From an uncultured Croceitalea sp. (GTDB lineage Bacteria > Bacteroidota > Bacteroidia > Flavobacteriales > Flavobacteriaceae): a stretch of DNA of 64,000 nt. The position numbers were made by a program, and so were the translations under genes. The DNA lies in the NCBI GenBank assembly GCA_947499565.1, contig CANMOV010000001.1, forward strand, positions 186,001 to 250,000, read 5' to 3'. Positions 1-64,000 of this stretch are shown here, piece by piece. The notes below the pieces were generated by a model. That model worked only from the letters and a program-made list of their open reading frames with translations, did not search any database and was not told where the DNA came from. How positions within the stretch are numbered: position 1 is the stretch's first letter; each line of letters begins with the position of its first letter.

Positions 1-268
1 TTTTTTTATTCAACCAGAGGGTAGTGTAGATGAACCACATCAAATGGCATGGCAACGCTATGGTTCTTTACCACCATGGGCGGGTATGCCAGATACTAAG
101 GCTATTATTCAATTACATTCGTGGCGTGTTGAAAGTCATGAAGAGTTTCCTGAAAAATTGTTGTCCTGGGCAAAGGAGAATAAACCTAAATGGCTAAATC
201 CACCAAAAGATGTGGCGGAGGTGAGGGCCCTGCAGAATGGAGAAGCCGGTGATGGTTGGGGAAGATAA
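1..268 (+). CDS. C-terminal fragment of an unrecognised protein
   Basis: An open frame enters the window at its left edge (codons in register with base 2) and stops at 268, so only about the last 88 residues are visible. They are rich in Trp and Pro (WQRYGSLPPWAGMPD, then KWLNPPKDVAEV) and end GDGWGR. I do not recognise the family and see no signal peptide or catalytic motif. It is followed at once by a symmetrical terminator and points toward the cytochrome c gene, so it belongs to a separate transcription unit. Whether it is part of the neighbouring regulon cannot be judged from here. Confidence 0.6.
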   Translation, partial: FFIQPEGSVDEPHQMAWQRYGSLPPWAGMPDTKAIIQLHSWRVESHEEFPEKLLSWAKENKPKWLNPPKDVAEVRALQNGEAGDGWGR

Positions 269-275
269 AATAAAT

Positions 276-305
276 AAAAAAAGGGGCTATAATGCCCCTT
301 TTTTA
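276..305. terminator. Bidirectional rho-independent terminator
   Basis: A hairpin with stem AAGGGGC / GCCCCTT (281-287 with 294-300) and loop TATAAT is flanked by A's on the left and T's on the right, so it can end transcription on both strands. It lies between the stop of the first (+) gene and the stop of the (-) cytochrome c gene, and marks the left edge of the catabolic locus. Confidence 0.85.
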
Positions 306-328
306 TAATTTGAATACCGAATATTAGT

Positions 329-763
329 TTATTTAGTCTCCTCCTTTAAATATTCGATGAGAACATCCTGTTGCTCTTTATTTTTAATGCCAATAAAAGC
401 CATAATAGTGCCAGGAACATAGTCTGTTGGTTTTTCTAACCACGCTCTAATATGATCTTCGTTCCAAACAATGTCAGATTTTTTAAGTGCTTCTGAATAA
501 GCAAAACCTTCTAATGAGGCTGCTTTTCTTCCAAAAATGCCATGTAAGTTTGGACCAACTTTATTGGGTTCACCTTTCTTTAGATTATGGCAGGCAGCAC
601 ATTGTATAAATGCTTTAGCTCCTGGAGATAGTTTTGCTATAGGCTTTTTTTGGCTTGTCTCCGTCTTAGGTCTTTTAACCAGAGACTCTTCTTTCTTCTC
701 AGCTTTGCTTCCGCAAGATGCCATAGCGAATGCTAATGCCGAGGTAAAAATTATTTTTTTCAT
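329..763 (-). CDS. Class I c-type cytochrome lipoprotein
   Basis: 144 residues. A lipoprotein signal ends at Cys17 (MASC), followed by a charged linker and a single-haem cytochrome c domain. CAACH (55-59) is the haem-attachment motif and Met121 in PGTIMAF is the likely distal ligand. The overall pattern resembles cytochrome c2 or c-550. It would sit in the periplasm, anchored to a membrane, and pass electrons. It is the last gene of a four-gene minus-strand unit that also encodes a Tat-exported flavin oxidase, so it may accept electrons from periplasmic oxidation (inference). The family call is secure; the partner is not. Confidence 0.88.
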   Translation of the reverse strand: MKKIIFTSALAFAMASCGSKAEKKEESLVKRPKTETSQKKPIAKLSPGAKAFIQCAACHNLKKGEPNKVGPNLHGIFGRKAASLEGFAYSEALKKSDIVWNEDHIRAWLEKPTDYVPGTIMAFIGIKNKEQQDVLIEYLKEETK

Positions 764-794
764 GTACTACTATTTATTCAATCCTTCTTAATTA

Positions 795-1811
795 CTATTT
801 ACTTTCTACTTTTTCACATACGCATGACGCCCATCCCATCTGAAACCCTGCTTTATCTGGATCAGGTTGTGCGAATGCCAAGGCTACTGAAGCACGTTGC
901 CCTTTTTCTATTAGGCGAACCATAAAAAAGTCTGAACCTTCTTTGTAAAATGGATACTGTTTTTCTCGTAACTGGACTTTATATGTTTTGCCATCAACAG
1001 GATTCTCAAAAAAACGAGAACCACCTTGGTCATGAATCAGAATATCATTGTAGCGTTTGTCTTTTTCGCTTGGTAAGTAATACGCTTTTTCGTGAAAAGC
1101 AATATCACAACTGTACCAATCTACTTTTCGCATTTTATGTGGAATGTCATTTGGATGCCCTTTATAAAAGGAATTATCCTTAACCAAGTAGGTCTGGTCA
1201 ACCCGCCAATATTGATTCTCCGAAATAATCATATCATGCACCGAATATCGTTTTAAGTCACCTTCACCAAACTGACACGATTTGTCTTTCATACTGCCAT
1301 GGTACTGTTCACCAATCCTTTTGAAAAAGACGTTACATCCATCCAAGCCAAAGAGGCTTTCTTTTTTTAAACCATCAAAAACTTTTGGTGTAGCATAGGT
1401 CCCCAAATATTTTTTAGAATCCCTTAAAAAATAAAGCTCCATTTCAATAGTTTCTTTGGGAGCGTTACTTTTAAAATTAACTATTCTTTGTCGCCCAACT
1501 TTGGTGGAATCACCTCCTGTGTACTCTTCAATATAAAAAACATATTCACCAATTTCAGGTGCATTTATGCGGGTATGAATTACATGAATGCGCTCATGCT
1601 TTTCCTCTTCTTTTCCAGGCCATCCACCACGACCTTCATACCAGTTTTGAGAATCGTTATCAAATTCGCCTTCAAACCACTTTGAAAGCAGTAAAAGATC
1701 TCTAACATTAGGGTCACTAGATTGCGCTATGCCATTAAAACTTCCAAGAAATATTACTAGAATGGCCAGAAAGCCGGTATTCAAGTTTGAGTTCATTTTA
1801 AATTTTTTCAT
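795..1811 (-). CDS. Secreted CpcT/CpeT-like (bilin-lyase fold) protein with extra C-terminal domain
   Basis: 338 residues. A signal peptide covers about 1-30 (ends GIAQ). Residues about 38-210 match the CpcT/CpeT pattern: FEGEFDNDSQ near the start, an EYVFYIEEY strand, VGRQRIVNF, a GCNVFF segment, and a KDKSCQFG motif equivalent to the family's G-K-x-C. In cyanobacteria CpcT/CpeT proteins are phycobilin lyases or chaperones with a ten-stranded calycin-like barrel. The last ~90 residues (from IHDQGGSRFF) form an additional domain, also seen in the protein at 7648-8706, that I do not recognise. No phycobiliprotein gene is nearby, so ligand binding is more plausible than chromophore attachment. 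Start could also be the internal Met6. Confidence 0.72.
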   Translation of the reverse strand: MKKFKMNSNLNTGFLAILVIFLGSFNGIAQSSDPNVRDLLLLSKWFEGEFDNDSQNWYEGRGGWPGKEEEKHERIHVIHTRINAPEIGEYVFYIEEYTGGDSTKVGRQRIVNFKSNAPKETIEMELYFLRDSKKYLGTYATPKVFDGLKKESLFGLDGCNVFFKRIGEQYHGSMKDKSCQFGEGDLKRYSVHDMIISENQYWRVDQTYLVKDNSFYKGHPNDIPHKMRKVDWYSCDIAFHEKAYYLPSEKDKRYNDILIHDQGGSRFFENPVDGKTYKVQLREKQYPFYKEGSDFFMVRLIEKGQRASVALAFAQPDPDKAGFQMGWASCVCEKVESK

Positions 1812-1840
1812 GTATTTCCGTTAAATAAAGCGATTCTTTT

Positions 1841-3343
1841 TTATGCTTCCATTATAATCTCTAGGGCAGCTCGTTCGCCAGATTCAAAAGCACCTTCCAT
1901 GCCACGTTCCATAATTGCGGTGTGTTCACCACAGAAATGAATATTGCCATGTCTTGGACGCATGTTGTTTCCAAACTTTGTTACTTGGCCTGGTTGCCAA
2001 TATACCCAATCACCTGCACCATGAATGTCACGTTCACAAGACTGAATTAATAATGGTTTCAGAAGCCCTTTTGTAGAAGGGCGCAATTCTGCAAGCTTTA
2101 TTTGGCAATAAGAGAATACCTGTTCATCTGTCATTAATCGGAATTTCAGAGATTCAGGTCCGTTTATAAAGACTACTAATGCCTCTGGTTGGTCAGAAGA
2201 GCGTTTTGTGCGGACTGCAACTCTTTCTAGCTCCCCATCGGACCACATGTTAGGCGCCAATCCGTCTTTTTCCCAAAATGGCTCCATTACTTGAAAGTGC
2301 GCTTGAATTGATAGTCCATACCCTATTTCGTTAACTGCTTCTGCAGCAATCCCTCGCATTAATGGCTCAAAAGTCACATTTTTTAGTACAGAAATTGGAA
2401 TACTACAAATTACATGGTCGGCATTATATACTGTACCATCTGAGCAGCTTATTTCAGTAATGTTGTTTTTTTCACGGAAAGCAACAACGGTCTTTTCCAA
2501 AAGTACTTCGTTATTAAGACTTTCTGCCATCCTTGATGGTAACTGAGAGTTTCCACCCTTAATCATTTTATAGCTTTTTCCATCTGCGAATTGTAGCTTA
2601 CCATTGAATTCGTTTACATGATATCTGCGCAATTCGTTTAAAGCTGAAGTCCTGTGCATACCACCCGAGTGAATGGTCACATTCATCAAACGAATGGTTT
2701 CTTCATCTAATCCTTTAGAACGCAAATACTGATCATGTGGGATATCATATTTTTGAAATTCTGGCTTTAACCAGGCATCTAAAGGCTGGTCTTTTAATGG
2801 GTTTTCATGATTAGAGATTCTAGATAAAAATTGACTAGGTAACAGATCTCTGAATTCCCCTTTTTGAGGATTCATTGGATGTGAAGGCCAATCTTCTCTA
2901 GTAATAAACTCCCCATTGATGTGATACATCCAAGGACGGTTTTCATTTGTTTGTTCAGGGGAAAATAAGGATAGCCCCATTTTATCCACCATACTAATCA
3001 TCCGAGCATAGTTGGCGCCAATCCATTCTCCGGCTGCTTCTGGTTTTCCAGGGATATTTTCTAAAGTGTATACTCTACCTCCAAGTCGTTTTCTTCCTTC
3101 CAGAACTAAAACATCGTAACCAGCATCTTCCAATAGGATTGCGGCTTGTAGTCCTGAAAGTCCAGCACCAACAACGATAACATCATATTTTTCTTTAGCG
3201 GGACCTTTAGGCTGTTCTGGCAGTAGTACTAGTTCTTCTTTTGGTTTTTCTTCTTTAGTAGCACAGTTTGCAAGTCCTAATGCGCCCACGGCTGCAGCAG
3301 CTCCTGCCACATTTTTTACAAACTTTCTTCTTGTTGTTTTCAT
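1841..3343 (-). CDS. Tat-exported FAD-dependent amine oxidase family protein
   Basis: 500 residues. The N-terminus carries a twin-arginine signal (TRRKFVK, 4-10) and a lipobox-like Cys27. The Rossmann motif VGAGLSG is at 58-64, followed by EGRKRLGGRV (second FAD contact), and the C-terminus has CGEHTAIMERGMEGAFESG, the conserved FAD-binding end of the flavin amine oxidase family (MAO, tryptophan monooxygenase, phytoene desaturase relatives). It should be folded with FAD in the cytoplasm and exported. Substrate unknown. It is one of three such oxidases in the window (others at 5351 and 21563), second in an operon behind the SUMF1-like gene and followed by a CpcT/CpeT-like gene. Confidence 0.85.
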   Translation of the reverse strand: MKTTRRKFVKNVAGAAAAVGALGLANCATKEEKPKEELVLLPEQPKGPAKEKYDVIVVGAGLSGLQAAILLEDAGYDVLVLEGRKRLGGRVYTLENIPGKPEAAGEWIGANYARMISMVDKMGLSLFSPEQTNENRPWMYHINGEFITREDWPSHPMNPQKGEFRDLLPSQFLSRISNHENPLKDQPLDAWLKPEFQKYDIPHDQYLRSKGLDEETIRLMNVTIHSGGMHRTSALNELRRYHVNEFNGKLQFADGKSYKMIKGGNSQLPSRMAESLNNEVLLEKTVVAFREKNNITEISCSDGTVYNADHVICSIPISVLKNVTFEPLMRGIAAEAVNEIGYGLSIQAHFQVMEPFWEKDGLAPNMWSDGELERVAVRTKRSSDQPEALVVFINGPESLKFRLMTDEQVFSYCQIKLAELRPSTKGLLKPLLIQSCERDIHGAGDWVYWQPGQVTKFGNNMRPRHGNIHFCGEHTAIMERGMEGAFESGERAALEIIMEA

Positions 3344-3369
3344 CTTTTTTTTTCTTAAATAGCGATATT

Positions 3370-4320
3370 TTATTTCTTTTCAATTTCTGCAGCAACGCGA
3401 AAGCCTAACATAAAACTTTTGTAATCTGCACCATCAGCTGAGCGAACTGCTGCCCGGCTCCATGCTATTCCACTAATCCAACTTCCTCCTTTTGGAGTGC
3501 GCCATGCGCAATTATTTTCTGGGTCATTTGTGTCCGCTGTTCCATCTAGAGGAGCATCTGTTAAGTCTCTTTTGTAACAGTCTTCCGTCCATTCCCAAGC
3601 GTTGCCGACCATGTCATATAAACCAAACTTATTAGGTTTAAATTTTCCAACTGGAGCGGTGTATACGTAACCATCTGTGCATGGAAAAGAAGGTCTTGTA
3701 GGATACTTGTCTCCAAACGCTCTATCGCCAATGTTAGCGTACTCACATGCCTCTTCTGGGTTCGTTCCCCAATACCAAGGAGAACTGCTTCCTGCTCTTG
3801 AAGCATATTCGAATTCAACGGCAGAGGGAATACGGTATTTTCTCCCTGTTTTTTTAGACAACCAATTTGCATATGCATTGGCATCACTCCAGCTTACACA
3901 TACTACGGGTGCATCTTCCCGTTGTGCATAACCAGGGTTTTTCCAATTATGATTGGCAATATATCCATATTGTTTACCATCGTAGTAGTTGCAACCCACT
4001 AGGGGCTCACCATCACGAATGGCAGCCTTAGATTTGTATTTAGTCTCTTCCATAAATACTCTGTACTGGCCCAAGGTGACTTCTTTGGCTGCTAACGCAA
4101 ATGGTTTGCTAATAGTTGCCAACACTCTCTTTCTATCGCTTTGTTTTCTTCCTATTTCTTCTTTGTAAGAACCAATATAGACTTTGCCAGTTGGAATAGT
4201 TACCATTTCTGGACATGATTTACAATCTTTAAAAGATGGTATACTATCATTTTGCGCTGCAACTTTAAAAAAGAAAATTTGTAACAGGATTAAGAATAGT
4301 ATGTGGAAGCTCGTTTTCAT
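3370..4320 (-). CDS. Exported SUMF1/formylglycine-generating-enzyme-like protein lacking the catalytic cysteines
   Basis: 316 residues with a signal peptide (cleavage near VAAQ, residue 23). The FGE-sulfatase (SUMF1/EgtB) fold is recognisable from VTLGQYRVFMEET, APVVCVSWSDANAYANWL, YRIPSAVEFEYASRAG, GLYDMVGNAWEWTED and the terminal KGGSW...RAAVRSADG...GFRV. In true formylglycine-generating enzymes two Cys lie between GGS and the RVAAR-like motif. Here that segment reads WISGIAWS and has none. Conversion of a sulfatase Cys is therefore unlikely; a structural or ligand-binding role, or another oxidation chemistry, is possible. First gene of the leftward unit that starts at the operator at 4390-4420. 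Confidence 0.78.
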   Translation of the reverse strand: MKTSFHILFLILLQIFFFKVAAQNDSIPSFKDCKSCPEMVTIPTGKVYIGSYKEEIGRKQSDRKRVLATISKPFALAAKEVTLGQYRVFMEETKYKSKAAIRDGEPLVGCNYYDGKQYGYIANHNWKNPGYAQREDAPVVCVSWSDANAYANWLSKKTGRKYRIPSAVEFEYASRAGSSSPWYWGTNPEEACEYANIGDRAFGDKYPTRPSFPCTDGYVYTAPVGKFKPNKFGLYDMVGNAWEWTEDCYKRDLTDAPLDGTADTNDPENNCAWRTPKGGSWISGIAWSRAAVRSADGADYKSFMLGFRVAAEIEKK

Positions 4321-4389
4321 TTTTAGGAACTCTTTTTTAAACTATAACTTTTAAAATGAGAAATAATATGTGAAATATACAAATAATTA

Positions 4390-4420
4390 GTTAACTTAGT
4401 TAACAATTAACATAATTAAT
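4390..4420. promoter_or_regulatory. Shared compound operator, copy 1
   Basis: Two 15-bp boxes, GTTAAC-TTA-GTTAAC (4390-4404) and ATTAAC-ATA-ATTAAT (4406-4420), are separated by 1 bp. The same RTTAAY-N3-RTTAAY pair recurs at five other promoters. It lies between the divergent genes at 4320 (-) and 4461 (+), so it can control both units. A TAAATTG stretch at 4434-4440, close to the Bacteroidota -7 element, follows on the + side. Confidence 0.8.
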
Positions 4421-4460
4421 CAATATTTAATTTTAAATTGAAGTTATATTAAAATCTATC

Positions 4461-5354
4461 ATGAAAGCGCAAGAACAACTAATATTGACCGTATTTTTCT
4501 CTTTTATTATTTTAGGCAGTTGTAAGGAGAATGAGAAAAAAGACTCAGATGCTGCAGAGATTTCAATACTACAAGAGGATTTAGCTTATGACCTAAATGA
4601 CCCAAATGATCAATTCCTTATTTTTCAAAAACTACAAGGAGATTTATCTGGAAAAAAGACGTATTCATATTCCGAGGGACGTGTGTTTGGTATTAGACCG
4701 GATAGACCAGATAGTTTAAACGTCTTTGGAAAAGAAGTTTTTAAGTATACCGGTTGTGGTATAAAAATTATGAGACTTTTGGAAAATGGAAATGTAGAAT
4801 CAAAATCCCGAGGTTGGTTATTATACCAAGACCCGAAGACTAAAGCATTTCTTGATAGTATGGTAAATCCATATACCGGAAAAACGGTTGAGGTGCCGCC
4901 ATTTAGAGCTGGAATAAGAGGAGGGGTTATGACTCCTAATGGACCTAAGATAGATGCGACCTTTAAAATGGAAAGTACGGCTTTTGATTCTCCAATGAAT
5001 TTAGTTTTCACAGAAATAGGAGACCGCATGCATGTTACGCGCCATGCCTTTACCAAATGGTTTGAAAGTAAATCGCAAACTTGGCGTACAGAAATGACAC
5101 TGGATACTTATGATTTTGATACATCTTACCTAATGGATAGATCGCATACCCATATACCATCGGATTTTCATTGGACAAGTGAAACTTCATGGCTTTCAAT
5201 TCTTAAGATGAGAGGCACTCCAGGTCATATGATTTGGACCTCTAGCGGAAGTACTTTTTATAGTGAAGATGATTTGCCAGAAGAATTTATTGCAAAAACC
5301 ATAGAGAAACAACCCACTATATTTTCGGAACCTTTAAATTGGGATGAAGAATGA
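4461..5354 (+). CDS. DUF1838-family lipoprotein
   Basis: 297 residues. A lipoprotein signal ends at LGSC21. The body follows the DUF1838 layout: a Gly-rich VFGIRPDRPD strand, CGIKIMR, a YQDPKTKAFLDSMVNPYTGKTVEVPPF segment (compare the DP-x-T-x8-NPWTGE motif of the paralogue at 33813) and an R-H-A-F-T-K-W region. The molecular function of DUF1838 is not known to me. Anchored at the cell envelope, it opens the rightward arm from operator copy 1, and its stop overlaps the start of the next oxidase by 4 bp, implying translational coupling. Confidence 0.7.
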   Translation: MKAQEQLILTVFFSFIILGSCKENEKKDSDAAEISILQEDLAYDLNDPNDQFLIFQKLQGDLSGKKTYSYSEGRVFGIRPDRPDSLNVFGKEVFKYTGCGIKIMRLLENGNVESKSRGWLLYQDPKTKAFLDSMVNPYTGKTVEVPPFRAGIRGGVMTPNGPKIDATFKMESTAFDSPMNLVFTEIGDRMHVTRHAFTKWFESKSQTWRTEMTLDTYDFDTSYLMDRSHTHIPSDFHWTSETSWLSILKMRGTPGHMIWTSSGSTFYSEDDLPEEFIAKTIEKQPTIFSEPLNWDEE

Positions 5355-6853
5355 AAAAACCAGTTAAAAATGTAAAATCAACGAACATGAATCGTCGTGA
5401 GATGATCCAAAAAACGGGTCTAGCATTTGCTGCTGCTCCATTTTATTTTGGATTAAACTCTTGTGTACTGGGAGGAGCTAAAAAATCATTTGATGCAGAT
5501 GTAATTATTGTTGGTGCTGGACTATCAGGCCTAAATGCTGCATTATTATTAGAAAATGCTGGATACAAGGTAATTATAGTTGAGGCTACAGACCGTTTTG
5601 GAGGTCGCGTTCATACAGCAAAAGAAAGTGATGTTCCTGGTCATCCGGAATTAGGAGCCAATGGCATAGGTGGTGGTTATGCACGCGTTCTAGATGCGGC
5701 TCAAAAGTATGGTGTTGAAATTGGTCCTATGCGACCAAGAACAGAAGCCAGAAATGGGGAATTGATTTATCATATTAAGGATAATTTCATTCTACCCGCA
5801 GATTGGTCCGTCAGTTCTATAAACACATTACCAGATGGTTACAGAAAATCGCTACCTGCTTACACAGCATGGCCGCTTTTTTCGAAACTGAATCCACTTC
5901 CTAAGATGGATTTAGCAGCATGGAGAAACCCCGAATATAAGGACTGGGACAAATCGGTTTATGAGGTATTAAAAAAAGAAGGATTCTCCGAAGATGCTAT
6001 GAAATTGGCTATGGGAACAAACTCCAGCTACGGAATAGACGCCAAGAATATTTCAATCATGATGTTCTTTCAGATATTAACTTGGTTTGATCAACAATCA
6101 GCTTCTTCTGGAAAAGGTGGTGCTGTTATTGGTGGTAATCAACGCTTACCAGAGGCAATGGGGGCAGCTTTTAAACAAGATGTACTTCTTAATAGCCCCG
6201 TTAAAAGTATTGCATCGGAAGAAGATGGTGTAAGCGTAACACTTAAAGATGATAAAAAATTAAGAGCCCCATATACCTTGGTTACATTACCTACATCTGC
6301 ATTAAGAAGAATTAAAATATCCCCAGACGCCAATGCAAATCAAAAAAGAGGTTTCCAAGGTCTTGACTATACTCCCGTTCTTCAAATACATTATGTGCCT
6401 ACAAAGAAGTACTGGGAAGAAGATAGTCTGCCTCCTAGTATGTGGTGCGATAATTTGGCGGGTCGTTTTATGGCACTAAAGAACGATCTTCAAAATCCGG
6501 ATAGGGTTACAAGTTGTGTTGCTTTTTTAAATAGTACTGTTGCCCTTGAAGTTAGTAAAATGAGCAAGAAAGATGCTATTGCTCGTGTCACCAAAACCTT
6601 AGAAGAAATGCGACCAAGTTTAAAAGGAGCATTGAAGTTTGTCCACTATTGGAACTGGATAGATAATCCTTATGCAGGTGGCGCTTATGCATACTGGAAA
6701 CCAGGACAGATTACCGATTTTGCTAACAATCTTGCCCAACCTATTGGTAGGATACATTTTGCAGGAGAACACACCGCTCTAATGAATAGAGGTATGGAAG
6801 GTGCTATGGAATCTGGGGAACGTGCAGGTTTAGAAATTTTAAATTTAATTTAA
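5351..6853 (+). CDS. Tat-exported FAD-dependent amine oxidase family protein (second copy)
   Basis: 500 residues. NRREMIQ (14-20) followed by a hydrophobic stretch and Cys38 forms a Tat signal; Met13 is an alternative start that removes the 4-bp overlap with DUF1838. IIVGAGLSG (52-60), EATDRFGGRVHT and the C-terminal AGEHTALMNRGMEGAMESGERAG give the FAD-binding frame of the flavin amine oxidase family. It resembles the copy at 1841 in length and C-terminus more than the 450-residue copy at 21563. The substrate is unknown. Placement between DUF1838 and a CpcT/CpeT-like gene mirrors the oxidase + CpcT/CpeT pairing on the left arm. Confidence 0.84.
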   Translation: MKKPVKNVKSTNMNRREMIQKTGLAFAAAPFYFGLNSCVLGGAKKSFDADVIIVGAGLSGLNAALLLENAGYKVIIVEATDRFGGRVHTAKESDVPGHPELGANGIGGGYARVLDAAQKYGVEIGPMRPRTEARNGELIYHIKDNFILPADWSVSSINTLPDGYRKSLPAYTAWPLFSKLNPLPKMDLAAWRNPEYKDWDKSVYEVLKKEGFSEDAMKLAMGTNSSYGIDAKNISIMMFFQILTWFDQQSASSGKGGAVIGGNQRLPEAMGAAFKQDVLLNSPVKSIASEEDGVSVTLKDDKKLRAPYTLVTLPTSALRRIKISPDANANQKRGFQGLDYTPVLQIHYVPTKKYWEEDSLPPSMWCDNLAGRFMALKNDLQNPDRVTSCVAFLNSTVALEVSKMSKKDAIARVTKTLEEMRPSLKGALKFVHYWNWIDNPYAGGAYAYWKPGQITDFANNLAQPIGRIHFAGEHTALMNRGMEGAMESGERAGLEILNLI

Positions 6854-6865
6854 AGAGATACTATA

Positions 6866-7600
6866 ATGATGAACATTTCAAAGAACAATATTTTAGGAGT
6901 TTGTTTGCTTGCTTCAGCTATGGTCTTTACAAGCTGTAGTGAAAAAAAGAAAAAGGAAGTTTCGGAAATTGAGGAACCCGTAATTAAAGTCTTATCCATT
7001 GATGAACAAATTGATGAGATCATGAATATGTGGCCTGGCACCTATAATAATGATAAACAGATTGCTGAAGTTGAATCTAATGGTGATAAAGTTTGGCGTT
7101 TAGATGATTCAGGCGAGGATGGATGGTTGCATTTACAATCACATTATATTAAATTAAATGCACCTACTATTGGAGAAAACGTTTTGTATGTTGAAGAATA
7201 TAGAGATCATGATCCTTCGGCAACCTATCGTCAACGAATCTATACCATAGCCAAAGATAGTTTAGGAGAACAGATTCGAGTAAAAATGTGGCCTTTTAAG
7301 GATAAGACTAAATATGTTGGCGCTTGGGAAAATATGTCAATTTTGGATAGTCTAAGTGTTGAAGAGATAAGTGCATTCCCCGATATATGCGATTTGATTG
7401 TAAAAAATATGGATGGAAAATACAATATGAAAATGAATGGCAGAGACTGTACTTTTGGTTCAAAGACATTTAACTATGAGGTAATGCTAAGTGAGGGAAT
7501 GTTTAGTTATCGAGATAAGATTACCGATAAAGAAACCGATTCTGTTATTTCGACCGCAGCAAATTATGCCTATCATAACTTGGATTTAATAAAAAAATAA
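6866..7600 (+). CDS. CpcT/CpeT-like lipoprotein (single domain)
   Basis: 244 residues. Lipobox FTSC24, then a Lys-rich linker. The domain has MNMWPGTYNNDKQ (compare GEYDN/GEFDN in the paralogues), IGENVLYVEEYRD, TYRQRIYTI, a DICDLIVK segment with the family Cys, and RDCTFGSKTFNYEV. This is the compact CpcT/CpeT form, without the extra C-terminal domain of the copies at 795 and 7648. Start may be Met1 or the adjacent Met2. It is the last gene of the rightward arm from operator copy 1, and converges on the next unit at a shared terminator. As a surface or periplasmic lipoprotein it is suited to ligand capture (inference). Confidence 0.75.
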   Translation: MMNISKNNILGVCLLASAMVFTSCSEKKKKEVSEIEEPVIKVLSIDEQIDEIMNMWPGTYNNDKQIAEVESNGDKVWRLDDSGEDGWLHLQSHYIKLNAPTIGENVLYVEEYRDHDPSATYRQRIYTIAKDSLGEQIRVKMWPFKDKTKYVGAWENMSILDSLSVEEISAFPDICDLIVKNMDGKYNMKMNGRDCTFGSKTFNYEVMLSEGMFSYRDKITDKETDSVISTAANYAYHNLDLIKK

Positions 7601-7618
7601 ATTCTAAAAATTTTATTT

Positions 7619-7642
7619 AAAAGCCCTTGAGAAAGGGCTTTT
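7619..7642. terminator. Bidirectional terminator
   Basis: A 10-bp perfect stem, AAAAGCCCTT with AAGGGCTTTT, closes a GAGA loop. The A/T-rich ends serve both strands. It separates the convergent CpcT/CpeT-like genes ending at 7600 (+) and 7648 (-). Confidence 0.9.
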
Positions 7643-7647
7643 CTATT

Positions 7648-8706
7648 TTATGAACCAGGTCTTAAACCATATTGTAATTTTCTATTTTCCGGAGTATCTA
7701 AATCGCATTGTACGCGTATCCATCCGGGGTTAAAACCAATACGGTCTGCACCTGGATTACCCCAAGAATAAATAAGTGTCTTTCCTTTTTGCGAACCTTC
7801 CTGAATAAAAATAACAAAGGTCTCACGTTGCATGCCCAAGGACCAAGTATTGCGCATACCTAAAACCATGTGACGCCCATCATCATAGTCAAACTCAAAC
7901 TTTCCACCTTGGTCGTGGATAGGAATATAATATTTGGTAATGGTAGGTCTTCCATTCTCTTTGTTTGGAAAATCTATCATGCACACAAAACATCTAGCCT
8001 TCTCTAACTTGGACCATGTGGATTGTTCTTGATCAGGGAGTCTATTACCGGTAACCTTGTGGTATTTAATTTCATTAAACCAATACTCATTTTCACCAAC
8101 CATGATTTGATAATCTATGGAAAGCTGAGAATTAGAAGATGAGTTTATACAATTAGTGTTTTCAGTCTTTCCTCTAAAAGACATGCCATCTCTTTCCATT
8201 AGCATATCACAACCCTTTTTTAGTAGCGCAGAGTTGGGTTTTATATCCTTTAAAAATGACAGATTATCCATTACGGACAGCTTTGGAATAGGTTTTTTAA
8301 AGTGGTGCACTTTTACTCGGATTGCATTTGCTTCTTCATCTGCAAACAACTCATAAATACCTTGCTTTGTGATAATGTCAGGATTGTCATTTTCATATTC
8401 TTCAATATAAATTACATAGTTACCAAAAGCTGGTAAATCTAATCTCTTAGCAAAACTATGGCTCCGAACATGTTTTCCTTTTTTAGGAGTATCCTTTTTT
8501 AAATAACGATCAAAGTCCATTTGTTCCACGTTGTCATACTCCCCAGGCCAAATGGTCATTAAGTATTCTAGTTCTCTTTCTTGGTAGGAGTAGATACGTT
8601 CTGGTGGTATTTCAGGAGAAGTATCACCTTGAGCAATTAATGTATGAATCCAAGCCATTAAAATTAACAGCACTAATAAACCTGTTTTGACCTTTATAGT
8701 TTTCAT
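7648..8706 (-). CDS. Secreted CpcT/CpeT-like protein with extra C-terminal domain
   Basis: 352 residues. A signal peptide ends near LIAQ26. The CpcT/CpeT domain covers about 45-235: MTIWPGEYDNVEQM, FGNYVIYIEEYEND, TKQGIYELF, GCDMLMERDGMSFRGKTENTNC. The remaining ~110 residues include ARCFVCMIDF, then YYIPIHDQGGKFEFDYDDGRHMVLGMR and end GFNPGWIRVQCDL. This tail aligns by eye with the tail of the protein at 795-1811 (IHDQGG, GF.MGWASCVC), so the two share a two-domain architecture. Last gene of the minus-strand unit that begins at operator copy 2. Confidence 0.73.
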   Translation of the reverse strand: MKTIKVKTGLLVLLILMAWIHTLIAQGDTSPEIPPERIYSYQERELEYLMTIWPGEYDNVEQMDFDRYLKKDTPKKGKHVRSHSFAKRLDLPAFGNYVIYIEEYENDNPDIITKQGIYELFADEEANAIRVKVHHFKKPIPKLSVMDNLSFLKDIKPNSALLKKGCDMLMERDGMSFRGKTENTNCINSSSNSQLSIDYQIMVGENEYWFNEIKYHKVTGNRLPDQEQSTWSKLEKARCFVCMIDFPNKENGRPTITKYYIPIHDQGGKFEFDYDDGRHMVLGMRNTWSLGMQRETFVIFIQEGSQKGKTLIYSWGNPGADRIGFNPGWIRVQCDLDTPENRKLQYGLRPGS

Positions 8707-8721
8707 TGTATAGAAGTTAAA

Positions 8722-9243
8722 TTAATTGGATTCAAGTTCGTATAGTACGATAAGATGACCATCAAAATCTATGAATGCCTGTTCTATAAAATAGAATTCA
8801 TGGTTTTTAGCCCTTCTAGGTTCTGTAGTTTCAAGACCCAATGCAGCTATTTTGCTCATAGTGTTTTTTAAATCGCCCACCTTAATAACAGCTGCCGTCA
8901 TTAATGGAATACCTGGTTTTGGAAGCGCAATGCCTTTTACTTCTGTCAATGCCAGAGTACGCTCTTGAGATGGAGAGCTTAAAGTGATAAAAGAAATCTC
9001 AGCTTCTTTTGGTATTTTAAAAACGGGATACGAGTACGAATCTGGTGAAGATTTTTTTCTGCTGAAAATTGAAAAACCCAAAATATCATGATAAATTTCT
9101 AAGGATTTAGTAGCATCACTTATTAGAAGATTGGTTCTTTTAAAAAGTAGCTCTTTATCTGCTGCAATGATTAAAGAATCACTTTGTGCCTTTACACTAG
9201 CAATAAAAAGGAGAAGTATGGTTATAGTAATATTATTTTTCAT
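8722..9243 (-). CDS. Exported VOC-superfamily (glyoxalase/dioxygenase-fold) protein
   Basis: 173 residues. A signal peptide (1-20, ends VKAQ) precedes a single VOC module: FKRTNLLISDATKSLEIYHDILGFS, SYPVFKIPKEAEISFI, ALTEVKGIALPKPG, AAVIKVGDLKNTMSKIAALG, and the end FDGHLIVLYELES. The first metal-ligand position usually held by His is Arg (KRTNLL), and the terminal Glu strand reads HLIVLY, so the canonical H/E metal site looks altered. Close paralogue of the cytoplasmic VOC at 41104-41538. Export of a VOC protein is unusual. Function unknown; binding or isomerisation of an exported intermediate is possible. Confidence 0.75.
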   Translation of the reverse strand: MKNNITITILLLFIASVKAQSDSLIIAADKELLFKRTNLLISDATKSLEIYHDILGFSIFSRKKSSPDSYSYPVFKIPKEAEISFITLSSPSQERTLALTEVKGIALPKPGIPLMTAAVIKVGDLKNTMSKIAALGLETTEPRRAKNHEFYFIEQAFIDFDGHLIVLYELESN

Positions 9244-9255
9244 CAGATTTTAGAA

Positions 9256-10065
9256 TTACTTTTTAATAAATGCTTTAATAGCTTGAGCACTTTCTTTTGG
9301 CTTTCCAAAAAACATAAAAGCACCACCGTCTTGCACAACCAATCTTTGACTATTAGGAATAATATCCAATAGTTTTTCTTGCCGACTTACAAACATATCC
9401 AACGTACCTTGTATTAATAAAACTGGTATTTTTAAACTCTTCAACGCAGGCTTTCTATCCCAGCCCAAAACACCATAATGTGCATCATAAGGTCGTAATC
9501 TAGAATTTAAATTATTAATGAATGGGCTTAAAATTTCTTCTGCTTTAGCGTGGGGAATGTAATCTATGTAACGCTTCCATGTACCCAATACGGCCTCTCC
9601 ATCTTTATCCATGGATTTCCTAGTTTTTACTGGAAGGTTGTTTTTGAATTTTTCTGTTTCCTCTTTTGTTTTTGGTCCGCTTGTACCTGAAAGTATTACT
9701 TTATGAATACGCTCAGGTTGTAAATGGGCAATGTTCATAGCAAGTAATGCACCTCCATGATGACCCAGAACGGAACATTTTTTAACTCCTAAATAGTCCA
9801 AAACTGCAATAGCACTCTGGGTGTATTCTGGCACACCCAATTCAAAATCCGGATCATCCGAATTTCCATGCCCAGGCCAATCATATGCTATTAACTGAAA
9901 AGAATCTTTTAGATACGGTATTAATCTAGCATATTCTTCTCCAGAAGAGGAAGATTGGTGTATCAGCAAAAGAGCTTCTCCTTGCCCAACGGTCCAATAA
10001 TGGATTTTACCGTGAGGACCATCTATATATCCTTTTTTTACCGATTTTTCTGATGTTGTAAGCAT
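9256..10065 (-). CDS. Alpha/beta-hydrolase fold protein with altered catalytic triad
   Basis: 269 residues, cytoplasmic. The fold is clear: LLLIHQSSSSGEEYARL (oxyanion loop), LIAYDWPGHGNSD, the nucleophile elbow, and LLIQGTLDMFV carrying the acid Asp. At the elbow the sequence is LGHHGGALL (100-108), where the canonical G-x-S-x-G nucleophile Ser is His103. Near the C-terminus the usual G-H motif is QDGGAFMFFGKP, so the catalytic His appears lost too. A hydrolytic Ser-His-Asp mechanism is therefore unlikely. It could be a cofactor-free lyase, isomerase or oxygenase-like member of the fold, or a binding protein. Cotranscribed with the amidohydrolase 25 bp upstream. Confidence 0.8.
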   Translation of the reverse strand: MLTTSEKSVKKGYIDGPHGKIHYWTVGQGEALLLIHQSSSSGEEYARLIPYLKDSFQLIAYDWPGHGNSDDPDFELGVPEYTQSAIAVLDYLGVKKCSVLGHHGGALLAMNIAHLQPERIHKVILSGTSGPKTKEETEKFKNNLPVKTRKSMDKDGEAVLGTWKRYIDYIPHAKAEEILSPFINNLNSRLRPYDAHYGVLGWDRKPALKSLKIPVLLIQGTLDMFVSRQEKLLDIIPNSQRLVVQDGGAFMFFGKPKESAQAIKAFIKK

Positions 10066-10090
10066 ATGAGATTCGTTTATATGATTTAAT

Positions 10091-11554
10091 CTAAAGGCTT
10101 TTAAGTCTATTACTTATACTATCTAGAGCTTTTTGGTTATGCAATTTTCCATCTTTGATTACAGCTTTTATGTTAGTTGTATTCCTAATATTTTCGATCG
10201 GGTTTGCATTAAGCAGGACTAAATCTGCCAACATTCCTTTTTCTATGGTTCCCAGCTCATTTTCCATCTTAAAGTATTTTGCGGGCTGCAATGTGGCAGC
10301 ATCAAGAGCTTCTAAAGGGGTTAATCCTCCTTTTACTAATAGTGCCAGTTCTTCATGAAGACTATAACCGGGAGTAAGAAAAAAAATAGGAGTATCAGTA
10401 CCTGCCATTATAGGAACATTAGCTTCTTTTAATGTTTTTATCATTTGTAACATCCATTCTCCATATGTAGCCATTTCCTCATTAATTGGAGATTTCAAGT
10501 AGCGTTCTAGTCGTTCTTTCCACCCAATGGATACTGAATCTGGTAATTCATCAAAAGTGGCTTTCCATTCATCGGTCCCAAAAAAACGTAGGGAAGCTAC
10601 TGTCATTATATTTAAGGTTGGCACTTGCCATACTTCATTTTCGTCAAGTTGATCAAGCACAAGTTTTTTTTGTGCTTCATCAGAATTTTCCAAAGCATAA
10701 GCTCTTTGTGCTGCATGTATATTTGCTCTTAATTTTCCTCCAGATTTTGAAACTCCATCTAAAAGCATCTTTTGTCGAACTTTAAGGAGACTGTCCCAAT
10801 CTTTTGTAAAAGCCATTTCTAAATTCCGCAAATGTTCCATACTCCGCATCCCAGATTTGGATGCTGTAATTGCATCTATGCTTAAAGGTACATGGCCCGT
10901 AACTGGAAGCCCTAAACTATCGGCATGTTTTAAGATGGCATTAAATACTTCTGGAGAAAGCATTTCGTATACCTTTAGAAAATCAACCCCAGATTCTGCC
11001 AACTCATCAATTTGTCTTTTGGCATCTTCAACGCTTTTCAAGCCTACACCAAGTTTTGGAACTCTTGGGTTAGCTCCATCATATACTGTAGGAATACCAT
11101 CTAACAAAGGACCAGAGATCTTAACTCTCGGGGTGTTTTTTGGACTTTTATCTGCAATCTCCTTTAGTGGCAGGACCAAATCCAGTTCTCCTCCAGTATC
11201 CCTGACACTCGTAATACCATACTTTAAAAATAAATTAAACATGACAGGGGTTAGATTATTATTATAGGTAAGGTGGATATGGGCATCCCAAAGACCAGGA
11301 ATAAGATATTTTCCTGTACCATCAATAACCGTTGCGCCACTTGTAATTTTAATATTGGTTGAAGCAGTAACTTCCGTTATCTTATTTTCTTCTATGCGGA
11401 TGCTCATGGCTTTTTGTTGTCCATTTTTAGCATCAATTAATGTTACATTATGGATTATAAGGCTATTATCTTCTGTTGTTGTAGTACAAGATTGAAAGCT
11501 TAGTTGTATCGAATAAACAACTAACCAAGCAAATACTTTTAAATATCTTCTCAT
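10091..11554 (-). CDS. Metal-dependent amidohydrolase lipoprotein
   Basis: About 487 residues from the Met at 11554. That start gives a clean lipoprotein signal (RRYLKVFAW..., lipobox SFQSC). The upstream ATG at 11575 would sit almost inside the operator and upstream of the transcript start implied by the TATATTTA element at 11579-11586, so I prefer 11554. Amidohydrolase metal ligands are visible: DAHIH (HxH), FLKVYE (bridging carboxylated Lys), GHVP (His), MEHLR (His) and GTDTP (Asp). The layout resembles the imidazolonepropionase/prolidase-like group, which hydrolyses cyclic amides and related bonds. It would act in the periplasm or at the outer membrane. In context it may open a lactam or imide (inference). 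Confidence 0.82.
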   Translation of the reverse strand: MRRYLKVFAWLVVYSIQLSFQSCTTTTEDNSLIIHNVTLIDAKNGQQKAMSIRIEENKITEVTASTNIKITSGATVIDGTGKYLIPGLWDAHIHLTYNNNLTPVMFNLFLKYGITSVRDTGGELDLVLPLKEIADKSPKNTPRVKISGPLLDGIPTVYDGANPRVPKLGVGLKSVEDAKRQIDELAESGVDFLKVYEMLSPEVFNAILKHADSLGLPVTGHVPLSIDAITASKSGMRSMEHLRNLEMAFTKDWDSLLKVRQKMLLDGVSKSGGKLRANIHAAQRAYALENSDEAQKKLVLDQLDENEVWQVPTLNIMTVASLRFFGTDEWKATFDELPDSVSIGWKERLERYLKSPINEEMATYGEWMLQMIKTLKEANVPIMAGTDTPIFFLTPGYSLHEELALLVKGGLTPLEALDAATLQPAKYFKMENELGTIEKGMLADLVLLNANPIENIRNTTNIKAVIKDGKLHNQKALDSISNRLKSL

Positions 11555-11586
11555 GAAATAGTTTAAAGTAAGCATTTTTAAATATA

Positions 11587-11617
11587 GTTAATATTATTAA
11601 TAATTAATATAGTTAAC
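11587..11617. promoter_or_regulatory. Shared compound operator, copy 2
   Basis: GTTAAT-ATT-ATTAAT (11587-11601) and ATTAAT-ATA-GTTAAC (11603-11617), 1 bp apart, lie between the divergent amidohydrolase (-) and aceE-like (+) genes. The right box ends 12 bp before a consensus -7 element, so it overlaps the place where the -33 element of a Bacteroidota promoter should lie. Confidence 0.85.
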
Positions 11618-11628
11618 TATTATTTTTT

Positions 11629-11636
11629 TATATTTG
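11629..11636 (+). promoter_or_regulatory. Bacteroidota-type -7 promoter element
   Basis: TATATTTG matches TANNTTTG exactly, 56 bp before the aceE-like start. Comparable but weaker elements follow other operator copies at similar distance: TATCTTAG at 20250 and TACCTTTA at 43830. This supports a common promoter layout in which the operator covers the -33 region. Confidence 0.6.
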
Positions 11637-11691
11637 AGTTCCATCAACAGGAATATCATGTATTCATCTAGATAAAGATAGTAGGATTGTT

Positions 11692-14370
11692 ATGAATGAA
11701 ATAGCTCAAAATAAAGACTTGGATTGGCAATTAGAATTGACAGAATGGATAGCCTCATTAGAGGAGTTTATAGACGATAAAGGCGATGAGAAATCTGCCG
11801 ACTTAATACATGAATTACGATCGTTTGCTCAACGAAAAGGAGTAAAATTAGCAGGGGAAGCTCTAAACTCTCCTTATATAAACACCATTAATGCTAAAAA
11901 CCAACCACCATATCCAGGAGACACCGTTATGGAAAAAAAGATTGAGAATATCAATCGTTGGAATGCTATGGCAATGGTTTTACAGGGTTATGATAGTGGC
12001 GAAGGAGTAGGAGGGCATATTGCTACTTATGCCTCTGCTGCTAGTATGTACGAGGTTGGTCAAAATCATATTTTTAAAAAGAAGTCTGATGATTATGGAG
12101 GGGATTTGGTTTCTTTTCAACCCCATGCTGCACCAGGCGTTTATGCTAGAGCTTTTCTCGAAGGAAGATTAACAGAGGAACACCTAAAAAACTTTAGAAG
12201 AGAACTTCAACCTGAGGGAGGATTACCATCTTATCCCCATCCTAGAAGGATGCCGGATTTTTGGGAGATTCCATCGGCCTCTATGGGTCTTATTGGTGTA
12301 AGTTCAATTTACCAAGCCCGTTTTCAAAAATATTTAGAGAATAGAGGATTAAAACCAAAAAAAGGAGGTCTTGTTTGGGCATTTGTAGGTGACGGAGAAA
12401 TGGATGAGCCCGAAACTTTAGGCACTTTAAATATCGCTTCAAGAGAGCAATTAGACAATTTTGTATTAGTAGTTAACTGTAATCTGCAACGTTTAGATGG
12501 TCCTGTTAGGGGTAATGGTAAAATTATTCAGGAGCTAGAACGTAGTTTCCTAGGAGCAGGTTGGAATGTTACTAAAGTGATTTGGGGTAGTGAGTGGGAC
12601 GCACTTTTGGCCAGAGATGACAAAGGTATTCTTGTAGACCGCATGGAGCGTGCTTTGGATGGAGACTATCAATTGTATTCTGTACTTGAGGGTGATAAGG
12701 TTAGAGCGCATTGGGTAAAAGATAATCCCGAATTGGAAAAACTAATGCAATCACTCTCAGATGAAGAGATTCGCACAATTAGAAGAGGTGGCCATGATTA
12801 TAAAAAGATATTTGCAGCTTTTGAAAAGGCGGCTAAGCCTAATGGTAAACCAAGTGTAATTTTAATGAAAACCCTTAAAGGGTATGGTATGGGTAGTTCT
12901 GGTGAGGGTAAAAACACCACCCACCAGAAAAAGAATATGAGTTCAGAAGAGCGTATTGAAGCGGCCAAAAGATTTGGTATTCCCTTTAGTGAGGAAGAGG
13001 CTGCAAAGGCAGCTTTCTATAAGCCTGCAGACAATAGCCCCGAAATGCAATACCTAAGAAAAAAGAGAGAAACATTAGGTGGATATATTCCAGAACGTCG
13101 TGATGAAAGTAAACCTATAAAAACTCCTGATGATTCTTTGTTTGATGAATTCTATGCTGGTACAGATGACCGCGAGGTTTCTACAACCATGGTTTTAGTG
13201 CGAATTATTTCAAAGCTTTTAAGGTACGAAGGAGTTAAAGATTATATAGTGCCTATTATCCCTGATGAAGCACGGACTTTTGGTATGGACGGACTCTTCC
13301 GTCATGCTGGAATTTATCAGCCTAAAGGCCAATTATATCAGCCAGTGGATACCGGAAGTATTTCATACTATCGAGAAAGTACGGATGGACAAATTCTACA
13401 GGAAGGTATTTGTGAGGCGGGTGCGCTTGCTTCATTTATGGCTGCTGGTTCGGCATATTCATTACATGGATTGCCTATGATTCCATTTTATATTTTCTAT
13501 TCGATATTCGGTTTTCAGCGAGTAGGGGATATGATTTGGGCTTGCGGAGATATGATGGTGAAAGGATTTTTAATTGGTGGGACTTCAGGTAGGACTACGT
13601 TGAATGGTGAGGGGGTACAACACCAAGATGGACATTCACATGTTTTATCCAGTATTGTACCTAATATGAAGAGCTATGACCCAACTTTTGCTTTTGAGTT
13701 GGCGATTATTGTAAAAGATGGAATCTATCGCATGTATGAGTTGCAGGAGAAGATTTTCTATTACATCACTGTAACCAATGAGAATTATACCATGCCGCTA
13801 ATGCCAGAAGGTGTTACGGAAGGTATAATCAAAGGGATGTACAGATACCAAAAGTCTAGCACTAAAGTTGTCAAAGGAAGAAAAGCACACCTTATGGGTA
13901 GTGGCTCTATAATGATGCAAGTAATTGAAGCTAAGAAAATTCTAGAAGACATGGGTATTTCTACAGATGTCTGGAGTGTTACTAGCTATACAGAGTTGCA
14001 AAGGGATGCATTGGCAGTAGAACGTGAGAAGTTATTATCTACCGAAACTAAGAAGCCAAAGAACTATTTGGAAACCTTGTTAGAGAAAGAAACTGGGGTT
14101 TTTGTTTCAGCTTCGGATTATGTAAAACAATTAGGAATGGGTATCTCTAAATGGATGCCAGGAGGCTATCACGTCTTAGGTACGGACGGTTATGGACTTA
14201 GTGAAGCAAGGTCAGACCTGAGAAACTATTTTGAAATAAGTGCTAAATACATTGCTTTAAGTGCCTTACAATTATTGCAAGAAGAAGGAGTAGTTACTGT
14301 AAAAGAAGTGAAAGACTTTATTAAGTCCCAAAAAATAGATAGTAAAAAAATGAATCCTGCGGAGCTTTAG
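11692..14370 (+). CDS. aceE: Homodimeric pyruvate (2-oxoacid) dehydrogenase E1 component, AceE type
   Basis: 892 residues, close to the 887 of E. coli AceE. Thiamine diphosphate E1 of the single-chain class: GDGEMDEPETLG (about 230-242) followed by NCNLQRLDGPVRGNGKIIQELE is the ThDP/Mg signature. GGHDYKK and the GEGKNTTHQKK region are typical of the family, as is the C-terminal transketolase-like domain (DGYGLSEARSDLRNYFE). It decarboxylates a 2-oxoacid and transfers the acyl group to E2. Many flavobacteria use a two-chain E1 for central metabolism, so this copy, under the regulon operator, may serve pathway-derived pyruvate or 2-oxobutyrate (inference). Confidence 0.92.
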   Translation: MNEIAQNKDLDWQLELTEWIASLEEFIDDKGDEKSADLIHELRSFAQRKGVKLAGEALNSPYINTINAKNQPPYPGDTVMEKKIENINRWNAMAMVLQGYDSGEGVGGHIATYASAASMYEVGQNHIFKKKSDDYGGDLVSFQPHAAPGVYARAFLEGRLTEEHLKNFRRELQPEGGLPSYPHPRRMPDFWEIPSASMGLIGVSSIYQARFQKYLENRGLKPKKGGLVWAFVGDGEMDEPETLGTLNIASREQLDNFVLVVNCNLQRLDGPVRGNGKIIQELERSFLGAGWNVTKVIWGSEWDALLARDDKGILVDRMERALDGDYQLYSVLEGDKVRAHWVKDNPELEKLMQSLSDEEIRTIRRGGHDYKKIFAAFEKAAKPNGKPSVILMKTLKGYGMGSSGEGKNTTHQKKNMSSEERIEAAKRFGIPFSEEEAAKAAFYKPADNSPEMQYLRKKRETLGGYIPERRDESKPIKTPDDSLFDEFYAGTDDREVSTTMVLVRIISKLLRYEGVKDYIVPIIPDEARTFGMDGLFRHAGIYQPKGQLYQPVDTGSISYYRESTDGQILQEGICEAGALASFMAAGSAYSLHGLPMIPFYIFYSIFGFQRVGDMIWACGDMMVKGFLIGGTSGRTTLNGEGVQHQDGHSHVLSSIVPNMKSYDPTFAFELAIIVKDGIYRMYELQEKIFYYITVTNENYTMPLMPEGVTEGIIKGMYRYQKSSTKVVKGRKAHLMGSGSIMMQVIEAKKILEDMGISTDVWSVTSYTELQRDALAVEREKLLSTETKKPKNYLETLLEKETGVFVSASDYVKQLGMGISKWMPGGYHVLGTDGYGLSEARSDLRNYFEISAKYIALSALQLLQEEGVVTVKEVKDFIKSQKIDSKKMNPAEL

Positions 14371-14404
14371 TCCGTCTAAAATTTCAAACTTAAAGCAAAT
14401 ACAA

Positions 14405-16030
14405 ATGACCCAGCTTAAATTACCATCATTAGGTGAAGGCATAGAAAAAGGTACTGTTATTTCTATTACAGTAAAAGTTGGAGATACTATTTCCACAGAA
14501 CAAGCCCTAATGGAAGTAGAGACCGATAAAGTAGTGGTAGAAGTGCCTTCGGATGCTGCAGGAATTGTAGCTGCTATTTTGGTGAATATAGGAGACGAAA
14601 TTAATGAGGGTACACCTATAATTCAATTAGAAGGAGAAGAAATACTAAAAGAGGTGCCCATTACTATATCTAAAGTGGAGGACACCGCAGTAATGAGCTT
14701 AGTAAAAGATCCTATTACCGAAACCAAAACAAAAGAAAAAATTGTTGAGAAACCAACAGTCAATGAGGAATTAAAACTACCTTCCTTAGGTGAAGGTATA
14801 GAAAAAGGTACTGTAATAGCCATTCATGTAAAAGAAGGTGATACGATTGTTGCCGAGCAATCGCTAATGGAGGTTGAAACAGACAAAGTAGTGGTTGAGG
14901 TTCCAGCAGATGCCTCCGGTATGGTAAGTAAGGTGTTGGTTTCTATTGGGGATGAAATAGGAGAAGGAAACCCGATAATCATTTTAAAAAAGGATGAGGT
15001 TGAAGGAGCTAATATTGCAGCAGCAGCTCCTATTGAAATTGTTAAAGAAGATAACCCAAATAATACCTCATTAGAAACAAAAACACCAAAGCAGTCTGCC
15101 GCTATAAACAATACTTTAAATGGAGAACGTAAGGGAAAATTTAGGGCGTCTCCCTTAGCACGCAAAATAGCGCGTGAAATAGGTATAGATATTACGCAAG
15201 TAACACTTCCTGAAGGCGGAAACAGAATTTCGGTCCAAGATGTTAAGAATTATAGTAAAATACGCAATCAAAATAGAGCAACGGTTAACGGAGTTTCCAA
15301 TGTAGCACCAAAGCTTCCAGACTTTAGCAAATGGGGCACTATACGCAAAGAAGCAATGTCTGGTATTGCGCAAGCGACCAGTAAAAATATGACAACTACT
15401 TGGAGTCAGATTCCGCATGCTTGGTTACAAGAAAAAGTTGACATTACAGATTTAGAGACCAAAAGACAGACTCATAAAGTCCAAATTAAAGAAGCAGGTG
15501 GTGCGTTAACGATTACTAGTATTCTAGTTAAAGTTATGAGTAAGGCACTAGAAAAGTTCCCTATATTCAATGCTAGTCTAGATGGCAGTACTAATGAAAT
15601 TATCTATAAGGATTATATTAATGTAGGTGTTGCAGTTGATTCAGATAGAGGATTAATGGTACCTGTTTTACGAAATGCAAACGAAAAAGGAATGCTACAA
15701 ATCTCGCAAGGTTTGGTATCTCTTTCTAAAAGTGTAAAAGAGAAAAAAATTAAGCCAGAGGAATTGCAGGGCGGAACATTTACTATTTCTAATTTGGGAG
15801 GAATAGGCACATCTGCTATTTTTCCATTAGTAAATCATCCTCAAGCAGCTATTTTAGGTGTAGCAGCTAGTCAAACGGAAGCAATTTGGTTAGACGGAAA
15901 ATTTGAACCACGTTTAATAATGCCTCTAACGATTGGTTTTGATCATAGAATTATTAATGGTGCAGATGCGGCTCGTTTTTTAAAATATGCAAAAGAATTG
16001 TTAGAAGATTGGTTTCTCTGGAATATGTAA
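14405..16030 (+). CDS. aceF: Dihydrolipoamide acyltransferase E2 with two lipoyl domains
   Basis: 541 residues. Two lipoyl domains carry METDKVVVEV motifs with lipoylated Lys near 42 and near 160. A peripheral-subunit-binding domain follows (RASPLARKIAREIG, about 245-280), then the acyltransferase domain with DHRIINGADAARF at 513-525. The active-site Asn in place of the more common Asp also occurs in E2p of AceE-type complexes such as Azotobacter, so it fits the E1 encoded 34 bp upstream. No E3 (lipoamide dehydrogenase) gene is in the window, so a housekeeping E3 must serve this complex. Confidence 0.92.
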   Translation: MTQLKLPSLGEGIEKGTVISITVKVGDTISTEQALMEVETDKVVVEVPSDAAGIVAAILVNIGDEINEGTPIIQLEGEEILKEVPITISKVEDTAVMSLVKDPITETKTKEKIVEKPTVNEELKLPSLGEGIEKGTVIAIHVKEGDTIVAEQSLMEVETDKVVVEVPADASGMVSKVLVSIGDEIGEGNPIIILKKDEVEGANIAAAAPIEIVKEDNPNNTSLETKTPKQSAAINNTLNGERKGKFRASPLARKIAREIGIDITQVTLPEGGNRISVQDVKNYSKIRNQNRATVNGVSNVAPKLPDFSKWGTIRKEAMSGIAQATSKNMTTTWSQIPHAWLQEKVDITDLETKRQTHKVQIKEAGGALTITSILVKVMSKALEKFPIFNASLDGSTNEIIYKDYINVGVAVDSDRGLMVPVLRNANEKGMLQISQGLVSLSKSVKEKKIKPEELQGGTFTISNLGGIGTSAIFPLVNHPQAAILGVAASQTEAIWLDGKFEPRLIMPLTIGFDHRIINGADAARFLKYAKELLEDWFLWNM

Positions 16031-16053
16031 ATAAAACAACTAATAAAGACATT

Positions 16054-16719
16054 ATGAGCTTATTTCTTTTTCTTAAACTGTTCCACGTTGTTCTGTTTGC
16101 CTTTTGGTTAGGAACTGATATGGGAACCTATTATTCAAGTAAGTTCGTGGTTAATCCTAAGCTTACACCAGGCCAACGGACAACAGCATTAAATATACTA
16201 CTTGGTTGTGATTTAGGACCGCGTATTGCTATGCCATTAGTAACACCTACAGGTTTGCACATGGCAAGTTTAATAGGTATTGCAAAAATCAGTACTATAT
16301 GGCTTACATTAATTTGGATTATTAGTTTGTTATGGCTGGCTTTAGTTTTGGCTGCTCACTACAACAAGAATGAGGGTATGAAGAAAAAACTAAAAAACAT
16401 AGACTTTTGGATTCGCCCAATTCTTGTTTTGGGTATTGGAGCTGTTGCCATTTATAACTTGCTTCATCCTACCCATTTAATTGCACCTTTTTTAAATTAT
16501 AAGTTGTTAATATTATGTGGCTTAATTTTATGTGGTCTGGGTATTAGAAAACAATTGGCAAAATTTACACCTGCCTTTGTTGATTTGGTAACTGGAAATG
16601 AAAAACCAGAAACTAATGCCATAATGAAAAAAAGAATGGATAATTGCCTACCTTATGTTTACGGCATATGGGCAGGTACCATTGCTTGTGCTGCTCTAGG
16701 ACTTCATTTAATAGGATAA
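16054..16719 (+). CDS. Multi-spanning membrane protein of unknown function
   Basis: About 221 residues from the Met at 16054. The longer frame from 16009 would overlap the E2 gene and lacks a better start. Five to six hydrophobic helices are visible: FLKLFHVVLFAFW, IWLTLIWIISLLWLALVLA, PILVLGIGAVAIYNLL, KLLILCGLILCGLGI, GIWAGTIACAALGLHLI. His in the first helix (LFHVV) and a GTDMGTYY loop recall small haem or copper-handling membrane proteins of the CopD/DUF2269 kind, but I cannot assign it. Located between E2 and a soluble unknown in the same operon. Confidence 0.6.
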   Translation: MSLFLFLKLFHVVLFAFWLGTDMGTYYSSKFVVNPKLTPGQRTTALNILLGCDLGPRIAMPLVTPTGLHMASLIGIAKISTIWLTLIWIISLLWLALVLAAHYNKNEGMKKKLKNIDFWIRPILVLGIGAVAIYNLLHPTHLIAPFLNYKLLILCGLILCGLGIRKQLAKFTPAFVDLVTGNEKPETNAIMKKRMDNCLPYVYGIWAGTIACAALGLHLIG

Positions 16720-16720
16720 T

Positions 16721-17443
16721 ATGAAACATAAAATCATCAGGGGACACATTCTGTATACCAGTAAGAAAGCTGAACGAATGAACCAAGAGCGCGGGCGTGA
16801 GTTTTTTACGCTAACAACGCAAAGTGATGATACTGTTGTTATGCAAGCGCATTGCGAGATAGACGATGAACCTAATGTAGTTAGGGATGTTGTTTTAGCA
16901 ATGGAGAAAGATGGTACTCCAATTGATTGTAGTGTTCGTCTTTCTGTTGGGGATAAATTCGAAGGTTCAGGATGGTTTAGAGTTACTCCAGAATATGCAG
17001 AATGTGAAATGATAAATGTAAAAGATGGGCGCATTTCACAACGAATTGAAACAGAAACCCCAGCTAAATGGTTACAGGCGCACCCTATACTTGGTGACGG
17101 ATTGCTGATGAAATTATACGACTTGTCCAAAGGCGTTGGAAAACAAATGATAACCAACTTTTTACTTACTTCTCCTGACCATAGGGGAGCAACGGGACCA
17201 ATGCTATTTAAAATGGCTAAAATGAGTATTGAGTATTTGGGTGATGAAGAAGTTACCGTATTGGCTGGTACGTTTAAAGCTCGGCATTTTGCTGTCGGTG
17301 ATACTGCTGGTAGTTTACTAGAGGAGCACCCGCCATATCATGTTTGGGTAACTGCAGACGATGATTATTTACTTCTAAAGGCAGGAGCTGCTGGGTATAT
17401 GCAAACACATTATGAGTTAGAAAGCGTGGAGTATATTAATTAA
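16721..17443 (+). CDS. Soluble protein of unknown function, possible lipocalin-like barrel
   Basis: 240 residues, no signal peptide. It starts 2 bp after the preceding stop. Alternating beta-strand patterns run throughout (REFFTLTTQSDDTVVMQAHCEI, CSVRLSVGDKFEGSGWFRVT, AECEMINVKDGRISQRIETE, EVTVLAGTFKARHFAVGD, HVWVTADDDYLLLKAGAAG). The GTFKARHF segment and the overall run of strands recall DUF3108-like or calycin barrels, but the match is only by eye. It ends the AceE/E2 operon. With several other barrel-fold proteins in the locus, a carrier for a hydrophobic intermediate is conceivable. Confidence 0.5.
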   Translation: MKHKIIRGHILYTSKKAERMNQERGREFFTLTTQSDDTVVMQAHCEIDDEPNVVRDVVLAMEKDGTPIDCSVRLSVGDKFEGSGWFRVTPEYAECEMINVKDGRISQRIETETPAKWLQAHPILGDGLLMKLYDLSKGVGKQMITNFLLTSPDHRGATGPMLFKMAKMSIEYLGDEEVTVLAGTFKARHFAVGDTAGSLLEEHPPYHVWVTADDDYLLLKAGAAGYMQTHYELESVEYIN

Positions 17444-17482
17444 ATACTATGATAAATATCAGTTTTTGAAAAAAAATTAATA

Positions 17483-17513
17483 GTTAATTTTATTAATCAT
17501 TAATATAATTAAC
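17483..17513. promoter_or_regulatory. Shared compound operator, copy 3
   Basis: GTTAAT-TTT-ATTAAT (17483-17497) and ATTAAT-ATA-ATTAAC (17499-17513) are 1 bp apart, in the 102-bp gap upstream of the DUF3598-like gene. Both flanking genes read rightward, so this copy serves one promoter and shows that the operator is not merely a feature of divergent spacers. Confidence 0.8.
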
Positions 17514-17545
17514 TAATTTTATAAGAACTAGTAATACCAATAAAA

Positions 17546-18058
17546 ATGAAAGAACTAAAATTATTTCCGAAGCATGAAGGTATTTGGGAAGGGACTTACC
17601 GCAGAATAGATGCCAATGGTAAGCTTGTTGACGAATGGAAAAGTAGGTTAACATGTGTTTTACTGCCAGACAATAAATATCACCAAGTAAACGAATATAC
17701 TTGGGATGATGGTTTTAAAGAGTGTCTGGATTTTGGAGTTTGCCCATTTAATGAAGATGGAGAATTAATTTTTGAAAACCCAAGGTTATCTGGAAAGGCA
17801 TGGGAGACAGGAAGAAGTGTGGTCTTAATCTGGGAATACAAACATAGACCTGGAATGATTTTGTTTGAACAAATAGACTTAATTGGTAATGACGACCATC
17901 GTATTCGTGTTTGGAAATGGTCTGAAGGTGATGTATTCAATGGAATTACTATGATTGAAGAACGTAAAGTTTGTGGAAAGGAAGGCATAGACCCGCAATT
18001 TTGGGTAGACTTACCAAAAAATAGAACGAATGGACAAGCATCTAGGTCTGATAATTAA
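17546..18058 (+). CDS. DUF3598-like calycin-fold protein
   Basis: 170 residues, no signal peptide. The N-terminus HEGIWEGTYRRIDANGKLVDEWKSRL and the alternating strands that follow (RSVVLIWEYKHRPGMILFEQIDL, HRIRVWKWSEGDVFNGITMIEERKV) match the pattern of DUF3598 proteins. These are common in cyanobacteria and predicted to be lipocalin/calycin barrels related in fold to CpcS-type bilin lyases. The assignment is from recall and needs a profile search. It is a single-gene unit with its own operator and terminator, implying separate dosage from the neighbouring units. Confidence 0.6.
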   Translation: MKELKLFPKHEGIWEGTYRRIDANGKLVDEWKSRLTCVLLPDNKYHQVNEYTWDDGFKECLDFGVCPFNEDGELIFENPRLSGKAWETGRSVVLIWEYKHRPGMILFEQIDLIGNDDHRIRVWKWSEGDVFNGITMIEERKVCGKEGIDPQFWVDLPKNRTNGQASRSDN

Positions 18059-18082
18059 AAATTACCCAACCGATTAATAATC

Positions 18083-18113
18083 AAAAGCTTCACTTTTTTT
18101 AAGTGGAGCTTTT
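18083..18113. terminator. Bidirectional terminator
   Basis: AAAAGCTTCACTT (18083-18095) pairs with AAGTGGAGCTTTT (18101-18113), with one G-T pair, around a T-rich loop. It lies between the convergent genes ending at 18058 (+) and 18114 (-) and touches the stop of the latter. Confidence 0.85.
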
Positions 18114-18761
18114 TTAGTCGAAGTGTGTTTTTAAATAGGTTTCGTAATTTTCTAGTATTTTTTTGCGCTCTTTATTGGAAATCCTAGAAACCCCATAACC
18201 CACAAAGGGTGGTAGCACTTCAAAACCAACCAACCCTAATATACCTTGATGGATATTTTTTAAAATATCATCTATTGTTCTTCCATGAGCACCTGATTCC
18301 GTATACATTTCTTCAGGACTTCCTGTTGTTATGGATAAAAATGCCTTTTTACCTTTGAACCTTCCGGTATTAAAAAAACCATATTCTCCACCATAGGCAA
18401 ATCCGTAGGCTAATACGCGATCTACCCATCCTTTTAAAATAGCCGGCATTCCAAACCACCATAAGGGGAAATTAAATACAAGGACATCAGCTTCCAAAAG
18501 AGCATTCATTTCTATTTTCAGATTAGGAATAAAACTATTACTGTTGTGAGCAGATAATTGTTCGGAAGCATACTTGTAGTACTCAACATCTGATAACTTG
18601 GTAAAATCCTTCTTTCCACCAGCTGCATTAAATTCTTTTGCGTACAAATCAGATATTGTTACGGTATTGCCTTTTTCTGCCAAAACTCTTTTTATGGTCT
18701 TGGTCATGGCAGAACAAAAAGAATCTGGATTTTCATGCGCATGAATAATAAGTACCTTCAT
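18114..18761 (-). CDS. NAD(P)H-dependent flavodoxin-fold oxidoreductase (quinone reductase family)
   Basis: 215 residues, cytoplasmic. The NQO1/MdaB-like pattern is visible: KVLIIHAHENPDSFCSAM (FMN/FAD phosphate loop), EADVLVFNFPLWWFGMPAILKGWVDRVLAYGFAY (the family's FPLWW...PA.LKGW.DRV) and AFLSITTGSP. Such enzymes make two-electron reductions of quinones, azo bonds or other conjugated systems. It overlaps no neighbour and is the second gene of the leftward unit behind the MFS transporter, 5 bp downstream. A role in reducing a conjugated intermediate fits the context (inference). Confidence 0.85.
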   Translation of the reverse strand: MKVLIIHAHENPDSFCSAMTKTIKRVLAEKGNTVTISDLYAKEFNAAGGKKDFTKLSDVEYYKYASEQLSAHNSNSFIPNLKIEMNALLEADVLVFNFPLWWFGMPAILKGWVDRVLAYGFAYGGEYGFFNTGRFKGKKAFLSITTGSPEEMYTESGAHGRTIDDILKNIHQGILGLVGFEVLPPFVGYGVSRISNKERKKILENYETYLKTHFD

Positions 18762-18766
18762 GTTAT

Positions 18767-20041
18767 TTACGATTCAACTGTTTGCGTAGTATTTGATGAA
18801 AAATCACGATACTTTCCTAATAAAAGTAATGGTAAAGAACCTACCAAGAAAGCAATAGCTGCATAACCTAAAATACTATCGTAACTTCCCGTGCTTGTAA
18901 AAAATTTCCCAAAAATATAGGGTCCGAATCCAGCACCCAACCCAAAGAAAGCATATAAGAAGCCATAAATAGCGGCATAATTTTTCATTCCAAAGTAGCG
19001 AGAAACCAAATATGCTAACAAATCATATTCGACACCAGCACCAAAGCCTAATATACAAACAGAAATTAATGCATTGGTATAGGTTAAATCTGCGGATTGC
19101 AGCATAATACAGGATATCGCGGGAATACTTAATAAAACAAAAGCTACAGCTGGAGCCCAAAATCGATCTAAAAGATAGCCTCCAACAAGCCTGCCGATAA
19201 CAACGGCGTAGCCTAGAAAACTAGCCAATAATATAGCATCGCCCGTATCAAAACCTTTAGAGCTTAACATTTTTTCTAAATTTGGTATAGGACCACCCAC
19301 AGCGTATGAGATTATTAAAAAACATATGGATAACAACCAAAATCGCCAATCTGATAAGGCCTGTTTTACTGTCATACCAGCGGTGTTACTTTTGGCATAC
19401 CCGGGGACTTCCTTTCTAAGCTTTGCAACTTTATCGGCTACTTTAGGGTCATCTGTGTCTCTAAAGAAAAAATATGCCAAAGGCAATGATATTAACAAAG
19501 GCAATGCTGCTACTCCAATGTAAGCCATTTTCCAGCCATAGTTATCAATTAGACCGGAGGCAAAAAGCTTTGCCAAGGAGCCAAATATACCTGTGCCTAG
19601 TAGTGATAATCCAAGCGCAAGTCCTCTATTTTCATTAAACCAATTGTTTATTGCTCTAGTCCATGTCATTGGCAATGTACCAGCCCCTGCAACCGCCAAT
19701 ATTCCCCATAATACCAGATAGAGCGTTTTAGAGCCCGTATTTAAACTGAAAGCCATAAAAGCCAAACTGAATAATAGAACAGATATCAATGCTGTTTTTC
19801 GTGCCCCAATTTTATCAGCAATATAACCTACTAAGGGACCACAAAATACAGCGCCAATAGTAAAAACTGGCATAGCGGCCATTACAGTATCCATTCCCCA
19901 TCCAAAGTTTTCAGTTAAGGGTATGGCAAATACCCCAATGGTGTAAAATGGTAAAGGGGACATACCTAAACCAATACCAAATGTAGAGGATAGAATTACT
20001 GGCCATCCAAACTTAAATTCTTTAAAATTACGTTTTCCCAA
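18767..20041 (-). CDS. MFS transporter (oxalate/formate antiporter-like)
   Basis: 424 residues with about 12 hydrophobic helices. The MFS loop 2-3 motif appears as GPLVGYIADKIGARK, and the repeat in the second half is LVGGYLLDRF. The opening GWPVILSSTFGIGLGMSPLPFYTIGVFAIPL and GAGAGFGPYIFGK-type glycine stretch resemble the OFA/monocarboxylate family. A substrate that is a mono- or dicarboxylate is likely but unproven. It opens the leftward unit from operator copy 4, divergent from the LeuC-like pathway operon, so it may import the substrate used by that operon or export an end product. Confidence 0.82.
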   Translation of the reverse strand: MGKRNFKEFKFGWPVILSSTFGIGLGMSPLPFYTIGVFAIPLTENFGWGMDTVMAAMPVFTIGAVFCGPLVGYIADKIGARKTALISVLLFSLAFMAFSLNTGSKTLYLVLWGILAVAGAGTLPMTWTRAINNWFNENRGLALGLSLLGTGIFGSLAKLFASGLIDNYGWKMAYIGVAALPLLISLPLAYFFFRDTDDPKVADKVAKLRKEVPGYAKSNTAGMTVKQALSDWRFWLLSICFLIISYAVGGPIPNLEKMLSSKGFDTGDAILLASFLGYAVVIGRLVGGYLLDRFWAPAVAFVLLSIPAISCIMLQSADLTYTNALISVCILGFGAGVEYDLLAYLVSRYFGMKNYAAIYGFLYAFFGLGAGFGPYIFGKFFTSTGSYDSILGYAAIAFLVGSLPLLLLGKYRDFSSNTTQTVES

Positions 20042-20204
20042 GGTCTTGCTATTTTAGAGGTTACTAGGTCAATTTTAAGTATTATTTCCAATACTTTTAT
20101 AATTAAAGTAAGTTTTTAGTAGAAAGACTTACGCTTTTTATGGAATAGGTTTGTTACTTAAAACTCTCTATTTCAGTGAAAAACATTTTTTTCAACCAAA
20201 AATG

Positions 20205-20235
20205 ATTAACTTTATTAATAATTAATATTGTTAAC
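20205..20235. promoter_or_regulatory. Shared compound operator, copy 4
   Basis: ATTAAC-TTT-ATTAAT (20205-20219) and ATTAAT-ATT-GTTAAC (20221-20235), 1 bp apart, lie between the divergent MFS (-) and LeuC-like (+) genes. A -7-like TATCTTAG begins at 20250, 15 bp after the right box. Confidence 0.82.
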
Positions 20236-20291
20236 TAAAATAAAATAAATATCTTAGACCAAAGAAGATATTTAAACAAATCTTTAAAAAT

Positions 20292-21560
20292 ATGGGAATG
20301 ACCATCACTGAAAAAATAATGGCTCGTAGCAGCGGAAAAGACAAAGTAATTCCAGGTGAATTAGTTTGGACAGACATTCATTCTGTTATGACTATGGATT
20401 TTTTAGGTAAACAATGCTTTGAGAAATTTCGTTCGTTAGGTAAAACAGAAGTTTTTGATAAGGATAAGGTTATTTGCGTATCAGATCATTTAGTACCTCC
20501 ACCTAATCAAAAGTTTGCTAATATGCTAAATGAGTGGCGTGAAGTTGTAAAGCAACACGATATCACTAATTTTTATGATTTAGGAAGACAGGGCATTGCA
20601 CATCAAATTATGGTGGAACAAGGCCATGTGCTTCCTGGAACAATTAGTATAGGAACGGATTCCCATGCAAACACATATGGAGCAGTGGGTGCTATGGGTA
20701 ATGCTATTGGCGTTACCGATGCTGCCGTTGCAATGGCAACTGGTAAGGCTTGGTTTAGGATACCAAAATCTGTAAAGTTTAATGTTACAGGTAAGTGGCA
20801 ACCATGGGTTATGGCCAAAGATTTAAGTCTTCATATTATGGGGATGATGCATTGGAATGGGCATCTTTTATATAAAGCCTTGGAATTTACCGGACCAGCA
20901 ATTAGCAGTTTAAGTATGGCCGGGCGTATGACTTTGTGTAATATGACCGTAGATTTAGGTGCAAAAAATGGAATTGTTGCACCGGATGTGGTAACAGAAA
21001 GATATTTAAGAAACCGTACCCAGGACAAATGGGAATTCCTCAATAGTGATGATGATGCGGAATATGACCAAGTTTATGATATTGACATTTCTGACTTAGC
21101 CCCAACAATAGCGATGCCCGGAAAACTAGATGATACTGTTACTATTGATAAGCTTATAGGAACAAAATTTAATAAGGCATTCGTGGGTACTTGCACCAAT
21201 GGAAGACTAGAAGATATTGCTGTTATGGCAGAAATCATGAAAGATAAACAGGTGCACAGAGATGTAAATATGATTCTTGTACCCGCAAGTCAGACTGTAT
21301 ATTTAGAGGCCTTACAAGCAGGTCATTTAGAAACATTAATTAAAGCTGGTGTTGCCATAGATACGCCTAGTTGTGCATCTTGTGCTGGTTTGCATACAGG
21401 TGTTGCCGGTAGTGGAGATATTGTACTAAGTGCGGGAAACCGTAACATGGCTGGCCGTATGGGAAGTAGAGAAGCTAAAGTGTATTTAACATCACCTTCT
21501 GTAGTTGCGGCATCTTCAATTAGAGGTGAAGTTACAGACCCTAGAACTTTTGATATATAA
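20292..21560 (+). CDS. Aconitase-superfamily hydro-lyase large subunit (LeuC-like)
   Basis: 422 residues, the size of the archaeal-type 3-isopropylmalate/homoaconitate dehydratase large subunit. Substrate and cluster motifs: SDHLVPPPNQK, SIGTDSHANTYGAVGAMGNAIG, GTCTNGRLEDI (first [4Fe-4S] Cys near 301) and PSCASCAGLHTG (two more Cys near 360). It dehydrates or hydrates a substituted malate/maleate. This is unlikely to be leucine biosynthesis: the partner small subunit is separated by a flavin oxidase gene, no leuA/leuB is near, and HpcH/HpaI aldolase follows. The pairing recalls dimethylmaleate hydratase DmdAB of nicotinate fermenters (inference). Confidence 0.85.
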   Translation: MGMTITEKIMARSSGKDKVIPGELVWTDIHSVMTMDFLGKQCFEKFRSLGKTEVFDKDKVICVSDHLVPPPNQKFANMLNEWREVVKQHDITNFYDLGRQGIAHQIMVEQGHVLPGTISIGTDSHANTYGAVGAMGNAIGVTDAAVAMATGKAWFRIPKSVKFNVTGKWQPWVMAKDLSLHIMGMMHWNGHLLYKALEFTGPAISSLSMAGRMTLCNMTVDLGAKNGIVAPDVVTERYLRNRTQDKWEFLNSDDDAEYDQVYDIDISDLAPTIAMPGKLDDTVTIDKLIGTKFNKAFVGTCTNGRLEDIAVMAEIMKDKQVHRDVNMILVPASQTVYLEALQAGHLETLIKAGVAIDTPSCASCAGLHTGVAGSGDIVLSAGNRNMAGRMGSREAKVYLTSPSVVAASSIRGEVTDPRTFDI

Positions 21561-21562
21561 AA

Positions 21563-22915
21563 ATGAAAAGAAGAATCTTTATTCAAAAATCAGGAGCAGC
21601 AGGTTTAGCATTGAGTGTTATGCCCATTGCGTGTACAGAACCAGCGCCAAAGTTAGATGCTGAAGTCTTGATTTTAGGGGGTGGACTTTCAGGTTTATAT
21701 CTAGCTTATCTTTTAGACAAAGCTGGGAAAGATTACTTGGTCTTAGAAGGAAGTAATAGAATTGGTGGTCGTATGTTTTCACGAGAAGATATCGGCCGTG
21801 AAGTTGGTGGAAGAGGTATTGGAGATAAGTATACCGAAGTCATGAAATTGGTTAAAGAGTTCAATACCGAGATGATTGACATCACAGACTATATGCGTTC
21901 GCCAACTGCTATTTACGTCGAGGGAAAGTTGCATGCCAAATGGCCCGACCCAGCAACGAATCCCGCCTATTTACAGTTTACCGCTTTTGGAAAATCCCCA
22001 CAGTTAACTGCTTTAAATCAATGGTATCAAAAACCTGAACTTGATGAAAAGTACAGTGAGCTTTTAAAACGAAACGGGCTTACTGAGGCACAAATAGATT
22101 TGGCTAATATTAGTGCCAATTACAACGACATCCGTGAGACATCTGCTATTAATGCATACCATAGTTCTGCCTTTCGTAAGTTTAACGGTTCGGAGAGAGT
22201 CTTAAATTTTAAGGGCGGTTCAAAACATTTTATAAAAGCAATAGCTGATAGTCTTAAAAATCCGGTGTTAACGAATAAAATGGTAAATACCATTGAAGAC
22301 AACGAAAATGGGGTTGTAGTAAGTTGTATTGATGGGTCTAAATACCGAGCCAAAAAAGTTGTTTCTACAATGCCTTTTACAACGCTACGGGATGTAAAAA
22401 TGAACACCTCTTTTAATAGCAATCAAAAAAAGGCAATTCAAAAACTGGATTATACAGATATTACTCAAATACATTTACAACATACGGAACCTTTTTGGGA
22501 ACAAGATGAAATGCCTGTGGATATATGGACAGATACCCCCTTAGAACGCATTATGAATATGAGTTCGTCTCCCACGGAAAAAGAACTTGCTTGTTGGGTG
22601 AATGGCATTGGCACAGCTTTTTTTGACAAGATGTCTGAAAAGGAGGTTGCGGAATACACGATTAAAAAGATAAATGAAATACGTCCTTCATCCGTTGGAA
22701 AAATAGAATATCTAGGCCAGCAGAATTGGGGGAAATATCCTTTTAATAAAGGTGCCTATGTAGAGTTTGGCGTTGGTCAGGCTGCTTGGTTTGAAGATAT
22801 GATTAAACCAGCCGGAAATATGCACTTTGCTGGTGAACATGCAGCACGCGAATCACGAGGAATGGAGGCAGCAGCAGAATCTGCCAATCGTGTTTTTAAA
22901 GAATTAATTAGTTAA
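21563..22915 (+). CDS. Tat-exported FAD-dependent amine oxidase family protein (third copy)
   Basis: 450 residues. The Tat signal KRRIFIQ (2-8) leads to a lipobox-like Cys24. FAD motifs: LILGGGLSGLYLA (36-48), EGSNRIGGRMFS, EVGGRGIGDKYTEV and the C-terminal AGEHAARESRGMEAAAESANR. It is shorter and more divergent than the copies at 1841 and 5351. It sits between the LeuC-like and LeuD-like subunit genes with 2-bp and 12-bp gaps, a striking interruption of what is normally an adjacent pair. Because the product is exported while its neighbours are cytoplasmic, the operon serves two compartments. Confidence 0.83.
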   Translation: MKRRIFIQKSGAAGLALSVMPIACTEPAPKLDAEVLILGGGLSGLYLAYLLDKAGKDYLVLEGSNRIGGRMFSREDIGREVGGRGIGDKYTEVMKLVKEFNTEMIDITDYMRSPTAIYVEGKLHAKWPDPATNPAYLQFTAFGKSPQLTALNQWYQKPELDEKYSELLKRNGLTEAQIDLANISANYNDIRETSAINAYHSSAFRKFNGSERVLNFKGGSKHFIKAIADSLKNPVLTNKMVNTIEDNENGVVVSCIDGSKYRAKKVVSTMPFTTLRDVKMNTSFNSNQKKAIQKLDYTDITQIHLQHTEPFWEQDEMPVDIWTDTPLERIMNMSSSPTEKELACWVNGIGTAFFDKMSEKEVAEYTIKKINEIRPSSVGKIEYLGQQNWGKYPFNKGAYVEFGVGQAAWFEDMIKPAGNMHFAGEHAARESRGMEAAAESANRVFKELIS

Positions 22916-22927
22916 AAAGACAAAAGA

Positions 22928-23452
22928 ATGGTAAAAGGAACATGTTGGGTAGCAGATGACTATGTAATGGCTTATGATATTATAGTTTCAGAACACTGGA
23001 CTTCACCAATAGACCCTATTGAAAATAGCAAAATAGTAATGTCGGGCGTAAAAGAGGAGTTTAATAGAGAAAATGGTTTTAAGGACAAAGGATACACTTT
23101 TATTGTTGCCAATCATAATTTTGCTGGTGGTGGAAAATCAATAGAGCATGTGATAACGGGACTTATGGGTGCTGGAATTAAAGGTGTTTTTGCTACTAGT
23201 TTTGCTCGCTTGCAATTTCGTAATGCTATCAATTATGGGCTACCATTTATTACTTGTGATGATATTCATTTAGCATGTGAAACAGGAGATGAATTAGAAT
23301 TTGATGAAGCTAGCGGTATCATAAAAAATATAACTAAAGGGACAGAGATGCAATCTGTGCCTGTAGCACCTTTTGTTGCTGAGGTCTCGGAATCTGGAGG
23401 ATTAATGAATTATGTTCGAGACAAAATAGCAAAAGGAGAACCTATAGGATAA
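22928..23452 (+). CDS. Aconitase-superfamily hydro-lyase small subunit (LeuD-like)
   Basis: 174 residues, the swivelling domain. KDKGYTFIVANHNFAGGGKSIEH corresponds to the family's NFGCGSSREH loop, followed by AGIKGVFATSFARLQFRNAINYGLPFI, a close match to IPM-dehydratase small subunits. In the substrate loop Cys-Gly-Ser-Ser-Arg-Glu-His has become Ala-Gly-Gly-Gly-Lys-Ser-Ile-Glu-His by eye, so the Arg that contacts the substrate carboxylate is missing or displaced. This points to a substrate other than isopropylmalate. Pairs with the LeuC-like protein at 20292 across the inserted oxidase gene. Confidence 0.83.
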   Translation: MVKGTCWVADDYVMAYDIIVSEHWTSPIDPIENSKIVMSGVKEEFNRENGFKDKGYTFIVANHNFAGGGKSIEHVITGLMGAGIKGVFATSFARLQFRNAINYGLPFITCDDIHLACETGDELEFDEASGIIKNITKGTEMQSVPVAPFVAEVSESGGLMNYVRDKIAKGEPIG

Positions 23453-23456
23453 TATT

Positions 23457-24218
23457 ATGAAAGAGAATCAACTCAAGAAAAGAATAAATTCAGGTAAGGC
23501 AGGACTAGGAGTCATTTCTCCAACAATAGATCCAACAATCTGTGAATATATTGGGCTATTAGGAATGGACTTTTATATGATTGATGGAGAACACGGAGCT
23601 ATCACTGCATCGGATATTACCAATATGGTACGTGCTTGTGAGTTAAGAAATACAACACCATTAGCAAGAATACGAAGTGTGGATACTAAATTGATTTTAC
23701 AATATATGGATGCCGGTATAATGGGTGTTATGATGCCCAGTATTGATAACGCTGACGACGTAAAACAATTGGTAGAAGCTATAAAATATCCACCTCATGG
23801 TAAAAGGGGATTAGGCCCTTCTCGAGCTTCAGATTATATGCAAGGACCAATGAGTCAAGAAGAGTATGTAAGTTTTGCCAATGAACAAACGCTTGTAATG
23901 CCACAAATAGAATCTATGGAATGTGTAAAAAACCTTCCTGAGCTATGTAAGATTGATGGTGTAGACGGTTTCATTATTGGGCCAAGGGATTTAGCTATGT
24001 CTATGGGGTATTACGATGGTCCAGGTCATGATGAGGTGAAAAAGGTATTAAACGAAATTTTTGCAACTGTTATAGATTCCGGAAAATGGTATGGTACTGT
24101 TGCAGGAAATGCGGAAGGAGCATCAGCACTTATAGATAAGGGAGCTTCCTTGGTAATGAATTCTGTTCAGGGTTTAATTAAGGCTTCCGGAACAGCTTTC
24201 CTAAAAGCAAGAAATTAA
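23457..24218 (+). CDS. HpcH/HpaI-type class II aldolase
   Basis: 253 residues. Motifs: GLLGMDFYMIDGEHGAI (catalytic His region), PLARIRSVD, YMDAGIMGVMMPSI, the PPHGKRGLGPSRASDY loop and MPQIESMECVKNLPEL (metal-binding Glu), then IDGVDGFIIGPRDLAMSMGY (metal-binding Asp). These enzymes cleave 4-hydroxy-2-oxoacids, or (as in citramalyl/malyl-CoA relatives) substituted malates, releasing pyruvate or another 2-oxoacid. It starts 5 bp after the LeuD-like gene. A hydratase followed by an aldolase suggests hydration of an alkylated maleate and retro-aldol cleavage to a 2-oxoacid plus an acid. Confidence 0.87.
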   Translation: MKENQLKKRINSGKAGLGVISPTIDPTICEYIGLLGMDFYMIDGEHGAITASDITNMVRACELRNTTPLARIRSVDTKLILQYMDAGIMGVMMPSIDNADDVKQLVEAIKYPPHGKRGLGPSRASDYMQGPMSQEEYVSFANEQTLVMPQIESMECVKNLPELCKIDGVDGFIIGPRDLAMSMGYYDGPGHDEVKKVLNEIFATVIDSGKWYGTVAGNAEGASALIDKGASLVMNSVQGLIKASGTAFLKARN

Positions 24219-24242
24219 GTACGAATATTTAAAAGAAAAGCT

Positions 24243-24554
24243 ATGGCAGCATTAGTCGTATTATTTAATTTAAAAAGTGATGCCTCAAAAGAGGCATATG
24301 AACAATGGGCAAAGACCACAGATGTTCCAACAGCTTCAAACATGGCATCTGTAGATAGTTTCAAGATTTTTAAACTTGGAAATATAATGGGGACAGCGAA
24401 TACTTCGCCTTACGAATATTGTGAAGTATTGGAAATTAATGATATGGTAAAACTAGGAGAGGAAGTAGGTTCGGATGCAATGAAGAAAGTTGCCGCAGAA
24501 TTTCAATCTTTTGCGGATAACCCAATGTTTATCATTTCAGAACAAATTGCTTAG
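24243..24554 (+). CDS. REDY-like/HapK-type small protein
   Basis: 103 residues, cytoplasmic. The pattern AALVVLFNLKSDASKEAYEQWAKTTDVPTASNMASVDSFKIF ... YEYCEVLEINDM ... AAEFQSFADNPMFI matches my memory of the REDY-like/HapK family, a ferredoxin-like dimeric alpha+beta barrel first named from prodigiosin (tripyrrole pigment) gene clusters. Its chemistry is not settled. Here it sits between the aldolase and an SDR. If the family assignment holds, it is one more link with pyrrole chemistry, though related small barrels occur in other catabolic clusters. Confidence 0.6.
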   Translation: MAALVVLFNLKSDASKEAYEQWAKTTDVPTASNMASVDSFKIFKLGNIMGTANTSPYEYCEVLEINDMVKLGEEVGSDAMKKVAAEFQSFADNPMFIISEQIA

Positions 24555-24556
24555 TC

Positions 24557-25390
24557 ATGTATAATTTAAAAGGAAAAACAGCAATTGTTACCGGTTCCGG
24601 ACGCATAGATGGAATAGGAGAAGCCATTGTTTTAAAATTGGCAGAACAAGGTTGTAATGTTGTTATTTCGGATATCGGTGTTAGCCAAGGAGAAAACTTC
24701 AGCGAAGAACATATTGGGACTACGGAAGATATGGAAACCATTGTACAGAAAGCTAAAAACAAAGGTGTTAATGCAATGGCGGTGGTTTGTGACATTCGTT
24801 TTGAGGACCAGGTTGCTAACCTTTTAAGGAAGACCATAGATGCTTTTGGGAGTATTGATATTATGGTTAATAATGCTGGAGTAGGTTATATTATGGAGCC
24901 TTTTGCAGAATTTAAGGAAGCTAGTTGGGACGCAGTTTTAGATGTAAACCTAAAGGGTGCATTTCTGTGTTCAAAACATGCTGCAATTGCTATGATTAAA
25001 AATGGAAAGGGAGGAGCTATAATAAATATTGCAAGTCAAGCGGCAAAATCCGGGTTTCCTTACGCTGCAGCATACACTGCATCTAAACATGGTATGATTG
25101 GTCTAACTAGATCAAATGCTGTTGAGTTAGGAGAACATAAAATCCGTGTAAATGCAGTCTGCCCAAACCATATAACTACAGGTTTAGGGCATTGGCAAAA
25201 TAAATTTTTCAGCGAAAAAACGGGTCAAAAATATGAGGATTATTTACAAGCCATTGTAGATAAAAATCCATTAAAGAGAACAGGTTTGGTGGAGGATATC
25301 GCCAAAGCAGTTGCTTTCCTTGCATCTGACCAAGCAGATTATATAACAGGAGAAGCCATGAACGTCAGTGGTGGAGAGGAATACCATTAG
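24557..25390 (+). CDS. Short-chain dehydrogenase/reductase
   Basis: 277 residues. Classical SDR: IVTGSGRIDGIGEAIV (NAD(P) loop, TGxxxGxG with a two-residue insertion), VCDIRFEDQV, NNAGVGYIMEP, INIASQAAKSG (catalytic Ser) and YAAAYTASKHG (Tyr and Lys of YxxxK). VNAVCPNHITTGLG is the usual PG-like segment. It oxidises or reduces a hydroxyl/carbonyl with NAD(P)H. It begins 3 bp after the HapK-like stop. An alcohol intermediate next to the aldolase step is a plausible substrate. Confidence 0.88.
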   Translation: MYNLKGKTAIVTGSGRIDGIGEAIVLKLAEQGCNVVISDIGVSQGENFSEEHIGTTEDMETIVQKAKNKGVNAMAVVCDIRFEDQVANLLRKTIDAFGSIDIMVNNAGVGYIMEPFAEFKEASWDAVLDVNLKGAFLCSKHAAIAMIKNGKGGAIINIASQAAKSGFPYAAAYTASKHGMIGLTRSNAVELGEHKIRVNAVCPNHITTGLGHWQNKFFSEKTGQKYEDYLQAIVDKNPLKRTGLVEDIAKAVAFLASDQADYITGEAMNVSGGEEYH

Positions 25391-25468
25391 AATAATGAAT
25401 TGTAAGCATGTGGATTCCCTTTGAAAGGGGTTAGGGGACATTGTCCCAGATTTGAAAAAGCAGAAAAA

Positions 25469-27541
25469 ATGAAACTAGGAATAGACATCGGAGGAACATT
25501 TACAGATTTTGTATTGTTCGATAACAATAGCAATCAACTATATTTTGCGAAGACTTTAACCACCTATCCAGACCCAACTGTTGGGATTTTCAATGGAGTT
25601 AAAGAATTGGAGGATAAATTCGGTTTTCCCGTAAAAGATATGGAGGGAATAGTTCATGGAACAACTTTGGTAACCAATGCGGTTATTGAACGCAAAGGCG
25701 CTAAAACCGCTTTTATTACCACAAAAGGCTTTGAGGATGTGTTGGAAATAGGTAGAGAGATGCGTTACGATATTTATGATATTTTCTTGACTATGCCGAA
25801 GCCTTTGGTACCAAGAAATTTACGAATGGGAGTATCGGAGCGCGTTGATATTGAAGGAAACGTGATAACTCCGTTAGATGAGGGAACGCTAGAATCCCTG
25901 GCGACTACATTAAAGAATAGCGGTATTGAAGCAGTTGGAGTTTGCTTATTGAATTCCTTTGCAAATACTTCTCATGAGAAAGCTCTTGGTGAATATTTGT
26001 CAGAGAATGTTCCGGATATGTACTACAGTTTATCTTCTGAAATTATGCCAGAGATTCGCGAATACGAACGCAGTTCGGCCACAGCTATGAATGCCTATGT
26101 GCAACCGATAACGGATAAATATTTAAAGGACTTTGAAACACAGCTACGAAAACAAGGTTTTGAAGGGAATATTAATATCATGATTTCCAGTGGAAAGTTA
26201 ACAACGATTGATGGCGCACGCAAATCCCCAATTCATTTGTTGGAATCTGGTCCAGCAGGTGGCGCCATGGCTGGAGTTTTCTTTGGAAAGCATTTGCAAG
26301 AAGAGAACCTTTTGTGTTTTGATATGGGGGGTACTACTGCTAAAGCCTGTGTAATTTATGAAGGGAAACCTGAAATTACGAATCATTTCGAAGCAGGTCG
26401 GGTAAAACGATTCAAAAAAGGTAGCGGACTGCCAGTGCGTATTCCGGTAATCGATTTGATTGAAATCGGTGCCGGCGGAGGAAGTATCGCGAGGGTAAAT
26501 AATATTGGACTGCTCACTGTTGGTCCAGATAGTGCATCTTCGACTCCAGGTCCTGCATGCTACAATTTGGGAGGAGAAGACCCAACGGTAACCGATGCTG
26601 ATTTGGTATTAGGCTATTTGAATGCCGATTACTTCTTAGGAGGTGAAATGAAATTAAGTGTCCAAGCGGCTCGAAAAGCTATAGAAACTAAGTTGGCAAA
26701 ACCAATGGGCATCTCAATTGAGGAAGCAGCCATGGGTGTGCATCGGATTGTAAATGAAAATATGGCGAATGCAGCCAGAGTTCATGTACTAGAAAAAGGA
26801 ATGGATCCTCGTCATTTTAATATGATTGGTTTTGGTGGCGCTGGACCTGTACATTCTTTTGGAGTAGCAAAATTATTGAACACCAAGCGTTTGATTATTC
26901 CAGTAGGAGCTGGGGTAACTTCAGCGATAGGGTTCTTGGTTTCTCCGGTGGCAAGTGAAAAAATCCATAGCCATATTTCCGAATTAGAAACTTTGGATTG
27001 GAAGGAAGTCAACCGATTCTTGAGTGATATGGAGGATGATGGATATGAGTTCTTGTCTCAATCCGGAATTGCTAAAAAAGACGCAACCGTTCAACGTGTG
27101 GTGGAGATGAGGTATTACGGACAAGGACATGAAATCACTATAGATTTGCCGGAAGGGCAGTTAAGTGAAAAAGATATAACCGAAATCCAAGAACGTTTTA
27201 TTAAAGAATACGAATTCAGATACAATCGTTCTATCGAAGGCATGCGAATGGAAATGGTAACCTGGCGCGTTGTTGTTCAAGGACCAATTCCAGAGATGAA
27301 TGTAGAACAGTTCTCTACTGGTGTTGGTGGAGATGAATCGTATAAGGGAACACGAAAAGTATATTTTGAAGAAACGGGTTATATAGATTGTCCTGTCTAT
27401 AATCGATATGCCCTAAAACCGGATGAGAAGTTTGATGGCCCTGCAATTATTGAGGAAACTGAAAGCACTACCGTAATAGGCATAAATACCACTATTCAGG
27501 TTGATTCAGACAAGAACATCCTTATAGATTTGCACCAATAA
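25469..27541 (+). CDS. hyuA: HyuA-type hydantoinase/oxoprolinase subunit A
   Basis: About 690 residues from the Met at 25469, which gives the family's MKLGIDIGGTFTDFVLFD start. The frame open from 25421 adds 16 unlikely residues. ATP-binding ASKHA-type motifs: DIGGTFTD, HGTTLVTNAVIERKGAKTAFITTKGFEDVLEIGRE, LESGPAGGAMAG, CFDMGGTTAKACV, GAGGGSIARV and GFGGAGPVHSFG. Members hydrolyse lactams and cyclic imides with ATP (5-oxoprolinase, N-methylhydantoinase, caprolactamase) or carboxylate ketones (acetone/acetophenone carboxylase). The B subunit is at 29100, beyond one FAD gene and a separate operator. In this locus lactam or imide opening is the most economical role (inference). Confidence 0.88.
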   Translation: MKLGIDIGGTFTDFVLFDNNSNQLYFAKTLTTYPDPTVGIFNGVKELEDKFGFPVKDMEGIVHGTTLVTNAVIERKGAKTAFITTKGFEDVLEIGREMRYDIYDIFLTMPKPLVPRNLRMGVSERVDIEGNVITPLDEGTLESLATTLKNSGIEAVGVCLLNSFANTSHEKALGEYLSENVPDMYYSLSSEIMPEIREYERSSATAMNAYVQPITDKYLKDFETQLRKQGFEGNINIMISSGKLTTIDGARKSPIHLLESGPAGGAMAGVFFGKHLQEENLLCFDMGGTTAKACVIYEGKPEITNHFEAGRVKRFKKGSGLPVRIPVIDLIEIGAGGGSIARVNNIGLLTVGPDSASSTPGPACYNLGGEDPTVTDADLVLGYLNADYFLGGEMKLSVQAARKAIETKLAKPMGISIEEAAMGVHRIVNENMANAARVHVLEKGMDPRHFNMIGFGGAGPVHSFGVAKLLNTKRLIIPVGAGVTSAIGFLVSPVASEKIHSHISELETLDWKEVNRFLSDMEDDGYEFLSQSGIAKKDATVQRVVEMRYYGQGHEITIDLPEGQLSEKDITEIQERFIKEYEFRYNRSIEGMRMEMVTWRVVVQGPIPEMNVEQFSTGVGGDESYKGTRKVYFEETGYIDCPVYNRYALKPDEKFDGPAIIEETESTTVIGINTTIQVDSDKNILIDLHQ

Positions 27542-27542
27542 T

Positions 27543-28967
27543 ATGAGTTACGATATTTTAATAGTGGGAGCAGGTACAGCCGGTATGAGCTGCGCAATTA
27601 CTGCTGCCCAGCGTGGTTTAAAAGTTGGGGTGATAGAGAAATCTGACCATGTTGGTGGGGCCATGCATTGGTCAGGTGGCCATATGAGTGCTGGTGGAAC
27701 TAGACTTCAAAAAGAGAAAGGTATCGAAGATTCGGTGGAGAAGCATTTGGAAGATATTTACCGTATCAATAATAAATCTGGAGACCTTGATCTTATTGAA
27801 ATGGCTGTAAAAGAAGCACCCAAAACGATTGAGTGGCTTGATGAATTGGGAATGGAATGGGCACCTGAATGCCCACGTATAATATATGGTCATGTTGCAT
27901 ACGAAATGGCGCGTACCATTTACGGACCTGAAAAGGCAATGAGCATTTACAAGGTTTTATTACCGCAATGGGAAGAACAGGTGGCTATGGGAAGAATCGA
28001 ATGTCATTTTAAAAATTCCTTTGTAGGCTTAAGTAAATCAGATAATCGTTTTGATACAGTTATATGCGATACGGAAACTGGTAAATGCGAGTATAAAGGA
28101 AAAAATATTGTAATAACCTCTGGAGGATATGGAAGTAATCCTGCTTATTTTCAGCAAAAACATCCAAATATCCCCTTAGTGAGCTCATGCTACCCAACGG
28201 CTACAGCAGACGGACATGTAATTCTAGAAAAGCAAGGTGCTCAATTTAAATATGGTGAATTTCATCTACCAAGCCTAGGAGGAATGGAAGAAGAAGAAGG
28301 TAGTGGTCGCGTTGATTTTAATGCAAATTGGGCAATGGTTTTAACATCGGTTTACCGCCAACCTCGGGATATATATGTCAATGCACACGGAAAGCGTTTT
28401 ATAAGGGAGGATGAGGTTAGCCCAGAAGCTCGGGAATTGGCAACTATGCAGCAGCCAGAATGGTGCTTTTGGGTAATTTTTGATGAAAAGGCATTAAATT
28501 CTCCCGATGAAAATGGTAATCATAATCCAATTATGATTGGTCGTACTGTGGAAGAAATGAAAGCTGAAGCCAAAAGAGGCAAGGCCTTGCGAATGGCAGA
28601 TACCATAGAAGGCTTGGCTGATGCAACAGGATTGCCTAAGGATAATCTAAAACAAACCATAGCGGAATACAATACCATGATAGACCTAAAAAAGGATTCT
28701 AATTTCGGTCGTACGTATTTGGAAGACCCTATAAAAACAGCTCCGTTTTATGCTTTAAAAGTGCATGCGTCAGTATTAGTGACTTTTGGAGGAATTAAAG
28801 TGAACAAAGACCTACAGGTATTGGATGCAGATGAGCAACCTATGCCAGGCATCTATGCAGCTGGGGAGGTCTTGGGGCTAGGAGCTACAAGCGGTAGTTC
28901 CTTTTGTAGTGGTATGGCCATAACACCGGCCTTAGGTTTTGGAAGAATTTTGGGTAGAACTCTGTAA
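27543..28967 (+). CDS. FAD-binding oxidoreductase of the fumarate reductase/3-ketosteroid dehydrogenase family
   Basis: 474 residues, no signal peptide. DILIVGAGTAGMSCAITAAQRGLKVGVIEKSDHVGGAMHWSGGHMSAGG is the FAD-binding-2 N-terminus. KNIVITSGGYGSNP, CYPTATADGH and the C-terminal VTFGGIKVNKDLQVLDADEQPMPGIYAAGEVLGLGATSGSSFCSGMAITPALGFGR complete the family frame. These enzymes reduce or introduce C=C bonds next to a carbonyl. It begins 1 bp after hyuA and is the last gene of that operon. A role in reducing an activated double bond of a ring or maleate-like intermediate is possible. Confidence 0.85.
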   Translation: MSYDILIVGAGTAGMSCAITAAQRGLKVGVIEKSDHVGGAMHWSGGHMSAGGTRLQKEKGIEDSVEKHLEDIYRINNKSGDLDLIEMAVKEAPKTIEWLDELGMEWAPECPRIIYGHVAYEMARTIYGPEKAMSIYKVLLPQWEEQVAMGRIECHFKNSFVGLSKSDNRFDTVICDTETGKCEYKGKNIVITSGGYGSNPAYFQQKHPNIPLVSSCYPTATADGHVILEKQGAQFKYGEFHLPSLGGMEEEEGSGRVDFNANWAMVLTSVYRQPRDIYVNAHGKRFIREDEVSPEARELATMQQPEWCFWVIFDEKALNSPDENGNHNPIMIGRTVEEMKAEAKRGKALRMADTIEGLADATGLPKDNLKQTIAEYNTMIDLKKDSNFGRTYLEDPIKTAPFYALKVHASVLVTFGGIKVNKDLQVLDADEQPMPGIYAAGEVLGLGATSGSSFCSGMAITPALGFGRILGRTL

Positions 28968-29073
28968 ATAAAAGAATCAGGCTAGTTTTTGTGTAACACA
29001 CCAATTTTTAAGGAAATAATGACAGTTTAGGTTAAGATTTTCCTAATGAGAATTCGTTTAAACACAAAAATTA

Positions 29074-29088
29074 GTTAACTTAGTTAAC
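29074..29088. promoter_or_regulatory. Shared operator, copy 5 (single strong box)
   Basis: GTTAAC-TTA-GTTAAC lies within an extended near-palindrome at 29071-29091. It is identical to the left box of copy 1. I see no second box at the 16-bp offset on either side. It ends only 11 bp before the hyuB ATG, so any promoter placed as at the other copies would give a leaderless or nearly leaderless transcript. Confidence 0.7.
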
Positions 29089-29099
29089 TAATTTTAATC

Positions 29100-30719
29100 A
29101 TGCAACACACAGCAACAACTTTTGACCCTATTGCTTTAAGTATTCTCTGGTCGAGATTAATAAGTATTGTGGATGAAGCAGGTACGACTTTACAACGTAC
29201 TTCCTTTTCAACTGTGACACGTGAGAGTAACGATTTTGCCGTCGTTTTGATGGATAAAAAAGGGCGCTCAATTGCCCAGTCAAGTGTTTCAGTACCTTCA
29301 TTTTTGGGCGTTTTACCCATATTGACCAAAGCACTTTTAAAGGACTATTTCCCAGAAGAAACTTGGAAGGAAGGAGATGTTGTGATGACCAATGATCCTT
29401 GGTTGTGTGCTGGGCACAAACCTGATATAGGTATTGTTTCCCCAATATTCTATAAAAAATCCCTTATAGGCTTTATTGGAACTATTGCGCATTCTCCAGA
29501 TATGGGTGGGCAACTATGGGGTGCAGGAACCCGGGACCTTTATGAAGAAGGATTGATGGTGCCTCCTACCAAATTAATGTCCGAAGGTGTACCAAACGAC
29601 ACTTTATTTAATATACTGGAACAAAATGTTCGTGCGGCAGAACAAACTGTGGGTGATATTCGCGCACAAGTAGCTGCAAATGACCAAGGCATCAAATCTT
29701 TAATGAAGTTGATGGAAGAAAATGAGTTAACGGATTTACAAGATTTATCAGATGCCGTCATAAACGCCTCTGAAAAAGCAATGCGAGAAGCATTATCAGC
29801 CGCTCCAGATGGTAGCTATCATTACGAATACGATACGGATGGTGATGGAAGAGGGGTCGGTTGCCATTTTGAAATAACAATTACGATAAAAGGTGATGAA
29901 ATAGTAGCCGATTATACGGGTACTTCAGGAGCTCATTATATGAGTATTAACGCAGTACTAAATTATGCGTTTGCATATACCGCATATCCAATAAAGTGTG
30001 CCTTTAGTCCAGATGTTCCAAACAATGATGGATCTTTCTATCCTATTACGGTCACCGCACCAAAGGGTTGTTTGGTGAATGCGCAAAAACCTTCTCCGTT
30101 AGGAGCTCGCAATGTTACTGGTAACATGCTACATTCTGTGGTATTTGGAGCTTTGGCAAAAGCAGTTCCTGATCAAGTACAAGCAGACTGCGGAAGTGCT
30201 TGTTGGTGTATTGTTTTAAATGGAGAGCACAAAGGGAAAGAATTTGTAGAATACTTTTTCCTAAATGGAGGATATGGCGCTAGACCAACTATGGATGGGG
30301 AACACGTTTTGAGTTTTCCAACCAATGTGGCGAACGTGCCAATTGAAGTATTGGAAACTGACGTAGCTGTTTTGGTTACCGAAAAATCATTGCTTCCCAA
30401 CTCTGCCGGAAGCGGTAGATATAGAGGTGGTTTGGGACAGCGTTTTAGCTTCAAGAACATTGGTGAAAAACCTATAAATGTTTCAATGGTGGCCGAAAAG
30501 ACCGTAACAGCGTCTAAAGGTGTTTTAGGAGGAGAGGATGGTCAAATGGGCTCGGTTAAAATCGTTCCCGAAAGAGAATTCCCATCAAAAGGCTTAGGAA
30601 AACTTCACCCTGGTGAGGAGTTGATATTAACGCTTCCCGGTGGTGCAGGTTATGGCGATCCTAAAAAACGAGATAAAATATTGATTGAAGAAGATAAATT
30701 GTTAGGTTATATTAGTTAA
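29100..30719 (+). CDS. hyuB: HyuB-type hydantoinase/oxoprolinase subunit B
   Basis: 539 residues, normal length. FDPIALSILWSRLISIVDEAGTTLQRTSFSTVTRESNDFAVVLMD is the conserved HyuB start and supports the ATG at 29100. GDVVMTNDPWLCAGHKPDIGIVSPIF, HSPDMGG, YEEGLMVPPTKL and LGARNVTGNML contain the family's metal-site and active-site motifs. It forms the partner of HyuA (25469). The A and B genes are usually adjacent; here an FAD gene and a 132-bp regulatory gap separate them. First of four genes in its own unit. Confidence 0.88.
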   Translation: MQHTATTFDPIALSILWSRLISIVDEAGTTLQRTSFSTVTRESNDFAVVLMDKKGRSIAQSSVSVPSFLGVLPILTKALLKDYFPEETWKEGDVVMTNDPWLCAGHKPDIGIVSPIFYKKSLIGFIGTIAHSPDMGGQLWGAGTRDLYEEGLMVPPTKLMSEGVPNDTLFNILEQNVRAAEQTVGDIRAQVAANDQGIKSLMKLMEENELTDLQDLSDAVINASEKAMREALSAAPDGSYHYEYDTDGDGRGVGCHFEITITIKGDEIVADYTGTSGAHYMSINAVLNYAFAYTAYPIKCAFSPDVPNNDGSFYPITVTAPKGCLVNAQKPSPLGARNVTGNMLHSVVFGALAKAVPDQVQADCGSACWCIVLNGEHKGKEFVEYFFLNGGYGARPTMDGEHVLSFPTNVANVPIEVLETDVAVLVTEKSLLPNSAGSGRYRGGLGQRFSFKNIGEKPINVSMVAEKTVTASKGVLGGEDGQMGSVKIVPEREFPSKGLGKLHPGEELILTLPGGAGYGDPKKRDKILIEEDKLLGYIS

Positions 30720-30730
30720 AAAAAAGTACT

Positions 30731-31918
30731 ATGAGCACAAGAAATTTACCTCCCGTTTATAACAAAATAGCACAACATGCTGTTTTCCCAGAAATGAATC
30801 ATGATGAAAGAGCTAGGTATAATTTCTTAGCTAATTTGAACAAACATTTGGCACATGTATCTCAAGGTAATAAAGTGGCTTTTGAAAATAGAGTAGCGCC
30901 ACAGTTTGAAAAAGAGCATGGCAGAAAGATGACTTCTACAGAGGAATTAAAAGAGGCAATAAGTAAGGATTCTCATTATCAAATATGGTCTTCTCTGCGC
31001 AGAAGTACCATGGAAATGCGCCAGCAAGCAGGGCGCTCTATAGTATTACGACAAGCAGTAGAATTGCGTGATAAGGCAAAAAACTTAAATAAAGGGAAGG
31101 ACTCATTAATTCTTGATGATAATGTGCAGGTACCACCCTATTTATTGGCATGTGACAATCATATTATGCCGGGTAGCTATCATACGGAACTTATAGAAGG
31201 AGACGTTACTCCAGCAGCCAACTATGACACAGGACTTTTTGTAACTACTGCTGGGCTTTTAGGCCGGTACAGTGATGGAGGAGGAAAAGCAATTGTAAGT
31301 TGGGTAAAAAAAACCTATCCTGACTTTAATCCAAAGCGTATTTTAGATATCGGCTGTGGTATGGGACACAATGTTTTACCTATTGCAAAAGCATTTCCCG
31401 ATGCAGAGGTTATAGGCATAGATACAGGTGCACCAATGTTGCGCTATGCTCATGCGAGAGCTATGGATTTGGGTATAACCAATGTAAAGTTCATGCAAAT
31501 GGATGCTGCGAAAACTAGCTTTGAGGATGAATCTTTCGATTGGGTACAGTCTACAATGTTCTTTCATGAAACTGGTGGAAAAGCAATTTATAACATTATG
31601 AATGAAGTTCATCGTGTATTAAAACCTAAAGGATTAACCTTACATATAGAACAGCCCCAATATACAGATGATATGAGCCTTTTTGAAAAGTTTATTCGAG
31701 ATTGGGATGCTTTGTATAATAATGAGCCTTATTGGTCTAAAATGCACGATATTGAACCAGTAGATTTAATGAAATCTTCTGGATTTAAAGAAGAAGATTT
31801 TATGCAAATTGGAGCTAAAGCTGAAAATGATTTGGATGATGGTTCGCAAAAAGCAGATGAGCCCGAAGATCACGGGCGTTCGCCAATTTGGAATGTATTT
31901 GGTGCTATTAAAAACTAA
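30731..31918 (+). CDS. SAM-dependent class I methyltransferase
   Basis: 395 residues. A long N-terminal helical region of about 190 residues precedes a Rossmann methyltransferase domain: KRILDIGCGMGHNVLPIAKAFPDAEVIGIDTG (motif I and the acidic end of beta-2), VKFMQMDAAKTSFEDESFDWVQSTMFFHET and EVHRVLKPKGLTLHIEQP. The N-terminal part (MRQQAGRSIVLRQAVELRDKA, YLLACDNHIMPGSYHTELIEGD) is not familiar and may set the substrate. Methylation of a carboxyl or hydroxyl during breakdown is conceivable. Second gene of the hyuB unit. Confidence 0.82.
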   Translation: MSTRNLPPVYNKIAQHAVFPEMNHDERARYNFLANLNKHLAHVSQGNKVAFENRVAPQFEKEHGRKMTSTEELKEAISKDSHYQIWSSLRRSTMEMRQQAGRSIVLRQAVELRDKAKNLNKGKDSLILDDNVQVPPYLLACDNHIMPGSYHTELIEGDVTPAANYDTGLFVTTAGLLGRYSDGGGKAIVSWVKKTYPDFNPKRILDIGCGMGHNVLPIAKAFPDAEVIGIDTGAPMLRYAHARAMDLGITNVKFMQMDAAKTSFEDESFDWVQSTMFFHETGGKAIYNIMNEVHRVLKPKGLTLHIEQPQYTDDMSLFEKFIRDWDALYNNEPYWSKMHDIEPVDLMKSSGFKEEDFMQIGAKAENDLDDGSQKADEPEDHGRSPIWNVFGAIKN

Positions 31919-31921
31919 ATT

Positions 31922-32284
31922 ATGGAAGAAAAAATAGATTATATAAAACTAGCTTCAAATAAGCCTAAAGGGAAACGTCCTTATTTTCATGATGACCCTG
32001 CGGTAGAACGCGTTTTAAATATTACAATGGCGATTGCAGGTGAACTTGCTGTGATGAGAGAACGTATGGACAGCATTGAGCGTTTGTTAGAGAAAAAAGG
32101 AGTAGTTACCCGGGAAGAGATAGAAACTTTTGTTCCAGAGAATAAGGAACAAGAGGAACAACGCCAAACTTGGCATGCGGAATATATTGGTCGTGTATTA
32201 CGAATTGTTCAACAAGAACAAGAAGAACTCGAGAATCCCGATAAGTCTTTAGAGGAGATTGCGAACGATATCAACGAAATGTAA
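31922..32284 (+). CDS. Small charged helical protein of unknown function
   Basis: 120 residues, no signal peptide, rich in Glu, Arg and Gln. A predicted coiled-coil-like stretch covers about 35-60 (ITMAIAGELAVMRERMDSIERLLEKKG), followed by VTREEIETFVPENKEQEEQRQTWH and a helical C-terminus. I do not recognise a family. Its position between the methyltransferase (3 bp upstream) and the SnoaL-like gene (TAATG overlap) suggests a small partner subunit of one of these. Confidence 0.65.
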   Translation: MEEKIDYIKLASNKPKGKRPYFHDDPAVERVLNITMAIAGELAVMRERMDSIERLLEKKGVVTREEIETFVPENKEQEEQRQTWHAEYIGRVLRIVQQEQEELENPDKSLEEIANDINEM

Positions 32285-32700
32285 TGGCAATATTACAACA
32301 GAGAATCCGGAAATTTTGGAATGCCATATCGGAATGTGATATGGAAGAAATCAACAGAGGATATTGCCCAGACGAGGATACTTATGTAGTACTGGAAGGA
32401 CCTCGTTTGGCTACCAAAGGTTTTAAAATGATTATGAGCGGTTGGGGAGATTTTGTTACCTCTTCTATTTCTTTGGATAAAATTGTTTGGACAGAGGGTC
32501 CTTATGAAGAAATTGTAGGCGATATGGGATGGATAAGCGGTGTGACCGATTTATATATTTCCATTGGCGAGAAAGAAATTATGACCACTTTTAGGTCTTC
32601 TTTTGTAATGAAAAAAGTAGACGGTGATTGGAAAATACGGCATGAGCATGTTTCTGCAGCTCATCCAGATCCGTATGGAGTTGGAGATTGGAAAAAGTAA
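32284..32700 (+). CDS. SnoaL-like/NTF2-fold protein
   Basis: 138 residues. The start overlaps the preceding stop in a TAATG. The pattern IRKFWNAISECDMEEINRGYCPDEDTYVVLEGPRLATKGFKMIMSGW ... VGDMGWISGVTDLYISIGEKEIMTTFRSSFVMKKVDGDWKIRHEHVSAAH is typical of the DUF4440/SnoaL branch of the NTF2 cone fold, whose members act as isomerases, cyclases, hydratases or small-ligand binders. Last gene of the hyuB unit, followed by a terminator. Confidence 0.8.
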   Translation: MAILQQRIRKFWNAISECDMEEINRGYCPDEDTYVVLEGPRLATKGFKMIMSGWGDFVTSSISLDKIVWTEGPYEEIVGDMGWISGVTDLYISIGEKEIMTTFRSSFVMKKVDGDWKIRHEHVSAAHPDPYGVGDWKK

Positions 32701-32713
32701 ATAGTATAATTTT

Positions 32714-32744
32714 AAAACCCATGTTCAATAAACGTGGGTTTTTT
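32714..32744 (+). terminator. Rho-independent terminator
   Basis: AAAACCCATGTT (32714-32725) pairs with AACGTGGGTTTT (32731-32742) through one G-T pair, with loop CAATA and a following T run. It ends the hyuB unit 14 bp after the SnoaL-like stop. Confidence 0.88.
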
Positions 32745-32778
32745 ATTTCCTGATATAAGAATTCCTTTAGAGTTAATT

Positions 32779-32809
32779 ATTAACTTCATTAATAGTTAAT
32801 ATAGTTAAC
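32779..32809. promoter_or_regulatory. Shared compound operator, copy 6
   Basis: ATTAAC-TTC-ATTAAT (32779-32793) and GTTAAT-ATA-GTTAAC (32795-32809) are 1 bp apart. They lie after the terminator and 35 bp before the VOC gene at 32845. TATCTTG at 32819-32825 is a shortened -7-like element. Confidence 0.82.
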
Positions 32810-32844
32810 TATTTTTATTATCTTGTTGCATAATCAAAAAATGA

Positions 32845-33801
32845 ATGTTTCAATTAAAAACAATTCTTGAAGTGGTTTACAGTGTAGGTGATATGGAAAA
32901 AGCAAAACACTTCTTCTGCGACTATGGTGGACTTGGAATTGTGGGAGAATATGAAACGGATAGGACTGTTCTTAATTTTTGGAACCTGGATGCAGGCGCA
33001 ACCGCATCAGAAAAACTTGTTAGGTTCGAAAACCATACGGCAGGTTCGTTAAGACTTATTAAATATCAAAATACAGCGCAAGAATACATCCGGTCATCAC
33101 AAAAACCATGGGATACAGGAGGTATTATGGATATAAACCTTCGTGTACCCGAAGTTACGAAAACCTTTAATGAGATACGAGATTTAGGCTTTCATGGTTT
33201 AAGTGACCCATTATTACAAGAAATGGGGCCTTTTAAATTGTATGATATCTTAATGCAAGGTTACGATGATATTATTATTGCTTTCACGCATCGAGTGCAA
33301 CCTCCTTTGGAACTGCCAGATGGCTATAAAATTCCATCTCATGTATACAATTCATCTTTAACCGTAAAAAGCCTTAAAGATTCCCAAGATTTTTATGTGA
33401 ATACCTTAGGCTTTTCTCTGTTAAATGAATATGAAGTAAAGAAAGATAGTCCTATTGAAAATATGTTTGGTATTCCAATGAATATGATAACAGATGTCAC
33501 TTGCAAAGCGAATATTTTTTCTTTGGATGGTACTCGTGATGTCATTTTTCAAGTTTGTGAGTTTGAAGGAGTAGAAGGAAAAGATTTTTCAAAGTTGGCG
33601 ATACCTCCTAATAGAGGTTTGTTATTATACCGATGTAATGTTGAAAACGTTTCAGCATACTATGATTCACTAATAGAAAAAGGGATTAAAATACACCAAC
33701 CCATACAGGAGTTAAGTATTGAACCATATGGCAAAGTAAATTGCTTTGCATTATTAAGCCCAGATGGGGTCTGGTGGGAATTTTTAGAGACTAAAACTTA
33801 A
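32845..33801 (+). CDS. Two-module VOC-superfamily protein
   Basis: 318 residues, cytoplasmic. Two VOC halves: 1-150 (ILEVVYSVGDMEKAKHFFCDYGGLGIV ... IIIAFTHRVQPP) and 165-318 (YNSSLTVKSLKDSQDFYVNTLGFSLL ... LSPDGVWWEFLETKT). This is the layout of type I extradiol dioxygenases and two-module glyoxalases. The terminal WWEFLE keeps the Glu ligand, but the first-strand His of extradiol enzymes is not evident (ILEVVYS, YNSSLTV), so a ring-cleaving dioxygenase is not assured. Paralogue of the protein at 42721. The ATG at 32841 is in another frame and stops soon. Confidence 0.78.
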   Translation: MFQLKTILEVVYSVGDMEKAKHFFCDYGGLGIVGEYETDRTVLNFWNLDAGATASEKLVRFENHTAGSLRLIKYQNTAQEYIRSSQKPWDTGGIMDINLRVPEVTKTFNEIRDLGFHGLSDPLLQEMGPFKLYDILMQGYDDIIIAFTHRVQPPLELPDGYKIPSHVYNSSLTVKSLKDSQDFYVNTLGFSLLNEYEVKKDSPIENMFGIPMNMITDVTCKANIFSLDGTRDVIFQVCEFEGVEGKDFSKLAIPPNRGLLLYRCNVENVSAYYDSLIEKGIKIHQPIQELSIEPYGKVNCFALLSPDGVWWEFLETKT

Positions 33802-33812
33802 ATCACATAAAA

Positions 33813-34718
33813 ATGAAAACAAGAGTTACACTAGTAGTATTTAGCATGTTGCTTGCACTATCGACGCAAGCACAAAAAATGGAATTTGAAGGAGAAAAAG
33901 CCTTAGAAATAAGGCAAAAAACAACTTGTAATACCCTTGAAGAAGGAAAACCTGTGTACGGAATGTGGGAGGGTAGAATTTATAGCAGGGTGCAAGGTGA
34001 AAAAGATCGTCATCTATTTAATGTTGTTGGTATTAATGTACGACAATGTGATTGCGTAGAAGACCCTATAAGAGGAAAAGGATTCCGAAGTGTTGGTAGG
34101 GAAATTATGATGTATCTAAATCCAGAAACCAATGAGATTATGGATACTTGGGAAAATCCTTGGACAGGAGAAACGGTTGATGTGGTTCATGTTGCTAATG
34201 ACCCGGTAAACATGCGAGGTTATGTGTATGAAAAGGATAAAGATGGTAAGGTAACAGCAAAAACGAGTTTTAGACAGTATGGAGATGTTGCTGTGACTTC
34301 CTATGAAATCCCTTTATTTTACAACAATCCTCTATCGGGAGATTATCAGAAATATGTTGGGGGTACTTACCATGCTATGGAAATTTTTAATACCTATTAT
34401 AAGGCTGAAGAGCTTACAAACTCCAAAATTAAAAACTTAAGTCAGTCCAATATCTCATGGCAAAGAATGTCACAATGGTTGCCATGGATGGAAATGGGTA
34501 GTAGATCAGGCTGGATAATTGCAAATGCAACAGGTGAAAGTATTTTAGATAAAGATGGAATCTGGGATAGACTAGAAGTTATCCTAAATGACCGTTACCC
34601 TATTTATTTTAACCCACCTGAAAGAAATGATAAACGACCAAATGAAACTTCTTGGACTGTTTTTAAAAAATTCTTAGCAGCTAAAGGAGATACTATGCAA
34701 GGAACTAAAGAAGAATAG
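33813..34718 (+). CDS. Exported DUF1838-family protein
   Basis: 301 residues with a signal peptide (1-21, ends STQAQ). It has the full DUF1838 signature: PVYGMWEGRIYSRVQGEK, VGREIMMYLNPETNEIMDTWENPWTGETVDVVHVANDPVNM, and ESWTVF-like C-terminus (NETSWTVFKKF). Paralogue of the lipoprotein at 4461, which keeps the same DP-x-T...NP-x-TG block in weaker form. No enzymatic role is known to me. Both copies are exported and each is in a unit with a CpcT/CpeT-like gene, suggesting that DUF1838 and CpcT/CpeT-like proteins work on the same extracytoplasmic ligand (inference). Confidence 0.78.
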   Translation: MKTRVTLVVFSMLLALSTQAQKMEFEGEKALEIRQKTTCNTLEEGKPVYGMWEGRIYSRVQGEKDRHLFNVVGINVRQCDCVEDPIRGKGFRSVGREIMMYLNPETNEIMDTWENPWTGETVDVVHVANDPVNMRGYVYEKDKDGKVTAKTSFRQYGDVAVTSYEIPLFYNNPLSGDYQKYVGGTYHAMEIFNTYYKAEELTNSKIKNLSQSNISWQRMSQWLPWMEMGSRSGWIIANATGESILDKDGIWDRLEVILNDRYPIYFNPPERNDKRPNETSWTVFKKFLAAKGDTMQGTKEE

Positions 34719-34719
34719 T

Positions 34720-35187
34720 ATGGCTAAAATTACAGTTGGAGAAAAAGCTCCAAATTTTAAGCTTGTAGGCACAGATTTAGAACCTATAACCTTATCAGAT
34801 TATAAGGGAAAGAACCTTATATTACATTTCTTCCCCCTTGCTTTTACTAGCGTTTGTACCGAGCAATTGTGTACAGCAAACGGTGATGATAATGACTATG
34901 CTTCATTAAATGCAGAGGTTGTAGGTGTTTCCGTGGATTCTCCTTTTGTGTTGGATAAGTTTTCTAAAGAGAACAATCTTAATTTTAAGCTAGGTTCTGA
35001 TTTTAATAGAACAGTAAGTGAAGATTATGGTGTGCTTTTTAGCGGTGATTTTGCTGGTATGACAGGTTTTTCAATGCGTTCCGCATTTGTAATAGATAGC
35101 GAGGGTATTCTAAGATATTCTGAAACAACTGATGGTAAAACCCTGCCAAGTTTTGACAAAATTAAACACACCTTGGCAAATTTATAA
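34720..35187 (+). CDS. Thiol peroxidase/peroxiredoxin (AhpC/TSA family)
   Basis: 155 residues, the AhpE/BCP-like size. The thioredoxin-fold motif FFPLAFTSVCTEQLC contains the P-x3-T-x2-C peroxidatic site at Cys46 and a further Cys at 51, followed by VVGVSVDSPFVLDKFSKENNL and a MRSAFVIDSEGILRY strand. It reduces hydroperoxides in the cytoplasm. It begins 2 bp after DUF1838. A peroxide-scavenging gene inside the regulon fits a pathway with several flavin oxidases that release H2O2. Confidence 0.9.
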   Translation: MAKITVGEKAPNFKLVGTDLEPITLSDYKGKNLILHFFPLAFTSVCTEQLCTANGDDNDYASLNAEVVGVSVDSPFVLDKFSKENNLNFKLGSDFNRTVSEDYGVLFSGDFAGMTGFSMRSAFVIDSEGILRYSETTDGKTLPSFDKIKHTLANL

Positions 35188-35190
35188 AAC

Positions 35191-36198
35191 GTGAAAATGA
35201 AGAGAACAACTTTAGATATCCCGAATGGAATTGGTGAGGGAGCTTTAACTAGCTATATCCATACCGCTACGCTTTGTACTGTAGATTTAGAAAAGTACAG
35301 GCATTTTTATGGAGAAGTCATGAAAATGAATTTTGATGCTGTGAGTCTAACAGAAGCAGAAAAAGCTGCGCAACGTTCGTTTTGGAATATACCTCAAGAT
35401 TTGGATTATGACCTATATCACTGTTACAGGCCAACTGTACCGAGTTTAATACAATTAAGAATTTTACACTTAAAAACAGCTACTCCACATATTCATAAAA
35501 GTTATAGTTCTTATGAATTAGGGTCTTTTTCCTTAGGATTTCCTACTTCAGATGCAAAGGGAATGGATAAAAGAATGCAGGAATATGAGGTAAAGGCAAT
35601 GGCTCCCATGCAGTTAGGTGATATTGTAAGGGCTAATGGAGACAAAGGGCATTATTTAGAAACCATCTATCAAGGACCAGATTATTTGCATTGTGTGGGT
35701 ATAGAGCGGGTTAACTATCCGCAATTGGCTCCTTGTGACCCTGCGGATGGTTTTGGAGGGCCAGGATATTCAGCCTTTGTAGCTAAAGATTCTGATGCTG
35801 AAGTTGCTTTTTATATAGATATTTTGGAGCATTATATTCTGTTTGATTCCGTATGGGAAGCCGCAGATGAAGGTGCTCTTGGGGTTAACCCAGGAACTCC
35901 TTTTCGTTTTTGTGGTATTTATGCACCAGAAGCAAAACAAAACCATTATTTGTTATTAGATTTCAAGGATGGTAATATGGTGGATACCGGAGTACAAAGT
36001 TGTATTCCAAATCAAGGTTTGGGAATGTATACGTTTCAAACTAAAGATATAAATAAAGTAATGCGTAATGCGAAGTCCAAGGGCGTTAAAATTATTTCAG
36101 AAATACAGGAGGTGTCAGATTATATTTTAGGTGATGGTATGGCATGTTTGTTGGAAACACCTAATGGACTTTATATAGAAATCTTTCAACAGAACTAA
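35191..36198 (+). CDS. Two-module VOC-superfamily protein (divergent)
   Basis: 335 residues from a GTG at 35191; an ATG at 35197 (third codon) is the likely functional start. Modules: HTATLCTVDLEKYRHFYGEVMKMNF ... GIERVNYPQLAP, then GYSAFVAKDSDAEVAFYIDILEHYIL ... ACLLETPNGLYIEIFQQN. The terminal YIEIFQQ keeps a Glu at the usual ligand position. It differs clearly from the paralogues at 32845 and 42721. Cytoplasmic; reaction unknown. Its stop overlaps the next start (TAATG). Confidence 0.76.
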   Translation: MKMKRTTLDIPNGIGEGALTSYIHTATLCTVDLEKYRHFYGEVMKMNFDAVSLTEAEKAAQRSFWNIPQDLDYDLYHCYRPTVPSLIQLRILHLKTATPHIHKSYSSYELGSFSLGFPTSDAKGMDKRMQEYEVKAMAPMQLGDIVRANGDKGHYLETIYQGPDYLHCVGIERVNYPQLAPCDPADGFGGPGYSAFVAKDSDAEVAFYIDILEHYILFDSVWEAADEGALGVNPGTPFRFCGIYAPEAKQNHYLLLDFKDGNMVDTGVQSCIPNQGLGMYTFQTKDINKVMRNAKSKGVKIISEIQEVSDYILGDGMACLLETPNGLYIEIFQQN

Positions 36199-36770
36199 TG
36201 GAACCGGTATTAAAAAAAATGGCTGATATTCTCTGTGGCACCCTGGATAACCAAGCACAGGTAGATGCGGAGCGGGCAGAAGGTAAACAAATACATCCCT
36301 ATGCGAAGCATGTAACAGAAGTATGTGATCATATGATAATTAATAGGCCACCAGACCATCCAGGCATATATATTCTTGAGGAGAGTTACTATATCCAGCC
36401 TGGAAAGACCGATTCTGAAACGGAACTAAAACCTTTGTTTTTTTACTTTACTGCAAAAGATAAAAACACAGCTTTACTTCACTCCATGCAAATACCGGAA
36501 CATATAAAGCCTGAAGAAGCTACTAATGCAAATGATAGTTTGGTATTCGATTTCAATGATATTGAAATGCGCCCATGGGGCCCCGCGGAATATACATGGC
36601 ACGAAAACGAAAAGTGTTTTACGGTTGATCATGAAGACCCGATTAATGGAGTGGATTTTAGACTAATAGAAACACTAAAAATGGGCGAGCTTTTTGTTAT
36701 GGAGCTAGTTCATAAAGATGGTGTAAAGTTAACACCTTATGATACACCAATACATTACGTCAAAATATAA
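36198..36770 (+). CDS. CpcT/CpeT-like protein, cytoplasmic (tentative)
   Basis: 190 residues, no signal peptide. The N-terminus MADILCGTLDNQAQVDAERAEG matches the position of the G-x-x-D/S-N-x-x-Q motif of CpcT/CpeT proteins (compare FEGEFDNDSQ at 795), followed by HVTEVC and GIYILEESYYIQ (compare the YIEEY strand). The second half alternates strands (LKPLFFYFTAKDK, LVFDFNDIEMRPWG, GVDFRLIETLKMGELFVMELV). It is the only copy in the window without an export signal, so it could bind the same ligand inside the cell. The assignment is by eye and could be wrong. Confidence 0.48.
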   Translation: MEPVLKKMADILCGTLDNQAQVDAERAEGKQIHPYAKHVTEVCDHMIINRPPDHPGIYILEESYYIQPGKTDSETELKPLFFYFTAKDKNTALLHSMQIPEHIKPEEATNANDSLVFDFNDIEMRPWGPAEYTWHENEKCFTVDHEDPINGVDFRLIETLKMGELFVMELVHKDGVKLTPYDTPIHYVKI

Positions 36771-36772
36771 TT

Positions 36773-38008
36773 ATGAGCAAAAAACAATCATTTGGGACCC
36801 TTTTAGGTTTTGCGATTTTAGGTACTATTACTCTTGTGGTAACTAATGGAATGACCATATCTGGCATTGGTGTTTTTGACACTTCAATCCTAGAGGAGTT
36901 TAATCTTTCTAGGGGAGATTTAAAACTCAGAGGATTAATTAATCTAGTCGCTTCCTCCATCATAATGCCTTTTGTGGGTGCTGTAATTGACCGGTTTGGG
37001 GTAAAAAGGATGTTGGTTATTGGTTTGATTTTTATCTCAACTTTATTGTTTTCGTATTCTTTGGTGCAAGCAGTATGGCACATGTACATCATTCACTTTT
37101 TGTTTGCTTTCGCTGTTTCCGCTGCTGGTACCTTGGCGGTTGTGATTATGGTTTCGCAGCGCGCTTCTAATGCGAACAGAGGTAAAGCAATTGGTATTGC
37201 ATTGGCAGGTACATCTCTTGGTGGTATGATTGTTCCTCAAATTGGTCGACGGTTGCTCGATGGCGTAGGATGGCGAGAGGCATTTCAATGGGAGGCTATC
37301 GTACCCATAGTTATTGCAGTTATCATCTTAATCATTTTAAAACCTATTAAATATAAAAAACAGGCAAAAGAAAATTCGGTTACCGATGCTGAAACTGGTC
37401 TAGTAGAATTTTCAATAGCTCAAGCAATGAAAACCCCAGTTTTTTGGGCTATTTGTTTTGCTGGTATTTTTTGCTTCTATAGTATTCTAGGAATTATTGA
37501 TAATTTGTTCTTATACCTTAGTGAATTAGGATTTACTACGGAAGAGGCCACAAATGCTTTCAGTATTTTCTTTGCAGTAATTTTGGTCGCCAAATTGTCG
37601 TCTGGGGTAATATCGGATTACATTAATGAGCACCTACTCTTTAAAATTCAGTTGCTGATTATGATTGCTGGTGCTGCACTACTAGCCATGAATTCTACAA
37701 GTACGATTTGGTTCTCATTAATACTATTAGGTATTGGTTGGGGTGGGTTGTATACACTTTTTAACTATATCATCATAACCACATTTGGCGTAAAGTCTGC
37801 AGGTAAAATAGGTGGGATTATATCTTTTTTTGAGGGAGTAGGCTCTGGTTTAGGGATGTGGCTTACAGCGGTTATAGCTGATACTACGGGTGACTATAGC
37901 ACAAGTTTCTGGGTAATCGTCGGACTTTTGGGAATTGCTTTTGTAATTAGTTTCTTCATTAAAAAAATTGCTCCGGAGAAACCTCTTGAATCCGCAACGG
38001 TGACATAA
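36773..38008 (+). CDS. MFS transporter
   Basis: 411 residues, about 12 hydrophobic helices. AGTLAVVIMVSQRASNANRGKAIGIALAGTSLGGMIVPQIGRRLLDGVGWREAF is the classic helix 4-5 region of MFS carriers, and GAVIDRFGVKRMLVIGL is the loop 2-3 motif. IGGIISFFEGVGSGLGMWL lies in the second half. It resembles monocarboxylate/OFA-like carriers and is distinct from the copy at 18767. Last gene of the unit from operator copy 6, starting 2 bp after the CpcT-like gene. Two carriers in one regulon suggest separate uptake and export steps or two substrates. Confidence 0.85.
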   Translation: MSKKQSFGTLLGFAILGTITLVVTNGMTISGIGVFDTSILEEFNLSRGDLKLRGLINLVASSIIMPFVGAVIDRFGVKRMLVIGLIFISTLLFSYSLVQAVWHMYIIHFLFAFAVSAAGTLAVVIMVSQRASNANRGKAIGIALAGTSLGGMIVPQIGRRLLDGVGWREAFQWEAIVPIVIAVIILIILKPIKYKKQAKENSVTDAETGLVEFSIAQAMKTPVFWAICFAGIFCFYSILGIIDNLFLYLSELGFTTEEATNAFSIFFAVILVAKLSSGVISDYINEHLLFKIQLLIMIAGAALLAMNSTSTIWFSLILLGIGWGGLYTLFNYIIITTFGVKSAGKIGGIISFFEGVGSGLGMWLTAVIADTTGDYSTSFWVIVGLLGIAFVISFFIKKIAPEKPLESATVT

Positions 38009-38058
38009 ATTTTCTAGTGTATTTTTAGCGCTAAAGAATTGAGGACATATCGGTTTAA

Positions 38059-38472
38059 CTAAAAACTTTCATCAACAGAAGGTTTTCCAGGTCCATTAAT
38101 AAAAAAGAAAATACTTAAGATAAAAAGTATTATAGCAGAAAAACTTTCTTTCACGCCATGACCCTCTGGAACATGAAAAACAAATATAGCCACTCCAAAA
38201 TAAATGATTAATGGTATAGCAGCTAAACGTGCTTTGTAACCAATAACTAGTAGTAAATAACCAATTACAACACTCCATATTCCTAGATAAGAGAAGAATA
38301 GGGGAATTGGAAATCCAAGTCCTGTAAGATTCTCAGCAAATTTATCAGCATAACTGGGTTTGTAAATACCACTAGAGATTGAGGTGAAGAGGTAATATAA
38401 AAACACTAACCTTAATACTACTGAGGCATAGTCTTTAAAGCTATTAAGCTTATCCAACATTTTAAAAATCAT
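38059..38472 (-). CDS. DoxX-like small membrane protein
   Basis: 137 residues, four hydrophobic helices: YASVVLRLVFLYYLFTSI, PIPLFFSYLGIWSVVIGYLLLVI, AAIPLIIYFGVAIFVFHV, FSAIILFILSIFFFI. This is the DoxX/DoxD-like layout, often linked to quinone or thiosulfate oxidation or to redox partners in the membrane. No catalytic motif allows a firmer claim. It is the last gene of the seven-gene minus-strand unit from operator copy 7, 14 bp after the MDR reductase. A sulfurtransferase in the same unit makes a sulfur link possible. Confidence 0.7.
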   Translation of the reverse strand: MIFKMLDKLNSFKDYASVVLRLVFLYYLFTSISSGIYKPSYADKFAENLTGLGFPIPLFFSYLGIWSVVIGYLLLVIGYKARLAAIPLIIYFGVAIFVFHVPEGHGVKESFSAIILFILSIFFFINGPGKPSVDESF

Positions 38473-38486
38473 AGTTTTGTTTTAGA

Positions 38487-39512
38487 TTATATTTCAATTT
38501 TCACCATTCGTGTTCCTCCTTTAGTTCCTTTATACAAACTAATTAAGGCTTCTGGCATATTTTCGATTCCTTGTCTAATATCCTCATAGGGGATTATTTT
38601 TCCCTGGCGAATCCATTGGGCGAGTTGGTTTTCATACTCAGGGTAATGTTCTTGATAATCATAGATAAAAAAACCTTCCATTTTTGAATCCATTAAACCA
38701 ATTTTGTACATGTTTTTAGGTCGATGATATTCTTCTGGAGGAATTAGATATTCAGAAATTCTACCGCAAATAGCAATACGGGCCCTACGGTTTATGCGTG
38801 CCAATACGTTATCCAATAATTCTCCTCCAACATTATCAAAAAAGACATCTATCCCATGCGGAAAATAATGGTCTAACTTCTCATAAAGACCTTCCGCTTT
38901 ATAATCAATAGCGGCGTCATAGCCCATCTTTTCGGTAAGTAATTTACATTTCTTTTCTCCTCCCGCAATTCCTACCACTATAGAACAATCTAAAGCTTTT
39001 GCAATAAACCCCGCCATACTACCTACGCTGCCAGCAGCACCAGAGACAAGCACTTTATCACCTTTTTTAACCTTTGCGATATCGCGCATCCCCAGAATAG
39101 CAGTAAAGCCGTTCATACCTAAAGCGCCAACCCCATATGAAGACGATAAATCTGTATTTTTCATGTTATAGGTCATGAAATAAGGATCATCTTTAATAAC
39201 ACCATATTCGCGCCAACCTAATTTAGTCTGCAATAGGTTTCCTATTTTAAATGATGAACTTTTACTTTCAACAACGCGTCCAACACCTCTACCAATCATA
39301 ACATCTCCAATATTCATAGGACGTTCAAAGGATGTTTCATTGGTCATGTATCTTAGCATTACTGGTGCAACTCCTAAATACAATGTTTTTACTAAAACTT
39401 CTCCTTTAGCAATAGTAGGGATAGGTACTTCCTCTAGCCTAAAATCGGTAGGTTTCACCAAACCTTTTGGTTTAGAGGACATAACCCATTGTTTCATTTT
39501 GGTATGCTCCAT
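38487..39512 (-). CDS. NADP-dependent MDR ene-reductase (curcumin/prostaglandin reductase-like)
   Basis: 341 residues, zinc-free MDR of the leukotriene B4 12-hydroxydehydrogenase/CurA type: GEVLVKTLYLGVAPVMLRYM, GALGMNGFTAILGMRDIAKVKKGDKVLVSGAAGSVGSMAGFIAKALDCSIVVGIAGGEKKCKLL (NADPH loop), YDAAIDYKAE, HGIDVFFDNVGGELLDNVLARINRRARIAICGRIS. Such enzymes reduce a C=C bond conjugated to a carbonyl. In this locus they would suit reduction of an unsaturated ring fragment or bridge (inference). Cytoplasmic. Confidence 0.9.
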   Translation of the reverse strand: MEHTKMKQWVMSSKPKGLVKPTDFRLEEVPIPTIAKGEVLVKTLYLGVAPVMLRYMTNETSFERPMNIGDVMIGRGVGRVVESKSSSFKIGNLLQTKLGWREYGVIKDDPYFMTYNMKNTDLSSSYGVGALGMNGFTAILGMRDIAKVKKGDKVLVSGAAGSVGSMAGFIAKALDCSIVVGIAGGEKKCKLLTEKMGYDAAIDYKAEGLYEKLDHYFPHGIDVFFDNVGGELLDNVLARINRRARIAICGRISEYLIPPEEYHRPKNMYKIGLMDSKMEGFFIYDYQEHYPEYENQLAQWIRQGKIIPYEDIRQGIENMPEALISLYKGTKGGTRMVKIEI

Positions 39513-39520
39513 CTAAAACC

Positions 39521-40114
39521 TTACAATTCGTCTAATAGCTTATTGAATTCAACTAGGAATCCATCCGCGTCATAAAATTTACTTACCATTACTCGAGTGA
39601 CGCTTTTGCCATCATAAGAGGGATATTTCACTAAGGTAGGCTCACCTAATATCTCAATATTAGCAAGCTCTTTTATTTTTTTAAACTGTTCCTCTTGGTT
39701 TATACTATTAAAAAGTAAAACCACATTTTGGGGCGTAAACCCTTCTTTACGAACAGGTTTTTCCACTTTAAATTCACTTTTGTAGTCATACTCTAATAAG
39801 CCTAATACCCCAGAGAATTTGGTAGTAGCTTTTAAAAATACTAGGCGAATTACCTGTTCTCTTTCTGGTGCGTCTGGATGAGGTCTTTTAATGAAGTTAT
39901 CATAAATTACTTCCATTCCAATCGCATCACGATATAGTTTCAGAGATTCTTCAATGTTTCTTACAATAAGTGTGGTTCTTCTAAATACCAAAGGCATATC
40001 CTTTGGTTGGATAAGTTCTTGTTCAACGTTCTCTTTATTTTCTATTGTGGATTGCGCTTTGCTTGTGCTTACCATAAGCAGGAAGGATGCAATAAGTATG
40101 ATTGAATACTTCAT
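39521..40114 (-). CDS. Exported VOC-superfamily protein
   Basis: 197 residues. A signal peptide (1-21, ends TSKAQ) precedes one VOC module: FRRTTLIVRNIEESLKLYRDAIGMEVIYDNF ... VIRLVFLKATTKFSGVLGLLEY ... VMVSKFYDADGFLVEFNKLLDEL. The last strand keeps a Glu (LVEF), while the first-strand His is replaced by Arg (RRTTL). It is larger and distinct from the other exported VOC at 8722. An extracytoplasmic VOC protein is uncommon; a second in one regulon suggests a binding or isomerising role outside the cytoplasm. Confidence 0.75.
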   Translation of the reverse strand: MKYSIILIASFLLMVSTSKAQSTIENKENVEQELIQPKDMPLVFRRTTLIVRNIEESLKLYRDAIGMEVIYDNFIKRPHPDAPEREQVIRLVFLKATTKFSGVLGLLEYDYKSEFKVEKPVRKEGFTPQNVVLLFNSINQEEQFKKIKELANIEILGEPTLVKYPSYDGKSVTRVMVSKFYDADGFLVEFNKLLDEL

Positions 40115-40121
40115 AATGATT

Positions 40122-41093
40122 TTACGGATTATTACTTGTTTTTATTGTAGCAATTGGCATATCATTTCTTGACCATTCACTCCATGAACCAACATAAAGA
40201 TTTGGAATTTCCATTCCTGCATGCGACATGGCTAAAAGTGTATGGCAGGCAGTAACTCCAGAACCGCAATGTACAGTGACATTTTTGGCAGATCGCGAAC
40301 CCAACACTTTTTGATATTTTTCTTTTAAAGCTTTTGGAGGCAAAAACAGACCATTTTCATCCAAGTTAGAACTAAAAGGAACGTTGATTGCTCCTGGAAT
40401 ATGCCCAGCAACCAAATCTATAGGTTCCATTTCTCCATTGTAACGTTCTTTAGCTCTCACATCTATAACTAGATGTTCCTTGTCTTTAGATATTTTTTCA
40501 ACCTGTTTTATGGTCGCAACAGGTAGTTTCCAACTATCAATGTAATAGGGCGCAACCGATTTTGGAGTTTCTATATTTGAACTCATTGGAAATCCAACTT
40601 TTACGGCCTCTTTTAGGCCTCCATTTAAAACCTGAACGTTCTTATGACCAATAGCTTTTAGCATCCACCATAAGCGGGCAGATGCAATAGATCCATTTTT
40701 ATCATCATAGGCGATTACATGACTTTCTGGAGTAATCCCCAGAGAGGACAAGGTTTTAGAAAACTGTTCTATGCTGGGCAATGGGTGTCTACCTCCATTT
40801 GCAACATCTTCTTTAATATCTGATAACTCCTCATTTAAATCTACATGCAATGCACCTGCTAAATGTTCTTGTAGGTAGTTTTTTTTGATGTCTTTTCCCA
40901 TACGTGTATCTACAAGTACTACGTTTTCGTTTTTATAGATGCTCAAAAGTTCCGAAGCAGAGATAAGCGATTTAATCGTTTTGGTTTTCACTGTATTGGT
41001 TGTTTTGTTCATTGGTTTTGTTTTTTTCTGAAGACACCCGCCAGATAATAAAACCATTACAAAAAAAATATTCCTTTTAAAGCTTAGTGTCAT
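40122..41093 (-). CDS. Exported rhodanese/3-mercaptopyruvate sulfurtransferase-like protein
   Basis: 323 residues. A lipoprotein-type signal ends at SGGC20. Two rhodanese domains: the N-terminal, ISASELLSIYKNENVVLVDTRMGKD ... GITPESHVIAYDDKNGSIASARLWWMLKAIGHKNVQVLNGG, and the C-terminal, LVIDVRAKERYNGE ... GHIPGAINVPF with the active loop HCGSGVTACHTLLAM. Cys276 in CGSGVTA is the persulfide site typical of SseA-like 3-mercaptopyruvate sulfurtransferases. Periplasmic placement is less usual. It may detach or transfer sulfur from a thioether-linked substrate or detoxify cyanide; the latter would not need induction with this pathway. Confidence 0.85.
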   Translation of the reverse strand: MTLSFKRNIFFVMVLLSGGCLQKKTKPMNKTTNTVKTKTIKSLISASELLSIYKNENVVLVDTRMGKDIKKNYLQEHLAGALHVDLNEELSDIKEDVANGGRHPLPSIEQFSKTLSSLGITPESHVIAYDDKNGSIASARLWWMLKAIGHKNVQVLNGGLKEAVKVGFPMSSNIETPKSVAPYYIDSWKLPVATIKQVEKISKDKEHLVIDVRAKERYNGEMEPIDLVAGHIPGAINVPFSSNLDENGLFLPPKALKEKYQKVLGSRSAKNVTVHCGSGVTACHTLLAMSHAGMEIPNLYVGSWSEWSRNDMPIATIKTSNNP

Positions 41094-41103
41094 GAGGATA
41101 CTA

Positions 41104-41538
41104 CTATTTCTCCATTAATTGATATAATACGATTAAATGACCATCATAATCAACAAATGCCTGTTCTATAAAAGTGGCATATTCATTCTCGTCTGTCTTT
41201 ACATCTGTTGTCTCTAAACCTAAAGCCTTTATCTTAGTAATTACATCAGCTAAATCGTCTACCTTAATAACAGAAGCAGACATGTATATGCCTTCTTGTT
41301 TTGGCAAGGGTACTCCTTTTATTTCCGTCAGTGCAAAAGTACGTTCCTGTTCAGGGCTATCCATAGTGGCAAAATTTAGATCGGCCTCATTGGGAATATT
41401 AAATACAGGATAGGAGAACGAATCTTTTTCGGATGGTTGAATATAATTGATTGTGAATCCTAAGATATCTCTATAAATACCTAAGGATTTCTCTAAGTCA
41501 GCTACACAAAGTGTAATTCTTTTATAATACGTTGACAT
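41104..41538 (-). CDS. VOC-superfamily protein, candidate isomerase/epimerase
   Basis: 144 residues, cytoplasmic, single VOC module: YYKRITLCVADLEKSLGIYRDILGFTINYI ... SYPVFNIPNEADLNFATMDSPEQERTFALTEIKGVPLPKQ ... ASVIKVDDLADVITKIKALG ... YDGHLIVLYQLMEK. Size is near that of methylmalonyl-CoA epimerase, which this propionate branch would need, but the epimerase ligands (His in the first strand, terminal Glu) look replaced by Arg and Val here, so I do not call it epimerase. Strong similarity to the exported copy at 8722 implies duplication and relocation. Confidence 0.74.
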   Translation of the reverse strand: MSTYYKRITLCVADLEKSLGIYRDILGFTINYIQPSEKDSFSYPVFNIPNEADLNFATMDSPEQERTFALTEIKGVPLPKQEGIYMSASVIKVDDLADVITKIKALGLETTDVKTDENEYATFIEQAFVDYDGHLIVLYQLMEK

Positions 41539-41556
41539 ACTATTTTTATTTATGTT

Positions 41557-42711
41557 TTACCAGGTTGCTTTTTTGGGTGGACTGTATCTACTAATACTGT
41601 CCATTAGTGCTTTCATTTCTTGTCCGGTTTTTGGTAATTTTTCTTTGCTCATTTCTAAATGATTAATTGGTACTTCTTGCAAGTACTGCTCAAAAACAGG
41701 CTTGGTCATTTCCAAAGCATAATTGGGAATGGTTCTATCTTTTCTAAAGGAAGCAATAGGAATTTTGGCTTCTACAATACCATCTTCTTCTTTACTTGGA
41801 TGTTTGGCCAATATTTTACCATTAGGACTAACGATAACGGATTCCCCGGCATTATAACCTGTACTTACAGGTAAGGTAAAGTTGGCCATTGCTGAATAGA
41901 AATCATTACTCCAAGCGGTAAAAACTACATCCTCTTCAGCAAAAAGAGTTGCTGTTCGTAACATAATCTCTGTACCGCGCATGGCAAAAGCTGCAAATAT
42001 GAAAGGGTCAAATTGTACCGTACTCACAGCAATGTTTCCAAACTCGGTTTTTAGAACTGGAAACTCTTCTTCAACCCCATATTTAGCTCTATAGGAATCT
42101 CGTACAGCTTCTATAGTGGTGGTGGTGATTTCACGATCTTTATACAGTCGTTTGATATTCCTAGATTTCCAAAAGGTCTTTGCAATTTCTCCGTCTCTTC
42201 CAATAACCGTATTGATACTCAAAATATGGTCTGGCCATTCCTTGTCACGCACATAGCTGCCAAAAATTACATAGCAATCACATTCCTCTGCAATTTTTCC
42301 GATGCGTTCGGTTTGTGGACCTGGTACTTCAATGGTAAAAGGTAGTTTTTCCTGTCGTGTTCCAGAAGAATATCCCGTTAACGGAAATTCATGGAACAAT
42401 ATAAAGTCTGGTTTGTCACCTTCAGTCGTCGCCTGCTTTGCCATTTGTTCCATATACTTCATATTTTCTTCCAATCCTTCTTCAATAGAAGGAAAGCTAG
42501 ATAAGGATTTTACCCTGGTTTGCATTACTTTAATAACGATGCTATCCTTTTCCAATGGTACTTTGTCATAAGTGCCATCTGCCTTTACCAATTCAGTTTC
42601 TGAGTTTTTTGGTGTATCATCAATAGCGGTAGATTTTTCCATATTTTCCTTGCAAGCACTTGTCCACAGTAATGCAAGTAAAAATGAAATAGTGATTAGC
42701 CTTGTTTTCAT
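41557..42711 (-). CDS. Exported nitrilase-superfamily protein with Cys-to-Ser active site
   Basis: 384 residues. Lipobox TSAC20, then a carbon-nitrogen hydrolase domain. The catalytic Glu is in FHEFPLTGYS (Glu108) and the Lys in TFWKSRN (Lys182). In aliphatic amidases the nucleophile lies in an ICDDGNYPE-like motif; the matching segment here is AVSTVQFDPF, followed by a good match (FAMRGTEIMLR against CAMKGAELIVR), which places Ser230 at the Cys. The codon is AGT, so a single base change separates it from TGT. Either a non-hydrolytic relative or a Ser-based variant. Second in the minus-strand unit after the VOC at 42721. Confidence 0.82.
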   Translation of the reverse strand: MKTRLITISFLLALLWTSACKENMEKSTAIDDTPKNSETELVKADGTYDKVPLEKDSIVIKVMQTRVKSLSSFPSIEEGLEENMKYMEQMAKQATTEGDKPDFILFHEFPLTGYSSGTRQEKLPFTIEVPGPQTERIGKIAEECDCYVIFGSYVRDKEWPDHILSINTVIGRDGEIAKTFWKSRNIKRLYKDREITTTTIEAVRDSYRAKYGVEEEFPVLKTEFGNIAVSTVQFDPFIFAAFAMRGTEIMLRTATLFAEEDVVFTAWSNDFYSAMANFTLPVSTGYNAGESVIVSPNGKILAKHPSKEEDGIVEAKIPIASFRKDRTIPNYALEMTKPVFEQYLQEVPINHLEMSKEKLPKTGQEMKALMDSISRYSPPKKATW

Positions 42712-42720
42712 AAGTATTAT

Positions 42721-43722
42721 TTAATCTATTAGTTGTACAAACTCAATCCAAACACCATCTGGCGATAAAACCGAAAATATTTTTAAATCACCATATGGAG
42801 GAACGTTTGCAATTTGAATTTCTGAGTTCAATTTTAATCCCCTTTCTTTTAGCTTAGTTGCATATGCTTCAGCATCCTTTACTGGAAAACGGTACATTAA
42901 GATTCCTAGGTTAGGTGGTTTCGCAAATTCCGCACAGTCCATACCTTTGAGTTCATTGGTATGTATATATTCAATAGAGCCAAAGTTGTCCTTATCCGGC
43001 CTTACAATGTCTATAGGCACCGTAATATCTTGATTTATGTTTGGAGGAATACCAATTACATTATGACCAGTTTCTCTATCCAAACCAGGAGTTTGAAAAA
43101 ACATTTGGAATCCTAATTTGTTTATGTAAAAATCATAAGATTCTTTCATATCCCTAACCGTAACCGAGGAATTAAAAATGCGACTTGTTTTCTTCATATG
43201 ATCAAAATCCTTCAGTGGTGGCGCGTATCTTTGCATAAAAGCAATTACAATTCCATCGGGACCTTTCATAAGCACTTCGGAAACATCATAAATACCAAAA
43301 ACATAGCGTTTGGGTTCAGAGATTCCATTCCAACCTTCATTCTGCAGTTCTCGGTACCAGTTATCCATGTCTGGAGTTCGCATATTCACGTCAAAAATTC
43401 CCCCAGTATCCCAAATATGGGTAGCAGAACGTATTTGGCGTTGCTTTACATTTTTAAATTGCACTAGGCGTGCAAAGCCTTCATGGTCACCCTCATTTTG
43501 CAGAAGTGCTTCTTCAATCTGCACGGAGTCATCCAAAGCCCATAGTTTTTTTAGGGTATGAACACTTTTATTACGACCAACTAGGACCCATCCACATACT
43601 CTAGTAAAGAAATCAATATACCTTTCAATATTAGAAACACTAAAAAGTACTTCTTGGAAACCTTTTATTTCTGGGTCATTTGCTGAAAATTTAAGATTGT
43701 GTTTCATAGTATTTATTTCCAA
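42721..43722 (-). CDS. Two-module VOC-superfamily protein
   Basis: 333 residues from 43722; Met6 (43707) is an alternative start. Modules: FQEVLFSVSNIERYIDFFTRVCGWVLVG ... IVIAFMQRYAPPL, and FNSSVTVRDMKESYDFYINKLGFQMFF ... VLSPDGVWIEFVQLID. Shared blocks with the protein at 32845 (the W-D-T-G-G-I-x-D-x-N segment, A-F-x-x-R-x-x-P-P-L, S-P-D-G-V-W) show that the two are paralogues. The terminal Glu is kept; the first-strand His is not evident. First gene of the seven-gene leftward unit from operator copy 7, so it should be among the most strongly made proteins there. Confidence 0.78.
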   Translation of the reverse strand: MEINTMKHNLKFSANDPEIKGFQEVLFSVSNIERYIDFFTRVCGWVLVGRNKSVHTLKKLWALDDSVQIEEALLQNEGDHEGFARLVQFKNVKQRQIRSATHIWDTGGIFDVNMRTPDMDNWYRELQNEGWNGISEPKRYVFGIYDVSEVLMKGPDGIVIAFMQRYAPPLKDFDHMKKTSRIFNSSVTVRDMKESYDFYINKLGFQMFFQTPGLDRETGHNVIGIPPNINQDITVPIDIVRPDKDNFGSIEYIHTNELKGMDCAEFAKPPNLGILMYRFPVKDAEAYATKLKERGLKLNSEIQIANVPPYGDLKIFSVLSPDGVWIEFVQLID

Positions 43723-43787
43723 ATATGCTTTAAAAGTCTAAACGATTGCTTACTTTTTAAGTCGAATTATCTAATTTAAACAAAATA

Positions 43788-43818
43788 GTTAATATATTTA
43801 ATGATTAACATAGTTAAT
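43788..43818. promoter_or_regulatory. Shared compound operator, copy 7
   Basis: GTTAAT-ATA-TTTAAT (43788-43802, one base off consensus) and ATTAAC-ATA-GTTAAT (43804-43818) are 1 bp apart, between the divergent VOC (-) and biotin carrier (+) genes. TACCTTTA at 43830-43837 starts 12 bp after the right box, the same distance as at copy 2. Confidence 0.8.
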
Positions 43819-43858
43819 TAATTTTTAAATACCTTTATACCATTATAAAATTAAGTTT

Positions 43859-44350
43859 ATGGCTGATGTAATGACCAATTATAAGATTAGTGTTGATGAG
43901 GAAGAGTTTACACTTTCTAACCAAGATATGGCTGCTTTGGACATGCTAGAATTGGATGAAAATAAATTTCATTTACTACAAGACAATCTTGCTTATGATG
44001 TAGCGGTTTTACATTCTAATTTCATGGATAAAACCCTTTCTATTTCTGTTAACGGAAACACATATGAAGTAAAGATAGCGGATGCGTATGACCAAATGGT
44101 TGAGAAAATGGGCCTCCTGATAAACACTTCTCAAAAAGTGAATGAAATTAAAGCACCCATGCCAGGATTAATTTTAGATATTATGGTGGAGGTAGGACAA
44201 GAGATTTTTGAGGGAACACCTTTGCTTGTTTTATCCGCCATGAAAATGGAAAATATTATTTTATCGCAAGGAGATGGAATTGTAAAATCCATTGAAGTAA
44301 AGAAGGATGACGCAGTTGAGAAAGGACAGTTAATTATTGAAATGGAATAA
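43859..44350 (+). CDS. Biotin carboxyl carrier protein of an acyl-CoA carboxylase
   Basis: 163 residues. The C-terminal biotinyl domain has APMPGLILDIMVEVGQEIFEGTPLLVLSAMKMENII; the Lys of AMKM (near 128) is biotinylated. The N-terminal half (YKISVDEEEFTLSNQDMAALDML, ISVNGNTYEVKI) is the spacer typical of Bacteroidota carrier subunits. It carries the carboxyl group between the biotin carboxylase and the carboxyltransferase encoded just downstream. First gene of the rightward unit from operator copy 7. Confidence 0.9.
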   Translation: MADVMTNYKISVDEEEFTLSNQDMAALDMLELDENKFHLLQDNLAYDVAVLHSNFMDKTLSISVNGNTYEVKIADAYDQMVEKMGLLINTSQKVNEIKAPMPGLILDIMVEVGQEIFEGTPLLVLSAMKMENIILSQGDGIVKSIEVKKDDAVEKGQLIIEME

Positions 44351-44388
44351 ACTAATTATTAATACGATACTGAAAATATTCAGCATAA

Positions 44389-45861
44389 ATGAAGAAAATA
44401 TTAATAGCCAACAGAGGAGAGATAGCATTACGTATAATGAAGACGGCCCAAAAAATGGGTATTAAAACAGTTGCGGTGTATTCTGAAGTAGATAGGCATT
44501 CACCTCATGTAAAATTTGCAGACGAAGCTGTTTTATTGGGAAAAGCGCCTTCCTCAGAGTCGTATTTAGTCATGGAAAGGGTAATAGAAGCTGCAAAGAA
44601 TACTGGCGCGGAGGGAATACACCCGGGATATGGTTTCTTAAGTGAGAACGCCACTTTTGCCAAAATGGTAGCAGATAGTGGTATTACTTTTATTGGTCCG
44701 AAACCCCATACTATAAAAGTTATGGGTGATAAATTGGCAGCAAAAGAAGCGGTACGAGATTACGATATTCCTATGGTTCCTGGAATTGAGGAAGCGATTA
44801 CGGATGTGGAGCTAGCAAAAAAAATTGCTTCAGAAGTTGGCTTTCCTATTCTAATAAAAGCCTCAGCAGGGGGTGGAGGTAAGGGTATGCGAATTGTAAA
44901 TACTTTAGAAGAACTTCCCGAACAAATGGAACGGGCCATAAGTGAAGCAGTTGCTGCTTTTGGAGATGGATCTGTTTTTATTGAAAAATATGTGGGTTCT
45001 CCTCGCCATATAGAAATACAAGTCTTAGCAGATTCACATGGTAATATAGTACACCTTTTTGAACGTGAATGCAGTGTGCAACGTAGGCATCAAAAAGTAG
45101 TAGAAGAAGCTCCATCTGCGGTACTAACTCCAAAAATTAGAGAAGCGATGGGCGAAGCCGCTGTAAAAGTTGCGAAAGCTTGCGATTATGTAGGTGCCGG
45201 AACTGTCGAATTCTTGTTAGATGAAAATAAGAATTTCTATTTTTTAGAGATGAATACACGTTTGCAAGTAGAACATCCTGTTACAGAATTGATTTCTGGA
45301 GTTGATTTAGTTGAACAGCAAATAAAAGTTGCTAGAGGAGAAAAGCTTCAATTTAAACAAGAAGATTTAAAAATTACCGGCCATGCATTGGAAATTAGGG
45401 TGTATGCAGAAGATTCCTTAGATAATTTTATGCCAAGTATAGGAACATTATCAACATATAAAAAGCCTAGTGGTGAAGGGATTCGACTGGATGATGGGTT
45501 TGAAGAAGGAATGGAAGTACCTATCCATTATGACCCCATGTTATCCAAGTTAATTACCTATGGAAAGAATAGAGAAGAAGCAATTCAGTTAATGATTAAA
45601 GCGATAGGGGATTACAAGATAGAGGGAATTTCAACAACGCTTCCTTTTGGCAAATTTGTTTGTGAACATGAAGCGTTTACGTCTGGAAATTTTGACACAC
45701 ATTTTGTTAAAAACTATTATTCTCCTGAGCAACTAAAAGCCCAATATAAAAAGGAGAAAGAAATTGCTGCATTAGTAGGTTTAAAATTATATTTAAGCGA
45801 TAAGGAAAAATTGAAGACACCTAGTTCTTCGGAATCTGAATGGCAAAAAAATAGAGCTTAG
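44389..45861 (+). CDS. Biotin carboxylase subunit of acyl-CoA carboxylase
   Basis: 490 residues. ATP-grasp biotin carboxylase: [62 protein letters not shown] (ATP loop), [20 protein letters not shown] and [28 protein letters not shown] (catalytic signature). It carboxylates the carrier protein's biotin with bicarbonate and ATP. Length is slightly above the 450 of AccC and normal for propionyl-CoA carboxylase alpha chains that lack a fused biotin domain, consistent with the separate carrier upstream. Confidence 0.92.
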
Positions 45862-45866
45862 TTAGA

Positions 45867-47408
45867 ATGAAAGATAATAAGCAAATATTAGAGGATAAAT
45901 TGATGCAGTCTCGTTTAGGAGGCGGTCAGGTTCGTATTGATAAACAACATGCTAAGGGAAAACTTACTGCTAGAGAACGCGTACATTTTCTATTGGATGA
46001 AGGTTCGTTCGAGGAGATGGGAGCTTTAGTGACGCACCGTACTAAAGATTTTGGTATGGAAAAGCAGGTTTTCTATGGAGATGGTGTTGTAACGGGCTAT
46101 GGAACTATAAATGGAAGACAAGTTTGCGTTTTTGCGCAAGATTTCACTGTTTTTGGTGGCGCCCTGTCTGAAACCCATGCAGAGAAAATCTGTAAGGTTA
46201 TGGATATGGCGATGAAAATAGGTGTTCCAGTAATCGGGCTTAATGATAGTGGAGGAGCTAGAATCCAAGAAGGGGTTCGCTCTTTGGGAGGTTATGCGGA
46301 TATTTTCCATAGAAATGTAATGGCTTCTGGAGTTATTCCGCAACTATCTGCAATTATGGGACCATGTGCCGGCGGAGCTGTTTATTCGCCAGCGATGACA
46401 GATTTTACCTTAATGGTAGAAAACTCTAGTTATATGTTTGTTACGGGACCCAATGTGGTAAAAACAGTTACTAATGAGGAAGTAACATCAGAAGAATTGG
46501 GTGGTGCTTCTACGCATGCTACAAAATCTGGAGTAACTCATATGACTGCTGCTAATGATATGGAGTGTATTGCTCAGATAAAGCAAATGGTAAGTTATAT
46601 GCCTCAGAACTGCGAAGATTTACCTGTAACTCTCCCTTATAGTGTTGGGGAGGAAACTAGAGCTATATTAGAAAGTATTGTACCTGAAAATGCGAGTCAG
46701 CCTTATGATATGCGTCATGTAATAAACGGAATTGTAGACGAATCTTCATTCTTTGAAATTCATAAGGATTATGCCGAGAATATTGTAGTCGGTTTTGCCC
46801 GTTTGGCGGGTAAGAGTATTGGTATTGTTGCCAATCAACCAATTAGTTTAGCAGGTGTTTTAGATGTAGATAGTTCAAAAAAGGCAGCTCGATTTACACG
46901 TTTTTGTGATTGTTTTAATATTCCTTTATTAGTATTGGTAGATGTACCAGGCTTCTTACCAGGTACAGACCAAGAATGGAATGGAATTATAACTAATGGT
47001 GCTAAGCTTTTATATGCCTTAAGTGAGGCAACAGTTCCTAAAGTTACTGTGATAACCAGAAAAGCCTATGGTGGTGCATATGATGTAATGAACTCGAAGC
47101 ATATTGGTGCAGATATGAATTATGCTTGGCCGGGGGCAGAAATTGCAGTTATGGGGGCAAAAGGAGCAAGTGAAATAATCTTTAGAAAAGAGATTACTTC
47201 TGCTAAAGACCCTGCTGCTAAATTAGCCGAGAAAGAAGCAGAATATGCCGATAAATTTGCCAATCCATACAGCGCAGCGGAAAGAGGTTTTATAGATGAG
47301 GTAATTCTTCCAAAAAATACACGTAGAAAATTGATAAAAGCATATGCGATGCTTCAAAATAAAGTAGCTACATTACCAAAGAAAAAACACGGAAATATTC
47401 CGTTGTAA
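45867..47408 (+). CDS. pccB: Propionyl-CoA carboxylase carboxyltransferase (beta) subunit
   Basis: 513 residues. Carboxyltransferase motifs: [105 protein letters not shown] and [31 protein letters not shown]. The last segment is typical of propionyl-CoA rather than acetyl-CoA carboxylases. It forms methylmalonyl-CoA for the mutase encoded directly downstream, which strengthens the propionyl-CoA assignment. Confidence 0.92.
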
Positions 47409-47442
47409 TTCGCTGAAATACAGTTGCTACTAAGTTTGAAAA

Positions 47443-48819
47443 ATGTTAGGAATGAGTGACAAAAGCTTATTTGATGATTTTAATCCAGTTTCTGCGAAAG
47501 AATGGAAACAGAAAATTCAGTTCGATTTAAAAGGTGCTGACTATAACGAAACACTAGTTTGGGAATCACCAGAAGGGATTAAGGTAAAACCCTTTTATCA
47601 TGCTGATGATAATGTAAATAGCTATAAGGTTCCTGTTACATCCGGATGGAGTGTAGGGCAATCCATTTATGTACGTAATGCAATAGTAGCAAATGGCAAA
47701 GCTAAAACGGTTTTAGAAAAGGGAGCGGAAAGTATTCAGTTTATAATTCCTTCAGATGATATTATAATATCAGAATTACTAGAAGGTATTCCACTCGAAG
47801 AAACTCACATTTATTTTGATTTTCATTTTTTATCATTGGACTATATAAAATCCATACAAGATTTTATTGGTGATTTTAAAGCTGGTATTCACCTTAATAT
47901 AGACCCAATAGGTCATCTCGCTAGGACAGGGAATTGGTTTTCTAATCTAAAAACAGATTTAGACAGCGTTAATCAAGTATTAGATTTAGAATTTAAGAAC
48001 ACTTTAAGCATTGATAGTTCGCTGTATCAAAATGCAGGGGCTAATATGGTGCAGCAATTAGCCTATTCTCTTGCTCATGCAAATGAGTATTTAAATCAGT
48101 CTGAAAACGTAATAGAAAAAGGTCCTAATATCACGTTTAAAGTAGCTATGGGGACTAACTATTTTTTCGAAATTGCTAAGCTAAGAGCTTTAAGAATTCT
48201 ATGGGCTGCTTTAGCTAATGCATATGCTATATCAGAAGAATGCCATATCATAGCAATGCCTTCCAAACGGAATAAAACGCTATATGATTACAATACCAAT
48301 ATGCTTCGTACGACTACGGAATGCATGTCAGCAGTATTGGGAGGAACCAATATGGTTTTAAACATGCCTTACGATGCTATTTATCATAAGGATAATGATT
48401 TTGGAGAGCGTATCGCTTTAAATCAGCTATTACTGCTTAAAAATGAAAGTCATTTTGACAAAGTAAATAATGCTGCAGATGGGGCTTATTATATTGAACA
48501 GGTGACCAATCAGTTAGCTGAAAAAGCATTAGAACTCTTTAAACAATTAGAAAAGGGCGGAGGATTTTTAAAGCAGTTAAAAGACACTATTATCCAAAAG
48601 AAAATAAAGGACAGTGCAACTAAAGAACAGAAGGCTTTTAATTCTGGCGAGGAAGTACTTTTGGGAACCAACAAGTATGTAAATGAGTTGGATAAAATGA
48701 AAGATACTATGGAACTGTATCCTTTTGTCAAGAAAAATTCCCGAAAGACTTTAATAGAACCTATTATAGAAAGGCGACTAGCGGAAGAAGTAGAACAAAA
48801 AAGACTGAATGATGAGTAG
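47443..48819 (+). CDS. mutA: Methylmalonyl-CoA mutase small subunit
   Basis: 458 residues; the start may be Met4 at 47452. [33 protein letters not shown] is the familiar small-subunit N-terminus, followed by a TIM-barrel half with [27 protein letters not shown] and [24 protein letters not shown]. It lacks the C-terminal cobalamin domain, as expected for the non-catalytic chain of the heterodimer. It overlaps the large-subunit gene by 11 bp. The partner enzyme methylmalonyl-CoA epimerase is not evident in the window. Confidence 0.92.
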
Positions 48820-50974
48820 GAAGAACTTAGACCATATCAGTTTAAATAGCACCTCAGCAAGTACAAACGATGAAGGTAAATTGGTTCAAAAAACGTTTGA
48901 AACGGCAGAGAAGATTGGTGTAAAGTCTTCTTTTTCGGCATCAGATAATATAGATTTTGAGCATTTAAATTTCGCCGCAGGAATACCGCCATACTTACGC
49001 GGACCATACTCTACTATGTATGTTAGAAGGCCGTGGACAATACGGCAATACGCTGGATTTTCTACGGCTGAAGAGAGTAATGCATTTTATAGGAGAAATT
49101 TAAAAGGCGGGCAAAAAGGACTTTCAGTTGCGTTTGATTTGCCTACTCACAGGGGTTACGATAGTGATCATGAACGTGTGATTGGGGATGTTGGTAAAGC
49201 AGGTGTGGCTATCGATTCTGTTGAGGATATGAAAATTTTGTTTGATGGTATTCCTCTGGATAAAATGTCGGTTTCTATGACTATGAATGGAGCTGTACTA
49301 CCAATTATGGCTTTTTATATTGTTGCAGCAGAAGAACAAGGTGTGGACAAGAAACTATTAGCGGGAACTATTCAGAACGATATTTTAAAGGAATTTATGG
49401 TTCGGAATACCTATATCTATCCGCCCAAACCTTCTATGCAATTGGTAGCAGATATTTTTGAGTATACGAGTAAGTTTATGCCCAAATTTAATAGTATAAG
49501 TATTTCCGGGTATCACATGCATGAGGCTGGGGCAACTGCAGATATAGAGTTGGCATATACCTTAGCGGATGGTTTAGAATATATTAAGACTGGACTCAAA
49601 GCAGGTCTGGAGATAGATAATTTTGCACCGCGACTTTCTTTCTTTTGGGGAATAGGGATGAACCATTTTATGGAAATTGCTAAAATGCGAGCAGCTAGAA
49701 TGCTTTGGGCCAAACTAGTAAAACAGTTTAATCCGAAAAGTGATAAATCTCTTGCATTACGAACCCATTGTCAAACTAGTGGATGGAGTTTAACAGAGCA
49801 AGACCCTTTTAATAATGTAGCGCGAACAGTTGTTGAAGCTACAGCTGCCATTTTTGGCGGCACTCAAAGTTTACATACCAATGCTTTGGATGAGGCCATT
49901 GCCTTACCAACAGATTTTTCTGCGCGAATTGCTAGAGAAACGCAGATTTTACTCCAAGAGGAAACAAAAATCACCAAGACTGTAGATCCTTGGGCTGGTA
50001 GTTATTATGTGGAGTACCTAACAGACCAATTGGTGAAAAAGGCATGGGCATTAATAGAAGAAGTTGAAGAATTGGGAGGAATGACAAAGGCTATTGAAGC
50101 AGGTATTCCAAAAATGCGAATTGAACAAGCTGCAGCAAGAAAGCAAGCTAAGATTGATAGCGGACGTGATGTTATTGTTGGTGTAAATAAGTTTCAGTTA
50201 GAAGAGGAAGATGACCTGCAGATTCTTGAAGTAGATAATCAAGAAGTTCGCAGGCAGCAATTGGAACGTTTGGAATCCATCAGAAAGAGTAGAGATGAGA
50301 AAGCTGTTAAAGATGCTTTGGCAAAACTAACAGAAGCAGCTAAGCTTAAAATGCAATCTGATGAAGATAATTTGCCCCAGGATAAAAATTTACTAGCTTT
50401 AGCTGTAGATGCCGCAAGATTAAGAGCCACTTTAGGAGAGATAAGTTTGGCTATGGAGAACGTTTTTGGACGACATAAAGCGGTTATAAAATCATTTTCA
50501 GGAGTGTATTCTAAAGAGATAAAACAAGATGATAGCTTTATAAAAGCCCGTGAAATGGCTAATAAGTTTGCAGAGCAAGATGGCCGTAGACCGCGAATAA
50601 TGATTGCAAAAATGGGACAAGATGGTCATGACCGTGGAGCAAAAGTTGTTGCAACTGGTTATGCTGATATTGGTTTTGATGTTGATATAGGACCATTGTT
50701 TCAAACGCCAGAGGAAGCTGCAAAACAAGCCGTTGAGAATGATGTTCATATTCTTGGGGTGTCTTCATTAGCTGCTGGCCATAAAACATTAGTACCTAAA
50801 GTGATTGAAGAACTAAAGAAGTTTGGTAGAGAAGACATCATGGTGATTGTAGGAGGGGTTATTCCTAAGCAAGATTATGATTTTCTCTATGAAGCTGGAG
50901 CTGTAGCTGTTTTTGGACCAGGTACAAAGATTGGTGAAGCAGCAATACAACTACTAGATATTTTAATTGATTAG
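48809..50974 (+). CDS. mutB: Methylmalonyl-CoA mutase large subunit (cobalamin-dependent)
   Basis: 721 residues. The catalytic barrel has [77 protein letters not shown] and [19 protein letters not shown]. The C-terminal B12 domain has [24 protein letters not shown], with the cobalt-ligating His in D-x-H-x-x-G near residue 607, and ends [14 protein letters not shown]. It converts (R)-methylmalonyl-CoA to succinyl-CoA, feeding the citric acid cycle. Last gene of the regulon; the tRNA follows 60 bp later without a visible terminator in between. Confidence 0.95.
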
Positions 50975-51034
50975 TTTTTGGTATAAAAATTTTTAACTTG
51001 ACTAATACCTTACTATATTTGCACCCGCAAAATA

Positions 51035-51108
51035 GGTCGCGTAGCTCAGCTGGATAGAGCATCTGCCTTCTAAGCAGACGGTCAAAGGTTCGAATCCTTT
51101 CGCGATCA
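51035..51108 (+). tRNA. tRNA-Arg (anticodon UCU)
   Basis: A 74-nt cloverleaf: acceptor GGTCGCG pairs with CGCGATC (one G-T pair), D-arm with AGCTCAGCTGGATAGAGC, anticodon stem TCTGC/GCAGA with loop CTTCTAA (anticodon TCT at 51069-51071), and T-arm AAAGG-TTCGAAT-CCTTT. Discriminator A at 51108. CCA is not encoded. It reads AGA codons. Confidence 0.96.
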
Positions 51109-51130
51109 CGAATAAATAGTTCAATAAGGA

Positions 51131-51160
51131 AAAACGCCAAGCATGCTTGAGCGTTTTTTT
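51131..51160 (+). terminator. Terminator after tRNA-Arg
   Basis: AAAACGC-CAAGC (51131-51142) pairs with GCTTG-A-GCGTTTT (51145-51157) with one bulged A, then T's to 51160. It is placed to end the tRNA transcript. Confidence 0.8.
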
Positions 51161-51205
51161 GTTTGGACTATTTTCAAAACTGAGCTTTAAAGGAAAATCC
51201 AAGAT

Positions 51206-51225
51206 AATCCTTTCGCGATTACGAA
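51206..51225 (+). repeat. Duplicated 3' end of tRNA-Arg
   Basis: Positions 51206-51225 repeat 51093-51112 (T-arm end, acceptor 3' strand and the following ACGAA) with 19 of 20 bases identical, 113 bp downstream. This is the kind of short duplication left at tRNA attachment sites or by unequal exchange between tandem tRNA copies. Confidence 0.7.
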
Positions 51226-51248
51226 CGAATCAACAAAAGATTGAAAAT

Positions 51249-51284
51249 AAGCAGGCTAAAAAACATAGCTTGCTTTCGTTTTTT
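51249..51284 (+). terminator. Second terminator hairpin after the tRNA remnant
   Basis: AAGCAGGCTA (51249-51258) pairs with TAGCTTGCTT (51266-51275) with one G-T pair and is followed by CGTTTTTT. It lies at the same relative place behind the tRNA-end repeat as the first hairpin lies behind the real tRNA. From 51285 to 51497 I see only AT-rich sequence without a gene. Confidence 0.7.
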
Positions 51285-51497
51285 AAATGATTAAGTTTTC
51301 TTTTTTGATTCTCAACACGGAGTGTTATAAGGACATCTAATCTTTTAGTGATTACTATTTCCAACTAGAACGTGAATAATAATATGGCAGTGATAGGGAA
51401 TCTAAACGCAAATGCGCAAAGCAATAATATATTCCCAATTCTTAAATTAACCCTTAAAAACCTTTGGCTTATTTAATTGAACATTTGATCAGAAGTA

Positions 51498-52247
51498 TTA
51501 GGGATTTGACATTTTCAACAAATCTTTGTGCAAGTTCTTGGCATCCTCTTTATAGATACCATCATAAGCGATGATTTCTTTTAAAAGTGAAATAGATTTA
51601 TCATTTTCATTTGTTTTTAGATAGGATAATGCCATATACCATTTAGCAATTTCGGCATAATTAGATGTATTAACTAAAGATCTGAATTCACCTAGAGCTT
51701 TGTCCGAGTCTCCATTTTTTAGATAGGAATTACCCAGATACACTTTTAGTTCGTACGAATTAGGCATTTCAGTAACAAGCTTTTCAAATTCCAGAACAGC
51801 ACTACTATAGTTCCCACTGGAATATTCTTCCATGGCTTTTTTAACATTACTTTCCTGACTACTTCTTACAACATCTTCTACAGGATATAGAGTAAAATAT
51901 TTTTCAAAAAGCGTTTGGTCTTTTTCAAAATTTTGAAAAATAAAAAGAGAAGTAAGACTTACCATGATTAAAACTGTAGCCGCAATTTTCCAATTAAAAA
52001 ATGAATATTTTTCTTTTTTAGAAAGAGTTTCTTGGACACCACTTTCAATTTTGATTAGTTTTTTCCTAAACTCCAAAGAATCTGTATCCGTAAATACCTC
52101 ATGAAGCAATCGATGCTTTTCAACTTCTTCCCTAAATTTTGCATCAACAACCATTTTTCTCTCAAAATCATCCTTATCATTTGGATTGAGTTTATTGTCG
52201 AGATAGGCTTCAATCAAATCGAAAAACTCTGGACTTCGCTTACTCAT
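51498..52247 (-). CDS. Membrane protein with TPR repeats, probable sigma-factor regulator
   Basis: 249 residues. The cytoplasmic N-terminus (FDLIEAYLDNKLNPNDKDDFERKMVVDAKFREEVEKHRLLHEVF) has the helical look of anti-sigma domains of Bacteroidota. One membrane helix follows near 87-105 (WKIAATVLIMVSLTSLFIF). The periplasmic part contains tetratricopeptide helices (EEYSSGNYSSAVLEFEKLVTEMPNSYELKVYLGNSYLKNGDSDKALGEFRSLV ... AKWYMALSYLKTNENDKSISLLKEII). Its start overlaps the stop of the sigma-factor gene, so the two are coupled. Its regulatory role is inferred from this pairing. Confidence 0.75.
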   Translation of the reverse strand: MSKRSPEFFDLIEAYLDNKLNPNDKDDFERKMVVDAKFREEVEKHRLLHEVFTDTDSLEFRKKLIKIESGVQETLSKKEKYSFFNWKIAATVLIMVSLTSLFIFQNFEKDQTLFEKYFTLYPVEDVVRSSQESNVKKAMEEYSSGNYSSAVLEFEKLVTEMPNSYELKVYLGNSYLKNGDSDKALGEFRSLVNTSNYAEIAKWYMALSYLKTNENDKSISLLKEIIAYDGIYKEDAKNLHKDLLKMSNP

Positions 52248-52834
52248 TTAGCCTTGGATTTAAGATTTTTCAATTGTAACTCGCTGTAGACAGGATCAGC
52301 TTCTATCATTTCTAGCAATTTTTTCTTACACTCAAACTTTTTCTTTCGTGTATAGGCATGGGTATAATCCATTAAAGATGCTATTTCTTGCATTTTTTTG
52401 CCTAGGAAAAAGTGCTTTAATACTTGTTGACAATTCTCACCTAATTTTAGAAAATGCTTTTGATAAAGAGAAACACGTTCCTGTCTTTCAATTTCATAAA
52501 GGATTCCTTTTTCAAGATTTACAGAAATGTCTAAAACAGCGTCTACAGAGATGGTTTTTTTTCTTTTCCTAAGTGAATTCATCCACAAATTTCTGCTAAC
52601 GGCAAAAATATAGGTTGCCAAAGAACATTCTAAGTTCAAAGAATCAGATTTTAGTTTTTGATATGTAATTACCAATGCATCTTGAAAGATATCTTTTGCG
52701 TCGTTTTCAGTGCCTGAATTTTTTACAATATAACTTTTAACCTCAGGAAAGTGTCTAGAATAAATCTCGCGTAAAACAAGAGAATTTCCTGTTATAAAAC
52801 CATGTAAAATTTCAGTATCCTTTTTTGTGCTCAA
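52244..52834 (-). CDS. ECF-type RNA polymerase sigma factor
   Basis: 196 residues. Region 2: VKSYIVKNSGTENDAKDIFQDALVITYQKLKSDSLNLECSLATYIFAVSRNLWMNSLRKRKK, the core-binding and -10-recognition helices. Region 4: LGENCQQVLKHFFLGKKMQEIASLMDYTHAYTRKKKFECKKKLLEMI, the helix-turn-helix. There are no regions 1 or 3. It is divergent from the surface-protein operon that begins at 53253 and may act on that promoter. It is 8 kb from the nearest shared operator, so it probably does not control the catabolic locus. Confidence 0.85.
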   Translation of the reverse strand: MSTKKDTEILHGFITGNSLVLREIYSRHFPEVKSYIVKNSGTENDAKDIFQDALVITYQKLKSDSLNLECSLATYIFAVSRNLWMNSLRKRKKTISVDAVLDISVNLEKGILYEIERQERVSLYQKHFLKLGENCQQVLKHFFLGKKMQEIASLMDYTHAYTRKKKFECKKKLLEMIEADPVYSELQLKNLKSKAK

Positions 52835-53252
52835 TGGTTAATGTAAAGAATCAGCAAATTGTTACCTCAGAAAGTAAAAAAGAAATAAAGATACTATTTT
52901 TCATATTCTTTAAGTACAAATTTTCTGTATGGTAGTGTAATATGATTGTTTACTTCCAACTTATGTCCTGAAAATATAATTTAAGGTAAGATTATGCTCT
53001 TTATTATTGCTTGTTTAAAGGATTCCAATTTTCTCTTATCAAAAAGGTAAAGCGCTATAAGCGTATATTTTTCATTATCAGTAGTTTATAGATTTGTTTT
53101 TTCTCTTTTTCAATTTTTTTTGAAAAAAGTACTCTTTTTCGGGTAACACATCACACTTTTCTTACATAAAAATGAGAGAACGTCCAAGTGCCATAATATA
53201 TCCTTGATTGCACAGGCAACCTAAAACGAAGACACTAACTAAATTCAATCGC
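52835..53252. other. Non-coding spacer between sigma-factor gene and surface-protein operon
   Basis: About 418 bp, strongly AT-rich, between divergent genes. A TAGATTTG at 53089-53096 matches TANNTTTG and could be a -7 element for the rightward operon, but no clear TTG lies at the right distance. A weak hairpin CTTTTTCAA / TTGAAAAAAG lies at 53105-53129. There is no RTTAAY operator pair and no convincing small gene. Confidence 0.5.
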
Positions 53253-54347
53253 ATGAAATTGAAAAGCGCATGCTTAGCGGTGGCAATGATTATTTCAATG
53301 ACCACTTTCGCCCAAAACAACTTTTTAGACACTTCTACATGGACCCTAGGAACGGGTTCTGTATTGGGTTTTAACAAAAATGGAGATACCTCTGAAAATG
53401 TTCGAGAAATGGGAATCAATCCCCATGGAGAAAATACGGTCTTATGGAAGGCGGTACCCGATGCGGTCAGTGGACCGGATGGCGGATGGAACGGAAGTTA
53501 CTATGATATTGATCATACCAAGACCTATCGATTTACCGTCTGGGTCAAAAAAACCAATTCCACCAATGGGACTACCTACTTTGGGTTATACTCAAGAGAT
53601 GCTGGAGGTAGCCATTCTACATTAAAACTAGATGGCACGGCTAAAAGCAATGCTTATTTCTGGAGCGGGGATCTGCCGCAACTGGACAAGTGGTACTTAT
53701 TAGTGGGTTTTGTTCATGGCAGTTCTTATATGGGTACTAGTACTACAGGGGGAATATATGATGGGGATACGGGTGTCAAGGTGCTCAATGCAAACCTTGA
53801 CTTCAAATTTTCTACAGCAGCTGCACGACTTTTACATCGTACCTACTTATTTTATAATACGAATACCGACAATCGACAATTCTTCTGGGGACCTACCATT
53901 TATGAAGTGAACAACCTGGAACCCACAATCCAAGAACTAATCGATGGCCCAAACAACAATAACAATAGTGGAACCTCGGTATGGACCGAAAATGGAGACA
54001 CCGCCAGTTACGATGGGTTCGTTGCTGTGGGCACTACTTCAGTACCTGCAGGCTACCAGTTAGCCGTTGAGGGTAAGGTCCGTGCTCGTGAAATGCGGGT
54101 AGATCAAGACACATGGCCGGACTATGTTTTTAATAAGGAATACGACCTGTCTTCACTTAAGGAATTAAAAATACATATTCAAGAAAAAGGACACTTGCCA
54201 AAAATCCCTTCAGCAAAAGAAGTTGAAGCCCATGGTATTGAACTGGGCGAAATGAACAAATTACTGCTGGAAAAAATCGAGGAACTCACCCTTCACCTAA
54301 TTCAACTTAGCGAAGAGGTGGATCAACTAAAAGAAGACCTAAACTAA
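53253..54347 (+). CDS. Secreted protein with tail-fibre-like C-terminal module
   Basis: 364 residues from the Met at 53253, giving a clean signal peptide (MKLKSACLAVAMIISMTTFAQ). The frame is open from 53208, but those 15 residues would spoil the signal. The N-terminal ~220 residues form a beta-rich jelly-roll-like region (GFNKNGDTSENVREMGINPHGENTVLWKAVPD ... YRFTVWVKK). After an Asn-rich linker the C-terminal module GKVRAREMRVDQDTWPDYVF ... GHLPKIPSAKEVEAHGIELGEMNKLLLEKIEELTLH follows, widespread in Bacteroidota and ending in a coiled coil. Probably a cell-surface or secreted adhesin-like protein. Confidence 0.78.
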   Translation: MKLKSACLAVAMIISMTTFAQNNFLDTSTWTLGTGSVLGFNKNGDTSENVREMGINPHGENTVLWKAVPDAVSGPDGGWNGSYYDIDHTKTYRFTVWVKKTNSTNGTTYFGLYSRDAGGSHSTLKLDGTAKSNAYFWSGDLPQLDKWYLLVGFVHGSSYMGTSTTGGIYDGDTGVKVLNANLDFKFSTAAARLLHRTYLFYNTNTDNRQFFWGPTIYEVNNLEPTIQELIDGPNNNNNSGTSVWTENGDTASYDGFVAVGTTSVPAGYQLAVEGKVRAREMRVDQDTWPDYVFNKEYDLSSLKELKIHIQEKGHLPKIPSAKEVEAHGIELGEMNKLLLEKIEELTLHLIQLSEEVDQLKEDLN

Positions 54348-54378
54348 GACTATGGACCATAAAAAATCAAACCAAATC

Positions 54379-55530
54379 ATGGAAACACGAAGAAAAACGC
54401 TTTTAATCTCACTATTTCTATTTGCCGTATTCGTAAGCATAAATGTAAAAGCACAGGATGAATACCTCACTTTTGACGGTACCGATGATTACGTTGCACT
54501 GCCCATTTCTTATAATGGCGTAAATGCAATACCTGAAGTTAGTGTTGAGGCATGGGTAAGAACAAGTTTCACAGGTTCTGGGTATAATTCTAACTGGGCC
54601 ATAGTTGACTTTGATCGTAGTGATTTTTATGATTTATTTGTTCGAGGTGATAACGGAAGGGTAGGGTTTAGTACCTATTCCGCTACCGGGGGCATCAACG
54701 ATTTTTACGGCAACATAGCTGTTAATGACGGGCAATGGCACCATATTGCGGCCGTATATGACGGGGTAGACAAACATATTTATGTAGATGGTATTCTTGA
54801 TACCAGCATTGCTAACCCACATGGGGGTAATGCGTTAGGTAAAGCCACAACACGTTTTGGATTTATTGGAGATGGGTCCGAAGCTTCTAGTTATAATGCG
54901 GGTAAGAACAATATTTTTTACGATGGCGATATTTCCGAGGTTCGTATATGGAGCCGTGCACTAGACGCAACCGAATTAGATGCCAATAAGTTTCCAGGAA
55001 CACTTAGCGGAAATGAAGCAGGTTTGTATGCCTATTATACTTTTGGCAGTGGTGCAGTAAATGATTTAGGTCCTAATGGTTTTGACGGGGGTATTTTTAA
55101 TGGTCCTATTTTTAATAATTCGGATGGTGTTCCTCCTCCTCCTACTTCTGGTAGCTCAGTATGGTCTACAAATGGGAATACCGCATATTATACTTCGGGC
55201 AACGTTGCTATTGGTAGAACAACAGTTCCTAATGGCTATGCATTAGCAGTGGATGGTTTCATAAGAGCTCGAGAAATGCGGGTAGATCAAGATACTTGGC
55301 CAGATTTTGTTTTTGAAAAAGATTATAAGCTACCAAGCCTCCAAGAAATTGAAAGGCATATAGAAAAAAAAGGACATCTGCCCAAAATACCTTCAGCGGA
55401 AGAAGTCGATGCCCATGGTATTGAACTGGGGAATATGAACCGCTTACTATTGGAAAAAATTGAAGAACTGACCCTCCATATCATCGCACAAGAAAAGCGT
55501 ATTGCAAAGCTTGAAGGTGAAAACAACTAA
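54379..55530 (+). CDS. Secreted LamG-domain protein with the same C-terminal module
   Basis: 383 residues from the Met at 54379 (signal peptide METRRKTLLISLFLFAVFVSINVKAQ). An in-frame ATG at 54352 adds nine residues. A LamG/concanavalin-like domain covers about 27-235: LTFDGTDDYVALP, VSVEAWVRTS, NDGQWHHIAAVYDGVDKHIYVDG, GDISEVRIWSRALDATEL. The C-terminal ~110 residues (IRAREMRVDQDTWPDFVF ... HLPKIPSAEEVDAHGIELGNMNRLLLEKIEELTLHII) are nearly the same as those of the upstream protein. Likely carbohydrate- or protein-binding at the surface. Confidence 0.82.
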   Translation: METRRKTLLISLFLFAVFVSINVKAQDEYLTFDGTDDYVALPISYNGVNAIPEVSVEAWVRTSFTGSGYNSNWAIVDFDRSDFYDLFVRGDNGRVGFSTYSATGGINDFYGNIAVNDGQWHHIAAVYDGVDKHIYVDGILDTSIANPHGGNALGKATTRFGFIGDGSEASSYNAGKNNIFYDGDISEVRIWSRALDATELDANKFPGTLSGNEAGLYAYYTFGSGAVNDLGPNGFDGGIFNGPIFNNSDGVPPPPTSGSSVWSTNGNTAYYTSGNVAIGRTTVPNGYALAVDGFIRAREMRVDQDTWPDFVFEKDYKLPSLQEIERHIEKKGHLPKIPSAEEVDAHGIELGNMNRLLLEKIEELTLHIIAQEKRIAKLEGENN

Positions 55531-55552
55531 TCGGGAACAAAAATACGATATC

Positions 55553-58500
55553 ATGAAAAAACAGCTAATTCCATTCATAGTGGCGGTATCATCAATATAT
55601 AGTTTGAACGCCCAAAGAGTAGATTATTCCAAACTAGCACCGCCCAATCCCAACGTAGCGGCCTTAGTAAAACCCGTACTTACCCCAGTGGCAGAATATG
55701 CAGGTCTTTCCAGTATCAACGTCCCCATGTACGTTATTCAAGAAGATGGGGTGCAAGTTCCGATAAGCATAGACTATCAAACAGGAGGCATACAAGTAAG
55801 TGAGGAGGCGAGTTCTGTAGGGCTTGGATGGGCATTGAATGCCGGCGGCGTGATTTCGAGGGATATACAAGGGGATCCAGATTTTGGGGAATCGCCCAGC
55901 AATTTCCTATACAATAGGTATTATAAAACGGCACGAGACTTTCCTGATCATGAAGAGACCACCGTGAACGGTAGTACCTTCTTTAGCCCTCCCAACAATA
56001 CCTATCGACGTTCGGACAACCAGGCACGCTTACCAGTAAACGGAGTACCTACATATTTCCCTCCTTTCTGGGATACTTTTACGGCTGCTGATAATCAACC
56101 GGATATTTTTTACTATAATTTCAATGGCTATTCGGGAAGCTTTGTGTTCAACCGTGAAGGAGGAATTTTTCAACTGGAAAAAAATGGTTTAATCATCGAA
56201 CACCAACCTACGGACGGTGCAGGCAACCCCGTTACGAATATTGGAGCCCCAGGATTTAATTCTATTTTTAAGATTACCGCCCAAGATGGCACCGTGTACT
56301 ACTTTGGAGAACAGGCCAAAACGCGCTTAAGCATATTCGATACCCCTACCACCTATACCTCCACATGGCATCTAACAAGAATTACTACTCCGAACAACCG
56401 AACCGTAGATTTTGAATACAATTCTATTGGCGGTGCTGCGGACAGCCATTTCTGGCCCATAAAGAGCTTCTCACAGCGCTTATGGAACAGTTCCTCCTTT
56501 AGAAATTCGCATGGCCCGCAATCAAAAATTGATGACTTGTATCTTACCAAAATTATCTTCACCAATGGTGAGGTCGATTTCAATTATTCAGACGAAGGTA
56601 CTAGAGAAGACATTCCCCATGCCCATTATCTTGAAAGTGTTACAGTAAAAAGTGGGTTGGAAACCATCAAAAATTTCGATTTTAATTATTCTTATTTTGG
56701 AAGTTCCACTGCCCCTAGCGGTAATATAGATACCGGAGATTATTCATCTGTAATTGCTTATTCGGCGAGTAATCCATCGCTCAACCTACGATTAAAATTA
56801 GACGGCCTTGTTGAGAACAACACCTTGGAGCATTCTTTTGATTACTTCGAAGTCAATAGTAGTCTATACCCAAACAAGACCAGTATGAGTCAGGACTATT
56901 GGGGTTTCTATAATGGTATTACGAATTCTCGATCGTTTATTCCCAACATTTATATAGATAATTCTTTCTTTATCGTACCCATCAAGGCAAAGCGGTATCC
57001 AGTCGCCTCCAAGGCAAAGTTGTTCAGTTTAAAGCGAATTACCTATCCCACCAAGGGATATACCGAATTTGATTACGAATCGAATACCTATGACAAGGGA
57101 ATTGATTATAACTTTTGGGAGTCGAGCTTCATACCGGTACCCGATACTTTTAGCCCTTTAGCCACAATACCGAGAGAAGAATATGCTCTTTCATCGGGAT
57201 CCGAAAATTGGGTAATCAAACCCTTTTCTGTTAATACTGGGCTTAGTGTAAACGTCAAATTTCAATTGGCGATTAGAGGTACAAGCTTAGAACCTAGCAG
57301 TTCTGGTATATATCCCAACGGTCCTTTTAATTTTCAAGAGGACATGTCAGTCATTCTTAGAAGAAGTTCCGATAACCAAATAATTTGGCAACAAGGTTAT
57401 TTTTCGGAGCAAGCATCCCTCGATTTCCAGAATACCGGTATGGCATTCTTTAATTCGGAAATAGACCAGCCTTTGCCTGGCGGTGAGTATACCTTGGAAG
57501 CCTACTTTAATGATTACAACCAAACCTATTTTGGGCAGGCAAGAATCGTTGCCTCCTGGGAGGAAGAATCAGAGGTCGGTGACCCTGACAATCCCAAGGA
57601 TTACTCTATTGGTGGTGGGTTGCGTATTAATTCTATTACCGATTATGATAATACGGAAAGAAGGGTCAAAAAACGAAATTTTAACTACCACTACAAACAA
57701 AACATCGGTGGACAGGAAATTGAAAAATCGTACGGGAGGTTTAAAATTGTTCCTAAGTTCAATCTAGACTATCCGTATGTTCAGACCAGTCCACAAACTG
57801 TCTGTTTTGATGTTGGATTAAACACTACTTGTAGCACCAATGTCGTCGACCCCAATGATCCCAATGACGACATTGAGGTTTGCTATTCGGACGGGCTAGC
57901 TTCTAGCTGTGTAAGTTTTGTCGATTATGGTCAATACATAGCGTCTGCGGGATCTACCAACCCCTTAGGCAAGGACCGTGGCAGTTATGTGACCTATGGG
58001 CAGGTTGAAATGACCTACGAAGACCTAAGAGGTGATGACAATGGGAAAACTATTTCCAAATTCTTCAATTTCAGGGATTACAACGCTACCGGCAACAATC
58101 TTGGGCTGGATTATGTGGACATGTACTATGATTTTCCTAGTATCCGCATTCCCCATACAGGTAGAATGTACGAGCAAGAACATTACAAACGGAACACTGA
58201 TAATACCTACACCCTGGTATCAGAAAGCAAGAACGAATACAGGGTCAATGGGCTCAATGCCCAGGGCATGACCTTTCAAGACTTTATATCAAATCCTGCA
58301 ACCAGCCTGTTGATGACGGGTGTTAGGGAATTCATCCCCTATTTTTCAAATGTTTACTTAGAGGGGCCGGATGCAGAGTATGTAAATAGTCTGTATCATT
58401 TCCATCCCTTGTACGGATCACGTGTTGAACTTACTAAAACCGAACGAATCAATTACGATGAAAATGGCCAAAACCCGGTAACCTCTGCGGAAGAGGTATT

Positions 58501-59242
58501 CTACGACAATCCCATACACTACATGCCCACAAGAACTGAAATGGTTGATAGTGAGGGAAATACGGTTACCACCCAGACCTGGTATGCAGATGATATCGAT
58601 CAAGGGTCCAGTATCGAGGGAGGTGCTTTTCAAAACTACACGGTCATAGAGGCCTTTAAAAACAGTGGCCAGAACCCTAGAATTGGCCAACCTATACAAA
58701 GCCTAACCGTAAACAACGGTCAAAAGACATTGGATCGTACTAATTTTTCTGACTGGGGTAATGGCATCTTACAGCCCGATAGTCAACAGTTCATCAAAGG
58801 AGAGGTATCTGCACAGAATGTATTCCAGGACATGGTCGTGGTGTATGACTATGATGACTATGGAAACCCTTTGGAGTTTTCCAAGGACAATGGGCCCATT
58901 ACTAGCTACATCTGGGGGTACGACAAAAAATATCTGATTGCCAAGATTGAGAATGCCTCGTACCAAGACATAGCCGATGCCTTGAATATCACGCCCAATG
59001 CCCTGAAGGCCTTTACCGAAAATGACCTGTCGAACATAGCAGGCTTAAGAACCAGTTTAACCAAAGCAATGGTAACAACTTATACCTATAGTCCTTTAGT
59101 TGGAGTCACTACCACTACCGACCCTCGGGGGTATACCATGACTTACCGTTACGATGACCTCAATCGACTAATCGAAGTCAAAGATGGTCAAGATCACATC
59201 GTTTCCGATTACAAATACCACTATAAAGGCCAATCCAACTAA
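55553..59242 (+). CDS. Large secreted RHS/YD-repeat-like protein
   Basis: 1229 residues from the Met at 55553 (signal peptide MKKQLIPFIVAVSSIYSLNAQ). The open frame from 55502 overlaps the preceding gene and is unlikely. The N-terminal part (YAGLSSINVPMYVIQEDGVQVPISIDYQTGGIQVSEEASSVGLGWALNAGGVISR) is the usual start of Bacteroidota RHS-type proteins. Scattered YD-like repeats follow; the C-terminus has SYIWGYDKKYLIAKIENASY and DPRGYTMTYRYDDLNRLIEVKDGQDHIVSDYKYHY. The protein ends there, with no RHS core motif or variable toxin tip, so it is more likely a structural shell or partner of the giant protein downstream. Confidence 0.82.
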   Translation: MKKQLIPFIVAVSSIYSLNAQRVDYSKLAPPNPNVAALVKPVLTPVAEYAGLSSINVPMYVIQEDGVQVPISIDYQTGGIQVSEEASSVGLGWALNAGGVISRDIQGDPDFGESPSNFLYNRYYKTARDFPDHEETTVNGSTFFSPPNNTYRRSDNQARLPVNGVPTYFPPFWDTFTAADNQPDIFYYNFNGYSGSFVFNREGGIFQLEKNGLIIEHQPTDGAGNPVTNIGAPGFNSIFKITAQDGTVYYFGEQAKTRLSIFDTPTTYTSTWHLTRITTPNNRTVDFEYNSIGGAADSHFWPIKSFSQRLWNSSSFRNSHGPQSKIDDLYLTKIIFTNGEVDFNYSDEGTREDIPHAHYLESVTVKSGLETIKNFDFNYSYFGSSTAPSGNIDTGDYSSVIAYSASNPSLNLRLKLDGLVENNTLEHSFDYFEVNSSLYPNKTSMSQDYWGFYNGITNSRSFIPNIYIDNSFFIVPIKAKRYPVASKAKLFSLKRITYPTKGYTEFDYESNTYDKGIDYNFWESSFIPVPDTFSPLATIPREEYALSSGSENWVIKPFSVNTGLSVNVKFQLAIRGTSLEPSSSGIYPNGPFNFQEDMSVILRRSSDNQIIWQQGYFSEQASLDFQNTGMAFFNSEIDQPLPGGEYTLEAYFNDYNQTYFGQARIVASWEEESEVGDPDNPKDYSIGGGLRINSITDYDNTERRVKKRNFNYHYKQNIGGQEIEKSYGRFKIVPKFNLDYPYVQTSPQTVCFDVGLNTTCSTNVVDPNDPNDDIEVCYSDGLASSCVSFVDYGQYIASAGSTNPLGKDRGSYVTYGQVEMTYEDLRGDDNGKTISKFFNFRDYNATGNNLGLDYVDMYYDFPSIRIPHTGRMYEQEHYKRNTDNTYTLVSESKNEYRVNGLNAQGMTFQDFISNPATSLLMTGVREFIPYFSNVYLEGPDAEYVNSLYHFHPLYGSRVELTKTERINYDENGQNPVTSAEEVFYDNPIHYMPTRTEMVDSEGNTVTTQTWYADDIDQGSSIEGGAFQNYTVIEAFKNSGQNPRIGQPIQSLTVNNGQKTLDRTNFSDWGNGILQPDSQQFIKGEVSAQNVFQDMVVVYDYDDYGNPLEFSKDNGPITSYIWGYDKKYLIAKIENASYQDIADALNITPNALKAFTENDLSNIAGLRTSLTKAMVTTYTYSPLVGVTTTTDPRGYTMTYRYDDLNRLIEVKDGQDHIVSDYKYHYKGQSN

Positions 59243-59253
59243 GAAAGACCATT

Positions 59254-62200
59254 ATGAAAAAAATATATATACTAGTATTGATTTTGTTTATGGCAAACCA
59301 TTTAGTTGGTCAAAACTGTCAGATTGTATTCACATCCCCTAATTCTCATAACTTTTCAGCTAGTGGAGGAACTATTGATATTAATGTGCAATATAGTACA
59401 ACCCAATGTGAAGAGGGAATCAGTAATAAACCTTCATGGATAAGCTCCGCTACATTTCTAAACAGAAATACCTTACGATTGGTTGCATCAAGCAATTCAG
59501 GACCAGCGCGAAGCGGTACTGTCACTATAACGGTTAATTCAGGAAGTACTTCGAATATTAGCGTAAGTCAAGCAACAAATGCTGTACCCCCAGGAACACC
59601 TTCTGTTACTGGAGACAGTCGTTGTGGCTCTGGTAGTGTTACATTAACTGCTAATCCTGGAAGTGGTGGTAACGCGATACGTTGGTACGAGAATAGTTCC
59701 GGAGGTTCAGTCATTAGTAGCAGTACAAGTTTGACTAGAACCATTAGCACTACTAGAAATTATTATGCGGCGAGCTATAATACCAGTACACAGCTGTATT
59801 CTTCTCGGGTTGCTGTATTGGCACAAGTGACCACACCTCCCACACCGCTATTAGGGAATGCGCCCTCGGCATGTAGTGGAGCTAGTGGAACAGGTTCAGC
59901 ACAATCATTAAATTCAGATGGAGTGACATCTCATATTTGGTATACCGCAGCTAGTGGTGGCAGTGTGGTTTCTGGGGTTGCTCAAAATACGGCACCTGGT
60001 TCTGGGTATTACATTTCGTCATTGACCCGAACAATTACGACAACAACAACCTATTATGTTGCTGCAGTCTGCAACGGATTGGAAAGCAGTGCGCGTAGGG
60101 CGGTAACCTTTACATTGGACAATGCGCCACAAATTACCATTGGTGTAAGTGGTGGGGCACAAACCTCGTATTGCCCTGGAGAAACGGTTACGCTATTAGC
60201 ACAAGGTGGTAGCAACTATCAATGGAGGAGAGGAAGCGCAACTGGCACGATACTGAGTACCTCGACTTCTTTCGGGGTTACCGCCTCGGACACGTATTAT
60301 TTAACCGGAACAAGAAGTTGTGGTGCAACACAAACCAGATCGATTGTTATTTCTTTTCAAGCTCCAGCAACACCGACACCACCGACAATTACCAATAATT
60401 GTGGGAATACGGTATTAACGAAAACGAGTGCTCCATCCGGGTTTACCTATTACTGGCAAAGTACGGCCAGTGGTACCGCGACCTCAGGTTCCGCCGCTGC
60501 CCAGTCCATAACGCGTACCGGTGGATCGGTCTACTACCTAAGGGCACGTAATAATAGTACAGCATGTTGGAGTCCCGCGCGCACCGTAAATTACGCGATA
60601 GATGCCGTGCCCAATACGCCGACAAATGCAACGGGAGATAGTCGCTGTGGCTCGGGAAGTGTTACGGTGTCCGCAACTCCCGGTAGTGGGGGGAATACCA
60701 TTCGATGGTATACGGCTTCTTCCGGCGGTAGCGTTTTGGATGCCGGTTTGAGTTTAACACGCACAGTTAGCACTACTACGACCTACTATGCCGAAACATA
60801 TAATAGCACTACGCAATGTGCTTCGTCATCTAGGCTTGCCGTGCAAGCTAGCGTAGGAGCTCCTGCAGCCCCGCAAGAAGTATCAAACTCAGGTTGTTCT
60901 GGAGAATCCGGACCAATTTCTGCGCGTTCTACCTCACCAGATGTTACCGAACATCGTTGGTACAACAATGTGTCTGGAGGTACAGCTATTTCAGGAATAG
61001 CTCAGGATACCGCCCCAGGGAGTGGTAGTTATATCTCTACATTGACAAAGACATTTACCCAGACCGAAACATATTATGTGGCGGCTGTTTGTAACGGAGA
61101 AGAAAGTAGTACAAGAACGGCAGTTACTTATACCGTTACTAGTGCACCCAATATTACCATTGGCGTAAGTGGTGGGGTACAACCGCAATATTGTGCTAGT
61201 ACGGTTACTTTGTTGGCCCAAGGAGGTAGTGGTTACCAGTGGCGTCAAGGGAGTGCAACTGGTAACATTATCAGTTCTGGCACATCCTTAGCGGTTACTT
61301 CCTCAGATACGTATTTTCTAACGGGAAACCGGGATTGTGGAGCAACACAGACTACATCCATTAACATTGTCTTTGCCAATTTATCAACCCCGTCAATACA
61401 AAGTATCGTTGAAAATTGTGGTAGTACCATTGTCACCATGAACAATGCTCCAACAGGTGAGGTCTGGCACTGGCAAAGTACAATAGACGGTACGGATCAA
61501 ACAGCTGCATCAGTAGAACAAATACGTACGTTTACTGCGCACGAACCTTTATTCCTTAGAAGTAGGGCTGAGTTTACGGATTGCTGGGGTCCGGCAATTC
61601 CGATCGATTATACGGTACGATTGACACCGAATGCCCCATCCGGAGATGACGTAGTGCAGTGTGGTAATGATCCTTTTGACATTTTTGCCACAATCGGCCC
61701 CGATGCCGATACCATTAATTGGTATACCTCGGCGACCGGTGGCACCGCTTTTCATGAAGGAATGTTTTACAGGGTCATTAATGGGTCGGGTACCACCTCT
61801 TATTTTGTGGAAAGCTATAACAGCGCTACGGGCTGTGCCTCTGCCACTAGAACAGAGATACAGGCCACGATTCTAAGTGGTCAAACACCTTCTGCGCCCT
61901 TTGGCGAAAACATTCCCTTTTGTGGTGAGACCGCCGTCACATTCACAGTTTCCCAACCCACCGGGGTAGACGAAATTAGATGGTATGACAGTGTTACGAA
62001 AGAAAATCTGGTGGGGACGGGCACTACCTATACCACCCCCTTGATCAGTGTAACCACTACCTATTTTGTAGAAGGCGTCAATACCAGTACTGGTTGTACT
62101 TCGGGCCTTAAATCAATTCAGGCGCAACTGGGTACCGAAACCGTATGGTATTTAGATGCCGATCAAGACGGACTTGGCGATCCTGCTAACGCTACAACAC

Positions 62201-64000
62201 CCACTTGTGTTCAACCTCAAGGTTATGTGGGGAATGCGAATGACGAATGTCCCGATGTGTATTCCCCAACGAATTATTGTAATTCGGACCCCGCTGATCA
62301 AAACTATGTTTATACCAGAACGTACGAAATACCTAGTACAACCACGATTGATGCTAACTTCTTTACGGCAAACAATGCCTTGATTCAAGATATCACCTAT
62401 ATAGATGGTTTGGGACGACCGTTACAGCAAATTGCCATTGACCAATCGCCACAGCAGAATGATATCGTAACTCCCATAGAGTATGATGATTTTGGGCGTA
62501 TAAAAAAAGAGTGGTTATCCTATCCTACCACCGACGATGCCTTGGCCACCCTCCGATTCACCGCAAAAAACGATGCCCTGACCTATTATGACCAATCTAA
62601 ATATGAAAATACTCAAAATCCTTTTTCTGAAAGCGCATTTGAAGCTTCGCCGTTGAACCGTGTTAAGCAGCAGGCTGCTCCCGGTGACGATTGGGCCTTA
62701 GATCAAGGACACGAAATCGAATTTGAATATCAAACGAATACTGCTACTGATGCCGTAAAGCAGTTTGAAATAAGCATCGATGTTTTAACAAATAATACTG
62801 TCATCACCTACGAATCGACACTGGTCGAAAATGGAGAATACATAACAGGAGAACTCTTTAAAAGTATTGTTTATGATGAAAACCATACGGTAGATCAGGA
62901 CCATTCCACAGAAGAGTATACCGATAAGTCGGGGCGTGTAGTCTTAAAGCGCACTTTTAACAATGAAGAGCCACATGACACCTACTACATCTATGATGAT
63001 TTTGGTAACTTAAGTTTTGTATTGCCTCCTTTGATTGATGTAAGCGATGGGGTGTCGCAAACGGAATTGGATGAACTTGGCTATCAATACACTTACGACC
63101 ATCGCAACCGAATGGTCATCAAAAAAATACCTGGGAAGGGCGAAGAACACATCGTTTACAATAGATTGGACCAGCCCATAATGACACAAGACCCTAACTT
63201 GCGGACCAATGGTGAGTGGTTGTTCACCAAATACGATGCCTTTGGGCGGGTAGCCTATACCGGGATGGTAGATAACAGTTTGACTAGAACAGCCTTGCAA
63301 AACAATGCAAACAACAGTGCTACTGAATTATGGGTAGAACCAACAGCCACTTCTTTCATTACCATCGACAATATCAACGTCTATTATACCAATGATGGGT
63401 ATCCTAATGCAAGCTATAAGGAACTGCATACAGTCAATTACTATGACCGGTATGACACTGCTCGTGACGGTATGCCCATTTCGGTGTCGGCCTTTGGGGT
63501 GACCAATATCACGGAGGTACAAGGCATGCCTACGGTCAATTTAGTAAAGGTGCTGGGTACAAGCCACATCGTAACGTCTGCTTCCTATTATGACGCCAAG
63601 GGTCGTGTAATCTACTACCGAAGTGACAATACCTATCTGGGAACGGTAGATATTAAAACATCTCAATTAGATTTTGTAGGCAGACCATTAAAAACCAGAA
63701 CGGCCCATGCTCGTAATGGAAATACGGTTGTTACTATAGACAACTTTAGCTATGATCACATCGGCCGATTATTGACCCAGACCCAATGCGTCGGTGATGC
63801 TACTTTGGGCAACAGTTGCCCTGCTAGTGGAGGTTCGGCACCGATAGACCTTATTTTGGAGAACACCACGATTACTAGTGACCAATTGGCGACGAATAGC
63901 GTCACCTTACAACCAATTGCTACCGTGAGCGGCACAGCAACTCTTAGTGTGGATCCTAATGCCACAGGAGGCACTGGTAGCGCAACCGAGTTGATCGTCT
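59254..64000 (+). CDS. Giant secreted BACON/Ig-like/DUF6443-RHS protein, incomplete at window edge
   Basis: The frame from the Met at 59254 stays open to the last base (over 1580 codons), so the C-terminus is outside. Signal peptide MKKIYILVLILFMANHLVGQ. A BACON-like domain covers about 22-108 (SASGGTIDINVQY, PSWISSA, SGTVTITVNSG). Then come Ig-like modules with recurring IRWY, YYVAAVCNG and STTTYY strands and paired Cys, arranged as a tandem long repeat, and a thrombospondin type 3-like DADQDGLGDP segment near 968. A DUF6443-type start (ITYIDGLGRPLQQIAI, DIVTPIEYDDFGRIKKEW) leads to YD repeats (YDDFGNLSF, YTYDHRNRMVI, YDAFGRVAY). It follows the RHS-like gene by 11 bp. Confidence 0.85.
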   Translation, partial: MKKIYILVLILFMANHLVGQNCQIVFTSPNSHNFSASGGTIDINVQYSTTQCEEGISNKPSWISSATFLNRNTLRLVASSNSGPARSGTVTITVNSGSTSNISVSQATNAVPPGTPSVTGDSRCGSGSVTLTANPGSGGNAIRWYENSSGGSVISSSTSLTRTISTTRNYYAASYNTSTQLYSSRVAVLAQVTTPPTPLLGNAPSACSGASGTGSAQSLNSDGVTSHIWYTAASGGSVVSGVAQNTAPGSGYYISSLTRTITTTTTYYVAAVCNGLESSARRAVTFTLDNAPQITIGVSGGAQTSYCPGETVTLLAQGGSNYQWRRGSATGTILSTSTSFGVTASDTYYLTGTRSCGATQTRSIVISFQAPATPTPPTITNNCGNTVLTKTSAPSGFTYYWQSTASGTATSGSAAAQSITRTGGSVYYLRARNNSTACWSPARTVNYAIDAVPNTPTNATGDSRCGSGSVTVSATPGSGGNTIRWYTASSGGSVLDAGLSLTRTVSTTTTYYAETYNSTTQCASSSRLAVQASVGAPAAPQEVSNSGCSGESGPISARSTSPDVTEHRWYNNVSGGTAISGIAQDTAPGSGSYISTLTKTFTQTETYYVAAVCNGEESSTRTAVTYTVTSAPNITIGVSGGVQPQYCASTVTLLAQGGSGYQWRQGSATGNIISSGTSLAVTSSDTYFLTGNRDCGATQTTSINIVFANLSTPSIQSIVENCGSTIVTMNNAPTGEVWHWQSTIDGTDQTAASVEQIRTFTAHEPLFLRSRAEFTDCWGPAIPIDYTVRLTPNAPSGDDVVQCGNDPFDIFATIGPDADTINWYTSATGGTAFHEGMFYRVINGSGTTSYFVESYNSATGCASATRTEIQATILSGQTPSAPFGENIPFCGETAVTFTVSQPTGVDEIRWYDSVTKENLVGTGTTYTTPLISVTTTYFVEGVNTSTGCTSGLKSIQAQLGTETVWYLDADQDGLGDPANATTPTCVQPQGYVGNANDECPDVYSPTNYCNSDPADQNYVYTRTYEIPSTTTIDANFFTANNALIQDITYIDGLGRPLQQIAIDQSPQQNDIVTPIEYDDFGRIKKEWLSYPTTDDALATLRFTAKNDALTYYDQSKYENTQNPFSESAFEASPLNRVKQQAAPGDDWALDQGHEIEFEYQTNTATDAVKQFEISIDVLTNNTVITYESTLVENGEYITGELFKSIVYDENHTVDQDHSTEEYTDKSGRVVLKRTFNNEEPHDTYYIYDDFGNLSFVLPPLIDVSDGVSQTELDELGYQYTYDHRNRMVIKKIPGKGEEHIVYNRLDQPIMTQDPNLRTNGEWLFTKYDAFGRVAYTGMVDNSLTRTALQNNANNSATELWVEPTATSFITIDNINVYYTNDGYPNASYKELHTVNYYDRYDTARDGMPISVSAFGVTNITEVQGMPTVNLVKVLGTSHIVTSASYYDAKGRVIYYRSDNTYLGTVDIKTSQLDFVGRPLKTRTAHARNGNTVVTIDNFSYDHIGRLLTQTQCVGDATLGNSCPASGGSAPIDLILENTTITSDQLATNSVTLQPIATVSGTATLSVDPNATGGTGSATELIV
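59611..61641 (+). repeat. Tandem long repeat (about 340 codons per unit) inside the giant protein gene
   Basis: Unit 1 (59611-60633) and unit 2 (60634-61641) carry the same order of blocks: G-D-S-R-C-G-S-G-S-V-T, then a P-G-S-G-G-N-x-I-R-W-Y strand, then an x-I-T-I-G-V-S-G-G block at 60131 and 61151. Offsets of 1023 and 1020 bp agree. Divergence at third positions is substantial, so the duplication is old. A third, weaker start (GDDVVQCG) lies at 61642. Confidence 0.7.

What the first reader, a model, noticed from the sequence alone, without database searches (positions are those of the whole stretch)
329..50974. Candidate undescribed catabolic system for a bilin-like (pyrrole/lactam) substrate
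One regulon combines four CpcT/CpeT-fold (bilin-lyase family) proteins, a DUF3598-like calycin, a HapK-like protein, three Tat-exported flavin oxidases, an amidohydrolase, ATP-dependent HyuA/HyuB lactam/imide hydrolase, ene-reductases, a LeuC/LeuD-like hydratase, an HpcH/HpaI aldolase, an AceE/E2 complex and propionyl-CoA carboxylase plus mutase. A linear tetrapyrrole has terminal lactams and methyl/ethyl-substituted pyrroles that would give alkylated maleimides. Hydrolysis, hydration and aldol cleavage would yield pyruvate or 2-oxobutyrate plus propionate or butyrate, matching the downstream enzymes. This is inference from gene content; each family has other known substrates, and no outer-membrane receptor is present.
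Basis: inference. Interest (0 to 1): 0.9.

Follow-up and report, generated by a model that had tools for sequence, protein, structure and literature searches.

The report
Candidate bilin-pigment breakdown regulon
A seaweed-associated type of bacterium carries about 77 kb of genes under one shared control sequence that look built to import and fully break down a pyrrole-ring pigment, most likely the bilin pigments of red algae and cyanobacteria, for which my literature searches showed no described bacterial pathway.

Summary
The gene content is mostly as described and really is one regulon. A four-box operator, TTAA-N5-TTAA-N3-TTAA-N5-TTAA, occurs 6 times in the window (0 in 100 shuffles). Across the whole 1.54-Mb contig all 8 exact sites and all 10 profile hits fall inside the cluster. 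The system is larger than the window (C1:160-237 kb). Just upstream lie the missing TonB receptor, a fourth CpeT protein, a MarR regulator and a second imide branch (PuuE-like hydrolases, isochorismatase-family amidase, second LeuC/LeuD, CoA-transferase, HMGL-like lyase). The core is conserved across Bacteroidota and Kapabacteria. A sister cluster sits on sphingomonad plasmids. CpeT and the core co-occur. Of 13 core-bearing MAGs named like those of a Weihai seaweed survey, 11 came from red algae, 2 from sediment, none from green or brown algae or seawater. This fits degradation of a linear tetrapyrrole to two kinds of alkylated imide. The substrate is still inferred. No bridge-cleaving enzyme was identified, 11 of 50 core genomes lack a detectable CpeT, and the one CpeT tried found no match on plasmids.

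The parts
329..763 (-). lipoprotein cytochrome c, possible electron acceptor of exported flavin oxidases
   Evidence: Pfam PF00034 E 4.7e-07; lipobox pattern
795..1811 (-). CpeT1, exported CpcT/CpeT-fold protein with C-terminal extension
   Evidence: PF06206 E 3.8e-21; profile of 34 CpeTs hits CpcT 4o4o E 8.8e-29
1841..3343 (-). flavin amine-oxidase family protein AO1, twin-Arg pattern plus lipobox
   Evidence: PF01593 E 8.4e-52
3370..4320 (-). exported FGE/sulfatase-modifying-factor-like protein
   Evidence: PF03781
4391..4419 (.). operator 1 (FGE / DUF1838a divergent promoter)
   Evidence: exact TTAA-N5-TTAA-N3-TTAA-N5-TTAA
4461..5354 (+). DUF1838 lipoprotein a
   Evidence: PF08894
5351..6853 (+). 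flavin amine-oxidase family protein AO2
   Evidence: PF01593
6866..7600 (+). CpeT2, lipobox pattern
   Evidence: PF06206 E 4.3e-18
7648..8706 (-). CpeT3, exported, two-domain
   Evidence: PF06206 E 4.4e-15
8722..10065 (-). exported glyoxalase-fold protein and alpha/beta hydrolase (two genes)
   Evidence: PF00903, PF00561
10091..11575 (-). amidohydrolase
   Evidence: PF01979
11588..11616 (.). operator 2 (amidohydrolase / AceE divergent promoter)
   Evidence: exact site
11692..16030 (+). AceE-type 2-oxoacid dehydrogenase E1 and E2 (two genes)
   Evidence: TIGR00759 above cut-off, PF00198
16009..17443 (+). two genes without Pfam match, homologs in sphingomonad plasmid clusters (33% and 46% in pJE1)
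17484..17512 (.). operator 3 (DUF3598 promoter)
   Evidence: exact site
17546..18058 (+). DUF3598 calycin, core marker gene
   Evidence: PF12204 E 3e-05; AlphaFold pLDDT 94; Foldseek hits BFA1, DUF3598 2o62, S-type bilin lyase CpeS 4tq2, Ycf58 3bdr and nitrobindins; hit in 51 of 53 LeuC loci
18114..20041 (-). flavodoxin-like oxidoreductase and MFS transporter (two genes)
   Evidence: PF02525, PF07690
20206..20234 (.). operator 4 (MFS / LeuC divergent promoter)
   Evidence: exact site
20292..21560 (+). LeuC-like, proposed dialkylmaleate hydratase large subunit
   Evidence: NF001614/TIGR01343 above subfamily cut-offs
21563..22915 (+). flavin amine-oxidase family protein AO3
   Evidence: PF01593
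22928..23452 (+). LeuD/DmdB-like small subunit with unusual NFAGGGKSIEH motif
   Evidence: TIGR02087 88 bits, below its 109-bit cut-off; motif in 57 of 57 homologs collected
23457..24218 (+). HpcH/HpaI aldolase, proposed dialkylmalate lyase
   Evidence: PF03328; PDB 4b5s E 4e-36
24243..24554 (+). HapK (RedY-like)
   Evidence: PF11639 29.1 bits vs cut-off 25; only PDB hit 2jdj, E 0.0015
24557..25390 (+). SDR oxidoreductase
   Evidence: PF13561
25421..27541 (+). HyuA, ATP-dependent lactam/imide hydrolase subunit
   Evidence: PF01968/PF05378; caprolactamase CapA 554 bits, below its 1000-bit cut-off; PDB N-methylhydantoinase 7hk5
27543..28967 (+). flavocytochrome-c-like FAD oxidoreductase
   Evidence: PF00890; TIGR01813 225 bits, below cut-off
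29100..30719 (+). HyuB
   Evidence: PF02538 E 3.3e-144
30731..32700 (+). SAM methyltransferase, 120-aa unknown protein, SnoaL-like protein (three genes)
   Evidence: conserved neighbours
32780..32808 (.). operator 5
   Evidence: exact site
32845..38008 (+). glyoxalase-fold protein, DUF1838b, peroxiredoxin, glyoxalase-fold protein, unknown (weak CpeT-like N-terminus), MFS transporter
38059..43722 (-). DoxX, PTGR-type MDR, glyoxalase-fold x3, rhodanese, CN-hydrolase
43789..43817 (.). operator 6 (glyoxalase / BCCP divergent promoter)
   Evidence: exact site
43859..50974 (+). BCCP, biotin carboxylase, carboxyltransferase, methylmalonyl-CoA mutase small and large subunits
   Evidence: the genome's other PF01642 matches lie in one 1175-aa frame

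Best explanation
A MarR-type, operator-defined catabolic regulon (about 77 kb, C1:160.3-237 kb) that imports a linear tetrapyrrole (bilin; in this host most likely phycobilins or their cysteinyl conjugates) through a dedicated TonB receptor. Exported CpeT-fold proteins bind or deconjugate it, and exported flavin oxidases, cytochrome c and other redox proteins cut it into mono- or dipyrrolic lactams/imides. Two parallel cytoplasmic branches then finish the job. Branch A is HyuAB (ATP-dependent ring opening), LeuC/LeuD hydratase with the altered small subunit, then HpcH/HpaI-type lyase. Branch B is PuuE-like hydrolases u09/u10, isochorismatase-family amidase u11 (or CN-hydrolase u02), a second LeuC/LeuD, CoA-transferase u13 and HMGL-like lyase u17. 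The two branches would match the two kinds of pyrrole in a bilin (methyl/ethyl-vinyl and methyl/propionate). Products (2-oxoacids plus propionyl- or butyryl-type acids) go to AceE/E2 and to carboxylase plus methylmalonyl-CoA mutase. Shown computationally: gene families, operator, synteny, co-occurrence. Inferred: substrate, order of steps, CpeT role, branch specificity, regulator-operator pairing.
For: Operator: 6 exact sites in the window against 0.00 expected. On the whole contig 8 of 8 exact sites and 10 of 10 profile hits lie in the cluster. 102 exact sites in loci L001-L092, 1 inside an ORF of 150 aa or more. MarR gene u01.
Core synteny in 53 loci. 19 of the 30 distant loci have a hit to the TonB receptor u25 within 10 kb (a large family, so some may be other receptors).
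CpeT in 6 of 6 DUF3598-core genomes against 28 of 395 in the phylum sample, own genome counted; 39 of 50 LeuC-core genomes. In the relatives sample of 59 the core is in exactly the 5 genomes with two or more CpeTs.
u11 orthologs (E <= 1e-40) in 3 of 395 phylum genomes, all core carriers, and in 30 of 50 LeuC-core genomes.
CpcT is the best PDB match of the CpeT profile; the DUF3598 model resembles CpeS among other calycins.
No PF01126 heme oxygenase in the genome, control rings in 3 of 14, which fits an already linear substrate.
11 of 13 Weihai-named MAGs with the core from red algae, 0 from Ulva, Saccharina or seawater; P 0.0037 against all genomes of the survey, 0.007 among algal ones.
Plasmid pJE1 carries both branches plus an isocitrate-lyase/PEP-mutase-family enzyme adjacent to LeuCD.
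Against: No substrate, expression or biochemical datum. 11 of 50 core genomes show no PF06206 hit and 20 of 50 no u11 hit. CpeT1, the only CpeT tried, had no match in 72,556 plasmid records although sister clusters are there, so CpeT is not essential to the inner chemistry, and several of those hosts are soil isolates. Maribacter algarum 4-528 (name matches L042, which holds the core) was isolated from Gelidium but recruits more reads on the green alga Ulva (PMC12313589). The red-algal bias is not significant in Saprospiraceae alone (6 of 7, P 0.13). HpcH's nearest solved relatives are 4-hydroxy-2-oxoacid aldolases, not dialkylmalate lyases. Branch-A LeuD lacks the usual SSRE motif. The pJE1 LeuC/LeuD pair scores above the isopropylmalate-dehydratase equivalog cut-offs, and its neighbouring lyase is nearer to phosphonomutase and methylisocitrate lyases than to dimethylmalate lyase. 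No methine-bridge-cleaving enzyme identified. Mutases are common in relatives. Operator absent from 17 of 17 loci outside Flavobacteriaceae and Saprospiraceae.
Confidence: 0.5

Rival explanations
1. Same machinery, but the natural substrate is another tetrapyrrole: chlorophyll catabolites (pheophorbide-derived or phyllobilin-type) or heme-derived biliverdin/bilirubin. These give the same alkyl imides.
For: Sister clusters on plasmids of soil, rhizosphere and lake sphingomonads; Maribacter algarum 4-528 recruits most reads on Ulva, a green alga.
Against: Red-algal bias of core-bearing MAGs; CpeT family, closest in the PDB to a phycocyanobilin lyase; no PF01126 heme oxygenase in this genome (other heme-oxygenase families not tested). 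The Staygreen search was uninformative because its control was silent.
Confidence: 0.22
2. A catabolic regulon for a non-tetrapyrrole lactam, imide or pyrrole metabolite (for example an algal alkaloid or a prodiginine). CpeT, DUF3598 and DUF1838 would act as generic hydrophobic-ligand carriers.
For: The calycin fold is ligand-promiscuous (one search also lists nitrobindins and lipocalins); HapK is named after a prodiginine-cluster protein (name from Pfam; role recalled); core genomes without CpeT.
Against: Two parallel imide-to-hydratase-to-lyase branches suggest a substrate giving two imide types; CpeT/core linkage; occurrence across many Bacteroidota and in sphingomonads suggests a common compound.
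Confidence: 0.2
3. A secondary-metabolite biosynthesis or modification cluster (HapK, methyltransferase, SnoaL, flavin oxidases) rather than catabolism.
For: HapK, SnoaL and methyltransferase families often occur in biosynthetic clusters (recalled).
Against: No ketosynthase, adenylation or condensation domain was reported in the proteins scanned; only generic cross-matches of SDRs to the KR domain and of a hydrolase to a thioesterase model. TonB receptor, two hydratase/lyase branches and carboxylase/mutase under the same operator point to breakdown.
Confidence: 0.05
4. A chance neighbourhood of unrelated housekeeping operons.
For: PF01642 matches are in 54 of 59 genomes of the relatives sample.
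Against: Operator confined to the cluster, conserved synteny across families and co-occurrence statistics.
Confidence: 0.03

Closest known systems
Anaerobic nicotinate catabolism of Eubacterium barkeri (dimethylmaleate hydratase DmdAB plus 2,3-dimethylmalate lyase; recalled)
   Same: Uses a LeuC/LeuD-type hydratase on a dialkylmaleate followed by a lyase giving pyruvate and propionate; NCBIfam names one small-subunit family LeuD/DmdB, which u15 passes and the window LeuD matches below cut-off; sphingomonad sister clusters have an isocitrate-lyase/PEP-mutase-family enzyme next to LeuCD.
   Different: Here there are two LeuC/LeuD pairs, with ATP-dependent HyuAB and PuuE-like plus isochorismatase-family hydrolases; the lyases are HpcH/HpaI and HMGL-like; there is a TonB receptor.
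CpcT/CpeT (T-type) phycobiliprotein lyases
   Same: PF06206 above cut-off; profile E 8.8e-29 to CpcT 4o4o/4o4s.
   Different: Signal-peptide or lipobox patterns, C-terminal extensions, several copies per genome, a Flavobacteriaceae host; lyase activity untested.
Hydantoinase/oxoprolinase family (N-methylhydantoinase, 5-oxoprolinase, caprolactamase CapAB)
   Same: HyuA and HyuB domains complete; HyuA's nearest PDB entry is an N-methylhydantoinase; best NCBIfam caprolactamase.
   Different: Scores (554 and 204 bits) are far below the caprolactamase cut-offs of 1000, so a different substrate is likely.
Cyclic-imide and maleamate pathways (PuuE-type hydrolases, NicF-type maleamate amidase; recalled)
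   Same: u09 matches PuuE allantoinase structures and u10 the PuuE model below its cut-off; u11 matches N-carbamoylsarcosine amidases and 3ot4 (identity of 3ot4 as NicF recalled).
   Different: Paired u09/u10, coupled to LeuCD, CaiB-type CoA-transferase and HMGL-like lyase.

Membership tests
T-type bilin lyase (CpcT/CpeT) | PF06206 domain above curated cut-off | tested here: met
   Three window proteins plus one upstream
T-type bilin lyase (CpcT/CpeT) | cytosolic/plastid chromophore attachment in a phototroph with phycobiliproteins | tested here: not met
   Export patterns by heuristic; host is a Flavobacteriaceae genome. Phycobiliprotein genes were not searched. So not filed as a lyase
T-type bilin lyase (CpcT/CpeT) | bilin binding or transfer | not testable with these tools
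   needs purified protein
DmdAB-type dialkylmaleate hydratase | two-subunit aconitase-superfamily enzyme with 4Fe-4S cysteines | tested here: met
   LeuC/LeuD profiles; cysteine motifs GTCTNG and PSCASC read by eye
DmdAB-type dialkylmaleate hydratase | canonical small-subunit SSRE motif (recalled) | tested here: not met
   Branch A has NFAGGGKSIEH in 57 of 57; branch B has NFGCGSSREQA in 10 of 10
ATP-dependent HyuAB lactam/imide hydrolase | HyuA with N, middle and C domains plus nearby HyuB | tested here: met
Single regulon | shared operator confined to the cluster | tested here: met
   contig C1 only, 1.54 of 3.88 Mb
Single regulon | operator bound by the MarR protein u01 and relieved by substrate | not testable with these tools
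   u01 is a MarR protein; binding untested
Phycobilin catabolic system | bias to hosts or sites rich in phycobilins | tested here: inconclusive
   11 of 13 MAGs from red algae, but 4-528 recruits most reads on Ulva, and soil sphingomonad relatives exist

The most novel reading that the evidence does not exclude
A complete pathway for using linear tetrapyrroles (phycobilins) as carbon and nitrogen source: outer-membrane import, exported bilin-lyase-fold proteins turned into bilin catchers or deconjugating enzymes, oxidative cutting, and two parallel imide branches, one per pyrrole type, feeding central metabolism. The inner branches also travel on sphingomonad plasmids, so bacterial breakdown of tetrapyrrole pigments would be a widespread, mobile trait.
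Probability: 0.42. Interest if true: 0.92.

Novelty: new variant of a known kind. Interest (0 to 1): 0.8.

Why it matters
Phycobilins and other tetrapyrroles are abundant nitrogen-rich pigments, yet I know of no bacterial pathway that takes a bilin to central metabolites, and the rows shown by searches of the held open-access library listed none. A defined regulon, operator and gene list in deposited isolates (for example Maribacter algarum 4-528) makes the question directly testable. It would also give functions to PF06206 proteins in non-phototrophs and to DUF3598 and DUF1838, and would reveal a mobile imide-degradation module in sphingomonads.

Tried and rejected
Literature for an existing description: searches gave listings only (top rows of larger result sets); none of the rows described such a system. 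Searches (CRUMPLED LEAF; HapK/RedY) gave listings that I did not read further. Two papers were opened, PMC12313589 and PMC10233909, passages only.

Considered and rejected: carboxylase/mutase as proof of propionyl-CoA chemistry, because 54 of 59 genomes of the relatives sample have a PF01642 match. The 190-aa protein at 36198-36770 as a full CpeT member: profile E 0.0028, 35-column hhalign match, probability 82, and no CpcT hit in the PDB. A first motif scan by k-mers did not separate clearly from shuffles; the operator was seen by reading those intergenic sequences, and the structured pattern was then tested, so the pattern was chosen on the window and its independent tests are the rest of the contig and the other genomes. 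The Staygreen search said nothing because its control was silent. A DUF1838 structure could not be predicted. The two actinobacterial stretches (L206, L207) share only 1 and 2 further genes.

Rows dropped: L041, L050 and L091 (near-duplicates of L040, L049 and L089) were left out of the 50-genome counts because of a limit of 50. In 'distant' means 30 of 53 loci. Loci are cut at 10-kb flanks, so absences there are not true absences. The LeuC scan used patterns from one sequence, so it finds close relatives only. The survey background of 2584 genomes mixes MAGs and isolate genomes, whereas the 13 counted are MAGs; a MAG-only split by alga was not seen. That these 13 belong to that survey is inferred from their names.


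Full report
Setting. The window is G000:C1:186001-250000 of a 3.88-Mb genome. Its genus-mates G002, G006 and G007 have contigs whose lengths match records titled Croceitalea (L044, L068, L056), so the host is a marine Flavobacteriaceae. The fourth is at C1:179520-180248.

The system extends beyond the window. Reading C1:160-186 kb adds a MarR regulator (u01), a CN-hydrolase (u02), a CpeT-like lipoprotein (u06; CpeT-profile E 4e-22), an SBF-family transporter (u08), and two polysaccharide-deacetylase-fold proteins (u09 matches PuuE allantoinase structures; u10 the PuuE model below its cut-off). It also adds an isochorismatase-family amidase (u11; PDB matches include N-carbamoylsarcosine amidases and 3ot4), a CaiB-type CoA-transferase (u13), a second LeuC/LeuD pair (u16/u15), an HMGL-like lyase (u17), an aldehyde dehydrogenase (u18), CpeT4, an MFS transporter (u23), a TonB-dependent receptor (u25, C1:182323-184971) and a third DUF1838 protein (u26). 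There are two parallel sets of imide/amide hydrolase, aconitase-type hydratase and lyase.

One regulon. Promoter regions share a palindromic operator with four TTAA boxes. The pattern TTAA-N5-TTAA-N3-TTAA-N5-TTAA gives 6 exact matches in the window at 4391, 11588, 17484, 20206, 32780 and 43789; 100 dinucleotide shuffles gave none. I then fetched all the rest of contig C1. All 8 exact sites, and all 10 hits above 16 bits of a matrix trained on 83 sites from other genomes, fall between C1:164,173 and 229,822. Over loci L001-L092 there are 102 exact sites, some counted twice in overlapping loci, and only 1 lies inside an ORF of 150 aa or more. A site lies within 400 bp upstream of DUF3598 or LeuC in 23 of 23 Flavobacteriaceae loci and 10 of 13 Saprospiraceae/Lewinella loci, but 0 of 17 other loci. 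In the window genome the operator precedes the TonB receptor, FGE-oxidase-CpeT and DUF1838-oxidase-CpeT, AceE, DUF3598, LeuC, glyoxalase and carboxylase/mutase units. The link to u01 is inference.

Conservation. A scan of about 85,000 species genomes with patterns from this one LeuC returned 53 loci, whose titles name Flavobacteriaceae, Saprospiraceae and other Bacteroidota, and Kapabacteria. Of these 53, LeuC and LeuD are in 53, DUF3598 and HpcH in 51, HapK in 48, the SDR in 47, HyuA in 46, HyuB in 38 and the methyltransferase in 37, within 10-kb flanks. In the 30 distant loci 368 of 481 ORFs of 150 aa or more have a homolog in the window or its upstream region (paralogous families inflate this). 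In G002 the order is kept over the whole region with a few genes missing (37-40, 42 and u24 of my numbering); in G033 it is rearranged but still clustered. Same-genus genomes G003 and G004 (99% complete) lack both core and CpeT, so the trait is patchy.

Co-occurrence. In a phylum sample of 395 genomes, own genome included, CpeT is in 28, the DUF3598 core in 6, and all 6 have CpeT (hypergeometric 7e-8; at genus level 3 of 3 against 17 of 170, 8e-4). These values ignore relatedness. In 50 of the 53 LeuC-core genomes CpeT is in 39 and u11 in 30; in the phylum sample u11 is in 3 of 395, all core carriers, so 3 of the 6 core carriers there lack it. In 59 relatives, own genome included, the core occurs in exactly the five genomes that hold two or more CpeTs; three others hold a single CpeT.

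Ligand-binding proteins. A profile of 34 CpeT sequences from cluster and other loci hits CpcT (4o4o/4o4s) at E 8.8e-29, plastid CRL (6lix) at 2e-8 and 5hi8 (listed as 'Antenna protein'; recalled as phage CpeT) at 5.5e-4. The DUF3598 model (pLDDT 94) is a calycin barrel; Foldseek lists BFA1, DUF3598 of Nostoc, nitrobindins, the S-type bilin lyase CpeS (4tq2, E 1.4e-4) and Ycf58. This is compatible with tetrapyrrole binding but not specific to it. HapK's only PDB hit is the RedY-like 2jdj (E 0.0015).

Sister clusters on plasmids. HapK matches 8 plasmid records, all sphingomonad; on 7 of them u11 lies about 8-22 kb away, on the eighth (RL4) far away. Annotated pJE1 (Sphingomonas) and pTomTYG65b (Sphingobium) show u09, u10, u11, u13, u17, two LeuC/LeuD pairs, HapK, SDR, methyltransferase, MFS, TonB and GntR within about 40 kb; HyuA and HyuB are seen in pJE1 and by homology in pTHN. 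Both annotated plasmids also have an isocitrate-lyase/PEP-mutase-family enzyme next to LeuCD. The pJE1 protein's PDB matches include 2,3-dimethylmalate lyase 3fa3 (E 2e-41), though a phosphonomutase (8e-62) and methylisocitrate lyases score higher, and the pJE1 LeuC/LeuD pair beside it passes isopropylmalate-dehydratase equivalog cut-offs. So this is suggestive of hydratase-then-lyase chemistry, not proof. DUF3598 matches 4 plasmid records: on RL4 it lies next to MFS, a TonB-receptor fragment match, u11, u10 and u09; on pSA1 near an amine oxidase, DUF1838 and LeuC/LeuD-like genes. CpeT1 found no match in the plasmid collection.

Ecology. PMC10233909 (passages read) gives the MAG letter code: R and H are the two red algae, L Ulva, B Saccharina, S seawater, N sediment (its Table 1 swaps R and H, both red). 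Thirteen loci come from MAGs of that naming: 9 R, 2 H, 2 N (titles; count). With 1148 of 2584 survey genomes from red algae, 11 or more of 13 has P 0.0037; among algal genomes, 11 of 11 has P 0.007; for the seven Saprospiraceae alone 6 of 7 red is P 0.13 and none from Ulva or Saccharina P 0.03. Species dereplication, shared ancestry and a background that mixes MAGs with isolates weaken these values. Against it, Maribacter algarum 4-528, isolated from Gelidium, recruits more reads on Ulva (PMC12313589, passages).

Mechanism. I propose import through TonB; CpeT and exported flavin oxidases bind, deconjugate and cut the bilin; ring opening by HyuAB (branch A) or u09/u10 with u11 (branch B); hydration by two LeuC/LeuD pairs; cleavage by HpcH or u13/u17; 2-oxoacids to AceE/E2 and propionyl-CoA to carboxylase/mutase. 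Branch A's LeuD has NFAGGGKSIEH instead of the SSRE motif in 57 of 57 homologs, branch B keeps NFGCGSSREQA in 10 of 10, which suggests two different substrates. No PF01126 heme oxygenase is found in the genome while the control rings in 3 of 14, consistent with a substrate that is already linear; other heme-oxygenase families were not searched. The rhodanese and FGE-like proteins could deal with cysteine conjugates; this is speculation.

Verdict. Operator-defined catabolic regulon: strongly supported. Two-branch imide/dialkylmaleate chemistry: supported by family and synteny, not assayed. Linear tetrapyrrole as substrate: best reading, about one in two. Phycobilin specifically: somewhat less.

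Noticed in passing
L208, L209, L211, L212 (sphingomonad plasmids): A catabolic cluster on plasmids (pTomTYG65b, pTHN and pSA1 typed conjugative, pJE1 mobilizable) sharing HapK, SDR, methyltransferase, u09-u11, the CoA-transferase and at least one LeuCD pair (two in pJE1 and pTomTYG65b) with the window system; substrate unknown.
   Followed up: partly
window 53208-63999: Beyond the cluster, GC rises and two very large secreted proteins with YD/Rhs-like repeats by eye (1246 aa and at least 1582 aa, running off the window) follow; family not searched.
   Followed up: no
L093-L109, L115-L119 and L010 (other Bacteroidota): Of 28 phylum-sample genomes with CpeT, 22 lack the core; 21 of these have a single copy and 19 match the family at E 2e-30 or better, closer to canonical CpeT than the window proteins. 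Their role is unexplained.
   Followed up: no
window 22928-23452: Branch-A LeuD small subunit replaces the usual SSRE substrate motif by GGKSIEH, invariant in 57 of 57 homologs collected: an apparently undescribed LeuD subfamily.
   Followed up: partly
window 28968-29099: Upstream of HyuB a partial operator-like sequence (TTAGTTAACTTAGTTAACTAATT) that does not match the four-box pattern.
   Followed up: no
window 51035-51109: tRNA-Arg(TCT) directly after the mutase genes, near the right border of the cluster, a possible integration point.
   Followed up: no
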